Shown here piece after piece: positions 1 through 64,000 of a stretch of 64,000 bases of DNA. Position numbers and translations under genes: made by a program. The stretch's first letter is position 1; each line of letters starts with the position of its first letter. Origin of the DNA: Amia ocellicauda (taxonomy: Eukaryota; Chordata; Actinopteri; Amiiformes; Amiidae); contig NW_027102770.1 in assembly GCF_036373705.1 (NCBI RefSeq), positions 1 through 64,000 on the forward strand. The letters run 5' to 3'. Below the pieces are notes generated by a model that ran no database searches, had not been told where the DNA came from, and worked only from the letters and a program-made list of their open reading frames with translations.

Positions 1-275
1 AATTTACCAGGCCCACCCGATCATCCTGGGCCAGATCAGTGCCATCATGCTTAGTAATTTTACAAGTCAGGTAGATGATCGTGTTGTTCAGATCTAGATA
101 GTCTTCTCCGTTTCCAGTGATGTAGAATTCCAGTGGGGCATTGTCAGAGAGCGCTGTGAGGGGGGGCACCTACACATAGAAACTCTTCTCAATGCTGGTC
201 TGTGTGGGCACCAGCTGAAAAAGGTCCAGTTCAGATTTGGTGCACTCCTCAGAACTGCAGTGAACGAAAGCCATG
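1..275 (-). pseudogene. Start of Polinton capsid-family protein (fossil, runs off window)
   Basis: The minus strand from about 273 reads 'MAFVHCSSEECTKSELDLF', with 'APLEFYITGNGEDYLDLNN' further on. This is the opening of the protein family labelled F54H12.2-like in many animal genomes, regarded as a Polinton double jelly-roll capsid protein. The rest lies outside the window. Treated as a fossil. Confidence 0.6.
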
Positions 276-276
276 T

Positions 277-690
277 TTAAAATATATCCCCGCGATGTTG
301 TTGCCTGGAGCTCCTCTTCTTACCAGCCCCGTTTCTCTTATGATTGTGTTTCTTCTGTATAGTCCTTTTAACAGGGGCCGGCGGTCCTGTGAGCCCCAGT
401 GGTGTCGTTCTTTTCCTTTTAATGCCTCTCCTGACCTTTCGGAGCATGAATTCTACTGGCCACTGCACTTGTAACCTGCCCGACCACATCTTTAGCTATG
501 TTTCTGGCAGCCAATTTGACGTGTGGTTTGACAATTTCTAATCCGCGTCTCAGAAAAGGCATAGCTACCAGCTACCCCCGCACCGTACTGTACTGGCATC
601 CCGGCGAAACCGGGGAGGCCGTTACCCGCCTGATACTTGTAGTAGTTCCTATACATGTGCGGGTCTCCATAGTTTTTAACAATCACCATG
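277..690 (-). pseudogene. Polinton small basic virion-type protein (fossil)
   Basis: A frame begins at about 689 with 'MVIVKNYGDPHMYRNYYKY' and 'GLPGFAGMPVQYGAG', a glycine-rich motif seen in small Polinton proteins compared with adenovirus core or membrane-lytic proteins. Lys/Arg-rich coding continues towards 280. The assignment is by motif memory and is moderate. Confidence 0.45.
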
Positions 691-960
691 ATTTAAAAGT
701 GGTTGTATCTAACAGGTTGGAAATGCAACTTCACTATCACCTTGCCGTATGCGAATGTCACATGTCCGTTCTGGTCAGTCTTTATTTCAGTGCTGATGGT
801 GTCGAATTGATCCATGCTCAGGGGGACATAGTGGGGCTTATCATATAACAGCGTAACAAACTTGCCTTCTTCCCCTTTTTTAGGTACACAGCGCAGAAGC
901 GGGGCATACATGTCACCCACTAGTTGGTGTTCAATTATATCGGTATAAACATACATGTGG

Positions 961-1440
961 TTAAAACCCGCTGTAATATCCGCAGGCTGGGGCGATTCCC
1001 CCCCCCCCCCCCCCCTTCTCGGGAATGAACCCCAAGACATGTGCTAGCTGGCCCGTGGTAAAAAACAATAAAGTCGAATCCCTGAAAAGCCTCACGCTTC
1101 TAATATAGTTGTATTGAAAGTATACCTTGGGCAATGTGGGGACGGCCTTGACAGCATTATTCATGGCTGTTAACAATACATCAATGTTTTTATAGTAGCC
1201 TTGTGATATTTCATAATACCAGTTTGTATCGGTTGTCTCAGAATGCAATTCAAAGCTCTGTTTCCTGTCAAACGTATTGATGGTCATGGGGTAGTGCATC
1301 TCCACCATCCCTACCTCCCATTTACCTGGTAGATCGATGGATTTGGCTAGATGGTCAGTGAAGTTGGAGCTCTTGTTGTTAGGAAATAGTGTCTCCGAGG
1401 CATTACTGGTAAAAGTCAGGTAAAATCCATTTTCACTCAT
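961..1440 (-). pseudogene. Polinton conserved protein of unknown function (fossil)
   Basis: The frame starts 'MSENGFYLTFTSNASETLF', followed by 'NNKSSNFTDHLAKSIDLPG' and 'WEVGMVEMHYP'. This N-terminal pattern (aromatic-rich strand, then S-N-F and W-E-V-G-x-x-E-I) recurs in Polinton and adintovirus-like elements next to the integrase. I infer a virion-associated role from position only. The 3' part runs into a G/C homopolymer tract near 1000-1016. Treated as a fossil. Confidence 0.5.
1000..1016. repeat. Poly-C homopolymer tract
   Basis: A run of about 17 C residues on the plus strand within the Polinton fossil. Homopolymers of this kind are prone to both replication slippage and assembly error. 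Confidence 0.9.
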
Positions 1441-1443
1441 TTT

Positions 1444-1857
1444 TTATCCTCTCACAACCCCCGGGGCTATGTCTTTCACCTCTGAAGCTTTGATCCAACT
1501 ATTAAATTTAACTCCCCAACTCAGCCATTTGACTAAAACTTGTTTACCCCGGCCACGGCCTCTGGAGTCTAAAATTTTCTGTATTCGATAGACTCTGTCA
1601 CCATTTGGGTTTATCTTTTGTAACTCTTCGGTGTAGAACTGACCTTTTATGTCGTCACCAGCATAATCTTTTAGTTTGTAAATAGGCCTTAATCCAGGCA
1701 CACATTCTTTAACTATGAATATTTCATCTGTGAATGTTTGCTCATACCCCTTTTCAAATTTCCCTTTTATTCTCGACACCCTCACATGATCACCTTCTTT
1801 AAACTTAAATTTTGAAGGTTTGCTTTTTACAAATGACCCATACACAGTCCTCCACAC
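1444..1857 (-). pseudogene. Polinton integrase C-terminal and chromodomain region (fossil)
   Basis: The frame begins with 'VYGSFVKSKPSKFKFKEGD', a small beta-barrel region following the catalytic core, and ends with 'KQVLVKWLSWGVKFNSWIKA', which matches the Y/L-V-K-W-x-G-(x)-N-S-W pattern of a chromodomain. Chromodomains at the C-terminus of Polinton integrases are known and are thought to bias integration through histone marks. It belongs to the integrase core immediately upstream on the minus strand. Confidence 0.75.
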
Positions 1858-1902
1858 CCTCAGGGCATTGTCATGGGTGACATCTACTGGTCGTTCTATG
1901 TT

Positions 1903-2532
1903 CTATGGAATGTGTGATTGTAACTGTGAAACAGCTCTAAAGTACTTCCACATTTTCGATTTTATAGTCCTATTGAATCTCTCTACCACACTGGCTTTCA
2001 CTTTACTATTTGTCACAAAATGTACAATTTGGTATTGCTTGAGAAGACTTTGAAAACCATGGTTGAGGAATTCTTTCCCCTGATCTGTCTGCAGTTTCTT
2101 TGGAACGCGCCCTTGGGTGAATATTCTTTTAAAGGCGGCACACACTTGCTGACCCGTTTTGTTTTTTAATGGTACTGCCCAGGCGTATTTGGACAACACA
2201 TCTATACAGGTTAGAATGTATTTCATACCGTTGTTGAACTTTGAGAACTGACCCATTTCCACCAGGTCTGCCTGCCATTGCCAGTCAATGTCTTGTACCA
2301 GTGTCAAGTTCCTCTTAAACCTCACCCGCGCTGGTCTGTGCACTGTGTATGTATATTGATCCGATAACCATTGTGAAACATGTTCTCTTTTTATACGGTC
2401 ACCCTTTGCTCTGGCACTTCTCAGCAGTGTATCGAGTCCTCCAAAACGACCGGCTTCTTTAGGCGTATAATAGATCTCTTTTAATCTCTCTTCATGGTTC
2501 ATTTTCTCGTGATTAATGAATACACCCTTCAA
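1903..2532 (-). pseudogene. Polinton integrase, rve catalytic core (fossil)
   Basis: The translation has the retroviral-type integrase fold signature: 'WQADLVEM' for the first catalytic Asp, 'LQTDQGKEF' for the second, and 'VERFNRTIKSKMWKYF' for the Glu helix. An N-terminal stretch with 'YYTPKEAGRFGGLDTLLRSA' is typical of Polinton integrases. In the family this enzyme joins the linear element DNA to the chromosome. The adjacent reading frame at 1444-1857 is the C-terminal part of the same protein. Family assignment is secure from motifs; the copy is treated as a fossil. Confidence 0.85.
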
Positions 2533-2558
2533 CTTAGTAACTTATACCAAATAGTAAC

Positions 2559-2641
2559 ACCCAGGTGGCTGAGTGGTTAAGGCATTGGACTTAAGATCTA
2601 ATAGATGTATGTCTGTGTGGGTTGGAATTCCACTCTGGGTA
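2559..2641 (+). tRNA. tRNA-Leu(TAA)
   Basis: The cloverleaf can be folded by eye. The acceptor 5' strand ACCCAGG pairs with TCTGGGT (one G-T wobble) and is followed by discriminator A. The anticodon stem TTGGA/TCTAA closes a CTTAAGA loop, giving anticodon TAA (leucine), and a long variable arm is present as expected for Leu. The T-loop is TTGGAAT, so the near-invariant C56 is G and the B box is weakened. A T6 run follows within 10 bp. It sits about 25 bp from the Polinton integrase start. Possibly functional, possibly a young pseudogene. Confidence 0.75.
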
Positions 2642-2646
2642 AGTAC

Positions 2647-2652
2647 TTTTTT
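2647..2652 (+). terminator. Pol III T6 terminator of tRNA-Leu(TAA)
   Basis: Six consecutive T residues begin six bases after the tRNA discriminator base, the expected place for a RNA polymerase III terminator. Confidence 0.7.
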
Positions 2653-2911
2653 GATCAAAACTTTATTTTGTTCTCTTTTTCTAATTTAATTTATTTTATT
2701 TTATACCACCCCAAAAACAATCATAAAATATATAACCTAAAATCATCACATGCACATCACTAAACACAGTTTAAAATACTTTTTTATTAAAACTTTATGT
2801 TGTTGTTCTCTTCTTATTTTAATGTATTTTATTTTGGTAACAACTTATCGTACCAAACCTAATCATAAAACATAACCTAACACAAATAATAATAAGTTTA
2901 AACTCTTAAAC

Positions 2912-3020
<109 letters not shown>

Positions 3021-3029
3021 CATCAGGGT

Positions 3030-3355
3030 GAGATGGCGGCGAACACTTGTCAAGATGACCTGTGCCCTTTCCAAAATGCCTGTCATCCTAACAAGATGGA
3101 GGTCATCCAAACAAGATGGCTGCCATCCTAACAAGATCACGGTCATCCAAACAAGATGGCTGACAGGAGAGGGTCAAAGGGTAAAACCTGTATTCTTACA
3201 AGATGGCTGACTGGAGAGGATCAAAGGGTACAGGGTAAGGAGGAGCTTCCTGGCCCATTGGGCTTCTGGGTAAGGAGGGGCTTCATGGCCCGTGAGGCTT
3301 CTGGGTAAGGCGGGTTTCCCAGCCGATGGGGCTTCTGGGTAGGGGCGGGGCCACC
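3030..3355. repeat. Degenerate short tandem repeats ('caagatgg' and 'gcttctgggtaagg' units)
   Basis: The left part repeats 'acaagatggctg' and 'atcctaacaagatgg' variants every 20 to 30 bases. The right part repeats about 38 bases containing 'ggcttctgggtaagg' three times. No coding potential is convincing. Confidence 0.6.
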
Positions 3356-3419
3356 TGTCACTTTGACATAAAGTACCATCATTACTACTCTGATGTTAGT
3401 ACTTGAAATGTGTATTACC

Positions 3420-4262
3420 AAACATTGATAAGTCACACAGTGTGGCAACAATCTTGGATTATGCCTCGATTTCTCATAAACCCTTATACTGGCTGATGTG
3501 TGCTTTGGTATACAGTATCTTTGGACTGTGTTCTACACATATCCTAAAAGACAATTCCTACATGAAGAAACATAGCAGTAATGAACAAAATATTTTGACT
3601 TACTGTACATTTTGTTCAATTTTAAGCCTGCAATAAAACACTGTCACCACTGGTAGCAGCATATACCACAAACAGCACTGAGATTTTAAAAAATGAAGCG
3701 GCCATCTTGGGCATGTACATCGTAACAACAAAACACTATCAGTCACTTGCAACATTATTAGAGTGGAAACTATTATTTTAAACACACAGACACTTCTGTC
3801 TGCAAATACAAATAGTGTAAATTGAGATGTGTTTAAATTAGGGATTATTTCAGCTGTAGAGAAACCTTGAAGAGAAGCAAGAGAAAACAAATGTGAAACT
3901 AAAAAATTGGATTAAATGTGATTCACATGAAACATAAATACACATTATGTAAAATACATAAAATACATTAAAATCAACAGTGGTACAAGAGCGGTGATGT
4001 TGCTGAATCTGTAGTGGTGGATTATTGCTTTCAACTGAACATCATTTCAAACTGAGATTGGCTGGATCCATGCATCAGTTCCTGGTTAAATAGTTAACGA
4101 TGCAACACAGGGGGCGATTTTGTGCTCTTCTCTCTCAGTGAAATCGTAACTTATGGTGACATGTATACTGAACTGTGCAGAATCGCTGGCTCTATTCAAT
4201 ATAATTGAAAGGGCGAACATAAGACGTTTACTGTGCGAGCTACAATCGAATAAACGGACCTG
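3420..4262 (+). repeat. Unnamed dispersed repeat, copy 1 (matches 8483-9310)
   Basis: Long stretches are collinear with the second copy. Shared words include 'ggctgatgtgtgctttggta', 'aacactatcagtcacttgca' (as 'gaactatcagtcacttgca' in copy 2), 'cagacacttctg', 'gttgctgaatctgtagtgg' and 'cagaatcgctggctcta'. Divergence looks like 15 to 20 percent by eye. I see no open frame conserved between the copies and cannot assign a transposon class. Confidence 0.7.
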
Positions 4263-4648
4263 CTCATTGAGGCGCTTGATATTAGTAATTGGACATATTT
4301 CCCGCTTTATGAAAAACATTGCTTTTACAAGCTGGAATTGTACACTGTAAAAAATGTTACATGCAATCTACTTTAAAAAATTATGGTAACATTATTACAC
4401 ATATTTTTTAAGGTTTAGTTTTTTTGCGAAATCTACGCGAATAAATTAAGTAAAATTTCCTAAATTATTTAGTCTATGGCACACAATGAATTTAATTTAA
4501 TCTTTTTTATTGTATGTTTTCTCACAAATTAATCAAGTAAAATTTACTCATTTGTATTAATTAAAATGACTTAATTATAAAATGTACTGCCTTTTTCAGG
4601 TTAAGATAATAATGAATACAAAATGCAGTTTTTGTTGACAAACATGCT

Positions 4649-4654
4649 TTTATT
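4649..4654 (-). promoter_or_regulatory. Poly(A) signal AATAAA for the 4935-5231 exon
   Basis: The plus strand reads tttatt, giving AATAAA on the minus strand downstream of the exon's stop codon. Position is plausible for a terminal exon; use is unproven. Confidence 0.4.
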
Positions 4655-4934
4655 GTCTTTTTGGACTGTAACCATAAATAACAAATATATATAAAATGTA
4701 AGCAGCAGTTTTAAGACATGAAAAAAAAAAGTTTACATTTCCCATGTCATTGAGAAACATCATTTTGTTACACAAAAACATGTGCATACAAATAACAACT
4801 TGTAGCAAAATGTATAAAACCATTTATACTAGCTAAAAGATTGTATGAACAACAATCATGTAGAACAGTATCAAACGCTCAATCAGTGCAGTTTTTTTCC
4901 ACCAGAACTTGGTAATAATGCTTTGTCTCTCAAT

Positions 4935-5231
4935 CTAAGACATGAGTTTGTTTTTAAGTGTTAGTAATTTGGGGGAAAACTTGCACACATCCAGTTCTAA
5001 GAAGAGCTTCTGAAAGGCCTCAAATGTGTGCCTCAGTTCTTTCGAGTAGGTGAGGTTTAGTGCATACGTCAGTCCAAGAAAAACAGCACAGGCTCTAGAC
5101 AGATTTTCCAAGCCAGCCATGACTTGCACCCCCTCCAAGATGATGCTGACGTCCTCCTGATCATCCCTCTTGCAGATGGCAATTTTCATTATTTGCGGCA
5201 GGAGATCTTGCTGTACATCTGTATTGTCGCA
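4935..5231 (-). CDS. Terminal coding exon of a SAMD3-like fish gene
   Basis: On the minus strand a 3' splice site (TTTACAG) ends at 5232 and opens a 98-codon frame, beginning with the Cys codon TGC, that runs to a TAG. The protein has 'VSIILEGVQVMAGLENLSRA', 'FLGLTYALNLTYSKELRHTF' and 'FQKLFLELDVCKFSPKLLTL'. This resembles the C-terminal exon of fish proteins annotated as sterile alpha motif domain-containing 3-like, a family with many copies in fish genomes. A minus-strand AATAAA lies at 4649-4654, about 280 bp beyond the stop. I see no SAM-domain exon upstream within the window. The exon lies inside the interval with CACTA-like ends, so it may be a captured or duplicated fragment. The family name is from memory. 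Confidence 0.6.
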   Translation of the reverse strand, partial: CDNTDVQQDLLPQIMKIAICKRDDQEDVSIILEGVQVMAGLENLSRACAVFLGLTYALNLTYSKELRHTFEAFQKLFLELDVCKFSPKLLTLKNKLMS

Positions 5232-6242
5232 CTGTAAAACAACCATTAAATAAGTATTTTTATCTTGTCTGTCTCTCTATCATTATATATCTGTCCATAA
5301 TTATAAAGTTTATTTGTGTACGGTTGTAAACAAACATTTTGAAACATTTTTCTTATAACAACTTAAAATTCTAAATTTCTTTGTAAACACTAAAACAAAA
5401 AAATATGTTTCAGTGGACGGCACACACTGTCAAAATAACAAGCTCAAATATAGTTTCACCAATGACAGAGGGTGTATTCAGGGTAAAGAAAAAAAATACA
5501 TTTGGTGACACCAGTGTAGGGGGGAAAACTGCAAATTAACCATGTTTACATGAGGAATATAGTGCATTCAGAATGTAAAACAGCCCCCACATTAATTCTA
5601 ATTTTCAGTTTACTTATTCTGATTGTTGGGGTAAAGTTGTTTTCCCAATTATAAAGAATACCTTATCAATTATTTCTTCCTGTGTCTCGGAACTGCCCTG
5701 GGACATATGCAAAGAAAATTTCATTCAGGTTCGGGACTGCCCCGAACCACCTATGAAATATTGCTTGTAGATGTATAAAAGGCTGTGTGAAACTTTCAAT
5801 AAACGAAGATAAACAAACTGACATTGTGTCAGTGACTTTATTTCCCGGGCCTGTCTCCTGCTGAGAGTCTAAACTGTTACTGGAAGCGCTCACTGGGGTG
5901 CCTGATTCACTGGGATCCGAAGGGTTGCTTCAACTGAAGCTTTGCACCTTAACACTGATGTTGATCCCAATCTGTAAATGTAACTGGTCCTACTTGCACC
6001 GCTCCAAGCAAAATTCGAACCAGCTTCACCGGCATTGGAGGTGGGTGCACTAACAAGGACGCTAAAGATCATAGCCTCTAGCATCAGTCACTGGGGCACC
6101 TCTTGAGGCCAAGTGGAGTGAGGTTTACTCACACAGCTCTTACTAGCTGCTCTCTGTTACATATAAATGAAATTACACTCTGCCTTACATCACGCCTTTT
6201 GGGTTTGAGGACTGAAAGATATAACCTACATTTTTTTTTTTT

Positions 6243-6428
6243 GGTTACACTATTTCGATGGTCCACTTTAGACATTCTACTAACTGTAAGTAACTACTCT
6301 CATTAGAGTATTAGTAGACTGCAAGTAAACTGTTAGGTTAGGGTTAATAGATTACGTTAACACGTAGTTGCAAAGTTACTTATACTCAGTAGAATTTCTA
6401 AAGTGGACCACCTAAATAAAGTGTTACC
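6243..6428. mobile_element. Palindromic MITE with GGTAACACTTTA-type ends
   Basis: The left end 'ggttacactatttcgatgg' and the inverse of the right end 'ggtaacactttatttaggtgg' align through about 50 bases ending in 'taagtaac'. The element is 186 bp with no coding capacity. Class is uncertain. Confidence 0.65.
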
Positions 6429-6745
6429 TTTCTTAATATAGTGGCTGACAAAAGTCTTATTTGTGTTAAATATTTTCACAGTTGTTTTAGACAATTTAAT
6501 TGTAAAAAAGTATTGTTCAGGTTCATCCCCTTGGAATTATAAGGTTCTATCTGACATTTTTGACAAAATTGAGTTATTCACATATTCTTATTCTGTGACA
6601 ACTTATTTACATTATGTGACTTTTTTTTAAGTTGTGTACATTTTTGGACTTTTTATTTAGAAAACAAAAAGGTTCTGTCTACAAAGTTGAACTCAAACTT
6701 CGTACTATACGGTTCTATTTGCGAGCCAATCAGCACTTATCTAAT

Positions 6746-6803
<58 letters not shown>
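6746..6803. repeat. (TCTA)n microsatellite
   Basis: About 14 copies of TCTA, uninterrupted. The same tetranucleotide forms the core of the satellite monomer in the 22-51 kb array. Confidence 0.9.
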
Positions 6804-6804
<1 letters not shown>

Positions 6805-6929
6805 CTCTTTTGGCTATTCTTTCTCAAGCCAACATCAAACAAACCTTTCAATCCATACTGATCTCTAGAGAGAAAGACATTTTACCTGTCACACTTTTTG
6901 TGGAATATTGGATTTCGTTAATTTAAGAC

Positions 6930-8000
6930 ACCTGTTTCAACTCATCAGCTCGTCAGAATAGGCATCGACATGAGACAACTAAAATTGAACTAATTCTCTT
7001 AAGCCTTAAAATTGCAGAAATGTCCTTAAATAAAAGAGGAAAATGTATCTCTTGGTTCTATTAGTGAAATCTTCTCAATATTTTGTATCAAACACTAAAC
7101 CACAATTTCATTAATAAAATGTACACATTATTTTTAATAATTACGTAAAAACATTTAGTGAAAATTACAAGACCCATGATTAATTTTTTACAGTGTATAA
7201 AACATTGAATTTACAAGCCATAATTATATATAACGTGCACATCGGTAATCAATGTGACAACCAAATGAAACAGAAATTAAGCTACTAAATGAGGTTCGGA
7301 TGATTACTGCGAATTGAAAAGCTGCAGCAGTTCTATGCTATACAAGTACACAAATGAGACTTGTAGAATAAAGTGTTTACTCATTTATTATGATACCAGA
7401 GCTATTTATATTATTAAACTAATTTAATTAAAAATGATATATTGAAATCAAATCAGGGTAGTTGACTTTTTGAGATTAATACTGGCTTGTACTTCAACAT
7501 ATGTGACCACAAGAGGGGGAACTTCAACATGAAAACTCTTCCGATTTTGTCAAAATTTGCTTTCATCTGATTTATATTATTAGGGGTGTGAAACCATACA
7601 TTTATTGACTGGAATCACCTGGAAGCCTCAATAGTTGTCTGCAACGAATATATTTCATTAGTATTATTATGAAAATGTTTCTGCAGTTATTTTCAAAAGC
7701 TTATACAAACAATACACTTCATACAGTGATACACAGCTGTGTAGAGCATTGCCATATGTAATATGGAAGTCATTTGTCACTGGCTGGTTGCCAGATTGGT
7801 TTAAGTGACAGATTTTGGACAATTTTCAAACGTCTTCTTCTGTGAAACCGCAGGTACGATTGATGTGGAATTCTGTACACATGCCCTTGGCTAGATCCTC
7901 CATCAGATTTGTTAAAGGCAATACGATTGATGAAACGAGATGCTTAAAGCAATGCTTAAATTGCATAACGTGTCATAAATAGCAGGTTTGAAGTACATTA
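6930..8000. other. AT-rich interval with no recognised gene
   Basis: Both strands were scanned by eye. Apart from the right end of the CACTA-like interval at 7195 I see no RNA gene, long frame or known transposon motif. Confidence 0.5.
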
Positions 8001-8126
8001 GAATGTATTAGACTGTGTTAGTACTGTGTAGATGTGTATTTGGCCCCCTGCATTGCTGCTTGCAGATATATTTATTATTACGCTTCCAGGTCCAGGATGC
8101 CTGGAAGCCTATTGTTGTTGTAAGGA

Positions 8127-8130
<4 letters not shown>

Positions 8131-8199
<69 letters not shown>

Positions 8200-8203
8200 T
8201 TTT
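8131..8203. repeat. (ATT)n microsatellite running into (TATT)n
   Basis: About 18 ATT units are followed by about 4 TATT units. Confidence 0.9.
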
Positions 8204-8482
8204 TCTTTTCTTCCGCCAGAATATTTTCAAATGCCTATAACTTTTGAACTGCTTGGTGAAAACTCACCAAACTATGGTATGAGTGTAGGGGCTATGGTAT
8301 GGTCACTTAAATACAATATGGTGGCCTAACGTCACATGGTTTGGCAGCCATCTTGAATGTAGTCCAAAAAATTGGACCGTTTTCAAACAGTGTTTTATCA
8401 GGAATGGTAAAGAGTTGAGTTATGAAACTTTTTCTACATAGTGTGCTTATGTAAATACTTGATTTGGATATATCAAAAAAAT

Positions 8483-9310
8483 GATAAGTCACATGGTGTG
8501 CTCACAATTTTCAATTAAGCTGAAAACACTTGAGCCTCAGCTCCTCATAGACCATTTGACTGGCTGATGTGTGCTTTGGTATACAGCATCTGTGGACTGT
8601 TCTCTACAAATATTCTATAAGAAAAGTTCCTACGTGAAGAAATATGGGCGCAATGAACAAATGTTTTAGACAAAAAGTCAATTTTTTTACTGTAATGATG
8701 CACTGTCTCCACTTGTGGCAGCATATATCATATTTTTCACTGAGAAAACAAGATTCAGGCGCCATCTTTGGCATGCACATCGTAAAAACTAAGAACTATC
8801 AGTCACTTGCAACAGTACTACAATGGAAAGTATCTGTTTAAACACACAGACACTTCTGCAAGCAAATACAAATAGTATAAACTGAGATTTGTTATAGTGA
8901 GGGATCGTTTCAGAAAGAAAGCCGTTGAGAAAAGCTAGACAAACCGAAAGTGAAACTAAAACATAGAATTAAAAGTGATTCACAAAACACGAAAATACAA
9001 GTTATTAAAATAAATACAAGAATATGAACAATGGTACAACAGCAATGACGTTGCTGAATCTGTAGTGGTGGGTTATTGCTTTAATTTGAAAATCATTTCA
9101 ATCTGAGATCGAGTGCCACCGCGAGTGCATTACTACTGTTTAATGTTAACGATGCAACACGGGGGCACGATTTTGTCCTCTTCTATCTCAGTGAGATCGT
9201 ATATTATGGTGACATATTATATACTGAACAATGCAGAATCGCTGGCTCTACAAAGTAGAGTTGAAAGGGTAAACATAAGACGTGTACTGTGCGAGCTACA
9301 CCCGAAAATA
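8483..9310 (+). repeat. Unnamed dispersed repeat, copy 2 (matches 3420-4262)
   Basis: Direct-orientation copy of the repeat at 3420-4262, with shared words throughout and small indels. It ends at 'actgtgcgagctaca' in both copies, after which copy 2 runs into a CpG-rich segment and copy 1 does not. Confidence 0.7.
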
Positions 9311-9352
9311 CAGACCTACTCTGTCTTTGTACATTGTAACAGCAAAAGACTA

Positions 9353-9620
9353 AGGGCAGGATTAAATCAAAAATGTTTGCGAGCGCGAAAAGTCCCAGAA
9401 GAGTCACAGGAGGGGATCTCGCAGCTCAGCTCCTCGCTGAATTAAATCTGAAATGTGCGGAGCTGCGAGCGGGAGGAGCCGGATTTTCTGGCGGGGTTTC
9501 TGGGGTGGGCGGGCGCGTGAGAGAAATCGCGAGCCAATCACAGTGTCTGAAATCTGAGTGACAGCGAGGGCGCGAGAGCAGGACGTGCTGCGAGGAGAGC
9601 GATGCGTCGATAAAGCAGAG
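9353..9620. promoter_or_regulatory. CpG-rich promoter-like segment
   Basis: This segment is far richer in CpG than its AT-rich neighbours ('gcgagcgcgaaaag', 'gggcgggcgcgtgagag', 'gagggcgcgagagcagg'). It contains a GC-box-like ggggtgggcggg near 9503 and a CCAAT element near 9534. It begins with 'agggcaggattaaatc', similar to the terminal repeat of the nearby Harbinger-type arms, so it may be the promoter of a transposon. No downstream gene is identified. Confidence 0.35.
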
Positions 9621-9792
9621 AAATCAAAACTGTGACCCGCCCGCTAATAGCAAACTACACAACTGTACTCAGTTGCGGCTTCATTTTCAGTAAGATGACA
9701 CTTTCTTCTAACCATAAATGTAACCGCTGTGATGTACAGGTGTGTAGTTTGCTATTAGCGGGTGGGTCAAAGTTTTAATTTTATCCAGCCCC
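9621..9792. repeat. Harbinger-type palindromic arm, copy 1
   Basis: The left arm 'tgacccgcccgctaatagc' is mirrored at the right by 'gctattagcgggtgggtca', and the element ends in ccagcccc. Related copies lie at 10203-10368 and 12918-13097. Confidence 0.6.
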
Positions 9793-10202
9793 ACGATAGC
9801 GCCTGAAGGTACAGCTCCACGCTGTAAATTGAAAGCATGAGTCTACCCGCTGAAACACAATTACAAACCTGTACTGTGTAGCGGCTAAAAAAGAGTAGGA
9901 GAAAATAATACAATAATAAAAACAAAGCCGCTCTTGATGACAGCTGTGTATTTTAAATTTTGTATGTCTTCGCAGACAATCTTATCCAGGCGTTATCTAT
10001 AGCCGTGGATCAATGCTGGTATCTTCGGTTATATATGAATACCAGAAAAATGCAAGTCTCTTATTCAGGGACGCTTTAAATCAGCGTTTACTTGTCATGT
10101 GCACTTTGTATTGCTCTGTTTTGTAAGATTGCCAATAAACATATAAACACATATAATAATAATAAGAATAATAAGAATAAGAATAATGTGTAGCGCGGTG
10201 TA

Positions 10203-10368
10203 TTCAATAAAAACTGACCCACTGGCTAATACAAAACTACTAAATGAACATCATAGTGGTTACATTAATTATTAGAATAAATGATCAACTGAAGAATGAA
10301 GCCGCAACTGAGTCCAGTTCTGTAGTTTTGTATTAGCAGCGGTCAAAGATTTGATTCAATCTGGCCCC
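10203..10368. repeat. Harbinger-type palindromic arm, copy 2
   Basis: It carries the same arms, more diverged ('tgacccactggctaatac' and 'gtattagcagcggtca'), with the interior inverted relative to copies 1 and 3. Its right end is ctggcccc. Confidence 0.55.
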
Positions 10369-10697
10369 TAGTTTGCCGGTATAATGTCGGTTGATGTGTG
10401 ATTGTTCACTGGATGTGTCCCATTGTGATATGTGGTTGTGAAGCAAATATATATTTCATGGAGATATTGATATAAGTTGTTCGACTCCGATATGACTCAG
10501 AATCGCTCATTTCAGGTGTTTAATTTTCTACATTTTCTGGTGGAGGACCCCCAGACCCCCACCGTGAATCCCTCATTATGCCTCGCCCTCATTTTCCTGG
10601 CTACGCCACTGATCCATACATAGATACTCTTTATAGTACACATTGTAATATGACAGTGTAATATAATTGTGTATATGTCAGTTGTATATATGTCAAT

Positions 10698-11012
10698 CTA
10701 CATCATTGATTTTCCACAGTGCCAGCTGTGATAGCGGTGCTGATAGTGGCTTGGCGCCCCCACAACGTCCCCTACTGTAGTTTGAAAGGAGCCTGTAGCA
10801 TATAGGCTAACGCGGCACATAATTGTCTCCACGGTAAGAGGATGGTTGCGTGCAAATCTATTGTTCAATTTATCCTTCAGCAGGTGACACAATAACGATA
10901 TGCTGTGTCTATCAAACCGATAATGTCTTATTAAAAGGTGATCGGAAGGTCTAGAAAGTTCCGATGGATCTGAAAGTGTAGGGCTGGCATCTTCTTCCAC
11001 GCCTTCGGGCAT
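10698..11012 (-). pseudogene. PIF/Harbinger transposase (HARBI1-like) remnant
   Basis: The frame reads 'LLIRHYRFDRHSISLLCHLL', 'NHPLTVETIMCRVSLYATGS' and 'FQTTVGDVVG', which matches the N-terminal helical region of HARBI1-like nucleases (R-Y-R-F-x-R, H-x-L-T-V-E, F-A-T-G-S-F). The three catalytic acidic motifs are missing and the frame is lost just after 'VVGAP'. It lies between two palindromic arms and probably belonged to the same family (inference). Confidence 0.65.
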
Positions 11013-11476
11013 CGATGTCTGCCGTTTTAATTGTCATAATAGTCCACTTTCTCTTGTATAGATGGCGATATGGTGCTCATTCAATCCAATTGCGTCATGC
11101 GTGTGTGATATGTGATTAGTAATGAATGATTGACACTGGTTTCATTATGTTGTTGCATATCATCTCCGTGTTATATAGGCTGCTGTGTCTAGGATAAAGG
11201 CATAACGTTGGCCACCTGCTACTAGATAATTGATTGTTCAGATTATTCCATATTTTTCTAGAATATATACAGTGGGGGAAAAAAGTATTTGATCCCCTGC
11301 TGATTTTGTACGTTTGCCCACTGACAAAGAAATGATCAGTCTATGATTTTAATGGTAGGTGTATTTTAACAGTGAGAGACAGAATAACAACAAAAAAATC
11401 CAGAAAAACGCATTTCAAAAAAGTTATACATTGACTTGCATATTAATGAGGGAAATAAGTATTTGACCCCTTCGAC

Positions 11477-12049
11477 TTAGTACTTGGTGGCAAAACCCTT
11501 GTTGGCAATCACAGAGGTCAGACATTTCTTGTAGTTGGCCACCAGGTTTGCACACATCTCAGGAGGGATTTTGTCCCACTCCTCTTTGCAGATCCTCTCC
11601 AAGTCATTAAGGTTTCGAGGCTGTTTGGCAACTCGAACCTTCAGCTCCCTCCACAGATTTTCTATGGGATTAAGGTCTGGAGACTGGCTAGGCCACTCCA
11701 GGACCTTAATGTGCTTCTTCTTGAGCCACTCCTTTGTTGCCTTGGCTGTGTGTTTTGGGTTATTGTCATGCTGGAATACCCATCCACGACCCATTTTCAA
11801 TGCCCTGGCTGAGGGAAGGAGGTTCTCACCTAAGATTTGATGGTACATGGCCCTGTCCATCATCCCTTTGATGCGGTGCTGTTGTCCTGTCCCCTTAGCA
11901 GAAAAACACCACCAAAGCCTAATGTTTCCACCTCCATGTTTGACGGTGGGGATGGTGTTCTTGGGGTCATTCCTCCTCCTCCAAACACGGCGAGTTGAGT
12001 TGATGCCAAAGAGCTGGATTGTGGTCTCATCTGACCACAACACTTTCAC
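11477..12049 (-). pseudogene. Tc1 transposase, catalytic DDE part
   Basis: Catalytic residues lie in 'LWSDETT', '[11 protein letters not shown]' and '[10 protein letters not shown]'. The frame closes with 'ANKGFATKY', the usual C-terminus. All three acidic residues are present; only the junction with the N-terminal part is broken. Confidence 0.88.
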
Positions 12050-12069
12050 CCAGTTCTCCTCTGAATCAT

Positions 12070-12479
12070 TCAGATGATGGCAAACTTCAGACGGGCCTGT
12101 ACATGTGCTTTCTTGAGCAGGGGGGCCTTGCGGGCGCTGCAGGATTTCAGTCCTTCACGGCATAGTGTGTTACCAATTGTTTTCTTGGTGACTATGGTCC
12201 CAGCTGCCTTGAGATCATTAACAAGATCCTCCCATGTAGTTCTGGGCTGATTCCTCACCGTTCTCATGATCATTGAAACTCCACGAGGTGAGATCTGGCA
12301 TGGAGCCCCAGACTGAGGGAGACTGACAGTTATTTTGTGTTTCTTCCATTTGCGAATAATCACACCAACTGTTGTCACCTTCTCACCAAGCTGCTTGGCG
12401 ATGGTCTTGTAGCCCATTCCAGCCTTGTGTAGGTCTACAATCTTGTCCCTGACATCCTTGGACAGCTCTTTGGTCTTGG
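12070..12479 (-). pseudogene. Tc1 transposase, N-terminal DNA-binding part
   Basis: It starts '[20 protein letters not shown]', then a paired-like helix-turn-helix ('[19 protein letters not shown]') and a second DNA-binding segment ending '[12 protein letters not shown]'. It is joined by a frame change to the catalytic part. Confidence 0.85.
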
Positions 12480-12525
12480 CCATGGTGGAGAGTTTGGAAT
12501 CTGATTGATTGATTGAGTCTGTGGA

Positions 12526-12622
12526 CAGGTGTCTTTTATACAGGTAACAAACTGAGATTAGGAGCACTCCCTTTAAGAGAGTGCTCCTAATCTCAGCTCG
12601 TTACCTGTATAAAAGACACCTG
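12526..12622. repeat. Near-perfect hairpin inside the Tc1 element, upstream of the transposase
   Basis: The sequence from 'caggtgtcttttatacagg' to its inverse 'cctgtataaaagacacctg' forms arms of about 45 bases around a loop of about 6. Both arms contain a TATAAAAG-like motif. Confidence 0.8.
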
Positions 12623-12917
12623 GGAGCCAGAAATCTTGCTGATTGCTAGGGGATCAAATACTTATTTCCCTCATTAACATGCAAATCAATTTATAACTTT
12701 TTTGAAATGCGTTTTTCTGGATTTTTTTGTTGTTATTCTGTCTCTCACTGTTAAAATACACCTACCATTAAAATTATAGACTGATAATTTCTTTGTCAGT
12801 GGGCAAACATACAAAATCAGCAGGGGATCAAATACTTTTTTCCCTCACTGTATGTGATAAAGAGGTGTTTTTCACCCTTGCTTTAAGATGCATTACTATT
12901 TATGTACAGCACAATTA

Positions 12918-13097
12918 GGCTGGGATTAAATCTAAACTTTGACCCACCTGCTAATAGAAAACTACAGAACTGTACTCAGTTGCAGCTTCATTTTTAGTAA
13001 GATGCCATTTTCTTCTAATCATAAATGTAACCACTATGATGTACAGGTTTGTAGTTTGCTATTAGCGGGTGGGTCAAAGTTTTGATTTAATCCGGCC
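12918..13097. repeat. Harbinger-type palindromic arm, copy 3
   Basis: The arms 'ggctgggattaaatc' and 'gatttaatccggcc' close a 180-bp palindrome sharing its interior with copy 1 ('aactgtactcagttgc', 'ataaatgtaacc'). A TTA precedes the left end and occurs one base after the right end, which hints at a 3-bp target duplication typical of PIF/Harbinger. Confidence 0.6.
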
Positions 13098-13589
13098 GTT
13101 AGTCAGATATCAATTCGTTATTTTAACTTTTTTTATGAAGGTGACCTGCCTGGTATGACCTGAGTTATGGGGATAATGTTTCTATCTCTCACAAATTTAA
13201 TAAGACAACTTTCCTGGTGTGGTCAGATCTCATTACTTGCCCAAATGTGCCCTGTGTAAACTTGTTGATGACTGACTCTTGACATTGATGCTTCTGTATC
13301 AGACAATCAGTAAAATGTTGGTATACCTCAGAGAAAGTTTTTCCAGCCATTGTGGATTGTCAGCAAACCAGTGCTTTTTTCATGCTTTACAGCACAGTCT
13401 GGATGTAAATATATAATATTGACCACTGATGCCAACAATCACTCTGGGTCTTCCCACCCCAGATGAGACTATCAGTGGCTGAGAACATCCATGTAAGCAG
13501 CGAAGTGTGAAATTGTTTTTCAACCTGCTCATAATGGTACTATCCTCAGGTTTCCAAATAAAGAATAGGTGGAGCTGAAAATACTTTAG
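13098..13589. other. Interval with no recognised gene
   Basis: No tRNA, transposon end or long frame was recognised here on either strand. It lies downstream (minus strand) of the terminal exon at 13590-13900. Confidence 0.4.
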
Positions 13590-13900
13590 TCAAAACAGCG
13601 AAACACTGTTCATTGGGAGACATACAGGATGCGATCCAGGCCACAGTCCCAAGGCTTCTAATTCTGTCTTCATCCACACCTTCCACTCTTGAGAACATCT
13701 CCAACCCTTGATTCCTTTATCAAAACTAATTGTGTGAGGAGAAGCAAATGATGACACTTGTATGGAAGTAGGTGGTAGGGGTGTACCTTTAGGCAAAATA
13801 TATGAATAATTTTTAGTCCAGACCACAAAGCTTGCACAGTACACAACTATTTTCTGTAATGGTGCGCTGGCAATGGCACTCACAGTCACAGACTCTGTAC
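13590..13900 (-). CDS. Terminal exon of an unidentified multi-exon gene
   Basis: On the minus strand the acceptor TTTATGCAG ends at 13901 and opens a frame that reads 'TESVTVSAIASAPLQKIVVY', 'VVWTKNYSYILPKGTPLPPT' and ends 'PGSHPVCLPMNSVSLF' before a TGA. The phase joins cleanly to the donor of the exon at 14121-14191 (G|GT). I do not recognise the protein. No poly(A) signal was seen close by. It may be a member of a repeated gene family rather than a single-copy host gene. Confidence 0.45.
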
Positions 13901-14120
13901 CTGCATAAAATATAAAATATCAGTATCTTTTTATAGTGTTTAATTTTTTTCTAAACTGGTAATTATTTAGTGTAAAAGATTAAGAAAAATATGTATATAG
14001 TGACAGTACAGACAAAAACTTAGGTTTGTGAAACAACAAAAGCAATGAATTGTGTATTTGTATGCATGTGCACATAATGGTGATTTCAGTACACTTATCA
14101 ATGAAATGTAAATAGCATAC

Positions 14121-14191
14121 CTTGTGCTTGACCAGATGGAGCCACTTCTGACACCATTGATAACAGTGGTGATGTAGGCTTTACAGGTGGA
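14121..14191 (-). CDS. Internal exon of the same unidentified gene
   Basis: It is bounded by an ATAAG acceptor and a G|GTATGC donor on the minus strand. In the phase that agrees with both neighbours it encodes 'PPVKPTSPLLSMVSEVAPSG', a Pro/Ser-rich linker. Confidence 0.4.
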
Positions 14192-14283
14192 CTTATGTTT
14201 TAAAAACAAAGAAATGTTTCAAATGAAAGTTATGTTTATTAAGATTATGCAAGTAATACATATTTACAATCTGACTGGCATAC

Positions 14284-14339
14284 ATCCTTGTTGGTAGTGT
14301 CACCTCCAGGTGGTCTTGATACTGTAGAATTAGATCGTT
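14284..14339 (-). CDS. Internal exon of the same unidentified gene
   Basis: It is bounded by an ACATTCAG acceptor and a GAT|GTATGC donor on the minus strand. The phase-consistent reading is 'NDLILQYQDHLEVTLPTR', with a split codon shared with the next exon. Upstream continuity is interrupted by the Tc1 relic at 14617-15414. Confidence 0.35.
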
Positions 14340-14616
14340 CTGAATGTATTAAAAAAAGTTTATTCATATTCTTACTGTGAAGCAGATTAATTGTTAGTGT
14401 TAGTATTAGTATGGCAATAACAATATTCCATGTTTAAAGTTTTTATCTTTGGTTGTGCCACCTTATTCACTAATAAGATAATTTCTATGTGAAATGAACA
14501 TAGATAACTTGTTTCACTTTTGACTAGTTTCAAAATCAAAATAACATAATAAACGTTTACTTACAAGCTTGTGCAGTAAATTTAGATGGTGATATATCTA
14601 TCATTACCTTATCCAG

Positions 14617-15414
14617 GTATTCATGACCACTGACAGGTGAAGTGAATAACACTGATAATCTCGTTATCATGGCACCTGTCAGTGGGTGGGATATATTAGG
14701 CAGCAAGTGAACATTTTGTCCTCAAAGTTGATGTGTTAGAAGCAGGAAAAATGGGCAAGCGTAAGGATCTGAGTGACTTTGACATGGGCCAAATTGTGAT
14801 GGCTATACGACTGGGTCAGAGCATCTCCAAAACTGCAGCTCGGGTGTTCCCGGTTTGCAGTGGTCAGTATCTATCAAAAGTGGTCCTAGGAAGGAAAAGC
14901 AGTGAACCGGCGACAGGGTCATGGGTCGGCCAAGGCTCATTGATGCACGTGGGGAGTGAAGGCTGGCCCGTGTGGTCCGATCCAACAGAAAAAGTTAATG
15001 CTGGTTCTGATAGAAAGGTGTCGGAACACACAGTGCATCACAGTTTGTTGCGTATGGGGCTGCGTAGCCGCAGACTAGTCAGGGTGCCCATGCTGACCCC
15101 TGTCTACTGCCGAAAGTGCCTACAATGGGCACGTGAGCATCAGAACTGGACCACGGAGCAATGGAAAAAGGTGGCCTGGTCTGATGAATCACGAGTTCAG
15201 GGTGTTGACTAGGCCTCCAAATTCCCCAGATCTCAATCAAATCGAGCATCTGTGGTATGTGCTGGACAAACAAATCTGATCCATGGAGGCCCCACCTCGC
15301 AACTTACTGGACTTACAGGAGTCCATGCCTCGACAGGTCAGGGCTGTTTTGGTGGAAAAAGGGGGACCTACACAATATTAGGCAGGTGGTCATAATGTTA
15401 TGGCTGATTGGTGT
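14617..15414 (+). mobile_element. Internally deleted Tc1-like relic
   Basis: The plus strand carries the start of a transposase ('[20 protein letters not shown]', preceded by 'MLEA') with frame damage, up to '[13 protein letters not shown]' at about 15190, where the first catalytic Asp lies. The sequence then jumps directly to 'PNSPDLNQIEHLWYVLDKQ', so the block with the second Asp is missing. The right end 'tggctgattggtgtata' matches the usual terminus of this family; the left terminal repeat is not intact. It lies within the minus-strand gene at 13590-15899, between its upstream exon and the exon at 14284. Confidence 0.8.
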
Positions 15415-15503
15415 ATATCTAGTAAATAGAAAATATTTAAGTATTTAATTTTTGTTTTTAACTTCATGACATTCGTTACTACTTGAAGTAGTGAAGTAAT
15501 TAC

Positions 15504-15899
15504 ATGCCTGGTTCTTGTGGGGGAGGCACAGACACTGTTGAGGGAACAGAAACAGCCCGAGGGGGCACAGACACCATCGAGGGAACAGAAACAGCCCCAA
15601 GTAGCACAGACACTGTTGAGGTAGCTCTAGAAAAAAGATCCCTTTTCCTCTGCAAGTAACTTTGTAGCTTATGCATTTTTGTCCCCGGTACACATTTTCT
15701 GCTGAGAATAAATGCAGCATAACCATCGGCTTCGCTTTATCGAAATCTCTCTCCAGGTGTCTTCAGCGCGCACCCCAAATCCAACAAGATTGTCATCTTC
15801 AGATTTCTCAGGTCCCATTGGCACATCTTTCTTGTGCGTTTCAAATTTCAGAAGATCCTCAATTTTGTTGTGGCTCAGTGCATAATCAATGAATGACAT
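15504..15899 (-). pseudogene. Upstream exon of the unidentified gene, with frame break and VSVP repeats
   Basis: A minus-strand frame from 15899 reads 'MSFIDYALSHNKIEDLLKFE', 'THKKDVPMGPEKSEDDNLVG' and 'FGVRAEDTWREI'. Coding sense then continues in another frame as 'GYAAFILSRKCVPGTKMHKL' and a repetitive 'STVSVLLGAVSVPSMVSVPP' tail, so one frame change near 15740 is likely. The tail is encoded by 21-base-type repeats ('ggcacagacac', 'gagggaacagaaacagcc'). I recognise the look of a fish multicopy gene but cannot name it. It ends near a GTAATT donor. Confidence 0.4.
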
Positions 15900-16034
15900 T
15901 AAACTGTCCTTACTGTGTCCTTGTGAAGAAGGAAACCTTTAGCTGTTTCCTCCTGTACATTTGTGATCAGGTACATGGTGTAACCGACATCATTTTCCAG
16001 AAGCCATCTGAATGATTTCCCCTAATATCAGCCA

Positions 16035-16136
16035 AAGTCGGCGCAGTTGGTCTTTGAGACCGTTTTGGATCACGTGCGGAACAGACCAGGGAGGCGCCAA
16101 CCATGACTCATTTCAAAAAGGGCAAAAGGAGCACTG
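16035..16136 (-). repeat. 3' flank of the inverted tRNA-Leu unit, left part
   Basis: 'cacgtgcggaacagaccaggg' and 'aggcgccaaccatgactcat' match, in inverse orientation, the sequence 3' of tRNA-Leu at 51413-51490. It is separated from its tRNA-Leu (19009-19091) by the LINE at 16137-18992. Confidence 0.6.
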
Positions 16137-17070
16137 TTTTTATTGTTTGAGTATTTTACATTACGAAAATTAAACATACAAAGTTTTAATACTCATGATT
16201 AAAAACTGTTTTTAAAAAACAATTCTAAAATCATTTCTGAAACTTTTAAAATCCTTAAAAGTTTTAAACAGAACAAGTGAATTCAAAAGTGTGTTCAATA
16301 TCAAAACAATTTGTATTAAATATGGCAAACTGCCAAAATAGCTATAATGAAAAAAAAAACATCTGATGTGTTGTTTTAAAACGGTAAATGCATTAGACAA
16401 AATAAAGAACAAAACATGTTTCTAAAGCAATACAAAACAGTCTAATACATCTTTTTCTAATTTTAAAAACAGTCAGCACATCAGACAAACCATAAACATA
16501 AAAAAAAACTCAAAACCCTGTGATTTAAAACCATTTAAAACAAAGACCATAATCAGTCTTTATAAAATTAAAATCAACAATCCTGCAGAGGAGGCCCTCA
16601 CAGTCCTGATAGAGATGTTCTTTCTATGCTTCCCAGTGCTGATGCTCCACTCCGGACCGGTTCCTGTCTCTGCTGTGCTAACTCCTCTCCGCAGGCCATG
16701 GTTGCCTCGCCGGCATCCTCAATCTGTGTGGATGGTGCCTAGGCGCTGGCGCCTCGGCTCCTCACAGACCTGCAGAGAGAGAGAGAGACAGAGAACCAGT
16801 CTGGGTGCACATGGGAAGATTCACTCACGTCTGTACTCCTGAGACCAGCGTGTCAAGTCGGACTCTGCTCCTGAGGAGCAGCCCTGAGGTGGGGGCCCAA
16901 GGACCCCTGGACCAGACTTATTAGGAGGAGGAGTGCCTTTTACCCCCCCCCTCACCACCTTTGATCTTCTTAACAAGAGGGATGGGGTAGTTGGGGTATC
17001 TCTTCCCCTCTCTCTTCCTCTCCTTTGGCTGTCTGGCCAACTCCTCCTCTGTCATGGAGGCTTTGGCCCC

Positions 17071-17208
17071 TAACATCGAATCCTGGGTGGGGCAGTGCAG
17101 TTGTACCCTTGAGCAAGGTACTTCACTTAGATTGCACCAGTAAAATGCCCAGCTGTATAAATGGGTACAAATGTAAGTCGCCCTGGATAAGATTGTCAGC
17201 TAAATGAC

Positions 17209-17258
<50 letters not shown>
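17071..17258 (+). mobile_element. SINE fragment with (AAT)n tail
   Basis: 'gtacccttgagcaaggtact' and 'aagtcgccctggataag' are hallmarks of a common fish tRNA-derived SINE. The 3' end is an (ATA)n tail of about 50 bases. The tRNA-like head is missing or unrecognisable. It is inserted in the LINE ORF1 region. Confidence 0.7.
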
Positions 17259-17259
<1 letters not shown>

Positions 17260-18001
17260 CAGGGACCCCTGGGTGAGACCGTGGCCCTGCCGCTCCTCTA
17301 TCCCCCTTCTCCGAGGTGGCTAGAGGAGGCACCCTTCTGTGCTGGCGGTTTCGACACCTGTGTGCGCCGATATTCCTGTCCTTTGCCTTTCTTTCTATAC
17401 GAGCCAGCACCTGATCTAATTCACCCTCCAGCTACAACGGTTCCAGGGCTTTCTTTCTCACCTGCCTGTCGCAGCTGGAGGGAGGGCTGGCTCTCTTCTG
17501 CAAGACGGTCTCACCTACACTATCTTTCGACCCGGTTCCCGAGGCTCTGCTCTCCACTCTCACACATGGAGGAGCGGTGGGTCTGGTTTTCTTTTCAGTG
17601 GTTTTCAGGGGGCTGGTCCACCAAGGCAGGGCCCGATGTTCCGTTTTTGCTGGAGGAGGGAGTGGAACTTCTGCTTCGGCTCCAGCGAGGGGTGGGCCGG
17701 GGGGAGCTCGACTATCTTGGGCTGCCTCCAGAGAGGAGACATTATTTCTCCTCTCTGTCCACCACTTTTCTCTTTTTATTGCTCACCTTCACCCAACCCC
17801 CCCCTTCTGACTGTTAGCCCTTTCTCTTAAGTGGTTCCTTTGGGGTAGGGGGAGGTTCTGGAGCCAGGTCATATATCTGTTCTTCTTCTCCCTCTCCCTC
17901 CTCCTCCCGCGCCGGGCCTCCCTCATGTTCCGGCTCAGGGTCCAGAATGGAATCGTGAGAAGGGAGACCCAACTCTATTTGTGTACGACTGGAGGCAGTT
18001 C

Positions 18002-18539
18002 TTATAGATATGGCCCCCCACAGCTGCAGAGGTAGTAGAGTAACTTTTCTCTGCAGGCGTGTGTCTGGTGACCTCCTCTACACTTACACGTGCACTGGGC
18101 AACAACGGGGTCTCGGCCCTGACACCGCCTGCAGAGTTTTGGCATCCCGTCATAGTAGACCAGCCCCCTAGCTTCTCTGATCTGTATAGTATTGGGGAGG
18201 TGGCAGACCTTCTCTGGATTCTCCACGCTCCGCCTCAATCGAATCCGGCACTGCCACATTCCCCCCACACACCGTCCACATCCAACATCCAACTATTCGA
18301 GTGGAGAGCTCACTGAACCTCTCAAGCCAGATCTTCACGTCCTTGCCTGAGACCATCTCACAGAAAAATTGCACAGTCACTATTCTATAGCAAATATCCG
18401 ACAGGATTATCATCGCAAAACCCGCCAGCTCCCTGTATTTCTCCCTTCTATACACGCTGTAGCACTCCTCTAGCAAATCATGGTTGACAAAGCTTACCTC
18501 GAAGAAGTCTTTGTCTTTATGCGGCAGCTTCACCAGCAA
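18002..18539 (-). pseudogene. LINE ORF1 (Tx1-like) with zinc-knuckle region, decayed
   Basis: The first frame (18168-18539) gives 'LLEECYSVYRREKYRELAGF' and 'YRIVTVQFFCEMVSGKDVKIW'. The second (18002-18292) gives 'KVCHLPNTIQIREARGLVYY' and the Cys-rich 'LCRRCQ...QCTCKCRGGHQ'. A frame change near 18290 joins them. ORF1 proteins of this type bind element RNA; this copy cannot make a full protein. Confidence 0.65.
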
Positions 18540-19008
18540 AGCCCATACCTTTTTGCAGGACCTCCCTGCTGAACTGGAGTCTTGACATCCGCTTGTCTCC
18601 TAAACTAAACAAAGGAACAGAAAACTAGAGGTAGGTCTCCTGCTGGTGGTGGAGGTTCCAGTGGATTGATGTCAGTGAAAAGGTCTGACTGGAGTCACTG
18701 CTCCAGTGGGCTGCGCTGCTTCCCGCTGAGACCTGGTCCTGGTATCCCGTGGGGTGCTGCCTTCATGAAGCCTGCTCTTCGGTCCCACTGGTCCAGGCAG
18801 GACCTTCAGATGGTTCATCCTCAGCTGGGCCTCCCTCGCACCGGAACAGGAACACCGCTGGATCAGGAACTCCAAAGGATTCTGGGTCGCCGCCACACTG
18901 CCTCTGCTGAAAAAAAAAAGACAAATGCCAATCTCTGCAAAGTCTACTCCATGTCCTCCTTCAGGTGGTGAAGAGAAACCCAATTCCAAGATAAAGGAGC
19001 ACTGGCTA

Positions 19009-19091
19009 TGTCAAAAGCAGGAATCAAACCCATGCCTCTAGGGGAAACTACAACCTAACCACAGCACCTTCGACCACTTGGCCATCCTGAC
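19009..19091 (-). tRNA. tRNA-Leu(TAG)-like, probably pseudogene
   Basis: The 83-nt fold has acceptor GTCAGGA/TTTTGAC (two G-T wobbles), a long variable arm and an anticodon loop GTTAGGT giving TAG. The T-loop is TTTGATT (C56 to T) and the T-stem has a mismatch. Its 3' flank is broken by the LINE at 18992. It belongs to an inverted copy of the Asp/Leu unit seen at 51082-51412. Confidence 0.6.
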
Positions 19092-19203
19092 CACCCGGGA
19101 GGGTGCTAGCAAAATGAGTAGCAGTCAAGGACTGCCTTCCGGAGCTTGAGCTGACTGAAGGACACTCACAATGTGGAATAAAGCAGGCAGGGGAGGCAGC
19201 GAT

Positions 19204-19281
19204 GCTGCCCTCAACTTTTAGAACTGGAAAAAGACGTGGCGGAAGATATGGGGGCTGCAAGGGCAGCTCCTCATTAGAATA
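19204..19281. repeat. Target-site duplication, left copy (78 bp)
   Basis: Matches 19876-19953 at 77 of 78 positions ('gacgtgg' here, 'gacatgg' there). It contains the 5' flank and first 14 bases of tRNA-Asp. Confidence 0.8.
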
Positions 19282-19875
19282 CTATTTTATTGTATTTAGT
19301 ATTTTACATTTACATAAAAACAATTCAATTTTTTAATACTTATGATTAAAATCTTTAAAAATCAATTCTTAAAATCACTTAAAAAAAATTATTATCTTTG
19401 TGATTTTAACGAAAAACAAAACAATTAACTTAAAATAAACGTGCACAAAACAACAAAACAAACGTGATTAAAGCAAAACTGCTCACCAACATAAAAGTCA
19501 AATACATTGAAAATAACTGAAAATGCATTGGACAAAATAAAAAAAACAATTAAAAAGGTAAAAATAAAAAACAAACAAAAAAGGTCCAATGCATTTAAAA
19601 TTAAATCCAAAACAGTCAATGTATTTGACAAAAGAATATAACAAAACTAAACCAAAAAACCCCTAAAACAATTAGTGGTTTAAAAACAACTAAATCTTTA
19701 AAAACAATTAAGATTCATTTTTAAAATCGTTTTAAAAACAATCATCCATAAATTAATTAAAAGATCTTGGACTCGGGCTCCAGCAGGGGGAACTGACCGT
19801 CCCCGGAGGTGGGTCCCATCATGGGATCCTGAGCTCCCCCAGATCTTGTATGTGCCAGTTCTTATAGGCTTATAG
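19282..19875 (-). mobile_element. 594-bp Tx1-like LINE 3' fragment inserted in a tRNA-Asp gene, 78-bp target duplication
   Basis: The segment 19204-19281 is repeated at 19876-19953 with a single difference, so the DNA between them is an insertion. On the minus strand the insert begins with what looks like an ORF2 C-terminal end (about 19760-19875, Pro/Ser-rich, ending 'PSPRSFN') and then an AT-rich tail. A 5'-truncated LINE is the simplest reading. The cut lies 14 bases into a tRNA-Asp. Confidence 0.65.
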
Positions 19876-19953
19876 GCTGCCCTCAACTTTTAGAACTGGA
19901 AAAAGACATGGCGGAAGATATGGGGGCTGCAAGGGCAGCTCCTCATTAGAATA
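19876..19953. repeat. Target-site duplication, right copy (78 bp)
   Basis: Second copy of the 78-bp duplication; it continues directly into the rest of the tRNA-Asp at 19954. Confidence 0.8.
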
Positions 19954-20011
19954 GCGTTGAGTATCCCTGCCTGTCATGCGGGAGACTGGGGTTTGATTTC
20001 CCGATAGCAGG
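19940..20011 (+). pseudogene. tRNA-Asp(GTC) pseudogene
   Basis: 'tcctcattagaatagcg' and 'cctgcctgtcatgcggg' follow the vertebrate tRNA-Asp, with anticodon GTC in loop CTGTCAT. The acceptor 3' strand (ATAGCAG) no longer pairs with TCCTCAT, and the T-loop is TTTGATT. Confidence 0.65.
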
Positions 20012-20281
20012 CTCCTTCTCTGGTTTTGCTTCCCCCACCTAGGGGGGGAAGCCTACACAAAGGACTTGGGAACAAGAAAGAAATGTCACCCCAATGACCA
20101 GAGAAAGGAGGAAGAGCAAGAGCAACACAATAATTCCAATAGATTCCAATCTCTATATGTAGATTTATATATTATAAAGTCATAGAGCGAGAGAGAGAGA
20201 TTGCAAAAAAATGTGTGAGAGAAACAGATTTTACGAATGGGGGCCAACAAGCCTTAGGGGGGCTGGCACTATTCTTTGGCG

Positions 20282-20340
20282 TCATAGTCAGCAGGATTCA
20301 AACCTGCACGGGGAGACTTCAATGGATAACTAGTCCATAG
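20282..20340 (-). pseudogene. 3' half of a tRNA-Ser-like gene
   Basis: The minus strand from about 20340 matches the anticodon stem, long variable arm and T-arm of tRNA-Ser ('tatggactag', 'gtgcaggtttgaatcctgc'). The anticodon loop CTAGTTA would read AGT, and the D-arm side is replaced by unrelated DNA. Confidence 0.5.
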
Positions 20341-20479
20341 CGGGGGATGTGGAGAAGCAGGTGTATCCCGATGAGGAAGGGACAGGGAGCAGATCGCTTT
20401 ACAGATCAAGAAGGATATAGGATTAAAAGCGTCTGCTAAACCTACTTAAAATGATGGACGGGGGTGCTTGACTTATTTT

Positions 20480-21710
20480 TTTCTGCTGTCTGTTTTCTTT
20501 GTGTGTGTTACTCACTCTACTTCTATAATGGACACAATTAAAGTATGAATGGATGCGTTAAAGAGAGCGGCTGTGTTTTAGTATGTCAAGCAGAAATGCC
20601 TGTCCGTGATCTTTTTAGATGCAGATGCACACAGAGCACGCTAGAGGGGGAGTGGGTCAGGAATTGGAAAGGCGAGATTTGTTTTAGTCATGGGTCAAGA
20701 CAGAGTGCAGGAGTTACAGTTTTATTTTCAGGGCATTTTAGATTAGTTTCTGTTTTAATGACTGAGGTGGTGGAAGGACGCCTGCTTGTTGTCAAGGCAG
20801 TAGTTGAGAGACGATTGTTTGTTTTTATAAATGTATATGCACCAACAAATGGCAGGGAGAGAGTGGGGGGGTTAAAACAGCTTGACAATGACAATTATTG
20901 ATTTTAATTGCACCCTGCATGACAAACTTGACAGGAACCACACTGAGCCGCACTCCCAGTCTGCCAGGGAGATGAGGGGGCTGCAGGAGAGGCATGACCT
21001 GCAGGATGTGTGGAGGAGTTTGTATTTGGCACGCTGCAGGTGGACAGTGCAATGTCCCTGATGGACATTAGCAGGCTGGCAGCAGGCAACCTTCCTGGGT
21101 TCTACCGCAGTGTGTTGAGGGCCTGGCAGCTGCTCACAGCCTGACATGTGTACAGCTCCCTCATCCTGCACTGGCTGCTCCAGATGCCCATCATCTGGAC
21201 CGGGGTGTTCCAGCTGCATGATCTGCTGGCTGGAGGATTGTGGACAGCCTGGAAGGGAAAATGGGTGTGCGCTCCCTGCGCTGGACAGGTATTCTGCTCG
21301 GCCGAGGCCGGTGCCACCCTGCCTTCTGAAGGGAAACTGCTGCTGAGGGAGTGTTTCCTCCAGCTCCAGACCCCAGAGCCCCTGTTCAAGTTCCCCAATT
21401 TGCTGGTTTCCCCCTTCCCTGAGGTATGATGGAGGCCTCTCAGGGACCCTGTTGAGGAGGGGTCCGCAGGAGTTGTCCCTGGATGGGGCCTGTGTGAAGG
21501 CCCGGCACCAAACGCAGCTCTTGCCGCTAACTGACATGCCCTGGAGGGACAGGCTGGGGGGGAGGAGGGGAAGGGGGAGCCAGTATGGCACAGTGTGTAT
21601 CAGCCACTGCTGAAAAGAGAGCTTGGGATCTGCAGTGGAGAGTGCTCCACGTTATCATTGCCATCAAGTACTTCCTGTTGCTAATTAACGTTGCACAGTG
21701 TGACATCAGT
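20480..21710 (+). mobile_element. Tx1-like LINE ORF2 remnant (endonuclease plus C-terminal part)
   Basis: At 20545-20901 the plus strand encodes an APE-type endonuclease section: 'EWVRNWKGEICFSHGSRQSA', 'GVTVLFSGHF', 'VVEGRLLVVKAVVERR' and 'VFINVYAPTNGRER'. The typical 'DFNCTLHDKLDRNHTE' follows in another frame. After a large deletion, coding resembles the RT-distal end of L1-Tx1 ORF2 (about 21045-21560). It abuts the left-hand Asp/Leu tRNA unit at about 21710. Confidence 0.7.
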
Positions 21711-21760
21711 TTGCACACCTTTCTCTTTCTTGTTCTCAAGTCCTTTGTGTAGGCTTCCCC

Positions 21761-21832
21761 CACCACTCCCCGGAATCAATCCCCGGTCTCCCGCAAGACA
21801 GGTAGACATACTCACCACTATACTAATGAGGA
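21761..21832 (-). pseudogene. tRNA-Asp(GTC) pseudogene, left flank of array
   Basis: Minus-strand 'tcctcattagtatagtgg' and anticodon loop CTGTCTT keep the Asp identity. The anticodon stem is partly unpaired and the T-arm/acceptor 3' side is decayed. Upstream sequence ('gctgcccctggtgcccctgc', 'cttccgccacgtcc') matches the right-flank unit. Confidence 0.65.
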
Positions 21833-22029
21833 GCTGCCCCTGGTGCCCCTGCTGCCCCCACATCTTCCGCCACGTCCTTTTACGGTTCTAAATTTGTCAG
21901 AGCAAGGTGAGGGCAGCATCCCTGCCTCACCTGCCTACTTTATTCCACCTTGTGAGTGTCCTTCGGTCAGCTCAGGCTGCGGAAGGCAATCCTGGACCAC
22001 TACTCGCATTCCTAGTACCCTGCCGAGTG

Positions 22030-22105
22030 GTCAGGATGTCCGAGCAGTCTAAGAGGCTGCGTTCATGTTGCAGTCTCCTCTGGAGTTCAAGTCCCACTTC
22101 TGACA
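22030..22105 (+). pseudogene. tRNA-Leu pseudogene, left flank of array
   Basis: 'gtcaggatgtccgagcagtc' and 'cccacttctgaca' match the tRNA-Leu at 51330. About 8 bases of the variable/T-stem region are missing, and the anticodon loop TTCATGT would read CAT. Confidence 0.75.
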
Positions 22106-22166
22106 TATCCAGTGTTCCTTTTGCCCTTCTTCAAACGTGTCAGCAGGAGCACCTTTGTCTGTCTCT

Positions 22167-22192
22167 GTGGTGTAATCGATTAGCTGTTGACC
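22167..22192 (+). pseudogene. tRNA-Asn fragment, module 0
   Basis: Only the acceptor 5' strand and D-arm remain ('ctctgtggtgtaatcgatt'); the sequence then jumps to the module spacer. It is the most diverged module and sits at the array's left edge. Confidence 0.7.
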
Positions 22193-22350
22193 TTTTCCCC
22201 CCACCCCCTGTTATTATTTCTACTTCGGGCGGTCAGCTTGCCAGACTGCGGCTACAGTAACCTTAAGCTGCTTGCTGCGGACGGCCATCTTGGAAAAATG
22301 TATTGAGCGTTTAGAAACTTCCTTTCCATTGCCTAGGCCAACATAAACCA

Positions 22351-22424
22351 AGGCACTGCTAGGAGTCGAACCCAGGGTTTCCTGTTTACGAGACAAGCGC
22401 TTTGACCAACTAAGCCACGGTGCC
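22351..22424 (-). tRNA. tRNA-Thr(CGT), module 0
   Basis: Same fold as module 1, with C28 to T in the anticodon stem (a G-T wobble). The A and B boxes are kept. Confidence 0.75.
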
Positions 22425-22789
22425 AGGACTCTCCCATTCCCCAGTGCCTACACTCAGGCGTAAGAAACAAAACAAAACAAAACAAATTAAACAAAACAAA
22501 ACAAAACAAAACAAAACAAAACAAAACAAAACAAAATCTGGATGCAGGCTGCAACAAAGAAAGCACACAGAGGTGAAAATGTAAGGTTGACGGGAGCAAC
22601 AAGCTCCCTGTTGCGACTGTCCAGGGGCGGCAATGGGAATTGGACGTTAGGTAAGTAGCATAGTAGCATAACAGCAGATCACGGACCACTGTCAATCAGA
22701 TGCTTGCCTTTCCGTCCATCCATCCATCTATCTATCTATCTATCTTTGACTCTCGATATCTAACTCTCTTGCTTGCTATCGCTCCCCCA

Positions 22790-23861
22790 ATGGTCAGTAG
22801 CATAGTAGCATAACAGCAGATCACGGACCACTGTCAATCAGATGCTTGCCTTGCCGTCCATCCATCCATCTATCTATCTATCTATCTATGACTCTCGATA
22901 TCTAACTCTCTTGCTTGCTATCGCTCCCCCAATGGTCAGTAGCATAGTAGCATAACAGCAGATCACGGACCACTGTCAATCAGATGCTTGCCTTGCCGTC
23001 CATCCATCCATCCATCTATCTATCTATCTATGACTCTCGATATCTAACTCTCTTGCTTGCTATCGCTACCACAATGGTCAGTAGAATAGTAGCATATCAG
23101 GAGATCATAGACCACTGTCAATCAGATGCTTGCCTTGCCGTCCATCCATCCATCTATCTATCTATCTATCTATGACTCTCGATATCTAACTCTCTTGCTT
23201 GCTATCGCTCCCCCAATGGTCAGTAGCATAGGAGCATAACAGCAGATCACGGACCACTGTCAATCAGATGCTTGCCTTGACGTCCATCCATCTATCTATC
23301 TATCTATCTATCTATGACTCTCAATATCTAACTCTCTTGCTTGCTATCGCTACCACAATGGTCAGTAGAATAGTAGCATATCAGGAGATCATAGACCACT
23401 GTCAATCAGATGCTTGCCTTGCCGTCCATCCATCCATCTATCTATCTATCTATCTTTGACTCTCGATATCTAACTCTCTTGCTTGCTATCGCTCCCCCAA
23501 TGGTCAGTAGCATAGTAGCATAACAGCAGATCACGGACCACTGTCAATCAGATGCTTGCCTTGCCGTCCATCCATCCATCTATCTATCTATCTATCTATG
23601 ACTCTCGATATCTAACTCTCTTGCTTGCTATCGCTCCCCCAATGGTCAGTAGCATAGTAGCATAACAGCAGATCATGGACCACTGTCAATCAGATGCTTG
23701 CCATGCCGTCCATCCATCCATCTATCTATCTATCTATCTATGACTCTCGATATCTAACTCTCTTGCTTGCTATCGCTCCCCCAATGGTCAGTAGCATAGT
23801 AGCATAACAGCAGATCACGGACCACTGTCAATCAGATGCTTGCCTTGCCGTCCATCCATCC

Positions 23862-23899
<38 letters not shown>

Positions 23900-24045
23900 G
23901 ACTCTTGATATCTAACTCTCTTGCTTGCTATCGCTACCCCAATGGTCAGTAGAATAGTAGCATATCAGCAGATCATGGACCACAGTCAATCAGATGCTTG
24001 CCTTGCCGTCCATCCATCCATCTATCTATCTATCTATCTAGCTAT
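22790..24045. repeat. Satellite block: tandem 142-bp monomers without tRNA
   Basis: The phrase 'aatggtcagtag' recurs at about 22790, 22932, 23074 and so on at about 142-base steps. Monomers come in two main variants: the common 'tcgctcccccaatggtcagtag' type and a minority 'accacaatggtcagtagaatag' type with 'atatcaggagatcatagacc'. TCTA copy number changes monomer length. Confidence 0.9.
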
Positions 24046-24226
24046 CTATCTAGCTTTTTAGCTAGCTATCAATCTATGACTCTCAATATCTAACTCTCTT
24101 GCTTGCTATCGCTCCCCCAATGGTCACGTATGTTGCATTCAACGACAAAGAAAATCGTGTGCTGGAAATGATTTCTGGCAACTGTGAAGGAACTGCACGA
24201 CTGCAGCAAGCACAACACCTCCGTCT

Positions 24227-24300
24227 GTGTCTGTGGCGCAATCGGTCAGCGTGTTCGGCTGTTAACCGAAAGGATGGTGGTTTGAATCCACCCAGGGACG
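24227..24300 (+). tRNA. tRNA-Asn(GTT), module 1 (reference copy)
   Basis: Acceptor GTGTCTG/CAGGGAC has a G3-G70 clash and one wobble. The D-arm GCGC...GCGT, anticodon arm TTCGG-CTGTTAA-CCGAA (anticodon GTT) and T-stem GGTGG/CCACC are intact. The T-loop is TTTGAAT, so invariant C56 is T. A T4 run follows at 24307-24310. It is identifiable as Asn without doubt. The two shared defects suggest weak or lost function. Confidence 0.85.
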
Positions 24301-24306
24301 GCCCAC

Positions 24307-24310
24307 TTTT
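24307..24310 (+). terminator. Pol III T4 terminator after tRNA-Asn (representative)
   Basis: TTTT begins seven bases after the tRNA end, and the same position is kept in all complete modules. Confidence 0.55.
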
Positions 24311-24464
24311 CCCCCCGCCCCTTGTTATTGTTTCTACTTCTGGCGGTCACCTTGCCAGACTGCGGCTACAGTAACCTTAAGCTGCTTGCTGCGGACGGCC
24401 ATCTTGGAAAAATGTATTGAGCGTTTAGAAACTTCCTTTCCATTGCCTAGGCCAACATAAACCA

Positions 24465-24538
24465 AGGCACTGCTAGGAGTCGAACCCAGGGTTTCCTGTT
24501 TACGAGACAGGCGCTTTGACCAACTAAGCCACGGTGCC
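24465..24538 (-). tRNA. tRNA-Thr(CGT), module 1 (reference copy)
   Basis: Acceptor GGCACCG/CAGTGCC has a single C6-A67 mismatch. D-stem GCTT/AAGC, anticodon arm CCTGT-CTCGTAA-ACAGG (anticodon CGT) and T-arm CTGGG-TTCGACT-CCTAG are well paired. The A box TGGCTTAGTTGG and B box GGTTCGACTCC match consensus. The first T-run downstream on its strand is a T5 about 55 bp away (plus-strand aaaaa near 24409). It is transcribed towards tRNA-Asn, 164 bp away. Confidence 0.88.
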
Positions 24539-25742
24539 AGGACTCTCCCATTCCCCAGTGCCTACACTCAGGCGTAAGAAACAAAACAAAACAAAACAAA
24601 ACAAAACAAAACAAAACAAAACAAAACAAAACAAAACAAAACAAAACAAAACAAAACAAAACAAAACAAAACAAAACAAAACAAAACAAAACAAAACAAA
24701 ATCTGGATGCAGGCTGCAACAAAGGATGCACACAGAGGTGAAAACGTAAGGTTGACGGGAGCAACAAGCTCCCTGTTGCGACTGTCCAGGGGCGGCAATG
24801 GGAATTGGACGTTAGGTAAGTAGCATAGTAGCATAACAGCAGATCACGGACCACTGTCAATCAGATGCTTGCCTTTCCGTCCATCCATCCATCTATCTAT
24901 CTATCTATCTTTGACTCTCGATATCTAACTCTCTTGCTTGCTATCGCTCCCCCAATGGTCAGTAGCATAGTAGCATAACAGCAGATCACGGACCACTGTC
25001 AATCAGATGCTTGCCTTGCCGTCCATCCATCCATCTATCTATCTATCTATCTATGACTCTCGATATCTAACTCTCTTGCTTGCTATCGCTCCCCCAATGG
25101 TCAGTAGCATAGTAGCATAACAGCAGATCACGGACCACTGTCAATCAGATGCTTGCCTTGACGTCCATCCATCTATCTATCTATCTATCTATGACTCTCA
25201 ATATCTAACTCTCTTGCTTGCTATCGCTACCACAATGGTCAGTAGAATAGTAGCATATCAGGAGATCATAGACCACTGTCAATCAGATGCTTGCCTTGCC
25301 GTCCATCCATCCATCTATCTATCTATCTATCTTTGACTCTCGATATCTAACTCTCTTGCTTGCTATCGCTCCCCCAATGGTCAGTAGCATAGTAGCATAA
25401 CAGCAGATCACGGACCACTGTCAATCAGATGCTTGCCTTGCCGTCCATCCATCCATCTATCTATCTATCTATCTATGACTCTCGATATCTAACTCTCTTG
25501 CTTGCTATCGCTCCCCCAATGGTCAGTAGCATAGTAGCATAACAGCAGATCACGGACCACTGTCAATCAGATGCTTGCCATGCCGTCCATCCATCCATCT
25601 ATCTATCTATCTATCTATCTATGACTCTCGATATCTAACTCTCTTGCTTGCTATCGCTCCCCCAATGGTCAGTAGCATAGTAGCATAACAGCAGATCACG
25701 GACCACTGTCAATCAGATGCTTGCCTTGCCGTCCATCCATCC

Positions 25743-25780
<38 letters not shown>

Positions 25781-26107
25781 GACTCTTGATATCTAACTCT
25801 CTTGCTTGCTATCGCTACCCCAATGGTCAGTAGAATAGTAGCATATCAGCAGATCATGGACCACAGTCAATCAGATGCTTGCCTTGCCGTCCATCCATCC
25901 ATCTATCTATCTATCTATCTAGCTATCTATCTAGCTTTTTAGCTAGCTATCAATCTATGACTCTCAATATCTAACTCTCTTGCTTGCTATCGCTCCCCCA
26001 ATGGTCACGTATGTTGCATTCAACGACAAAGAAAATCGTGTGCTGGAAATGATTTCTGGCAACTGTGAAGGAACTGCACGACTGCAGCAAGCACAACACC
26101 TCCGTCT

Positions 26108-26181
26108 GTGTCTGTGGCGCAATCGGTCAGCGTGTTCGGCTGTTAACCGAAAGGATGGTGGTTTGAATCCACCCAGGGACG
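26108..26181 (+). tRNA. tRNA-Asn(GTT), module 2
   Basis: Same gene sequence as module 1. The module lies 1881 bp from module 1 and the intervening monomers are nearly the same set, pointing to a recent duplication. Confidence 0.85.
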
Positions 26182-26345
26182 GCCCACTTTTCCCCCCGCC
26201 CCTTGTTATTGTTTCTACTTCTGGCGGTCACCTTGCCAGACTGCGGCTACAGTAACCTTAAGCTGCTTGCTGCGGACGGCCATCTTGGAAAAATGTATTG
26301 AGCGTTTAGAAACTTCCTTTCCATTGCCTAGGCCAACATAAACCA

Positions 26346-26419
26346 AGGCACTGCTAGGAGTCGAACCCAGGGTTTCCTGTTTACGAGACAGGCGCTTTGA
26401 CCAACTAAGCCACGGTGCC
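26346..26419 (-). tRNA. tRNA-Thr(CGT), module 2
   Basis: Same sequence as module 1 by eye. Confidence 0.88.
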
Positions 26420-27600
26420 AGGACTCTCCCATTCCCCAGTGCCTACACTCAGGCGTAAGAAACAAAACAAAACAAAACAAAACAAAACAAAACAAAACAA
26501 AACAAAACAAAACAAAACAAAACAAAACAAAACAAAACAAAACAAAACAAAACAAAACAAAACAAAATCTGGATGCAGGCTGCAACAAAGGAAGCACACA
26601 GAGGTGAAAACGTAAGGTTGACGGGAGCAACAAGCTCCCTGTTGCGACTGTCCAGGGGCGGCAATGGGAATTGGACGTTAGGTAAGTAGCATAGTAGCAT
26701 AACAGCAGATCACGGACCACTGTCAATCAGATGCTTGCCTTTCCGTCCATCCATCCATCTATCTATCTATCTATCTTTGACTCTCGATATCTAACTCTCT
26801 TGCTTGCTATCGCTCCCCCAATGGTCAGTAGCATAGTAGCATAACAGCAGATCACGGACCACTGTCAATCAGATGCTTGCCTTGCCGTCCATCCATCCAT
26901 CTATCTATCTATCTATCTATGACTCTCGATATCTAACTCTCTTGCTTGCTATCGCTCCCCCAATGGTCAGTAGCATAGTAGCATAACAGCAGATCACGGA
27001 CCACTGTCAATCAGATGCTTGCCTTGACGTCCATCCATCTATCTATCTATCTATCTATGACTCTCAATATCTAACTCTCTTGCTTGCTATCGCTACCACA
27101 ATGGTCAGTAGAATAGTAGCATATCAGGAGATCATAGACCACTGTCAATCAGATGCTTGCCTTGCCGTCCATCCATCCATCTATCTATCTATCTATCTTT
27201 GACTCTCGATATCTAACTCTCTTGCTTGCTATCGCTCCCCCAATGGTCAGTAGCATAGTAGCATAACAGCAGATCACGGACCACTGTCAATCAGATGCTT
27301 GCCTTGCCGTCCATCCATCCATCTATCTATCTATCTATCTATGACTCTCGATATCTAACTCTCTTGCTTGCTATCGCTCCCCCAATGGTCAGTAGCATAG
27401 TAGCATAACAGCAGATCACGGACCACTGTCAATCAGATGCTTGCCATGCCGTCCATCCATCCATCTATCTATCTATCTATCTATGACTCTCGATATCTAA
27501 CTCTCTTGCTTGCTATCGCTCCCCCAATGGTCAGTAGCATAGTAGCATAACAGCAGATCACGGACCACTGTCAATCAGATGCTTGCCTTGCCATCCATCC

Positions 27601-27651
<51 letters not shown>

Positions 27652-27997
27652 CATCTATCTATCTATCTATGACTCTCGATATCTAACTCTCTTGCTTGCT
27701 ATCGCTCCCCCAATGGTCAGTAGCATAGTAGCATAACAGCAGATCACGGACCACTGTCAATCAGATGCTTGCCTTGCCGTCCATCCATCCATCTATCTAT
27801 CTATCTATCTAGCTATCTATCTAGCTATTTAGCTAGCTATCAATCTATGACTCTCAATATCTAACTCTCTTGCTTGCTATCTCTCCCCCAATGGTCACGT
27901 ATGTTGCATTCAACGACAAAGAAAATCGTGTGCTGGAAATGATTTCTGGCAACTGTGAAGGAACAGCACGACTGCAGCAAGCACAACACCTCCGTCT

Positions 27998-28071
27998 GTG
28001 TCTGTGGCGCAATCGGTCAGCGTGTTCGGCTGTTAACCGAAAGGATGGTGGTTTGAATCCACCCAGGGACG
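27998..28071 (+). tRNA. tRNA-Asn(GTT), module 3
   Basis: Gene as in module 1; the 5' flank has 'gaacagcacg' in place of 'gaactgcacg'. Confidence 0.85.
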
Positions 28072-28235
28072 GCCCACTTTTCCCCCCGCCCCTTGTTATT
28101 GTTTCTACTTCTGGCGGTCACCTTGCCAGACTGCGGCTACAGTAACCTTAAGCTGCTTGCTGCGGACGGCCATCTTGGAAAAAAGGATTGAGCGTTTAGA
28201 AACTTCCTTTCCATTGCCTAGGCCAACATAAACCA

Positions 28236-28309
28236 AGGCACTGCTAGGAGTCGAACCCAGGGTTTCCTGTTTACGAGACAGGCGCTTTGACCAACTAAGC
28301 CACGGTACC
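28236..28309 (-). tRNA. tRNA-Thr(CGT), module 3
   Basis: C3 to T in the acceptor (wobble with G70); otherwise as module 1. Confidence 0.85.
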
Positions 28310-29303
28310 AGGACTCTCCCATTCCCCAGTGCCTACACTCAGGCGTAAGAAACAAAACAAAACAAAACAAAACAAAACAAAACAAAACAAAACAAAACAA
28401 AACAAAACAAAACAAAACAAAACAAAACAAAACAAAACAAAACAAAACAAAACAAAACAAAACAAAACAAAACAAAATCTGGATGCAGGCTGCAACAAAG
28501 GAAGCACACAGAGGTGAAAACGTAAGGTTGACGGGAGCAACAAGCTCCCTGTTGCGACTGTCCAGGGGCGGCAATGGGAATTGGACGTTAGGTAAGTAGC
28601 ATAGTAGCATAACAGCAGATCACGGACCACTGTCAATCAGATGCTTGCTTTTCCGTCCATCCATCCATCTATCTATCTATCTATCTATGACTCTCGATAT
28701 CTAACTCTCTTGCTTGCTATCGCTCCCCCAATGGTCAGTAGCATAGTAGCATAACAGCAGATCACGGACCACTGTCAATCAGATGCTTGCCTTGCCGTCC
28801 ATCCATCCATCTATCTATCTATCTATCTATGACTCTCGATATCTAACTCTCTTGCTTGCTATCGCTCCCCCAATGGTCAGTAGCATAGTAGCATAACAGC
28901 AGATCACGGACCACTGTCAATCAGATGCTTGCCTTGCCGTCCATCCATCCATCCATCTATCTATCTATCTATCTATGACTCTTGATATCTAACTCTCTTG
29001 CTTGCTATCGCTACCCCAATGGTCAGTAGAATAGTAGCATATCAGCAGATCATGGACCACAGTCAATCAGATGCTTGCCTTGCCGTCCATCCATCCATCT
29101 ATCTATCTATCTATCTAGCTATCTATCTAGCTATTTAGCTAGCTATCAATCTATGACTCTCAATATCTAACTCTCTTGCTTGCTATCGCTCCCCCAATGG
29201 TCACGTATGTTGCATTCAACAACAAAGAAAATCGTGTGCTGGAAATGATTTCTGGCAACTGTGAAGGAACTGCACGACTGCAGCAAGCACAACACCTCCG
29301 TCT

Positions 29304-29377
29304 GTGTCTGTTGCGCAATCGGTCAGCGTGTTCGGCTGTTAACCGAAAGGATGGTGGTTTGAATCCACCCAGGGACG
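29304..29377 (+). tRNA. tRNA-Asn(GTT), module 4
   Basis: First copy of the G9-to-T subfamily ('ctgttgcgc' instead of 'ctgtggcgc'), shared by modules 4 to 8. Confidence 0.82.
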
Positions 29378-29541
29378 GCCCACTTTTCCCCCCGCCCCTT
29401 GTTATTGTTTCTACTTCTGGCGGTCACCTTGCCAGACTGCGGCTACAGTAACCTTAAGCTGCTTGCTGCGGACGGCCATCTTGGAAAAATGTATTGAGTG
29501 TTTTGAAACTTCCTTTCCATTGCCTAGGCCAACATAAACCA

Positions 29542-29615
29542 AGGCACTGCTAGGAGTCGAACCCAGGGTTTCCTGTTTACGAGACAGGCGCTTTGACCAA
29601 CTAAGCCACGGTGCC
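29542..29615 (-). tRNA. tRNA-Thr(CGT), module 4
   Basis: As module 1. The (CAAAA)n tract upstream carries the extra CAA step. Confidence 0.87.
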
Positions 29616-31609
29616 AGGACTCTCCCATTCCCCAGTGCCTACACTCAGGCGTAAGAAACAAAACAACAAAACAAAACAAAACAAAACAAAACAAAACAAA
29701 ACAAAACAAAACAAAACAAAACAAAACAAAACAAAACAAAACAAAACAAAACAAAACAAAACAAAACAAAACAAAACAAAATCTGGATGCAGGCTGCAAC
29801 AAAGGAAGCACACAGAGGTGAAAACGTAAGGTTGACGGGAGCAACAAGCTCCCTGTTGCGACTGTCCAGGGGCGGCAATGGGAATTGGACGTTAGGTAAG
29901 TAGCATAGTAGCATAACAGCAGATCACGGACCACTGTCAATCAGATGCTTGCCTTTCCGTCCATCCATCCATCTATCTATCTATCTATCTATGACTCTCG
30001 ATATCTAACTCTCTTGCTTGCTATCGCTCCCCCAATGGTCAGTAGCATAGTAGCATAACAGCAGATCACGGACCACTGTCAATCAGATGCTTGCCTTGCC
30101 GTCCATCCATCCATCCATCTATCTATCTATCTATCTATGACTCTCGATATCTAACTCTCTTGCTTGCTATCGCTCCCCCAATGGTCAGTAGCATAGTAGC
30201 ATAACAGCAGATCACGGACCACTGTCAATCAGATGCTTGCCTTGCCGTCCATCCATCCATCCATCTATCTATCTATCTATCTATGACTCTCGATATCTAA
30301 CTCTCTTGCTTGCTATCGCTCCCCCAATGGTCAGTAGCATAGTAGCATAACAGCAGATCACGGACCACTGACAATCAGATGCTTGCCTTGCCGTCCATCC
30401 ATCCATCTATCTATCTATCTATCTATGACTCTCGATATCTAACTCTCTTGCTTGCTATCGCTCCCCCAATGGTCAGTAGCATAGTAGCATAACAGCATTT
30501 CACGGACCACTGTCAATCAGATGCTTGCCTTGCCGTCCATCCATCCATCTATCTATCTATCTATCTATGACTCTCGATATCTAACTCTCTTGCTTGCTAT
30601 CGCTCCCCCAATGGTCAGTAGCATAGTAGCATAACAGCAGATCACGGACCACTGTCAATCAGATGCTTGCCTTGCTGTCCATCCATCCATCTATCTATCT
30701 ATCTATCTATGACTCTCGATATCTAACTCTCTTGCTTGCTATCGCTCCCCCAATGGTCAGTAGCATAGTAGCATAACAGCAGATCACGGACCACTGTCAA
30801 TCAGATGCTTGCCTTGCCGTCCATCCATCCATCTATCTATCTATCTATCTATGACTCTCGATATCTAACTCTCTTGCTTGCTATCGCTCCCCCAATGGTC
30901 AGTAGCATAGTAGCATAACAGCAGATCACGGACCACTGTCAATCAGATGCTTGCCTTGCCGTCCATCCATCCATCTATCTATCTATCTATCTTTGACTCT
31001 CGATATCTAACTCTCTTGCTTGCTATCGCTCCCCCAATGGTCAGTAGCATAGTAGCATAACAGCAGATCACGGACCACTGTCAATCAGATGCTTGCCTTG
31101 CCGTCCATCCATCCATCTATCTATCTATCTATCTATGACTCTCGATATCTAACTCTCTTGCTTGCTATCGCTCCCCCAATGGTCAGTAGCATAGTAGCAT
31201 AACAGCAGATCACGGACCACTGTCAATCAGATGCTTGCCTTGCCGTCCATCCATCCATCCATCTATCTATCTATCTATCTATGACTCTTGATATCTAACT
31301 CTCTTGCTTGCTATCGCTACCCCAATGGTCAGTAGAATAGTAGCATATCAGCAGATCATGGACCACAGTCAATCAGATGCTTGCCTTGCCGTCCATCCAT
31401 CCATCTATCTATCTATCTATCTAGCTATCTATCTAGCTATTTAGCTAGCTATCAATCTATGACTCTCAATATCTAACTCTCTTGCTTGCTATCGCTCCCC
31501 CAATGGTCACGTATGTTGCATTCAACAACAAAGAAAATCGTGTGCTGGAAATGATTTCTGGCAACTGTGAAGGAACTGCACGACTGCAGCAAGCACAACA
31601 CCTCCGTCT

Positions 31610-31683
31610 GTGTCTGTTGCGCAATCGGTCAGCGTGTTCGGCTGTTAACCGAAAGGATGGTGGTTTGAATCCACCCAGGGACG
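31610..31683 (+). tRNA. tRNA-Asn(GTT), module 5
   Basis: G9-to-T subfamily. The preceding monomer block (about 30.0-31.4 kb) is largely repeated at 32.3-33.8 kb, including the rare 'ccactgacaatcag' variant. Confidence 0.82.
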
Positions 31684-31847
31684 GCCCACTTTTCCCCCCG
31701 CCCCTTGTTATTGTTTCTACTTCTGGCGGTCACCTTGCCAGACTGCGGCTACAGTAACCTTAAGCTGCTTGCTGCGGACGGCCATCTTGGAAAAATGTAT
31801 TGAGTGTTTTGAAACTTCCTTTCCATTGCCTAGGCCAACATAAACCA

Positions 31848-31921
31848 AGGCACTGCTAGGAGTCGAACCCAGGGTTTCCTGTTTACGAGACAGGCGCTTT
31901 GACCAACTAAGCCACGGTGCC
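31848..31921 (-). tRNA. tRNA-Thr(CGT), module 5
   Basis: As module 1. Confidence 0.87.
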
Positions 31922-34477
31922 AGGACTCTCCCATTCCCCAGTGCCTACACTCAGGCGTAAGAAACAAAACAACAAAACAAAACAAAACAAAACAAAACAA
32001 AACAAAACAAAACAAAACAAAACAAAACAAAACAAAACAAAACAAAACAAAACAAAACAAAACAAAACAAAACAAAACAAAATCTGGATGCAGGCTGCAA
32101 CAAAGGAAGCACACAGAGGTGAAAACGTAAGGTTGACGGGAGCAACAAGCTCCCTGTTGCGACTGTCCAGGGGCGGCAATGGGAATTGGACGTTAGGTAA
32201 GTAGCATAGTAGCATAACAGCAGATCACGGACCACTGTCAATCAGATGCTTGCCTTTCCGTCCATCCATCCATCTATCTATCTATCTATCTATGACTCTC
32301 GATATCTAACTCTCTTGCTTGCTATCGCTCCCCCAATGGTCAGTAGCATAGTAGCATAACAGCAGATCACGGACCACTGTCAATCAGATGCTTGCCTTGC
32401 CGTCCATCCATCCATCCATCTATCTATCTATCTATCTATGACTCTCGATATCTAACTCTCTTGCTTGCTATCGCTCCCCCAATGGTCAGTAGCATAGTAG
32501 CATAACAGCAGATCACGGACCACTGTCAATCAGATGCTTGCCTTGCCGTCCATCCATCCATCCATCTATCTATCTATCTATCTATGACTCTCGATATCTA
32601 ACTCTCTTGCTTGCTATCGCTCCCCCAATGGTCAGTAGCATAGTAGCATAACAGCAGATCACGGACCACTGACAATCAGATGCTTGCCTTGCCGTCCATC
32701 CATCCATCTATCTATCTATCTATCTATGACTCTCGATATCTAACTCTCTTGCTTGCTATCGCTCCCCCAATGGTCAGTAGCATAGTAGCATAACAGCAGA
32801 TCACGGACCACTGTCAATCAGATGCTTGCCTTGCCGTCCATCCATCCATCTATCTATCTATCTATCTATGACTCTCGATATCTAACTCTCTTGCTTGCTA
32901 TCGCTCCCCCAATGGTCAGTAGCATAGTAGCATAACAGCAGATCACGGACCACTGTCAATCAGATGCTTGCCTTGCTGTCCATCCATCCATCTATCTATC
33001 TATCTATCTATGACTCTCGATATCTAACTCTCTTGCTTGCTATCGCTCCCCCAATGGTCAGTAGCATAGTAGCATAACAGCAGATCACGGACCACTGTCA
33101 ATCAGATGCTTGCCTTGCCGTCCATCCATCCATCTATCTATCTATCTATCTATGACTCTCGATATCTAACTCTCTTGCTTGCTATCGCTCCCCCAATGGT
33201 CAGTAGCATAGTAGCATAACAGCAGATCACGGACCACTGTCAATCAGATGCTTGCCTTGCCGTCCATCCATCCATCCATCTATCTATCTATCTATCTATG
33301 ACTCTCGATATCTAACTCTCTTGCTTGCTATCGCTCCCCCAATGGTCAGTAGCATAGTAGCATAACAGCAGATCACGGACCACTGACAATCAGATGCTTG
33401 CCTTGCCGTCCATCCATCCATCTATCTATCTATCTATCTATGACTCTCGATATCTAACTCTCTTGCTTGCTATCGCTCCCCCAATGGTCAGTAGCATAGT
33501 AGCATAACAGCAGATCACGGACCACTGTCAATCAGATGCTTGCCTTGCCGTCCATCCATCCATCTATCTATCTATCTATCTATGACTCTCGATATCTAAC
33601 TCTCTTGCTTGCTATCGCTCCCCCAATGGTCAGTAGCATAGTAGCATAACAGCAGATCACGGACCACTGTCAATCAGATGCTTGCCTTGCTGTCCATCCA
33701 TCCATCTATCTATCTATCTATCTATGACTCTCGATATCTAACTCTCTTGCTTGCTATCGCTCCCCCAATGGTCAGTAGCATAGTAGCATAACAGCAGATC
33801 ACGGACCACTGTCAATCAGATGCTTGCCTTGCCGTCCATCCATCCATCTATCTATCTATCTATCTATGACTCTTGATATCTAACTCTCTTGCTTGCTATC
33901 GCTACACCAATGGTCAGTAGAATAGTAGCATATCAGCAGATCATGGACCACAGTCAATCAGATGCTTGCCTTGCCGTCCATCCATCCATCTATCTATCTA
34001 TTATCTATGACTCTCGATATCTAACTATCTTGCTTGCTATCGCTCCCCCAATGGTCAGTAGCATAGTAGCATAACAGCAGATCACGGACCACTATCAATC
34101 AGATGCTTGCCTTGCCGTCCATCCATCCATCTATCTATCTATCTATCTATGACTCTTGATATCTAACTCTCTTGCTTGCTATCGCTACCCCAATGGTCAG
34201 TAGAATAGTAGCATATCAGCAGATCATGGACCACAGTCAATCAGATGCTTGCCTTGCCGTCCATCCATCCATCTATCTATCTATCTATCTAGCTATCTAT
34301 CTAGCTATTTAGCTAGCTATCAATCTATGACTCTCAATATCTAACTCTCTTGCTTGCTATCTCTCCCCCAATGGTCACGTATGTTGCATTCAACAACAAA
34401 GAAAATCGTGTGCTGGAAATGATTTCTGGCAACTGTGAAGGAACAGCACGACTGCAGCAAGCACAACACCTCCGTCT

Positions 34478-34551
34478 GTGTCTGTTGCGCAATCGGTCAG
34501 CGTGTTCGGCTGTTAACCGAAAGGATGGTGGTTTGAATCCACCCAGGGACG
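34478..34551 (+). tRNA. tRNA-Asn(GTT), module 6
   Basis: G9-to-T subfamily; 5' flank 'gaacagcacg' as in module 3. It follows the longest monomer run (2868 bp module spacing). Confidence 0.82.
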
Positions 34552-34715
34552 GCCCACTTTTCCCCCCGCCCCTTGTTATTGTTTCTACTTCTGGCGGTCA
34601 CCTTGCCAGACTGCGGCTACAGTAACCTTAAGCTGCTTGCTGCGGACGGCCATCTTGGAAAAATGGATTGAGCGTTTAGAAACTTCCTTTCCATTGCCTA
34701 GGCCAACATAAACCA

Positions 34716-34789
34716 AGGCACTGCTAGGAGTCGAACCCAGGGTTTCCTGTTTACGAGACAGGCGCTTTGACCAACTAAGCCACGGTGCC
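34716..34789 (-). tRNA. tRNA-Thr(CGT), module 6
   Basis: As module 1; the neighbouring CAAAA tract has one 'caaatcaaaac' interruption. Confidence 0.87.
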
Positions 34790-35430
34790 AGGACTCTCCC
34801 ATTCCCCAGTGCCTACACTCAGGCGTAAGAAACAAAACAACAAAACAAAACAAAACAAAACAAAACAAAACAAAACAAAACAAAACAAAACAAAACAAAA
34901 CAAAACAAAACAAATCAAAACAAAACAAAACAAAACAAAACAAAATCTGGATGCAGGCTGCAACAAAGGAAGCACACAGAGGTGAAAACGTAAGGTTGAC
35001 GGGAGCAACAAGCTCCCTGTTGCGACTGTCCAGGGGCGGCAATGGGAATTGGACGTTAGGTAAGTAGCATAGTAGCATAACAGCAGATCACGGACCACTG
35101 TCAATCAGATGCTTGCCTTTCCGTCCATCCATCCATCTATCTATCTATCTATCTATGACTCTCGATATCTAACTCTCTTGCTTGCTATCGCTCCCCCAAT
35201 GGTCAGTAGCATAGTAGCATAACAGCAGATCACGGACCACTGTCAATCAGATGCTTGCCTTGCCGTCCATCCATCCATCTATCTATCTATCTATCTATCT
35301 ATGACTCTCGATATCTAACTCTCTTGCTTGCTATCGCTCCCCCAATGGTCAGTAGCATAGTAGCATAACAGCAGATCACGGACCACTGTCAATCAGATGC
35401 TTGCCTTGCCGTCCATCCATCCATCCATCC

Positions 35431-35480
<50 letters not shown>

Positions 35481-36534
35481 GACTCTCGATATCTAACTCT
35501 CTTGCTTGCTATCGCTTCCCCAATGGTCAGTAGCATAGTAGCATAACAGCAGATCACGGACCACTTGTAAAACAGATGCTTACCTTGCCGTCCATCCATC
35601 CATCCATCTATCTATCTATCTATCTATGACTCTCGATATCTAACTCTCTTGCTTGCTATCGCTCCCCCAATGGTCAGTAGCATAGTAGCATAACAGCAGA
35701 TCACGGACCACTGTCAATCAGATGCTTGCCTTGCCGTCCATCCATCCATCCATCTATCTATCTATCTATCTATGACTCTCGATATCTAACTCTCTTGCTT
35801 GCTATCGCTCCCCCAATGGTCAGTAGCATAGTAGCATAACAGCAGATCACGGACCACTGTCAATCAGATGCTTGCCTTGCCGTCCATCCATCCATCCATC
35901 TATCTATCTATCTATCTATGACTCTCGATATCTAACTCTCTTGCTTGCTATCGCTCCCCCAATGGTCAGTAGCATAGTAGCATAACAGCAGATCACGGAC
36001 CACTGTCAATCAGATGCTTGCCTTGCCGTCCATCCATCCATCTATCTATCTATCTATCTATGACTCTCGATATCTAACTCTCTTGCTTGCTATCGCTCCC
36101 CCAATGGTCAGTAGCATAGTAGCATAACAGCAGATCACGGACCACTGTCAATCAGATGCTTGCCTTGCCGTCCATCCATCCATCCATCTATCTATCTATC
36201 TATCTATGACTCTTGATATCTAACTCTCTTGCTTGCTATCGCTACCCCAATGGTCAGTAGAATAGTAGCATATCAGCAGATCATGGACCACAGTCAATCA
36301 GATGCTTGCCTTGCCGTCCATCCATCCATCTATCTATCTATCTATCTAGCTATCTATCTAGCTTTTTAGCTAGCTATCAATCTATGACTCTCAATATCTA
36401 ACTCTCTTGCTTGCTATCGCTCCCCCAATGGTCACGTATGTTGCATTCAACAACAAAGAAAATCGTGTGCTGGAAATGATTTCTGGCAACTGTGAAGGAA
36501 CTGCACGACTGCAGCAAGCACAACACCTCCGTCT

Positions 36535-36608
36535 GTGTCTGTTGCGCAATCGGTCAGCGTGTTCGGCTGTTAACCGAAAGGATGGTGGTTTGAATCCACC
36601 CAGGGACG
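36535..36608 (+). tRNA. tRNA-Asn(GTT), module 7
   Basis: G9-to-T subfamily, otherwise as module 1. Confidence 0.82.
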
Positions 36609-36772
36609 GCCCACTTTTCCCCCCGCCCCTTGTTATTGTTTCTACTTCTGGCGGTCACCTTGCCAGACTGCGGCTACAGTAACCTTAAGCTGCTTGCTGC
36701 GGACGGCCATCTTGGAAAAATGTATTGAGTGTTTTGAAACTTCCTTTCCATTGCCTAGGCCAACATAAACCA

Positions 36773-36846
36773 AGGCACTGCTAGGAGTCGAACCCAGGGT
36801 TTCCTGTTTACGAGACAGGCGCTTTGACCAACTAAGCCACGGTGCC
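36773..36846 (-). tRNA. tRNA-Thr(CGT), module 7
   Basis: As module 1. Confidence 0.87.
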
Positions 36847-38708
36847 AGGACTCTCCCATTCCCCAGTGCCTACACTCAGGCGTAAGAAACAAAACAACAA
36901 AACAAAACAAAACAAAACAAAACAAAACAAAACAAAACAAAACAAAACAAAACAAAACAAAACAAAACAAAACAAAACAAAACAAAACAAAACAAAACAA
37001 AATCTGGATGCAGGCTGCAACAAAGGAAGCACACAGAGGTGAAAACGTAAGGTTGACGGGAGCAACAAGCTCCCTGTTGCGACTGTCCAGGGGCGGCAAT
37101 GGGAATTGGACGTTAGGTAAGTAGCATAGTAGCATAACAGCAGATCACGGACCACTGTCAATCAGATGCTTGCCTTTCCGTCCATCCATCCATCTATCTA
37201 TCTATCTATCTATGACTCTCGATATCTAACTCTCTTGCTTGCTATCGCTCCCCCAATGGTCAGTAGCATAGTAGCATAACAGCAGATCACGGACCACTGT
37301 CAATCAGATGCTTGCCTTGCCGTCCATCCATCCATCTATCTATCTATCTATCTATCTATGACTCTCGATATCTAACTCTCTTGCTTGCTATCGCTCCCCC
37401 AATGGTCAGTAGCATAGTAGCATAACAGCAGATCACGGACCACTGTCAATCAGATGCTTGCCTTGCCGTCCATCCATCCATCCATCCATCTATCTATCTA
37501 TCTATCTATCTATCTATGACTCTCGATATCTAACTCTCTTGCTTGCTATCGCTTCCCCAATGGTCAGTAGCATAGTAGCATAACAGCAGATCACGGACCA
37601 CTGTCAATCAGATGCTTGCCTTGCCGTCCATCCATCTATTTATCTAGCTAGCTATCTATCTATGACTCTCGATATCTAACTCTCTTGCTTGCTATCGCTC
37701 CCCCAATGGTCAGTAGCATAGTAGCATAACAGCAGATCACGGACCACTGTCAATCAGATGCTTGCCTTGCCGTCCATCCATCCATCCATCTATCTATCTA
37801 TCTATCTATGACTCTCGATATCTAACTCTCTTGCTTGCTATCGCTCCCCCAATGGTCAGTAGCATAGTAGCATAACAGCAGATCACGGACCACTGTCAAT
37901 CAGATGCTTGCCTTGCCGTCCATCCATCCATCCATCTATCTATCTATCTATCTATGACTCTCGATATCTAACTCTCTTGCTTGCTATCGCTCCCCCAATG
38001 GTCAGTAGCATAGTAGCATAACAGCAGATCACGGACCACTGTCAATCAGATGCTTGCCTTGCCGTCCATCCATCCATCTATCTATCTATCTATCTATGAC
38101 TCTCGATATCTAACTCTCTTGCTTGCTATCGCTCCCCCAATGGTCAGTAGCATAGTAGCATAACAGCAGATCACGGACCACTGTCAATCAGATGCTTGCC
38201 TTGCCGTCCATCCATCCATCTATCTATCTATCTATCTATGACTCTCGATATCTAACTCTCTTGCTTGCTATCGCTCCCCCAATGGTCAGTAGCATAGTAG
38301 CATAACAGCAGATCACGGACCACTGTCAATCAGATGCTTGCCTTGCCGTCCATCCATCCATCTATCTATCTATCTATCTATGACTCTTGATATCTAACTC
38401 TCTTGCTTGCTATCGCTACCCCAATGGTCAGTAGAATAGTAGCATATCAGCAGATCATGGACCACAGTCAATCAGATGCTTGCCTTGCCGTCCATCCATC
38501 CATCTATCTATCTATCTATCTAGCTATCTATCTAGCTATTTAGCTAGCTATCAATCTATGACTCTCAATATCTAACTCTCTTGCTTGCTATCGCTCCCCC
38601 AATGGTCACGTATGTTGCATTCAACGACAAAGAAAATCGTGTGCTGGAAATGATTTCTGGCAACTGTGAAGGAACTGCACGACTGCAGCAAGCACAACAC
38701 CTCCGTCT

Positions 38709-38782
38709 GTGTCTGTTGCGCAATCGGTCAGCGTGTTCGGCTGTTAACCGAAAGGATGGTGGTTTGAATCCACCCAGGGACG
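38709..38782 (+). tRNA. tRNA-Asn(GTT), module 8
   Basis: Last copy of the G9-to-T block; its 5' spacer has the 'caacgacaaag' form of the other subfamily, so it looks like a recombinant edge. Confidence 0.82.
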
Positions 38783-38946
38783 GCCCACTTTTCCCCCCGC
38801 CCCTTGTTATTGTTTCTACTTCTGGCGGTCACCTTGCCAGACTGCGGCTACAGTAACCTTAAGCTGCTTGCTGCGGACGGCCATCTTGGAAAAATGTATT
38901 GAGTGTTTCGAAACTTCCTTTCCATTGCCTAGGCCAACATAAACCA

Positions 38947-39020
38947 AGGCACTGCTAGGAGTCGAACCCAGGGTTTCCTGTTTACGAGACAGGCGCTTTG
39001 ACCAACTAAGCCACGGTGCC
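38947..39020 (-). tRNA. tRNA-Thr(CGT), module 8
   Basis: As module 1; the CAAAA tract has a 'caaaccaaaac' and an 'aacagaac' change. Confidence 0.87.
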
Positions 39021-39676
39021 AGGACTCTCCCATTCCCCAGTGCCTACACTCAGGCGTAAGAAACAAAACAACAAACCAAAACAAAACAAAACAAAACAGA
39101 ACAAAACAAAACAAAACAAAACAAAACAAAACAAAACAAAACAAAACAAAACAAAACAAAACAAAACAAAACAAAACAAAACAAAATCTGGATGCAGGCT
39201 GCAACAAAGGAAGCACACAGAGGTGAAAACGTAAGGTTGACGGGAGCAACAAGCTCCCTGTTGCGACTGTCCAGGGGCGGCAATGGGAATTGGACGTTAG
39301 GTAAGTAGCATAGTAGCATAACAGCAGATCACGGACCACTGTCAATCAGATGCTTGCCTTTCCGTCCATCCATCCATCTATCTATCTATCTATCTTTGAC
39401 TCTCGATATCTAACTCTCTTGCTTGCTATCGCTCCCCCAATGGTCAGTAGCATAGTAGCATAACAGCAGATCACGGACCACTGTCAATCAGATGCTTGCC
39501 TTGCCGTCCATCCATCCATCCATCTATGACTCTCAATATCTAACTCTCTTGCTTGCTATCGCTCCCCCAATGGTCACGTATGTTGCATTCAACGACAAAG
39601 AAAATCGTGTGCTGGAAATGATTTCTGGCAACTGTGAAGGAACTGCACGACTGCAGCAAGCAAAACACCTCCGTCT

Positions 39677-39750
39677 GTGTCTGTGGCGCAATCGGTCAGC
39701 GTGTTCGGCTGTTAACCGAAAGGATGGTGGTTTGAATCCACCCAGGGACG
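39677..39750 (+). tRNA. tRNA-Asn(GTT), module 9
   Basis: G9 form. The 3' flank reads 'gccgaatttt', so the T4 terminator is kept. The module starts right after 'tccatccatccatctatgac', without the AGCT-rich variant monomer that precedes most modules. Confidence 0.83.
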
Positions 39751-39914
39751 GCCGAATTTTCCCCCCGCCCCTTGTTATTGTTTCTACTTCTGGCGGTCAC
39801 CTTGCCAGACTGCGGCTACAGTAACCTTAAGCTGCTTGCTGCGGACGGCCATCTTGGAAAAATGTATTGAGCGTTTAGAAACTTCCTTTCCATTGCCTAG
39901 GCCAACATAAACCA

Positions 39915-39988
39915 AGGCACTGTTAGGAATTGAACCCAGGGTATCCTGTTTACAAGACATGCGCTTTGACCAACTAAGCCACGGTGCC
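39915..39988 (-). tRNA. tRNA-Thr with anticodon TGT, module 9 (most diverged copy)
   Basis: The anticodon loop is CTTGTAA, so the anticodon has changed from CGT to TGT (still threonine). Other changes: C28 to A (stem mismatch), a T-loop TTCAATT (G57 to A), and a broken 49-65 pair. It is either a decaying copy or one touched by conversion from a tRNA-Thr(TGT). Confidence 0.75.
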
Positions 39989-41650
39989 AGGACTCTCCCA
40001 TTCCCCAGTGCCTACACTCAGGCGTAAGAAACAAAACAAACCAAAACAAAACAAACCAAACCAAACCAAAACAAAACAAAACAAAACAAAACAAAACAAA
40101 ACAAAACAAAACAAAACAAAACAAAATCTGGATGCAGGCTGCAACAAAGGAAGCACACAGAGGTGAAAACGTAAGGTTGACGGGAGCAACAAGCTCCCTG
40201 TTGCGACTGTCCAGGGGCGGCAATGGGAATTGGACGTTAGGTAAGTAGCATAGTAGCATAACAGCAGATCACGGACCACTGTCAATCAGATGCTTGCCTT
40301 TCCGTCCATCCATCCATCTATCTATCTATCTATCTTTGACTCTCGATATCTAACTCTCTTGCTTGCTATCGCTCCCCCAATGGTCAGTAGCATAGTAGCA
40401 TAACAGCAGATCACGGACCACTGTCAATCAGATGCTTGCCTTGCCGTCCATCCATCCATCTATCTATCTATCTATATATGACTCTCGATATCTAACTCTC
40501 TTGCTTGCTATCGCTCCCCCAATGGTCAGTAGCATAGTAGCATAACAGCAGATCACGGACCACTGTCAATCAGATGCTTGCCTTGCCGTCCATCCATCCA
40601 TCTATCTATCTATCTATCTATGACTCTCGATATCTAACTCTCTTGCTTGCTATCGCTCCCCCAATGGTCAGTAGCATAGTAGCATAACAGCAGATCACGG
40701 ACCACTGTCAATCAGATGCTTGCCTTGCCGTCCATCCATCCATCTATCTATCTATCTATCTATGACTCTCGATATCTAACTCTCTTGCTTGCTATCGCTC
40801 CCCCAATGGTCAGTAGCATAGTAGCATAACAGCAGATCACGGACCACTGTCAATCAGATGCTTGCCTTGCCGTCCATCCATCCATCTAACTATCTATCTA
40901 TCTATGACTCTTGATATCTAACTCTCTTGCTTGCTATCACTACCCCAATGGTCAGTAGAATAGTAGCATATCAGCAGATCATGGACCACTGTCAATCAGA
41001 TGCTTGCCTTGCCGTCCATCCATCCATCCATCTATCTATCTACCTATCTATGACTCTCGATATCTAACTCTCTTGCTTGCTATCGCTCCCCCAATGGTCA
41101 GTAGCATAGTAGCATAACAGCAGATCACGGACCACTGTCAATCAGATGCTTGCCTTGCCGTCCATCCATCCATCTATCTATCTATCTATCTATGACTCTC
41201 GATATCTAACTCTCTTGCTTGCTATCGCTCCCCCAATGGTCAGTAGCATAGTAGCATAACAGCAGATCACGGACCACTGTCAATCAGATGCTTGCCTTGC
41301 CGTCCATCCATCCATCTATCTATCTATCTATCTATGACTCTTGATATCTAACTCTCTTGCTTGCTATCGCTACCCCAATGGTCAGTAGAATAGTAGCATA
41401 TCAGCAGATCATGGACCACAGTCAATCAGATGCTTGCCTTGCCGTCCATCCATCCATCTATCTAGCTATCTATCTAGCTATTTAGCTAGCTATCAATCTA
41501 TGACTCTCAATATCTAACTCTCTTGCTTGCTATCGCTCCCCCAATGGTCACGTATGTTGCATTCAACGACAAAGAAAATCATGTGCTGGAAATGATTTCT
41601 GGCAACTGTGAAGGAACTGCACGACTGCAGCAAGCACAACACCTCCGTCT

Positions 41651-41724
41651 GTGTCTGTGGCGCAATCGGTCAGCGTGTTCGGCTGTTAACCGAAAGGATG
41701 GTGGTTTGAATCCACCCAGGGACG
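41651..41724 (+). tRNA. tRNA-Asn(GTT), module 10
   Basis: As module 1; the 5' spacer differs by one base ('aaaatcatgtg'). Confidence 0.85.
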
Positions 41725-41888
41725 GCCCACTTTTCCCCCCGCCCCTTGTTATTGTTTCTACTTCTGGCGGTCACCTTGCCAGACTGCGGCTACAGTAACC
41801 TTAAGCTGCTTGCTGCGGACGGCCATCTTGGAAAAATGTATTGAGTGTTTAGAAACTTCCTTTCCATTGCCTAGGCCAACATAAACCA

Positions 41889-41962
41889 AGGCACTGCTAG
41901 GAGTCGAACCCAGGGTTTCCTGTTTACGATACAGGCGCTTTGACCAACTAAGCCACGGTGCC
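41889..41962 (-). tRNA. tRNA-Thr(CGT), module 10
   Basis: C32 to A in the anticodon loop; otherwise as module 1. Confidence 0.83.
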
Positions 41963-42780
41963 AGGACTCTCCCATTCCCCAGTGCCTACACTCAGGCGTA
42001 AGAAACAAAACAAAACAAAACAAAACAAAACAAAACAAAACAAAACAAAACAAAACAAAACAAAACAAAACAAAACAAAACAAAACAAAACAAAACAAAA
42101 TCTGGATGCAGGCTGCAACAAAGGAAGCACACAGAGGTGAAAACGTAAGGTTGACGGGAGCAACAAGCTCCCTGTTGCGACTGTCCAGGGGCGGCAATGG
42201 GAATTGGACGTTAGGTAAGTAGCATAGTAGCATAACAGCAGATCACGGACCACTGTCAATCAGATGCTTGCCTTTCCGTCCATCCATCCATCTATCTATC
42301 TATCTATCTTTGACTCTCGATATCTAACTCTCTTGCTTGCTATCGCTCCCCCAATGGTCAGTAGCATAGTAGCATAACAGCAGATCACGGACCACTGTCA
42401 ATCAGATGCTTGCCTTGCCGTCCATCCATCCATCTATCTATCTATCTATCTATGACTCTCGATATCTAACTCTCTTGCTTGCTATCGCTCCCCCAATGGT
42501 CAGTAGCATAGTAGCATAACAGCAGATCACGGACCACTGTCAATCAGATGCTTGCCTTGCCGTCCATCCATCCATCTATCTATCTATCTATCTAGCTATC
42601 TATCTAGCTATTTAGCTAGCTATCAATCTATGACTCTCAATATCTAACTCTCTTGCTTGCTATCGCTCCCCCAATGGTCACGTATGTTGCATTCAACGAC
42701 AAAGAAAATCGTGTGCTGGAAATGATTTCTGGCAACTGTGAAGGAACTGCACGACTGCAGCAAGCACAACACCTCCGTCT

Positions 42781-42854
42781 GTGTCTGTGGCGCAATCGGT
42801 CAGCGTGTTCGGCTGTTAACCGAAAAGATGGTGGTTTGAATCCACCCAGGGACG
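42781..42854 (+). tRNA. tRNA-Asn(GTT), module 11
   Basis: One change in the variable loop ('cgaaaagatgg'). Confidence 0.84.
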
Positions 42855-43018
42855 GCCCACTTTTCCCCCCGCCCCTTGTTATTGTTTCTACTTCTGGCGG
42901 TCACCTTGCCAGACTGCGGCTGCAGTAACCTTAAGCTGCTTGCTGCGGACGGCCATCTTGGAAAAATGTATTGAGCGTTTAGAAACTTCCTTTCCATTGC
43001 CTAGGCCAACATAAACCA

Positions 43019-43092
43019 AGGCACTGCTAGGAGTCGAACCCAGGGTTTCCTGTTTACGAGACAGGCGCTTTGACCAACTAAGCCACGGTGGC
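43019..43092 (-). tRNA. tRNA-Thr(CGT), module 11
   Basis: G2 to C breaks the second acceptor pair ('cggtggcagg' on the plus strand), adding to the shared 6-67 mismatch. Confidence 0.8.
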
Positions 43093-43922
43093 AGGACTCT
43101 CCCATTCCCCAGTGCCTACACTCAGGCGTAAGAAACAAAACAAAACAAAACAAAACAAAACAAAACAAAACAAAACAAAACAAAACAAAACAAAACAAAA
43201 CAAAACAAAACAAAACAAAACAAAACAAAACAAAACAAAACAAAACAAAACAAAATCTGGATGCAGGCTGCAACAAAGGAAGCACACAGAGGTGAAAACG
43301 TAAGGTTGACGGGAGCAACAAGCTCCCTGTTGCGACTGTCCAGGGGCGGCAATGGGAATTGGACGTTAGGTAAGTAGCATAGTAGCATAACAGCAGATCA
43401 CGGACCACTGTCAATCAGATGCTTGCCTTGCCGTCCATCCATCCATCTATCTATCTATCTATCTATGACTCTCGATATCTAACTCTCTTGCTTGCTATCG
43501 CTCCCCCAATGGTCAGTAGCATAGTAGCATAACAGCAGATCACGGACCACTGTCAATCAGATGCTTGCCTTGCCGTCCATCCATCCATCTATCTATCTAT
43601 CTATCTATGACTCTTGATATCTAACTCTCTTGCTTGCTATCGCTACCCCAATGGTCAGTAGAATAGTAGCATATCAGCAGATCATGGACCAAGTCAATCA
43701 CATGCTTGCCTTGCCGTCCATCTATCTATCTATCTATCTATCTATCTAGCTATTTAGCTAGCTATCAATCTATGACTCTCAATATCTAACTCTCTTGCTT
43801 GCTATCGCTCCCCCAATGGTCACGTATGTTGCATTCAACGACAAAGAAAATCGTGTGCTGGAAATGATTTCTGACAACTGTGAAGGAACTGCACGACTGC
43901 AGCAAGCACAACACCTCCGTCT

Positions 43923-43996
43923 GTGTCTGTGGCGCAATCGGTCAGCGTGTTCGGCTGTTAACCGAAAGCATGGTGGTTTGAATCCACCCAGGGACG
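43923..43996 (+). tRNA. tRNA-Asn(GTT), module 12
   Basis: Variable-loop change ('cgaaagcatgg'); otherwise as module 1. Confidence 0.84.
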
Positions 43997-44160
43997 GCCC
44001 ACTTTTCCCCCCGCCCCTTGTTATTGTTTCTACTTCTGGCGGTCACCTTGCCAGACTGCGGCTACAGTAACCTTAAGCTGCTTGCTGCGGACGGCCATCT
44101 TGGAAAAATGTATTGAGTGTTTCGAAACTTCCTTTCCATTGCCTAGGCCAACATAAACCA

Positions 44161-44234
44161 AGGCACTGCTAGGAGTCGAACCCAGGGTTTCCTGTTTACG
44201 AGACAGGCGCTTTGACCAACTAAGCCACGGTGCC
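44161..44234 (-). tRNA. tRNA-Thr(CGT), module 12
   Basis: As module 1; next to the shortest CAAAA tract. Confidence 0.87.
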
Positions 44235-45431
44235 AGGACTCTCCCATTCCCCAGTGCCTACACTCAGGCGTAAGAAACAAAACAAAACAAAACAAAACAA
44301 AACAAAACAAAACAAAATCTGGATGCAGGCTGCAACAAAGGAAGCACACAGAGGTGAAAACGTAAGGTTGACGGGAGCAACAAGCTCCCTGTTGCGACTG
44401 TCCAGGGGCGGCAATGGGAATTGGACGTTAGGTAAGTAGCATAGTAGCATAACAGCAGATCACGGACCACTGTCAATCAGATGCTTGCCTTTCCGTCCAT
44501 CCATCCATCTATCTATCTATCTATCTTTGACTCTCGATATCTAACTCTCTTGCTTGCTATCGCTCCCCCAATGGTCAGTAGCATAGTAGCATAACAGCAG
44601 ATCACGGACCACTGTCAATCAGATGCTTGCCTTGCCGTCCATCCATCCATCCATCTATCTATCTACCTATCTATGACTCTCGATATCTAACTCTCTTGCT
44701 TGCTATCGCTCCCCCAATGGTCAGTAGCATAGTAGCATAACAGCAGATCACGGACCACTGTCAATCAGATGCTTGCCTTGCCGTCCATCCATCCATCCAT
44801 CTATCTAACTATCTATCTATGACTCTCGATATCTAACTCTCTTGCTTGCTATCGCTCCCCCAATGGTCAGTAGCATAGTAGCATAACAGCAGATCACGGA
44901 CCACTGTCAATCAGATGCTTGCCTTGCCGTCCATCCATCCATCTATCTATCTATCTATCTATGACTCTCGATATCTAACTCTCTTGCTTGCTATCGCTCC
45001 CCCAATGGTCAGTAGCATAGTAGCATAACAGTAGATCACGGACCACTGTCAATCAGATGCTTGCCTTGCCGTCCATCCATCCATCTATCTATCTATCTAT
45101 CTATGACTCTTGATATCTAACTCTCTTGCTTGCTATCGCTACCCCAATGGTCAGTAGAATAGTAGCATATCAGCAGATCATGGACCACAGTCAATCAGAT
45201 GCTTGCCTTGCCGTCCATCCATCCATCTATCTATCTATCAATCTAGCTATCTATCTAGCTATTTAGCTAGCTATCAATCTATGACTCTCAATATCTAACT
45301 CTCTTGCTTGCTATCGCTCCCCCAATGGTCACGTATGTTGCATTCAACGACAAAGAAAATCGTGTGCTGGAAATGATTTCTGGCAACTGTGAAGGAACTG
45401 CACGACTGCAGCAAGCACAACACCTCCGTCT

Positions 45432-45505
45432 GTGTCTGTGGCGCAATCGGTCAGCGTGTTCGGCTGTTAATCGAAAGGATGGTGGTTTGAATCCACCCAG
45501 GGACG
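45432..45505 (+). tRNA. tRNA-Asn(GTT), module 13
   Basis: C39 to T in the anticodon stem ('gttaatcgaaagg'), leaving a G-T wobble under the loop; shared with module 16. Confidence 0.82.
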
Positions 45506-45669
45506 GCCCACTTTTCCCCCCGCCCCTTGTTATTGTTTCTACTTCTGGCGGTCACCTTGCCAGACTGCGGCTACAGTAACCTTAAGCTGCTTGCTGCGGA
45601 CCGCCATCTTGGAAAAATGTATTGAGCGTTTAGAAACTTCCTTTCCATTGCCTAGGCCAACATAAACCA

Positions 45670-45743
45670 AGGCACTGCTAGGAGTCGAACCCAGGGTTTC
45701 CTGTTTACGAGACAGGCGCTTTGACCAACTAAGCCACGGTGCC
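45670..45743 (-). tRNA. tRNA-Thr(CGT), module 13
   Basis: As module 1; 5' flank reads 'cagaacctac' instead of 'cagtgcctac'. Confidence 0.87.
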
Positions 45744-46857
45744 AGGACTCTCCCATTCCCCAGAACCTACACTCAGGCGTAAGAAACAAAACAAAACAAA
45801 ACAAAACAAAACAAAACAAAACAAAACAAAACAAAACAAAACAAAACAAAACAAAACAAAACAAAACAAAACAAAACAAAACAAAACAAAACAAAACAAA
45901 ATCTGGATGCAGGCTGCAACAAAGGAAGCACACAGAGGTGAAAACGTAAGGTTGACGGGAGCAACAAGCTCCCTGTTGCGACTGTCCAGGGGCGGCAATG
46001 GGAATTGGACGGTAGGTAAGTAGCATAGTAGCATAACAGCAGATCACGGACCACTGTCAATCAGATGCTTGCCTTTCCGTCCATCCATCCATCTATCTAT
46101 CTATCTATCTTTGACTCTCGATATCTAACTCTCTTGCTTGCTATCGCTCCCCCAATGGTCAGTAGCATAGTAGCATAACAGCAGATCACGGACCACTGTC
46201 AATAAGATGCTTGCCTTGCCGTCCATCCATCCATCTATCTATCTATCTATCTATCTATGACTCTCGATATCTAACTCTCTTGCTTGCTATCGCTCCCCCA
46301 ATGGTCAGTAGCATAGTAGCATAACAGCAGATCACGGACCACTGTCAATCAGATGCTTGCCTTGCCGTCCATCCATCCATCTATCTATCTATCTATCTAT
46401 GACTCTCGATATCTAACTCTCTTGCTTGCTATCGCTCCCCCAATGGTCAGTAGCATAGTAGCATAACAGCAGATCACGGACCACTGTCAATCAGATGCTT
46501 GCCTTGCCGTCCATCCATCCATCTATCTATCTATCTATCTATGACTCTTGATATCTAACTCTCTTGCTTGCTATCGCTACCCCAATGGTCAGTAGAATAG
46601 TAGCATATCAGCAGATCATGGACCACAGTCAATCAGATGCTTGCCTTGCCGTCCATCCATCCATCTATCTAGCTATCTATCTAGCTATTTAGCTAGCTAT
46701 CAATCTATGACTCTCAATATCTAACTCTCTTGCTTGCTATCGCTCCCCCAATGGTCACGTATGTTGCATTCAACGACAAAGAAAATCGTGTGCTGGAAAT
46801 GATTTCTGGCAACTGTGAAGGAACTGCACGACTGCAGCAAGCACAACACCTCCGTCT

Positions 46858-46931
46858 GTGTCTGTGGCGCAATCGGTCAGCGTGTTCGGCTGTTAACCGA
46901 AAGGATGGTGGTTTGAATCCACCCAGGGACG
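46858..46931 (+). tRNA. tRNA-Asn(GTT), module 14
   Basis: As module 1. Confidence 0.85.
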
Positions 46932-47095
46932 GCCCACTTTTCCCCCCGCCCCTTGTTATTGTTTCTACTTCTGGCGGTCACCTTGCCAGACTGCGGCTAC
47001 AGTAACCTTAAGCTGCTTGCTGCGGACGGCCATCTTGGAAAAATGTATTGAGCGTTTAGAAACTTCCTTTCCATTGCCTAGGCCAACATAAACCA

Positions 47096-47169
47096 AGGCA
47101 CTGCTAGGAGTCAAACCCAGGGTTTCCTGTTTACGAGACAGGCGCTTTGACCAACTAAGCCACGGTGCC
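47096..47169 (-). tRNA. tRNA-Thr(CGT), module 14
   Basis: C56 to T in the T-loop ('gtcaaaccc' on the plus strand), the same B-box change that is fixed in the Asn copies. Confidence 0.82.
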
Positions 47170-47808
47170 AGGACTCTCCCATTCCCCAGTGCCTACACTC
47201 AGGCGTAAGAAACAAAACAAAACAAAACAAAACAAAACAAAACAAAACAAAACAAAACAAAACAAAACAAAACAAAACAAAATCTGGATGCAGGCTGCAA
47301 CAAAGGAAGCACACAGAGGTGAAAACGTAAGGTTGACGGGAGCAACAAGCTCCCTGTTGCGACTGTCCAGGGGCGGCAATGGGAATTGGACGTTAGGTAA
47401 GTAGCATAGTAGCATAACAGCAGATCACGGACCACTGTCAATCAGATGCTTGCCTTTCCGTCCATCCATCCATCTATCTATCTATCTATCTTTGACTCTC
47501 GATATCTAACTCTCTTGCTTGTTATCGCTCCCCCAATGGTCAGTAGCATAGTAGCATAACAGCAGATCACGGACCACTGTCAATCAGATGCTTGCCTTGC
47601 CGTCCATCCATCCATCTATCTAGCTATCTATCTAGCTATTTAGCTAGCTATCAATCTATGACTCTCAATATCTAACTCTCTTGCTTGCTATCGCTCCCCC
47701 AATGGTCACGTATGTTGCATTCAACGACAAAGAAAATCGTGTGCTGGAAATGATTTCTGGCAACTGTGAAGGAACTGCACGACTGCAGCAAGCACAACAC
47801 CTCCGTCT

Positions 47809-47882
47809 GTGTCTGTGGCGCAATCGGTCAGCGTGTTCGGCTGTTAACCGAAAGGATGGTGGTTTGAATCCACCCAGGGACG
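47809..47882 (+). tRNA. tRNA-Asn(GTT), module 15
   Basis: As module 1; module spacing to the previous one is the shortest seen (951 bp). Confidence 0.85.
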
Positions 47883-48046
47883 GCCCACTTTTCCCCCCGC
47901 CCCTTGTTATTGTTTCTACTTCTGGCGGTCACCTTGCCAGACTGCGGCTACAGTAACCTTAAGCTGCTTGCTGCGGACGGCCATCTTGGAAAAATGTATT
48001 GAGCGTTTAGAAACTTCCTTTCCATTGCCTAGGCCAACATAAACCA

Positions 48047-48120
48047 AGGCACTGCTAGGAGTCGAACCCAGGGTTTCCTGTTTACGAGACAGGCGCTTTG
48101 ACCAACTAAGCCACGGTGCC
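48047..48120 (-). tRNA. tRNA-Thr(CGT), module 15
   Basis: As module 1. Confidence 0.88.
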
Positions 48121-49115
48121 AGGACTCTCCCATTCCCCAGTGCCTACACTCAGGCGTAAGAAACAAAACAAAACAAAACAAAACAAAACAAAACAAAACA
48201 AAACAAAACAAAACAAAACAAAACAAAACAAAACAAAACAAAACAAAACAAAACAAAACAAAACAAAACAAAACAAAACAAAACAAAACAAAATCTGGAT
48301 GCAGGCTGCAACAAAGGAAGCACACAGAGGTGAAAACGTAAGGTTGACGGGAGCAACAAGCTCCCTGTTGCGACTGTCCAGGGGCGGCAATGGGAATTGG
48401 ACGTTAGGTAAGTAGCATAGTAGCATAACAGCAGATCACGGACCACTGTCAATCAGATGCTTGCCTTTCCGTCCATCCATCCATCTATCTATCTATCTAT
48501 CTTTGACTCTCGATATCTAACTCTCTTGCTTGCTATCGCTCCCCCAATGGTCAGTAGCATAGTAGCATAACAGCAGATCACGGACCACTGTCAATCAGAT
48601 GCTTGCCTTGCCGTCCATCCATCCATCTATCTATCTATCTATCTATGACTCTCGATATCTAACTCTCTTGCTTGCTATCGCTCCCCCAATGGTCAGTAGC
48701 ATAGTAGCATAACAGCAGATCACGGACCACTGTCAATCAGATGCTTGCCTTGCCGTCCATCCATCCATCTATCTATCTATCTATCTATGACTCTTGATAT
48801 CTAAATCTCTTGCTTGGTATCGCTACCCCAATGGTCAGTAGAATAGTAGCATATCAGCAGATCATGGACCACAGTCAATCAGATGCTTGCCTTGCCGTCC
48901 ATCCATCCATCTATCTATCTATCTATCTAGCTATCTATCTAGCTATTTAGCTAGCTATCAATCTATGACTCTCAATATCTAACTCTCTTGCTTGCTATCG
49001 CTCCCCCAATGGTCACGTATGTTGCATTCAACGACAAAGAAAATCGTGTGCTGGAAATGATTTCTGGCAACTGTGAAGGAACTGCACGACTGCAGCAAGC
49101 ACAACACCTCCCTCT

Positions 49116-49189
49116 GTGTCTGTGGCGCAATCGGTCAGCGTGTTCGGCTGTTAATCGAAAGGATGGTGGTTTGAATCCACCCAGGGACG
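49116..49189 (+). tRNA. tRNA-Asn(GTT), module 16
   Basis: C39 to T as in module 13; the 5' flank 'acctccctctg' is shared with module 17. Confidence 0.82.
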
Positions 49190-49353
49190 GCCCACTTTTC
49201 CCCCCGCCCCTTGTTATTGTTTCTACTTCTGGCGGTCACCTTGCCAGACTGCGGCTACAGTAACCTTAAGCTGCTTGCTGCGGACGGCCATCTTGGAAAA
49301 ATGTATTGAGCGTTTAGAAACTTCCTTTCCATTGCCTAGGCCAACATAAACCA

Positions 49354-49427
49354 AGGCACTGCTAGGAGTCGAACCCAGGGTTTCCTGTTTACGAGACAGG
49401 CGCTTTGACCAACTAAGCCACGGTGCC
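49354..49427 (-). tRNA. tRNA-Thr(CGT), module 16
   Basis: As module 1. Confidence 0.88.
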
Positions 49428-50212
49428 AGGACTCTCCCATTCCCCAGTGCCTACACTCAGGCGTAAGAAACAAAACAAAACAAAACAAAACAAAACAAAA
49501 CAAAACAAAACAAAACAAAACAAAACAAAACAAAACAAAACAAAACAAAACAAAACAAAACAAAACAAAACAAAACAAAATCTGGATGCAGGCTGCAACA
49601 AAGGAAGCACACAGAGGTGAAAACGTAAGGTTGACGGGAGCAACAAGCTCCCTGTTGCGACTGTCCAGGGGCGGCAATGGGAATTGGACGTTAGGTAAGT
49701 AGCATAGTAGCATAACAGCAGATCACGGACCACTGTCAATCAGATGCTTGCCTTTCCGTCCATCCATCCATCTATCTATCTATCTATCTTTGACTCTCGA
49801 TATCTAACTCTCTTGCTTGCTATCGCTCCCCCAATGGTCAGTAGCATAGTAGCATAACAGCAGATCACGGACCACTGTCAATCAGATGCTTGCCTTGCCG
49901 TCCATCCATCCATCTATCTATCTATCTATCTATGACTCTCGATATCTAACTCTCTTGCTTGCTATCGCTCCCCCAATGATCAGTAGCATAGTAGCATAAC
50001 AGCAGATCACGGACCACTGTCAATCAGATGCTTGCCTTGCCGTCCATCCATCCATCCATCTATGACTCTCAATATCTAACTCTCTTGCTTGCTATCGCTC
50101 CCCCAATGGTCACGTATGTTGCATTCAACGACAAAGAAAATCGTGTGCTGGAAATTATTTCTGGCAACTGTGAAGGAACTGCACGACTGCAGCAAGCACA
50201 ACACCTCCCTCT

Positions 50213-50286
50213 GTGTCTGTGGCGCAATCGGTCAGCGTGTTCGGCTGTTAACCGAAAGGATGGTGGTTTGAATCCACCCAGGGACG
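50213..50286 (+). tRNA. tRNA-Asn(GTT), module 17
   Basis: Gene as module 1. Like module 9 it lacks the AGCT-rich leading monomer. Confidence 0.85.
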
Positions 50287-50450
50287 GCCCACTTTTCCCC
50301 CCGCCCCTTGTTATTGTTTCTACTTCTGGCGGTCACCTTGCCAGACTGCGGCTACAGTAACCTTAAGCTGCTTGCTGCGGACGGCCATCTTGGAAAAATG
50401 TATTGAGCGTTTAGAAACTTCCTTTCCATTGCCTAGGCCAACATAAACCA

Positions 50451-50524
50451 AGGCACTGCTAGGAGTCGAACCCAGGGTTTCCTGTTTACGAGACAGGCGC
50501 TTTGACCAACTAAGCCACGGTGCC
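50451..50524 (-). tRNA. tRNA-Thr(CGT), module 17
   Basis: As module 1; the CAAAA tract has CCAAA variants like module 9. Confidence 0.88.
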
Positions 50525-51081
50525 AGGACTCTCCCATTCCCCAGTGCCTACACTCAGGCGTAAGAAACAAAACAATCCAAAACAAAACAAACCAAAACAA
50601 ACCAAAACAAACCAAAACAAAACAAAACAAAACAAAACAAAACAAAACAAAACAAAACAAAACAAAACAAAACAAAACAAAACAAAATCTGGATGCAGGC
50701 TGCAACAAAGGAAGCACACAGAGGTGAAAACGTAAGGTTGACGGGAGCAACAAGCTCCCTGTTGCGACTGTCCAGGGGCGGCAATGGGAATTGGACGTTA
50801 GGTAAGTAGCATAGTAGCATAACAGCAGATCACGGACCACTGTCAATCAGATGCTTGCCTTTCCGTCCATCCATCCATCTATCTATCTATCTATCTTTGA
50901 CTCTCGATATCTAACTCTCTTGCTTGCTATCGCTCCCCCAATGGTCAGTAGCATAGTAGCATAGCAGCAGATCACGGACCACTGTCAATCAGATGCTTGC
51001 CTTGCCGTCCATACATCCATCTATCTATGACTCTCGATATCTAACTCTCTTGCTTGCTATCGCTCCCCCAATGACAGGCAA

Positions 51082-51125
51082 TCCCGCGTGACAGGCGGGG
51101 ATACTCACCACTATACTAACGAGGA
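51082..51125 (-). pseudogene. tRNA-Asp(GTC), 5' half only, cut by the array edge
   Basis: Forty-four bases match the vertebrate tRNA-Asp from the acceptor 5' strand (TCCTCGT) through the anticodon arm (CCCGC-CTGTCAC-GCGGG). The T-arm and acceptor 3' strand are replaced by 'tgcctgtcattgggggagcg', which runs into a satellite monomer. Confidence 0.8.
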
Positions 51126-51329
51126 GCCGGGCTTGCCACCTCCCACCTTCTCCGCCCCCAGATCTTTCGCCACGCCCCTTTCCGATTCTGAATGTCTCAG
51201 GGCAAGGCGAGGGCAGCATCGCTGCCTCCCCTGCCTGCTTTATTCCACCTTGTTAGTGTCCTTCGGTCAGCTCAGGCTCCGGAAAGCAGTCCTGGACCGC
51301 GACCCGTTGCGCTAGGGCTCCGCCGGGCA

Positions 51330-51412
51330 GTCAGGATGGCCGAGCGGTCTAAGGCGCTGCGGTCAGGTCGCAGTCTCCCCTGGAGGTGTGGGTTCGAATC
51401 TCACTTCTGACA
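51330..51412 (+). tRNA. tRNA-Leu(CAG)
   Basis: The 83-nt gene has acceptor GTCAGGA/TTCTGAC (one wobble), anticodon stem CTGCG/CGCAG with loop GTCAGGT (anticodon CAG), a long variable arm and a T-loop TTCGAAT with consensus B box. Position 32 is G instead of T. A T5 run follows at 51427-51431. It is the most intact non-array tRNA in the window and the best candidate for a working gene. Confidence 0.88.
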
Positions 51413-51426
51413 ACAGTTTGTGCTCC

Positions 51427-51431
51427 TTTTT
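51427..51431 (+). terminator. Pol III T5 terminator of tRNA-Leu(CAG)
   Basis: Five T residues begin 15 bases after the tRNA end. Confidence 0.65.
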
Positions 51432-51529
51432 GCCCCGTTTGAAACGGGTCAAGGATGGCGCCCTCCCTGGTCCTTTCAGCACGTGAGCCAAAAAACGAAC
51501 GCTTCAGTGACTGCGAAGCGGGGCCAAGC

Positions 51530-51600
51530 GGGCTCGTCCGGGAGTTGAAGCCAGGGCCTCTCGCACCCGAAGCGAGAATCATACCCTAGACCAACGAGCC
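51530..51600 (-). tRNA. tRNA-Pro(CGG)-like
   Basis: Acceptor GGCTCGT/ACGAGCC is perfect, and the anticodon stem CTCGC/GCGAG closes loop TTCGGGT (anticodon CGG). The D-loop is one base short and the T-stem has a C-C clash at its top (CTGGC/CCCGG). A T6 run lies about 38 bases downstream on its strand. Function is uncertain. Confidence 0.7.
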
Positions 51601-52030
51601 AAGTTAACGGACGGTGTCGCAGTTTCTGCTGGGCAAGCACGTAACTGCTTGGGGCAGACCGGGAGACCTACGCTCACTGACTGATAGCATGGACTGTAGC
51701 GCTGACGTGTCTTTCCAGAACGGTAACCCCATCCCCAGTGAGACAGCACTGAGAGCATGGTTCAGCAGGCCCGCAAACAACTGAAAAGAATGCCTCTCCT
51801 TGGGTGCAGCTCAGGTGTACACGTTCAGCAAAGGTCTCCATAACAAGCCGGCAAACCACATTTCGTCCTCCTCCTCCTCAACAACACACTACATGTCCTC
51901 CTCCTCCTCAACAACAACAACAAACTTGTAAAATACACATTTTCTTTAAAGAAAACAAAACACACAGGTGACAGTCTGATTTCCCATCAGCTATACAGGC
52001 AACAGTATCTGAGGTCAATAGCCCTCCTTT
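51601..52030. other. tRNA-Pro unit spacer with CTCCTC and AACAAC tracts
   Basis: No protein gene is seen. 'aagcacgtaactgcttg' at about 51633 recurs at about 52214. The 'tcctcctcctcctcaacaac' stretch (51866-51920) recurs inverted at 56540-56595. Confidence 0.6.
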
Positions 52031-52105
52031 GTGCAGAGGAGCCCAGAAGCCAGCCTTCAAGAGCAAATGAACAAACACTTCAGTGATTGCAAAGCAGGGC
52101 CATGT

Positions 52106-52177
52106 GGGCTCGTCCTGGAGTTGAACCCAGGGCCTCTCACACCCTCAGCAAGAATCATACCCCTAGACGAACGAGCC
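52106..52177 (-). pseudogene. tRNA-Pro(AGG) pseudogene
   Basis: Acceptor GGCTCGT/ACGAGCC is kept. The anticodon loop TGAGGGT gives AGG but U33 is replaced by G, and the anticodon stem is partly weak. Both flanks ('cttcagtgattgcaaagc', 'aagcacgtaactgcttgagg') are homologous to those of the Pro gene at 51530, so it is a tandem duplicate. Confidence 0.7.
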
Positions 52178-52244
52178 AAGCTAATAGGCAGTATTGCATG
52201 TTCTCCTGGGAAGCACGTAACTGCTTGAGGCAGACCCTCACCTG

Positions 52245-52745
52245 ATCACCACATGTGGTTACACTTTAAGAAGGGGTGAGTTTAAGGTCATCGGTAACAT
52301 CACAAAGGTTGGCAGCATTTTACATGAATATGTAAAGTAAAAAACACACACTACATGTAAATAAGCCATACTACTTGTTTAGTGTATGTAAGCTCGTTCT
52401 GTAATCATACATCATCCATACTAGTATTTAATAATTTAATTAACTATACACAAACTACTTGGTCAATTCACTCTTGTTACCGTGTAATTACAGTGCAAGT
52501 AAATTGTAATAATTGTAGCGTTGTATATTGGGCCATATTTTACATGTAACTATATATTTCATATTTGTCCAATTAATGTACATTTGTTTTTGTTTTTTTT
52601 AGCTGGTACCAAAACATTGGTCTCTGGAACTAAAAGGTCGGAAATTGGAAGAACTATTAATGACAAATGAATGACCGCTGATACAAGTAAATAGTGTTTC
52701 CTCAAATCTAAAGTGAGACCTTTTTGAATGAATCTGTAATACATG
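52245..52745. other. AT-rich interval, possible MITE end, no gene
   Basis: 'ggttacactttaag' at about 52257 resembles the ends of the MITE at 6243. No matching right end was identified and no frame is convincing. Confidence 0.35.
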
Positions 52746-52752
52746 CCCTATA

Positions 52753-53905
52753 CACTCACCTAAAGGATTATTAGGAACACCTGTTCAATTTCTCATTAAT
52801 GCAATTATCTAACCAATCAATCACATGGCAGTTGCTTCAATGCATTTAAGGGTGTGGTCCTGGTCAAGACAATCTCCTGAACTCCAAACTGAATGTTTGA
52901 ATGGGAAAGAAAGGTGATTTAAGCCATTTTGAGCGTGGCATGGTTGTTGGTGCCAGACGGGCCGGTCTGAGTATTTCACAATCTGCTCAGTTACTGGGAT
53001 TTTCACGCACAACCATTTCTAGGGTTTACAAAGAATGGTGTGAAAAGGGAAAAACATCCAGTATGCGGCAGTCCTGTGGGCGAAAATGCCTTGTTGATGC
53101 TAGAGGTCAGAGGAGAATGGGCCGACTGATTCAAGCTGATAGAAGAGCAACTTTGCCTGAAATAACCACTCGTTACAACCGAGGTATGCAGCAAAGCATT
53201 TGTGAAGCCACAACACGTACAACCTTGAGGCGGTTGGGCTACAACAGCAGAAGACCCCACCGGGTACCACTCATCTCCACTACAAATAGGAAAAAGAGGC
53301 TACAATTTGCACAAGCCTGGTCTGATGAGTCTCGATTTCTGTTGAGACATTCAGATGGTAGAGTCAGAATTTGGCGTAAACAGAATGAGAACATGGATCC
53401 ATCATGCCTTGTTACCACTGTGCAGGCTGGTGGTGGTGGTGTAATGGTGTGGGGGATGTTTTCTTGGCACACTTTATGCCCCTTAGTGCCAATTGGGCAT
53501 CGTTTAAATGCCACGGCCTACCTGAGCATTGTTTCTGACCATGTCCATCCCTTTATGACCACCATGTACCCATCCTCTGATGGCTACTTCCAGCAGGATA
53601 ATGCACCATGTCACAAAGGTCGAATCATTTCAAATTGGTTTCTTGAACATGACAATGAGTTCACTGTACTAAACTGGCCCCCACAGTCACCAGATCTCAA
53701 CCCAATAGAGCATCTTTGGGATGTGGTGGAACGGGAGCTTCGTGCCCTGGATGTGCATCCCACAAATCTCCATCAATTGCAAGATGCTATCCTATCAATA
53801 TGGGCCAACATTTCTAAAGAATGCTTTCAGCACCTTGTTGAATCAATGCCACGTAGAATTAAGGCAGTTCTGAAGGCAAAAGGGGGTCAAACACCAAGTG
53901 AGTAC
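52753..53905 (+). mobile_element. Tc1-like DD36E transposon lacking its right end
   Basis: The left end 'cactcacctaaaggattatt' is preceded by TA (52751-52752). The transposase follows at 52901. After 'gtcaaacaccaagtga' the expected right terminal repeat is absent and AT-rich DNA follows, so the element is 3'-truncated and cannot move by itself. Confidence 0.8.
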
Positions 53906-54034
53906 CAAGTGAAATCTATTAAAGTATTGAAGTATCCCAATGTTTTAAGTTACACTTCATGTATACATGTGTTTGGAAGTTTATCCAAATATATTCTACC
54001 AGTATATTTAGAATGCAACATTTTTGCAGTCTAA
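52901..54034 (+). CDS. Tc1-like transposase (DD36E), open but internally shortened
   Basis: The frame starts 'MGKKGDLSHFERGMVVGARR', with a helix-turn-helix 'LSISQSAQLLGFSRTTISRV' near residues 24-45. Catalytic motifs are 'AWSDESRF', 'FQQDNAPCHKGRI' and 'PDLNPIEHLWDVVER'. The spacing between the second Asp and the Glu is 36 residues. Directly before the first motif, 'RLQFAQA' joins 'WSDES' although the family normally has about 13 residues (H-x-N-W-T-x-x-x-W) between them, so a small in-frame deletion is likely. The true C-terminus is near 'AKGGQTPSEY'; the last 45 or so residues read into flanking AT-rich DNA. Confidence 0.82.
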   Translation: MGKKGDLSHFERGMVVGARRAGLSISQSAQLLGFSRTTISRVYKEWCEKGKTSSMRQSCGRKCLVDARGQRRMGRLIQADRRATLPEITTRYNRGMQQSICEATTRTTLRRLGYNSRRPHRVPLISTTNRKKRLQFAQAWSDESRFLLRHSDGRVRIWRKQNENMDPSCLVTTVQAGGGGVMVWGMFSWHTLCPLVPIGHRLNATAYLSIVSDHVHPFMTTMYPSSDGYFQQDNAPCHKGRIISNWFLEHDNEFTVLNWPPQSPDLNPIEHLWDVVERELRALDVHPTNLHQLQDAILSIWANISKECFQHLVESMPRRIKAVLKAKGGQTPSEYQVKSIKVLKYPNVLSYTSCIHVFGSLSKYILPVYLECNIFAV

Positions 54035-54039
54035 TATAT

Positions 54040-54450
54040 TCACAGTATACAATACATGCAATATGAGATTGTTGTGTATTTAGCAGTATACTAAATGTAT
54101 ATTATAAGGGGACATATATGTATGCATTTTTATATATTTAGTATAAAATACATGTGTAGATGTTACAGTATATTTGCATATAATTATAGATATATTAAAA
54201 ACAAGTTTACATATAATTCTGAATATACTTAAGTTATATTAAGCAATATTTGTATTGTATAATATAGTGTATTTGACCATATTTCTGTATCAAGTAACAT
54301 ACTAAAACTGCAATTGATATTTAAAAGTATATTTTCACCATATATTATAAAATGGTATGCACATTTATAAAACATATTAATACATTAAAATACATTTCAT
54401 ATTTCAGAATATTATATATTTTTAAATATTTTATTTTTGTAAGGGTATCT
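54040..54450. other. Very AT-rich DNA with 'tatatttagtata'-type repeats
   Basis: Short repeated words dominate; no gene is seen. Confidence 0.5.
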
Positions 54451-54453
54451 TCC

Positions 54454-54643
54454 ATAAATGCAGTTTTACCAAACAAAGGAAAACCAGGAAAGGTTGGTGG
54501 AGGAGATTACGCAGTTTTGGCAGCCCATTCTGAAACCCACTGCAGAATATATTCTGGCAGGAGGTCTGATTAAAATACTGGAAAATCTTCAATCAAAGTC
54601 AAGAAATGTGTCAAAAGGCTTCCAGTTTCCTTTCCTGCCATGA
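54454..54643 (+). CDS. Possible terminal exon, unidentified
   Basis: An acceptor-like 'cataaatgcag' ends at about 54461 and opens a frame reading 'RLVEEITQFWQPILKPTAEY' and 'ILAGGLIKILENLQSKSRNV', ending 'FPFLP' before TGA. The composition looks protein-like and amphipathic against AT-rich surroundings. I do not recognise it and the exon call is weak. Confidence 0.25.
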
Positions 54644-54679
54644 GAAGTATGCTGATTTCAGAACCTCTATGAAGTAGAT

Positions 54680-54975
54680 TCCTTATTTTTCAAAAAATAA
54701 GTAATGGTTATTTTTTTCACTGTTTCCTCAATATATTAATAATAAACTGTTTTATTTTTTTCTGCAAAATAAGTAAAGTTTACTTATTTATTTCTGGTTC
54801 CTGTTTTTTTTTTTTTAAATAAGTAATGGTTATTTATTTTTATCTTTATTGTTTATTACTTTTTCTGTGAATTCTGATTCTAGTAGTATGAAGAAATAAG
54901 TAATAGTTACTCATTCCTTATTTCTGTTTCCCTGTTTTTTCACAAAATAAGTAATGGTTATTTCAAAAATCCCTG
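54680..54975. repeat. Degenerate tandem repeat with 'aaataagtaatggttattt' core
   Basis: The core recurs about five times, separated by T-rich stretches and 'ctgtttcc' words; a related fragment is at 56305-56370. Confidence 0.6.
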
Positions 54976-55049
54976 TTTGCAAATGTAAGGACTTATAGGA
55001 CAACAGCATTACATACAGATAGATAACATACATTAGTTATTATGCTAAC

Positions 55050-55623
55050 AAGTGTCCATTATAAACAATCTATTAACAAATTATTGATTATGTTATTGTT
55101 ATATGATTATTACAAATTATAAATATATTAGACATTTTTATTTAAACATTATTGCTATACTATGTAGTTTGCATGTTCTCCCCGTGTCCACGTGGGTTTC
55201 CTCCCACCGTCCAAAGACATGTGGGTTAGGTTAATTGGCTTCTCTAAATTGCCCTGTATGTGGGTGTGTCTGCGTGTGTGTGTGTGTGTGTTGCCCAGCG
55301 ATGGACTGGGGTCCCGTCCTGGGTGTATTCCTGCCTTGTGCCCTTTGCCTGCCGGGATCAGTGCTCGGCGACCTTCGCCAGGATAACTGGTTTCAAAAAT
55401 GGATGGATAATAGCAGCAATTAACTGGCATGGCAGTTAATGATAATAGATTGATATCGGTGTGCAAATGTCATGTTATTATACCCTTTATTAAATATGTT
55501 ATTAAATACCTTAAAACATATTATAGCAAAAAAGTTTAAAAATGTCTAATATATTTATAATTTGTAAAATTAATCATATAATAATAACATAACATGTTAA
55601 TAGATTGTTTATAATGGACACTT
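55050..55623. mobile_element. MITE-like element with arms of about 110 bp enclosing an L2-type tail
   Basis: The left arm 55050-55160 ('agtgtccattataaacaatc') is the inverse of the right arm 55508-55623 ('gattgtttataatggacact'). Between the arms lies an L2-type sequence at 55160-55420. Confidence 0.6.
55160..55420 (+). mobile_element. L2-type LINE/SINE 3' region
   Basis: 'gtttgcatgttctccccgtg', 'tcctcccaccgtccaaagac', 'gttgcccagcgatggactgg' and the terminal 'aaaaatggatgga' are hallmarks of the L2-like 3' tail common in fish. It holds a short (GT)n at 55275-55290. Confidence 0.75.
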
Positions 55624-55639
55624 AAAATAAAGCATTACC

Positions 55640-56390
55640 ATTATTCTTAATACATGGATACAAGATAATCAACAACATGGGAGGGCTTGAGAATCTGCTA
55701 TGGCTTTGTGCAAGGAAATTTGGCACTGAATAAATGTTGGCTACGGCAAACATGCGCTGCTGTACAGGCTGACAGAGACACTGTGATGCATTTCTTCAAT
55801 GAGTGATGCTTACTTAATCTTTATTTCCATTTCCCAGTTTAAGGACACTTATCTCTACAGCATTACTTCAGTAGTTCACGCAGCCCCCTATAGAAGTCAG
55901 CGGAAGATGTAGTGATTGAAGTAATGGAGGTATCTTGGCCTGTACACACTTGGCAGAGGGAACGACAGCCTGGCCATGGAACACCTACCCCCAGCTCCAT
56001 CTTGAGATTAGCGAGAGGCAGCAGTGATGCAGCGCTATGGAGCCTACAGCGCAGGGAAGGGACTTAATGCGTGGTATCTCTGATGTAGTGCTTGTGTGTT
56101 TTTCAGGTCTTTTCTATAATGTGCTTTCTGTATTGTCATAAACCCCTGGCACTTTTTGTCACTGTTACTCTATATTGTTTTGAATTACATTCATAAAGAA
56201 AATAAAACGAAAAATCTCTAATAGTGTGTGTCTCAATGGTTCTGTTTGTTCATACATCGATAAAAAACGTTTGGAAATACTATGAAAAGTAAAATGTAGA
56301 TAACAAATAAGTAATCATAAGTTATTTCTGTGTCCTATTCTGTAAAAAATAAGAAATGATTAGGCCTACTTATTAAGTGGTTACTGAACA
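55640..56390. other. Unique-looking DNA, no recognised gene
   Basis: Mixed composition, with no long frame, tRNA or transposon motif recognised on either strand. Confidence 0.4.
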
Positions 56391-56394
56391 GTGT

Positions 56395-56595
56395 GCTCTC
56401 TGTCAAAAGCCAGCTTTTGGGCTCCTCTGCACAAGAGGGCTTTTGACCTCAGATGCTGTTGCCTGTGCAGCTGAAGGGAAATCAGACTGTCATATGTGTG
56501 TTTTTCTATAAAACAAATGTGTATTATGCAAGTTTGTTGTGGTTGTTGAGGAGGAGGAGGAGGAGGAGGACATGTAGTGTGTTGTTGAGGAGGAG
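56395..56595. repeat. Inverted copy of the tRNA-Pro unit flank (51865-52050)
   Basis: 'gggctcctctgcacaagagg', 'gggaaatcagactgtcatat' and the 'gaggaggaggaggaggagga' tract are the inverse of sequence at 51865-52050. It leads into the Pro-like pseudogene at 56622. Confidence 0.7.
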
Positions 56596-56621
56596 AACTT
56601 TGTGAAGCCACTTGTTCAGTT

Positions 56622-56693
56622 GGCCTGTTGGTCTAGGAGTATGATTCTCACTTAGTGTGCGAGAGGTCCTGTGTTCAACTCCTGAACGAGCCC
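56622..56693 (+). pseudogene. tRNA-Pro-derived pseudogene
   Basis: 'ttggtctaggagtatgattc' and 'ttcaactcctgaacgagccc' are Pro-type. The anticodon loop TTAGTGT would read AGT, the anticodon stem has an A-G clash, and the acceptor is imperfect (GGCCTGT/ACGAGCC). Confidence 0.65.
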
Positions 56694-56799
56694 TAGGGCA
56701 TGAAGCCGTCTGGTTTCGTGGCTGGTGACGGTAGTCTTCTTGGGGTTGCTTTCCGCTACCTGCTTTCACATTATTGTTCATCTGCACTGTGAAGTGCTG

Positions 56800-58249
56800 T
56801 TAAATGAGTTTTGAATCATTTGGCTGAATCTGAGCAGATAACATAGCCCTAAACATTTCAGAATTCATCCTGCTGCTTTTGTCAAAAGTCAACCAGTTCT
56901 CTTGACAGCCATACATGCCCTTACCATAACACTACCTTCACCATGTTTCACAGATGAGGTGGTATGCTTCAGATCATGAGCAGTTCCTTCCCTTCTCCAT
57001 ACTCTTCTCTTCCCATCATTCTGGTACAAGTTGATCTTTGTCTCATCTGTACATAAGATGTTGTTCCAGAACTGTACAGGGTTCTTTAGATGTTTTTTGC
57101 CAAACTCTAATATGGTCTTCCCATTTCCTGTTTAAATACAGAGGGTTTACCACAAGATGTACTCTGGTGAAGTGTTCTCTTGATTGTTGACATTGACACA
57201 GATACGCCTACCTCCTGGAGGGTATTCTTGATCTGGCCAACTGTTGTGAAGGGGTTTTCCTCACCAGGGAAAAAATTCTGTCATCCACCACAGTTGTTTT
57301 CCGTGGTGTTCCTGGCCTTGTGGTGTTCCTGCGCTCACCAGTACGTTCTTATTAGTGGATTTGGCCCCACCTAATGTTTTTGCTCTCGGATTGGTTTGTT
57401 TTGATATCTAAGGCAAAACACCCCAAGAACAAGCAGGATCTAAAGACAGCTGTAGTGCAGGCCTGGCATAGCATCACCAGGGAAGAAACCCAGCATCTGG
57501 TGATGTCTATGGGTTCCAGACTTCAGGCAGTCATTGACTGCAAAGGATTTGCAACTGATAGGGAGAAATTTTACTCCCTCAATAAACAGGCGGACAAGGA
57601 ATACTCAGGACCCGATTTAACTGAAATAATACCAAAATAGTTTATTCAGCTACAACTAAGTGCTCTGGAGATGGTCAGTCAGCAAGACACATCTAAGGTT
57701 TTTCTAAAGAACATGCTATCATATACAAGATGACTCCCTTTGGTTGCTGGGAAACTGGATGACGTCAATGATGTACCCCAAACTTGATCACAGACTTCTC
57801 CTTTGTCTTCTGTTTTCTCTATAGCCTTGGATGAAAATGTTTTTCTAAAAATCAGCTACACAGAACTACTGCACCTGTCCTCTGCGGAGCAATACACAAA
57901 GCTTAAATTCATACATGGGTTACACAATCTTACTGCAACAATGGTGCAAATATATTTGGCATTCGGACAGGCCACTGTCCCGCATCACAACCAAGTATTG
58001 AAACTCACAATTTAATTAATGATTATGTTAGTTTGTCCAAATACTTTTGAGCCCCTAAAATTGGGGGGACCACATAAAAATTGGTTTAATTCCTACACCA
58101 TTCACCCGATTTGGATGTAACTACCCTCCAATTAAAGATGAAAGTCTACACTTAAAGCACATCTTGATTGTTTCCTTTCCAATCCATTGTGATGGTGTAC
58201 AGAGCCAAATTGACAATTGGGTCTGTCCAAATATTTATGGACCGGACTG
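56800..58249. mobile_element. Mosaic Tc1-like relic with parts in opposite orientation
   Basis: At 57416-57580 the plus strand encodes a transposase C-terminus ('LKTAVVQAWHSITREETQHL', 'VMSMGSRLQAVIDCKGFAT') and runs out to a terminal repeat ending 'atatttatggaccggactg' before TA at 58250. At about 56890-57310, however, transposase-derived sequence lies in the minus orientation ('accatgtttcacagatgagg', 'cctacctcctggagggtatt'). In an intact member the two parts face the same way. An unrelated segment (about 57590-57980) interrupts the plus part. Confidence 0.6.
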
Positions 58250-58259
58250 TATACCTGTA

Positions 58260-58730
58260 ACGAAGGACTGCCATGGCGGGGAACCCAGGTGCGGAGTGAG
58301 AGGTGGTCAGAAACAGGCTGTGGTCAATGCCGGCAAACCGTAATGTCCAGGGAAATCCACAAGTCCTGGTCGAAAAGACAAGCAGGGGGTCAATGATCAG
58401 GCAAACAGGCTGGTAGGGAGAATACGGGAATTGGTGGAGGAACACGTGGAGGTTGTAAACAATCAATAACAAAAGGATACAAGACTTAGCAGTGAATTAA
58501 AGTCACAGAAAGGTTTATATGTGTAGCAGAGAGGAGCAGAGGACGGTGAAGGAGAGTGCTGGTCCAATGGGAGTTCGAGGATGATAGAACAAGTGCACAT
58601 GGTGCCGAGGAATGTTAAGTGGCTGATTGCTGGGGAATGTGAGGGTTTAGAATTCCGGTGATTCTGACCTCTGCAGGGGAGCTTGTGAATTGCGGGATGT
58701 GTGGGATACAACAGTGACAATACCACTTGT
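58260..58730. other. Unclassified repeat-like segment
   Basis: GC-rich relative to its neighbours, with phrases such as 'gcggggaacccaggtgcgga' that look like transposon untranslated sequence; no motif allowed a class. Confidence 0.3.
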
Positions 58731-59194
58731 TATTGTGTGTTTGAGTTTACTTGCATGGATTGTCTATTCATGTCAATATTAAAATTCCAAAGCATAACAT
58801 TTATTCACAACATGCTTTAGTGTTAAATGTTTGATATGGCAGCGTATATAAAGGTGTATACAGCTCTGGAAAAAATTAAGAGACCAGTGCACAATTATCA
58901 GTTTCTCTGGTTTTACTATTTATAGGTATATGTTTTGGTAAAATGAACATTTTTGTTTTATTCTATAAACTGCTGAAAACATTTTTCCCAAATTCCAAAT
59001 AAAAATATTGTCATTTAGAGCATTTATTTGCAGAAATTTACAACTGGACAAAATTACAAAAAAGATGCAGTGTTGTCAGACCTCAAATAATGCAAAGAAA
59101 ATAAGTTCATATTAATTTTTAAACAACATAATACTAATGTTTTAACTTACAAAGAGTTCAGAAATTAATATTTGGTGATTTTCAATCACAGCAT

Positions 59195-59482
59195 TCATGC
59201 GTCTTGGCATGCTCTCCACCAGTCTTTCACATCGCTGTTGGGTGACTTTATGCCACTCCTGGCGCACAAATTCAAGCAACTCGGCTTTGATTGATGGCTT
59301 GTGACCATCCATCTTCCATCCATCACATTCCAGAGGTTTTCAATGGGGTTCAGGTCTGGAGATTGGGCTGGCCATAACAGGGTCTTGATCTGGTGGTCCT
59401 CCATCCACACCTTGATTGACCTGGCAGTGTGGCATGGAGCATTGTCCTGCTGGAAAAAACAATCCTCAGATTTGGGGAACAC
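59195..59482 (-). pseudogene. Tc1 transposase catalytic fragment
   Basis: It carries the second Asp ('QQDNAPCH') and the Glu ('NPIENLW'); the frame then degrades ('MDGRWMVTSHQSKP'). Confidence 0.8.
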
Positions 59483-59770
59483 AGCAGAAGGATCAGAGCA
59501 GAAGGAAGCAAGTTTTCATTCAGGACAACCTTGTACATGGCTTGATTCATGCGTCCTTCACAAAGACAAATCTGCCCGATTCCAGCCTTGCTGAAGCACC
59601 CCCAGATTATCACTGATCCTTCACCAAATTCCACAGTGGGTGCGAGACACTGTGGCTTGTAGGCCTCTCCAGGTCTCCGTCTAACCATTAGATGACCAGG
59701 TGTTGGGCAAAGATGAAAATTTGACTCATCAGAGAAGATGACCTTACTCCAGTCCTCTACGGTCCAAACC

Positions 59771-60100
59771 TTATGGTCTTTTGCAAACCTCAGCCTGGCT
59801 CTTCTTTGCTTCTCGCTTTTTTCTAGCTTTGCAAGACTTCAGCCCTGCCCCTAGGAGCCTGTTTCGAACCATCCTCGCAGTGCACTTCACCCCAGCTGTC
59901 ATTTGCCATTCTTTTTGTAGGTCACTTGATGTCATCCTACGGTTGTTGAGTGACATTCCAATGAGTTGGCGGTCATCCCGGTCAGTGGAGAGTCGTTTTT
60001 GTCTTCTGCTGGTAGCTTTGTAGCTTTGTTGTCCCCAATGTCTGCTGCTTGACCTTGTTCTTATGAACCGCCATCTTTGACATTTTAAGAATGGAAGCAA
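59771..60100 (-). pseudogene. Tc1 transposase N-terminal fragment
   Basis: 'DLQKEWQMTAGVKCTARMVR' and 'LGAGLKSCKARKKREA' match the DNA-binding half of this Tc1 family. The start region is altered. Confidence 0.7.
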
Positions 60101-60473
60101 TGCTCACTGTATCCCTCTGCCAGTAAAGCCAGAATTGAAACCTAATTTTCTCAAAACTTTCCTTTTCAACTCTTTTGGCATGGTCAATAGTTATTTTCTG
60201 ATTCCAATTACTTTTGAGGTTCTATTAGCACTGTTTTTCCCATCCAGCTGGTCCTAATGCAAGAGGATAGTGATATACTTTTCCTCCTTAAATATGATTT
60301 GGTTCAGGTGATCACCTAATTAGTACCTCATTGAGTAGAATGAGGTGTGTCTGTGTTGGAATTCAACAGACACTGGCATGGAATGACTGCCATACATGTC
60401 GAGATGCTGATTTAAGAAAAATGTGCAGTGGTCTCTTAATTCTTTCCAGAGCTGTATAAAATAATGAGGACCT

Positions 60474-60645
60474 AGTAGGGCAGCATGGTGGCATGGTGGT
60501 TAGCACTGCTGCCTCACCAGTACAGGGGTCTGGGGTTTGAGTCCTGGCTTGGGGGCTTGTCTGTGTGGAGTTCACATGATCTACCTCTGTCTGTGTGGGT
60601 TTCCTATGGGCACTTCAGTTACCAGTTCTGTGAGAAGAGTGCAAA
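60474..60645 (+). mobile_element. SINE with tRNA-like head and L2-type tail, truncated
   Basis: 'ggcagcatggtggcatggtgg' followed by 'ttagcactgctgcctcacc' and a B-box-like 'ggggtttgagtcctgg' form the head. 'tctgtgtggagttcacatg' and 'tctgtgtgggtttcctatgg' begin the tail, which is cut short. Confidence 0.65.
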
Positions 60646-60825
60646 TCTAAACAAACAAGAAGGTTCTTGAGTTTCAACTTCACTGCTGCAACTGGTCTGT
60701 AATTCTGTGAGGCAAGAATGATAAAAAAAAATCTGTAACCTTTGTAAGGACTTGTAAGGTATGCATGTTCCATGTTTTTACTGGTAATGGATTTTATGTA
60801 ATTACAGTCACTGACTCCCTCAGCT

Positions 60826-61270
60826 GTGCTTGGGTGGCCTTCTTCTCCTCAGTCCTCATCCTCCTCAATCTCTCTGCAGAATTTGACACTGTCGATCACT
60901 CCATCCTCCTCTCCTGCCTCGCTGACCTTGGAATCTCTGAACTGCTCTCACCTGGTTCTACTCCTACCTCAGCGACGGGACCTACCAAGTGACATGGCGA
61001 GGTTCCTCATCCACCCCCCAACCTCTCCTCACAGGTGTAACCCAAGGCTCCATTCTGGGTCCCCTCTTGTCCTCTCTCTACACTCACTCCCTGGGCCCCC
61101 TCATTGCATCCCATGGTTTCTCTTACCATTTTTACACAGATGATGCCCAGATCTTCCTGTCTTTTCCCTCCTCCGACATTCTCATCCCCTCTTGCATCTC
61201 TTCCTGCTTGTCTGCTATCTCTGCCTGGATGCACTCACACCACCTCAAGCTCAACCTCTCCAAATCTTTT
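60826..61270 (+). pseudogene. L2-clade LINE reverse transcriptase fragment
   Basis: Coding shifts between two frames: 'LILLNLSAEFDTVDHSILLS', then 'TYQVTWRGSSSTPQPLLTGV' (in part) and 'TQGSILGPLLSSLYTHSLGP', then 'GFSYHFYTDDAQIFLSFPSS'. The catalytic F-x-D-D box is present as YTDD. About 150 codons remain of a protein of roughly 1000. Confidence 0.8.
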
Positions 61271-61371
61271 TTACATTCCATTAATTCCTTTAGAAATCAG
61301 GATAAATTGGGTAAAACCAGAAAAGCATCTAATTAATTCTCATTCAGGAGTCAACATAAAAAACAGAAAAG

Positions 61372-61598
61372 AAACAGAAAACCATCCTGAGGTTCTGTGA
61401 CACCGAAGAAGGTTTCCTACTGTTCACAGAGAAAGGGGAGCAATTGCTTGCCCCAGTGGAGGACCTTCTACGGCAGATGGGATTGAAGACTGTGGAGGAG
61501 ATCGAACAGCTTCTCCCTGTAGTAGCAGACATAACTATCCAAAGTAAAAAAAAAAATGCAATCAATCTATTGCAATTAGCAATGAGGAGTAGCATTTA
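61372..61598 (+). CDS. Unidentified coding-like segment
   Basis: The plus strand reads 'TILRFCDTEEGFLLFTEKGE', 'QLLAPVEDLLRQMGLKTVEE' and 'IEQLLPVVADITIQS' without a stop, then loses sense in poly-A. Charged and hydrophobic residues alternate like a globular domain. No acceptor or donor is clear. It could be a displaced exon or a piece of an element-borne gene. Confidence 0.35.
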
Positions 61599-61599
61599 G

Positions 61600-62320
61600 T
61601 GCTATTGTTTGGCTCCAAACCAGAAGCCTATTGGATGATGTGTTATTTTAAATAAGTATGTATAATATAAAAATAGTAACAGACTGATTTGTTTTTTTGT
61701 ATACGCATATTTTACTGTTTTAGTTTTTAATTTACTTTTTTTTAACTAAGTTAATTACATGCAATTAAATGTGTGTGTATATATATGTTTCCAATTTTGT
61801 TTACTTTTTAACAAAATTAAAGTGTTCCGAAGCCCAACCCTGCAGCAACACCAGTCTATCACAAGGCAACTCTAATTATCTCTAATTAAGGACACAAGTC
61901 TAACACAGGGTAACTCTAATTCTAATGTTTGTTATATTCCTTTTTGATAATTTTCAAGATAAGAAAATGTACAAACAAATGATATATGCCAATATTCAGT
62001 AAATAATTATCCATTAAGTTTAATCTGAGGATTTTTACAGCTTTCCTTCTACCCCCAAAATTCCAACTCCTGTTACAACTTTGGTAGAAACATAGTATAC
62101 ATACCAGGCAATTAATTCCCTATATTATCCTTATCTAATAGCCTTAGCTTATTTTCCTTAAACACCTTTTTCAAATCGTTTAACGTTTCGATTATTTTCA
62201 AAAACTACTACTAGTAGCTTACTACTGTTAACAATAACTTACATGTACTTATAGTAACTTACATACTGTAGCATTGGGGGGGCATTTTATTGGTTATTAT
62301 GAATTATTATTTATTATTTT
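61600..62320. other. AT-rich interval with no recognised gene
   Basis: Nothing recognised apart from a short duplicated 'taactctaatt' motif near 61868-61922. Confidence 0.45.
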
Positions 62321-62324
62321 GTAT

Positions 62325-62370
62325 TGTAAGGATAAGGGTGTCTGCCAAGAGATAAATAATAATAATAATT
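62325..62370 (+). mobile_element. SINE tail fragment
   Basis: 'aaggataagggtgtctgcc' followed by (ATA)n is the 3' end of the same SINE type as at 17071-17258. Confidence 0.55.
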
Positions 62371-62589
62371 TAATTATTGAAACAGCGATACACAGCAGAC
62401 CGACACTGTACACACTGCCGGTTTATCTGCCGCTCACGCTTGGCTGCGAGGCACTGCCTGAAGAGCTGGAGTCTCTGGCCTGCGCCCCCTCCTCCCCTGT
62501 CTGCTGGCCAGGAGCCGTAAGTGTCCATCCTCATTTCTGATGCCAATGTAGTATTTTCAGCGGGGGAAAACAAGTAGCCCACAAATCGC

Positions 62590-64000
62590 TTTCTTACTTG
62601 CTGCTAGATTTATTGAAGAAAAAAACTAAGCGCCTTTTGCCCAGTAGAAGTTCACACAGTTCCAGGTGTTGCTCCGCACACGTGGTCACCAACTCTAAAA
62701 CCCCTGCACACACCCTAATAAACCCCAGCTACCTTACCTAAATTAGCATAACACATTTTTAAATAAATTAAACTGAGCACTTTATCTCCGTTGTTACACA
62801 TACATAGTATTAATAATTATACTGTTCTTACCATATGTAAATCCTGCAATAAATCATTCCCCAGCGTGAAGTAATGTTCACAAAACGAAATCCAAATATA
62901 CATTTTTGCTAGTCTTTAGATGTGCCCAGCAAATGTAGTCTGTAACTCTAAGTTAAAACTTTAATAACACTCATGTATTACAATCAAACTTGAAAAATAG
63001 GGCATCCAAAACAGGAATGTCACAAAATGTTGTATCACTATATTAAAATAATATCATATGAAAGCTGTTGGGACTGAGGGACGGAAGCTCAGTTCGTTAG
63101 CTTTGCCCCTCATATTAGGAATTGGGGGTGCACAAAATGTACTAATTTATGTTTAATCTTAATTGTAAACTACTGTAAATAAATGAATAAACATATCAAG
63201 TTTATTGTGGATAATAATAAACTCTGCCTATGATTCTACTCCAGTTACTAAGCTGGTTACTTTTTCATACTATTACTGATGCTGCCCTGCTAAAATGTAT
63301 TTATATAGCGACTGTTATACTAAAGGCCACGATGAAACACTATGAAATTTCCATGAACTCCGATTTCATGCGATTTCAAGCAATGGAGCAAAGTCCTATT
63401 ACGACATCACTGGGAACCTTGAACAGCAGTGAAGAACCCAGTCTTGATGCACAGAGGATAAATGTATTTATTTAACATGCCAGACCTGGAAGGGCCTGAC
63501 ATGGAAGCTCTCCACCTCAGAAGAGTCTCTTTCTCTGAACAGCAGAAGTTAACAGCTTTTTATACATTTCATGACATGTGGGTTTGTGGGCAGGGACAGT
63601 CACAGGTTTCCCGAAGTGTTATCTTGAGGTCAGGTTTCTGAATGTTTGTGGTTGTCTTCCTGGGGGGAGGTGTAGGAATGTGGAAACCAGATGGCTTCCT
63701 TTGATCTACTGGCAGAGGTCTGGTCTCATAGTTCTCAAAGCAACTGTTGATCAATAATGATGAGGTGACCTCTCCAGCCACAGATTAGCCACAGAAATCT
63801 TGAAGGAGATGCTGGGAGTGTCAGAACAGCCTTGCTAAAATTTGCTTGCTTGACAATTAATACAATTGGCTCTGTTGACATGTTTTTCAATCATTAATAT
63901 AAAACATTATACAGTTTATACAAAACATTAATACCGGCTCTTCCAAAAGTTTTACATTTATATTTATAAATGTTATTTTGTATACTGGTAAGTTAGCCTT
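62590..64000. other. No recognised gene to window end
   Basis: The segment is AT-rich to about 63470; from 63475 to 63840 composition is more balanced ('gacctggaagggcctgacat', 'gttttaccaga'-poor). No motif, tRNA or repeat class was assigned on either strand. Confidence 0.4.

Follow-up and report, generated by a model that had tools for sequence, protein, structure and literature searches.

An array occupying positions 22145-51072 of the window analysed in the current work (a stretch of 64,000 nt of Amia ocellicauda DNA) consists of 17 complete modules and one truncated module, each complete module pairing a tRNA-Asn(GTT) gene with a tRNA-Thr(CGT) gene, together with 114 satellite monomers in 18 runs. 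The array is probably a composite satellite homogenised, as we infer, by recombination, its tRNA genes being mostly passengers.

Organisation of the array

The array was proposed from a sequence-only reading to hold 18 Asn/Thr modules at 22145..51071, coordinates which are right to 1-2 bases (the satellite ends at 51072); 17 of these modules are complete, the first (22145-22649) having an intact Thr gene and a mostly deleted Asn gene. In each complete module the Asn gene lies on the forward strand and the Thr gene on the reverse strand, so that a facing (tail-to-tail) pair forms the repeated core (Table 1). ARAGORN identified 17 tRNA-Asn(GTT) genes on the forward strand and 18 tRNA-Thr genes on the reverse strand, the latter with anticodon CGT in all but one case (TGT, 39915-39988), and independently of ARAGORN all 35 genes scored 52.0-63.8 bits with the Rfam model RF00005 (gathering score 29). 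An exact match to a 19-base anchor served to locate the complete modules, and the independent tRNA counts agree with the number of 17. The two-level organisation with the facing pair as its repeated core is real, and the description as a tRNA-bearing satellite is a fair one. Of the 28,928 bp of the array, 16,847 bp are satellite and 11,576 bp belong to the 17 complete modules, while the 35 tRNA genes total 2,590 bp.

The core, taken as the segment between left junction and (AAACA)n tract, measures exactly 457 bp in all 17 complete modules, and these cores show a mean pairwise identity of 98.8% (6 of 136 pairs being identical), which bears out the near-identity of modules noted earlier; the tract itself varies from 41 to 131 bp. 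A common core length and common junctions in 17 modules are plainly beyond chance, and the array has what marks a tandem tRNA array, namely near-identical repeated units with tRNA genes (17 complete units, 35 Rfam tRNA hits). An assembly error that raised the number of copies or misjoined their order in this repetitive stretch is very unlikely: although the copy number rests on a single assembly, and the six identical core pairs are what false duplication would give, the window is without any N, the units are told apart by their overall length, the length of their tracts and their private substitutions, and the array edges run into distinct flanks.

Table 1 Coordinates of the modules, satellite runs and flanking tRNA segments in the window.
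Feature	Position	Strand	Description
Shorter inverted Asp-Leu pieces	19878-19983; 16063-16134		
Second decayed Asp-Leu copy, inverted	18993..19255	-	tRNA-Leu-like 19009-19091, 26.5 bits, under Rfam gathering score
Left flank, decayed Asp-Leu segment	21789..22142	+	76.8% identical to 51082-51451
Module 1, edge copy	22145..22649	+	Asn mostly deleted (remnant 22161 to about 22191); Thr 22351-22424 (-)
Satellite run 1	22650..24121	.	10 monomers
Module 2, type copy	24122..24814	+	Asn 24227-24300 (+), Thr 24465-24538 (-), (AAACA)n 24579-24701, tail to 24814
Module 3	26003..26680	+	Core identical to modules 2 and 16
Module 4	27893..28590	+	
Module 5	29199..29894	+	First of adjacent modules 5-9 with core G114T (Asn G9T)
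Module 6	31505..32195	+	
Module 7	34373..35058	+	
Module 8	36430..37115	+	
Module 9	38604..39299	+	
Module 10	39572..40239	+	Thr: 6 substitutions in 38 bp, anticodon TGT, 2 stem pairs newly broken, lowest score (52.0 bits)
Module 11	41546..42213	+	
Module 12	42676..43368	+	Thr second acceptor pair broken
Module 13	43818..44430	+	Shortest AAACA tract, 41 bp
Module 14	45327..46014	+	
Module 15	46753..47395	+	Thr B box also C56T
Module 16	47704..48406	+	
Module 17	49011..49693	+	
Module 18	50108..50800	+	
Satellite runs 2-18	Gaps between listed modules and 50801-51072	.	
Right edge	51073..51412	.	Satellite adjoins truncated, presumably Asp-like tRNA (-), then tRNA-Leu(CAG) 51330-51412 (+), 45.1 bits

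Satellite runs and their junctions

The 142-bp monomer described earlier was recovered by TRF as a 142-bp unit, and 142 bp is the commonest length (67 of 114 monomers), followed by 146 bp (20 of 114), with the others ranging from 130 to 186 bp. Runs contain 2-15 monomers. The upstream module-satellite junction lies at one point in 17 of 17 cases (CAATGGTCA/CGTA) and the downstream junction at one point in 18 of 18, where the satellite is entered at GGTAAGTAG. Since each junction falls at a single point, it was one composite unit (module, edge monomers and variable inner run) that was multiplied. The type of the first monomer is fixed in all 18 runs and the last monomer is long (165-178 bp) in 15 and 130 bp in three, while the number and order of the inner monomers vary between runs, so that the array is a loose higher-order repeat at most.

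Derivation of the satellite from the module was considered and rejected, as no BLAST match exists between monomer and module. Exact matches were absent for a monomer 39-mer in viral and bacterial/archaeal contigs, and for an Asn 47-mer in viral contigs, these being non-vertebrate collections in which absence is no evidence of novelty. No named family for module or monomer emerged from these searches or from the literature matches listed, and none of those matches, judged mostly by title and the start of the abstract, dealt with this module.

State of the tRNA genes

In canonical tRNA numbering (our own mapping for positions 3-70, 6-67 and 56), pair 3-70 of the Asn gene is a G.G mismatch and its B box reads GGTTTGAATCC with U56 in all 17 complete copies, while acceptor pair 6-67 of the Thr gene is a C.A mismatch in all 18. 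These shared lesions were absent from the sequence-only reading. We take position 56 to belong to the B-box base pair contacted in the yeast TFIIIC structure. That pair is reported to be contacted directly, B-box recognition governing TFIIIC recruitment (PMC11724288). A T4 run is found at +7 of the Asn gene in 17 of 17 complete modules, whereas the first T4 run beyond the Thr gene lies 52-53 nt downstream in 18 of 18 copies; transcripts would thus be predicted to end at about +10 (Asn) and about +57 (Thr). Convergent overlapping transcripts giving double-stranded RNA are unlikely, because the predicted ends leave approximately 100 of the 164 intervening bp.

The Asn acceptor mismatch and altered B box, the Thr acceptor mismatch without a nearby T4, and mutations falling alike in genes and spacers (see below) lead to the passenger reading, which is also favoured by the Rfam score of each variant copy being lower than that of its consensus. 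Against this reading, both tRNAs keep their folds (52-64 bits), 12 of the 18 Thr genes share one sequence, their A and B boxes looking canonical, and the Asn gene has its T4 run at +7 throughout the complete modules. On the passenger reading, useful Asn tRNA output would be little or none, and some Thr transcription is possible.

The identical Thr copies with their canonical-looking boxes would also suit an egg-stage (maternal) array, in which the oocyte would transcribe Thr(CGT), and possibly a variant Asn as well, from many repeated copies, by analogy with zebrafish. There, egg and early-embryo isodecoders are reported to be multi-copy in highly repetitive regions and late ones scattered, with Thr-AGT/TGT/CGT among the families that switch (PMC11417395), and most tRNA genes are located on Chr4R, where maternal 5S and snRNA genes also lie, a maternal role being proposed for these tRNAs (PMC11075544). 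The setting is that of a ray-finned fish, the group to which the best-scoring named Tc1 relatives belong. We consider such an array a live but less likely alternative, given that the Asn gene is altered in both B box and acceptor stem, that the Thr acceptor carries a mismatch, that the first T4 lies 52-53 nt beyond Thr, and that the tRNA genes show no excess conservation.

Variation and probable homogenisation among the units

The passenger reading is further addressed by the distribution of variant sites within the core: distinct variant sites were counted at 14 of 146 tRNA gene positions versus 18 of 311 spacer positions (p=0.17), and at 8 of 146 versus 15 of 311 when the private variants of module 10 were left out (p=0.82). 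Within the array the tRNA genes therefore show no detectable constraint, variant sites being no rarer than in the spacers, although the same neutral look could arise if single copies of a multigene family were under weak selection. The tail after the AAACA tract, with 2 variant sites in 115, seemed better conserved than the spacers (18 of 311), but the difference is not significant (p=0.12).

Core variant G114T is present in exactly five adjacent units (0.002 under random placement) and G23A in exactly four (0.006), both variants having been chosen after seeing the data; such runs of units sharing a variant are as expected from local exchange. A Mantel test of distance against identity along the array showed no trend (r=-0.14, p=0.89; r=-0.03, p=0.59 with module 10 left out), so that simple distance decay of similarity was rejected and homogenisation is not simply local. 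The six changes in the module 10 Thr gene are clustered (p=0.001, the 38-bp width having been chosen after seeing the data) and may reflect ectopic conversion, with decay as the alternative.

Decay of CpG type is enriched in the array. C>T/G>A variants affect 7 of 8 CpG positions versus 6 of 48 other C/G positions in the monomer (2 of 114 left parts with >12 differences having been dropped and the commonest monomer type taken as ancestral), and 6 of 44 versus 7 of 195 in the core. This pattern would be consistent with germline methylation of the array; a CpG observed/expected ratio of 0.61 in the array, compared with 0.45 and 0.37 in the flanks, argues against long, heavy methylation.

Edges of the array and origin of the tRNA pair

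The array lies inside an older, partly decayed tRNA cluster, both flanks holding old tRNA copies and transposons. The truncated tRNA at the right edge, called by neither ARAGORN nor Rfam, is one which we take to be Asp, and the Leu copy of the left-flank segment gave no Rfam match even at E<=1. Array cores are 98.8% identical versus 77% for the flanking Asp-Leu relatives. The truncated module 1 continues from the decayed Leu copy of the left flank, and it is divergent on its outer side and nearly identical inward, with 5 differences from the array consensus in 45 positions at core 185-229, 1 in the 228 positions that follow as far as the tract, and a further 2 in the tail.

Because the Asp-Leu segment flanks the array on both sides and module 1 continues from the decayed Leu copy, the Asn-Thr pair looks local rather than a mobile cassette. 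GGTCA and GGTAA at the two module ends also fit insertion and could be a 5-bp duplication, yet a native origin is more likely than a mobile cassette with a target-site duplication, which is disfavoured by the continuity of the edge copy with the Asp-Leu segment. The earlier view of tRNA modules embedded in a satellite holds as far as the two-level array is concerned, the pair itself appearing to be local. A tRNA-headed SINE was likewise rejected, because all 17 complete modules have a T4 run starting 7 nt past the Asn gene and because the pair continues from the older cluster at the edge.

The flanks also bear on a possible chromatin boundary or clustering element, in which tRNA B boxes would load TFIIIC and insulate neighbours, as proposed for human 1q23.3. 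Such an element would fit the 35 closely spaced Pol III-type genes, the barrier activity reported for part of the mouse tDNA cluster (PMC4041453) and a candidate CTCF-like site at 19780, on the left side of the array, which departs at one position from a 14-base consensus. We regard it as improbable, since the Asn B box is altered, nothing obvious is separated (the flanks holding old tRNA copies and transposons, with no match to an ordinary gene family in the 10 of 25 listed window ORFs scanned), and none of the eight CTCF-like sites in the window (<=2 mismatches to the consensus, a weak test) falls in the array.

Comparison with known tRNA arrays

Tandem tRNA arrays are already known, and the facing pair with nested satellite runs would be a variant of that kind. 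Among vertebrates, the 3.18-kb tDNA repeat of Xenopus laevis is a tandem tRNA unit with more tRNA genes per unit than the Amia array and, to our knowledge, no satellite run. Large tRNA arrays in fish had been invoked in the sequence-only reading, and the zebrafish parallel stands, while tandem tRNA repeats are better known than was implied, human 1q23.3 and Entamoeba being examples. The human 1q23.3 tRNA VNTR, which has a mouse counterpart, comprises 9-43 units of 7.3 kb that are 98% identical, and resembles the Amia array in its tandem, approximately 98%-identical units, in which tRNA genes occupy either strand and microsatellites are included (PMC4041453). The human unit is reported as GC-rich and CpG-rich, with five tRNAs and CTCF (PMC4041453), whereas in the fish array a unit of 0.95-2.9 kb contains two tRNAs and a nested run of satellite, and a scan of the array for CTCF-like sites at <=2 mismatches to the consensus, a weak test, gave none.

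The zebrafish chromosome 4 long arm similarly has numerous tRNA copies grouped in clusters within a region rich in repeats (PMC11075544, PMC11417395). In Danio, neighbouring tRNA pairs are reported to be nearly all parallel, K-N, K-S and R-T being most frequent (PMC2888827), in contrast to the tail-to-tail Asn-Thr pair and the satellite between modules in Amia. Entamoeba arrays also consist of small tRNA groups in tandem units for which concerted evolution has been proposed, with variable short tandem repeats between tRNA genes in E. histolytica and E. dispar; this protist differs in carrying nearly all genomic tRNA genes in arrays and in its short, microsatellite-like repeats (PMC2652664). 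The Arabidopsis Ser/Tyr (SYY) cluster is comparable in that tandem tRNA genes meet constitutive heterochromatin and are silenced in most tissues; it is a plant cluster, and the parts of that report consulted mention no nested satellite (PMC12308677).

Discussion

Under the composite-satellite explanation, a facing Asn-Thr pair of the old local cluster (for which an order Asp-Leu-Asn-Thr would be assumed) would have been joined to the approximately 142-bp satellite. The resulting unit (module, first monomer, n inner monomers, last monomer) would then have been multiplied, with unequal exchange and gene conversion maintaining the similarity of its copies as the number of inner monomers drifted. 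The tRNA genes would have been carried along mainly as passengers, later mutations falling in genes and spacers alike.

It is improbable, though conceivable, that the satellite serves as a recombination substrate in a developmental-dose array, in which unequal exchange would alter the number of Asn-Thr pairs and leave the genes unbroken. If true, such an array would adjust how much of a special Thr(CGT) and of a U56-type Asn tRNA the egg receives, and would represent a two-level design that is not described for tRNA genes in the portions of the literature compared here.

The composite array may show a satellite in the making from tRNA genes and, since the old cluster, the edge copy and the amplified units are all present in one window, its stages can be placed in sequence. 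An active array would allow a test of whether egg-stage tRNAs of fish depend on repeat arrays beyond zebrafish; a silent one would be a warning that passengers with good tRNA-finder scores can swell the tRNA gene counts of fish genomes.

Organization of the array

The tRNA-bearing array that had been proposed by the sequence-only reading proved genuine at 22145-51072, where ARAGORN and the Rfam tRNA model agree on 35 tRNA genes (17 tRNA-Asn(GTT), all on the plus strand, and 18 tRNA-Thr, all on the minus strand; all 35 supported by Rfam at 52.0-63.8 bits). Eighteen modules had been counted, of which 17 are complete, while the other, module 1 in left-to-right numbering, is a copy at the left edge that has lost most of its Asn gene. 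In each complete pair the Asn and Thr genes lie tail to tail with 164 bp between them, and the core, bounded by the left junction and the (AAACA)n tract (41-131 bp), measures exactly 457 bp in all 17 complete modules. These cores differ by few bases, as expected from that reading, with a mean pairwise identity of 98.8%, at most 13 differences and six identical pairs among 136.

The monomer runs between modules are indeed variable, amounting to 114 satellite monomers in 18 runs of 2-15. Monomers measure 142 bp (n=67) or 146 bp (n=20), the other 27 spanning 130-186 bp and varying in length mainly in their (TCCA)n(TCTA)n core. Runs open at 18/18 junctions with a monomer carrying GGTAAG in place of GGTCAG, the last monomer is a long variant of 165-178 bp in 15 of the 18 runs and 130 bp in runs 9, 17 and 18, and the upstream module junction falls at the same base in 17/17 cases. 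Given these fixed junctions and distinctive first and last monomers, what is repeated is one composite unit (951-2868 bp over the 16 intervals measured) within which the inner monomer number is free; the array is a loose higher-order repeat, not a tRNA cluster merely situated in satellite DNA. Its creation by misassembly is unlikely, because the units carry private variants and differ in run length.

GC skew is negative in every 2-kb step from 22001 to 52000 (-0.15 to -0.32 per 2 kb) and much weaker elsewhere; over the array it probably derives from the C-rich satellite strand.

Features within and around the array
Feature	Position	Strand	Remark
Frames encoding an integrase core (rve) and a chromodomain	within 1444-2641	-	
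tRNA-Leu(TAA)	2559-2641	+	ARAGORN; 17 bp from end of integrase frame
Tc1-type transposase remnant	11477-12600		frame 12070-12600 labelled by eye only
Tc1-type transposase remnant	14700-15212		
Inverted Asp-Leu relative	16063-16134		84% over 74 columns
Inverted Asp-Leu relative	18993-19255		77% identity
CTCF-like site	19780		single mismatch; weak consensus scan
Inverted Asp-Leu relative	19878-19983		69% identity
Left Asp-Leu segment	21789-22142		
Module 1	22145-22649		truncated edge copy
Module 10 tRNA-Thr	39915-39988	-	
Right Asp-Leu segment	51082-51451		
tRNA-Pro(CGG)	51530-51600		ARAGORN call
tRNA-Leu(GAG)	52106-52177		ARAGORN call
Tc1-type transposase remnant	52901-54034		
tRNA-Thr(AGT)	56622-56693		ARAGORN call
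Tc1-type transposase remnant	59350-59838		labelled by eye only; covered by Pfam scan, no hit

Flanking segments and probable homogenization

Copies of one Asp-Leu tRNA segment border the array to left and right, equally oriented and 76.8% identical. The Asp half, called by neither ARAGORN nor Rfam, is assigned by its resemblance to tRNA-Asp. The right copy holds tRNA-Leu(CAG) (ARAGORN; 45.1 bits in Rfam), and the copies left of the array are decayed, the Leu at 18993-19255 scoring 26.5 bits, below the Rfam gathering score, and that of the copy adjoining the array having no Rfam match even at E<=1. This adjoining Leu copy runs straight into module 1, which differs from the array consensus at 5/45 positions of core 185-229, at 1/228 onward to the tract and at two further positions in its tail. 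Such a pattern is what an array edge would look like, with homogenization covering only part of the last unit. Since position 3 of Asn is C in the module 1 remnant and G in 17/17 complete copies, the G3 form is probably derived.

Core variants G114T and G23A, selected for the placement test after data inspection, occupy exactly five and exactly four adjacent units, respectively, patterns with probabilities of 0.002 and 0.006 if units were placed at random. Similarity and distance along the array showed no relation in a Mantel test (r=-0.14, p=0.89; r=-0.03, p=0.59 when module 10 was omitted), so that exchange would not be confined to neighbouring units. We consider it probable that a composite satellite grew here from a local tRNA cluster, in which case unequal exchange and conversion would have expanded the array and the tRNA genes would have been carried along as its passengers.

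C>T/G>A variants are enriched at CpG positions both in monomers (7/8 versus 6/48 others, p=5e-5) and in cores (6/44 versus 7/195 others, p=0.017), which suggests germline CpG methylation of the array. Against this, the CpG observed/expected ratio is higher in the array (0.61) than in the flanks (0.45 and 0.37), a difference compatible with an array that is young or not fully methylated.

Condition of the tRNA genes

Canonical positions follow our own mapping of the 74-nt gene. Acceptor pair 3-70 of Asn is G.G and its T loop is TTTGAAT in 17/17 complete copies, placing T at position 56 within the B box, and pair 6-67 of Thr is C.A in 18/18 copies. According to PMC11724288, the B box is the primary governor of TFIIIC recruitment, and the yeast TFIIIC-tRNA gene structure displays direct contact with the base pair here mapped to position 56, which by analogy may be relevant to T56 of this Asn. 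C56T is also present in module 15 Thr. A T4 run occurs at +7 after Asn in 17/17 complete modules; after Thr the first lies at +53 or, in one of the 18 copies, at +52.

Variant sites are not fewer in the genes (14/146) than in the spacers (18/311; p=0.17), nor when those private to module 10 are left aside (8/146 versus 15/311, p=0.82), and every variant tRNA copy scores lower in Rfam than its consensus. The Thr of module 12 has lost the second acceptor pair, and that of module 10 carries six substitutions within 38 bp (clustering p=0.001), with the anticodon changed from CGT to TGT and two pairs newly broken, attributable to conversion by an unseen donor or to decay in place. Thr copies are identical in 12/18 cases with canonical-looking A and B boxes, and both Asn and Thr fold well, so some tRNA output is possible.

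The main rival to a passenger role, an array supplying tRNA at the egg stage, appears to us a less probable reading. In zebrafish, repeated copies give rise to the early isodecoders and scattered genes to the late ones, Thr being among the switching families (PMC11417395); PMC11075544 leaves open whether the tRNA genes on zebrafish Chr4 are maternal. A boundary role is improbable: a weak consensus scan yields eight CTCF-like sites across the window and none of them inside the array, the single-mismatch site being in the left flank.

Transposons and other tRNA calls

The surroundings contain Tc1-type transposases, adjacent integrase and chromodomain frames and a reverse transcriptase (Pfam hits in six of ten ORFs scanned, out of 25 listed). 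Among the best 120 of 4417 relatives of the long Tc1 frame at 52901, the best-scoring named ones are ray-finned fish, including Cyprinus carpio (94% identity over 88% of the length) and Paramormyrops (92%), with a spider and a bacterial entry further down. These matches support a fish source; because Tc1 elements transfer between species, they point to no particular one. The integrase/chromodomain element is possibly an insertion beside tRNA-Leu(TAA). The Pro(CGG), Leu(GAG) and Thr(AGT) calls right of the array have no Rfam match even at E<=1; the first two resemble each other by eye, so a single decayed gene may be represented twice.

Relation to known tandem tRNA systems

No paper on this array was among the open-access matches listed, and sequence scans for its parts, covering viral, bacterial and archaeal contigs, gave no exact match. 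The human 1q23.3 tandem repeat has 98%-identical units with tRNAs on both strands and inner microsatellites (PMC4041453), tandem tRNA repeats are known in Entamoeba (PMC2652664) and Arabidopsis (PMC12308677), and zebrafish and stickleback have tRNA clusters (PMC2888827). Tandem tRNA repeats as such are thus known; what distinguishes the Amia ocellicauda array from these systems is a nested satellite whose length varies, together with the tail-to-tail Asn-Thr core.
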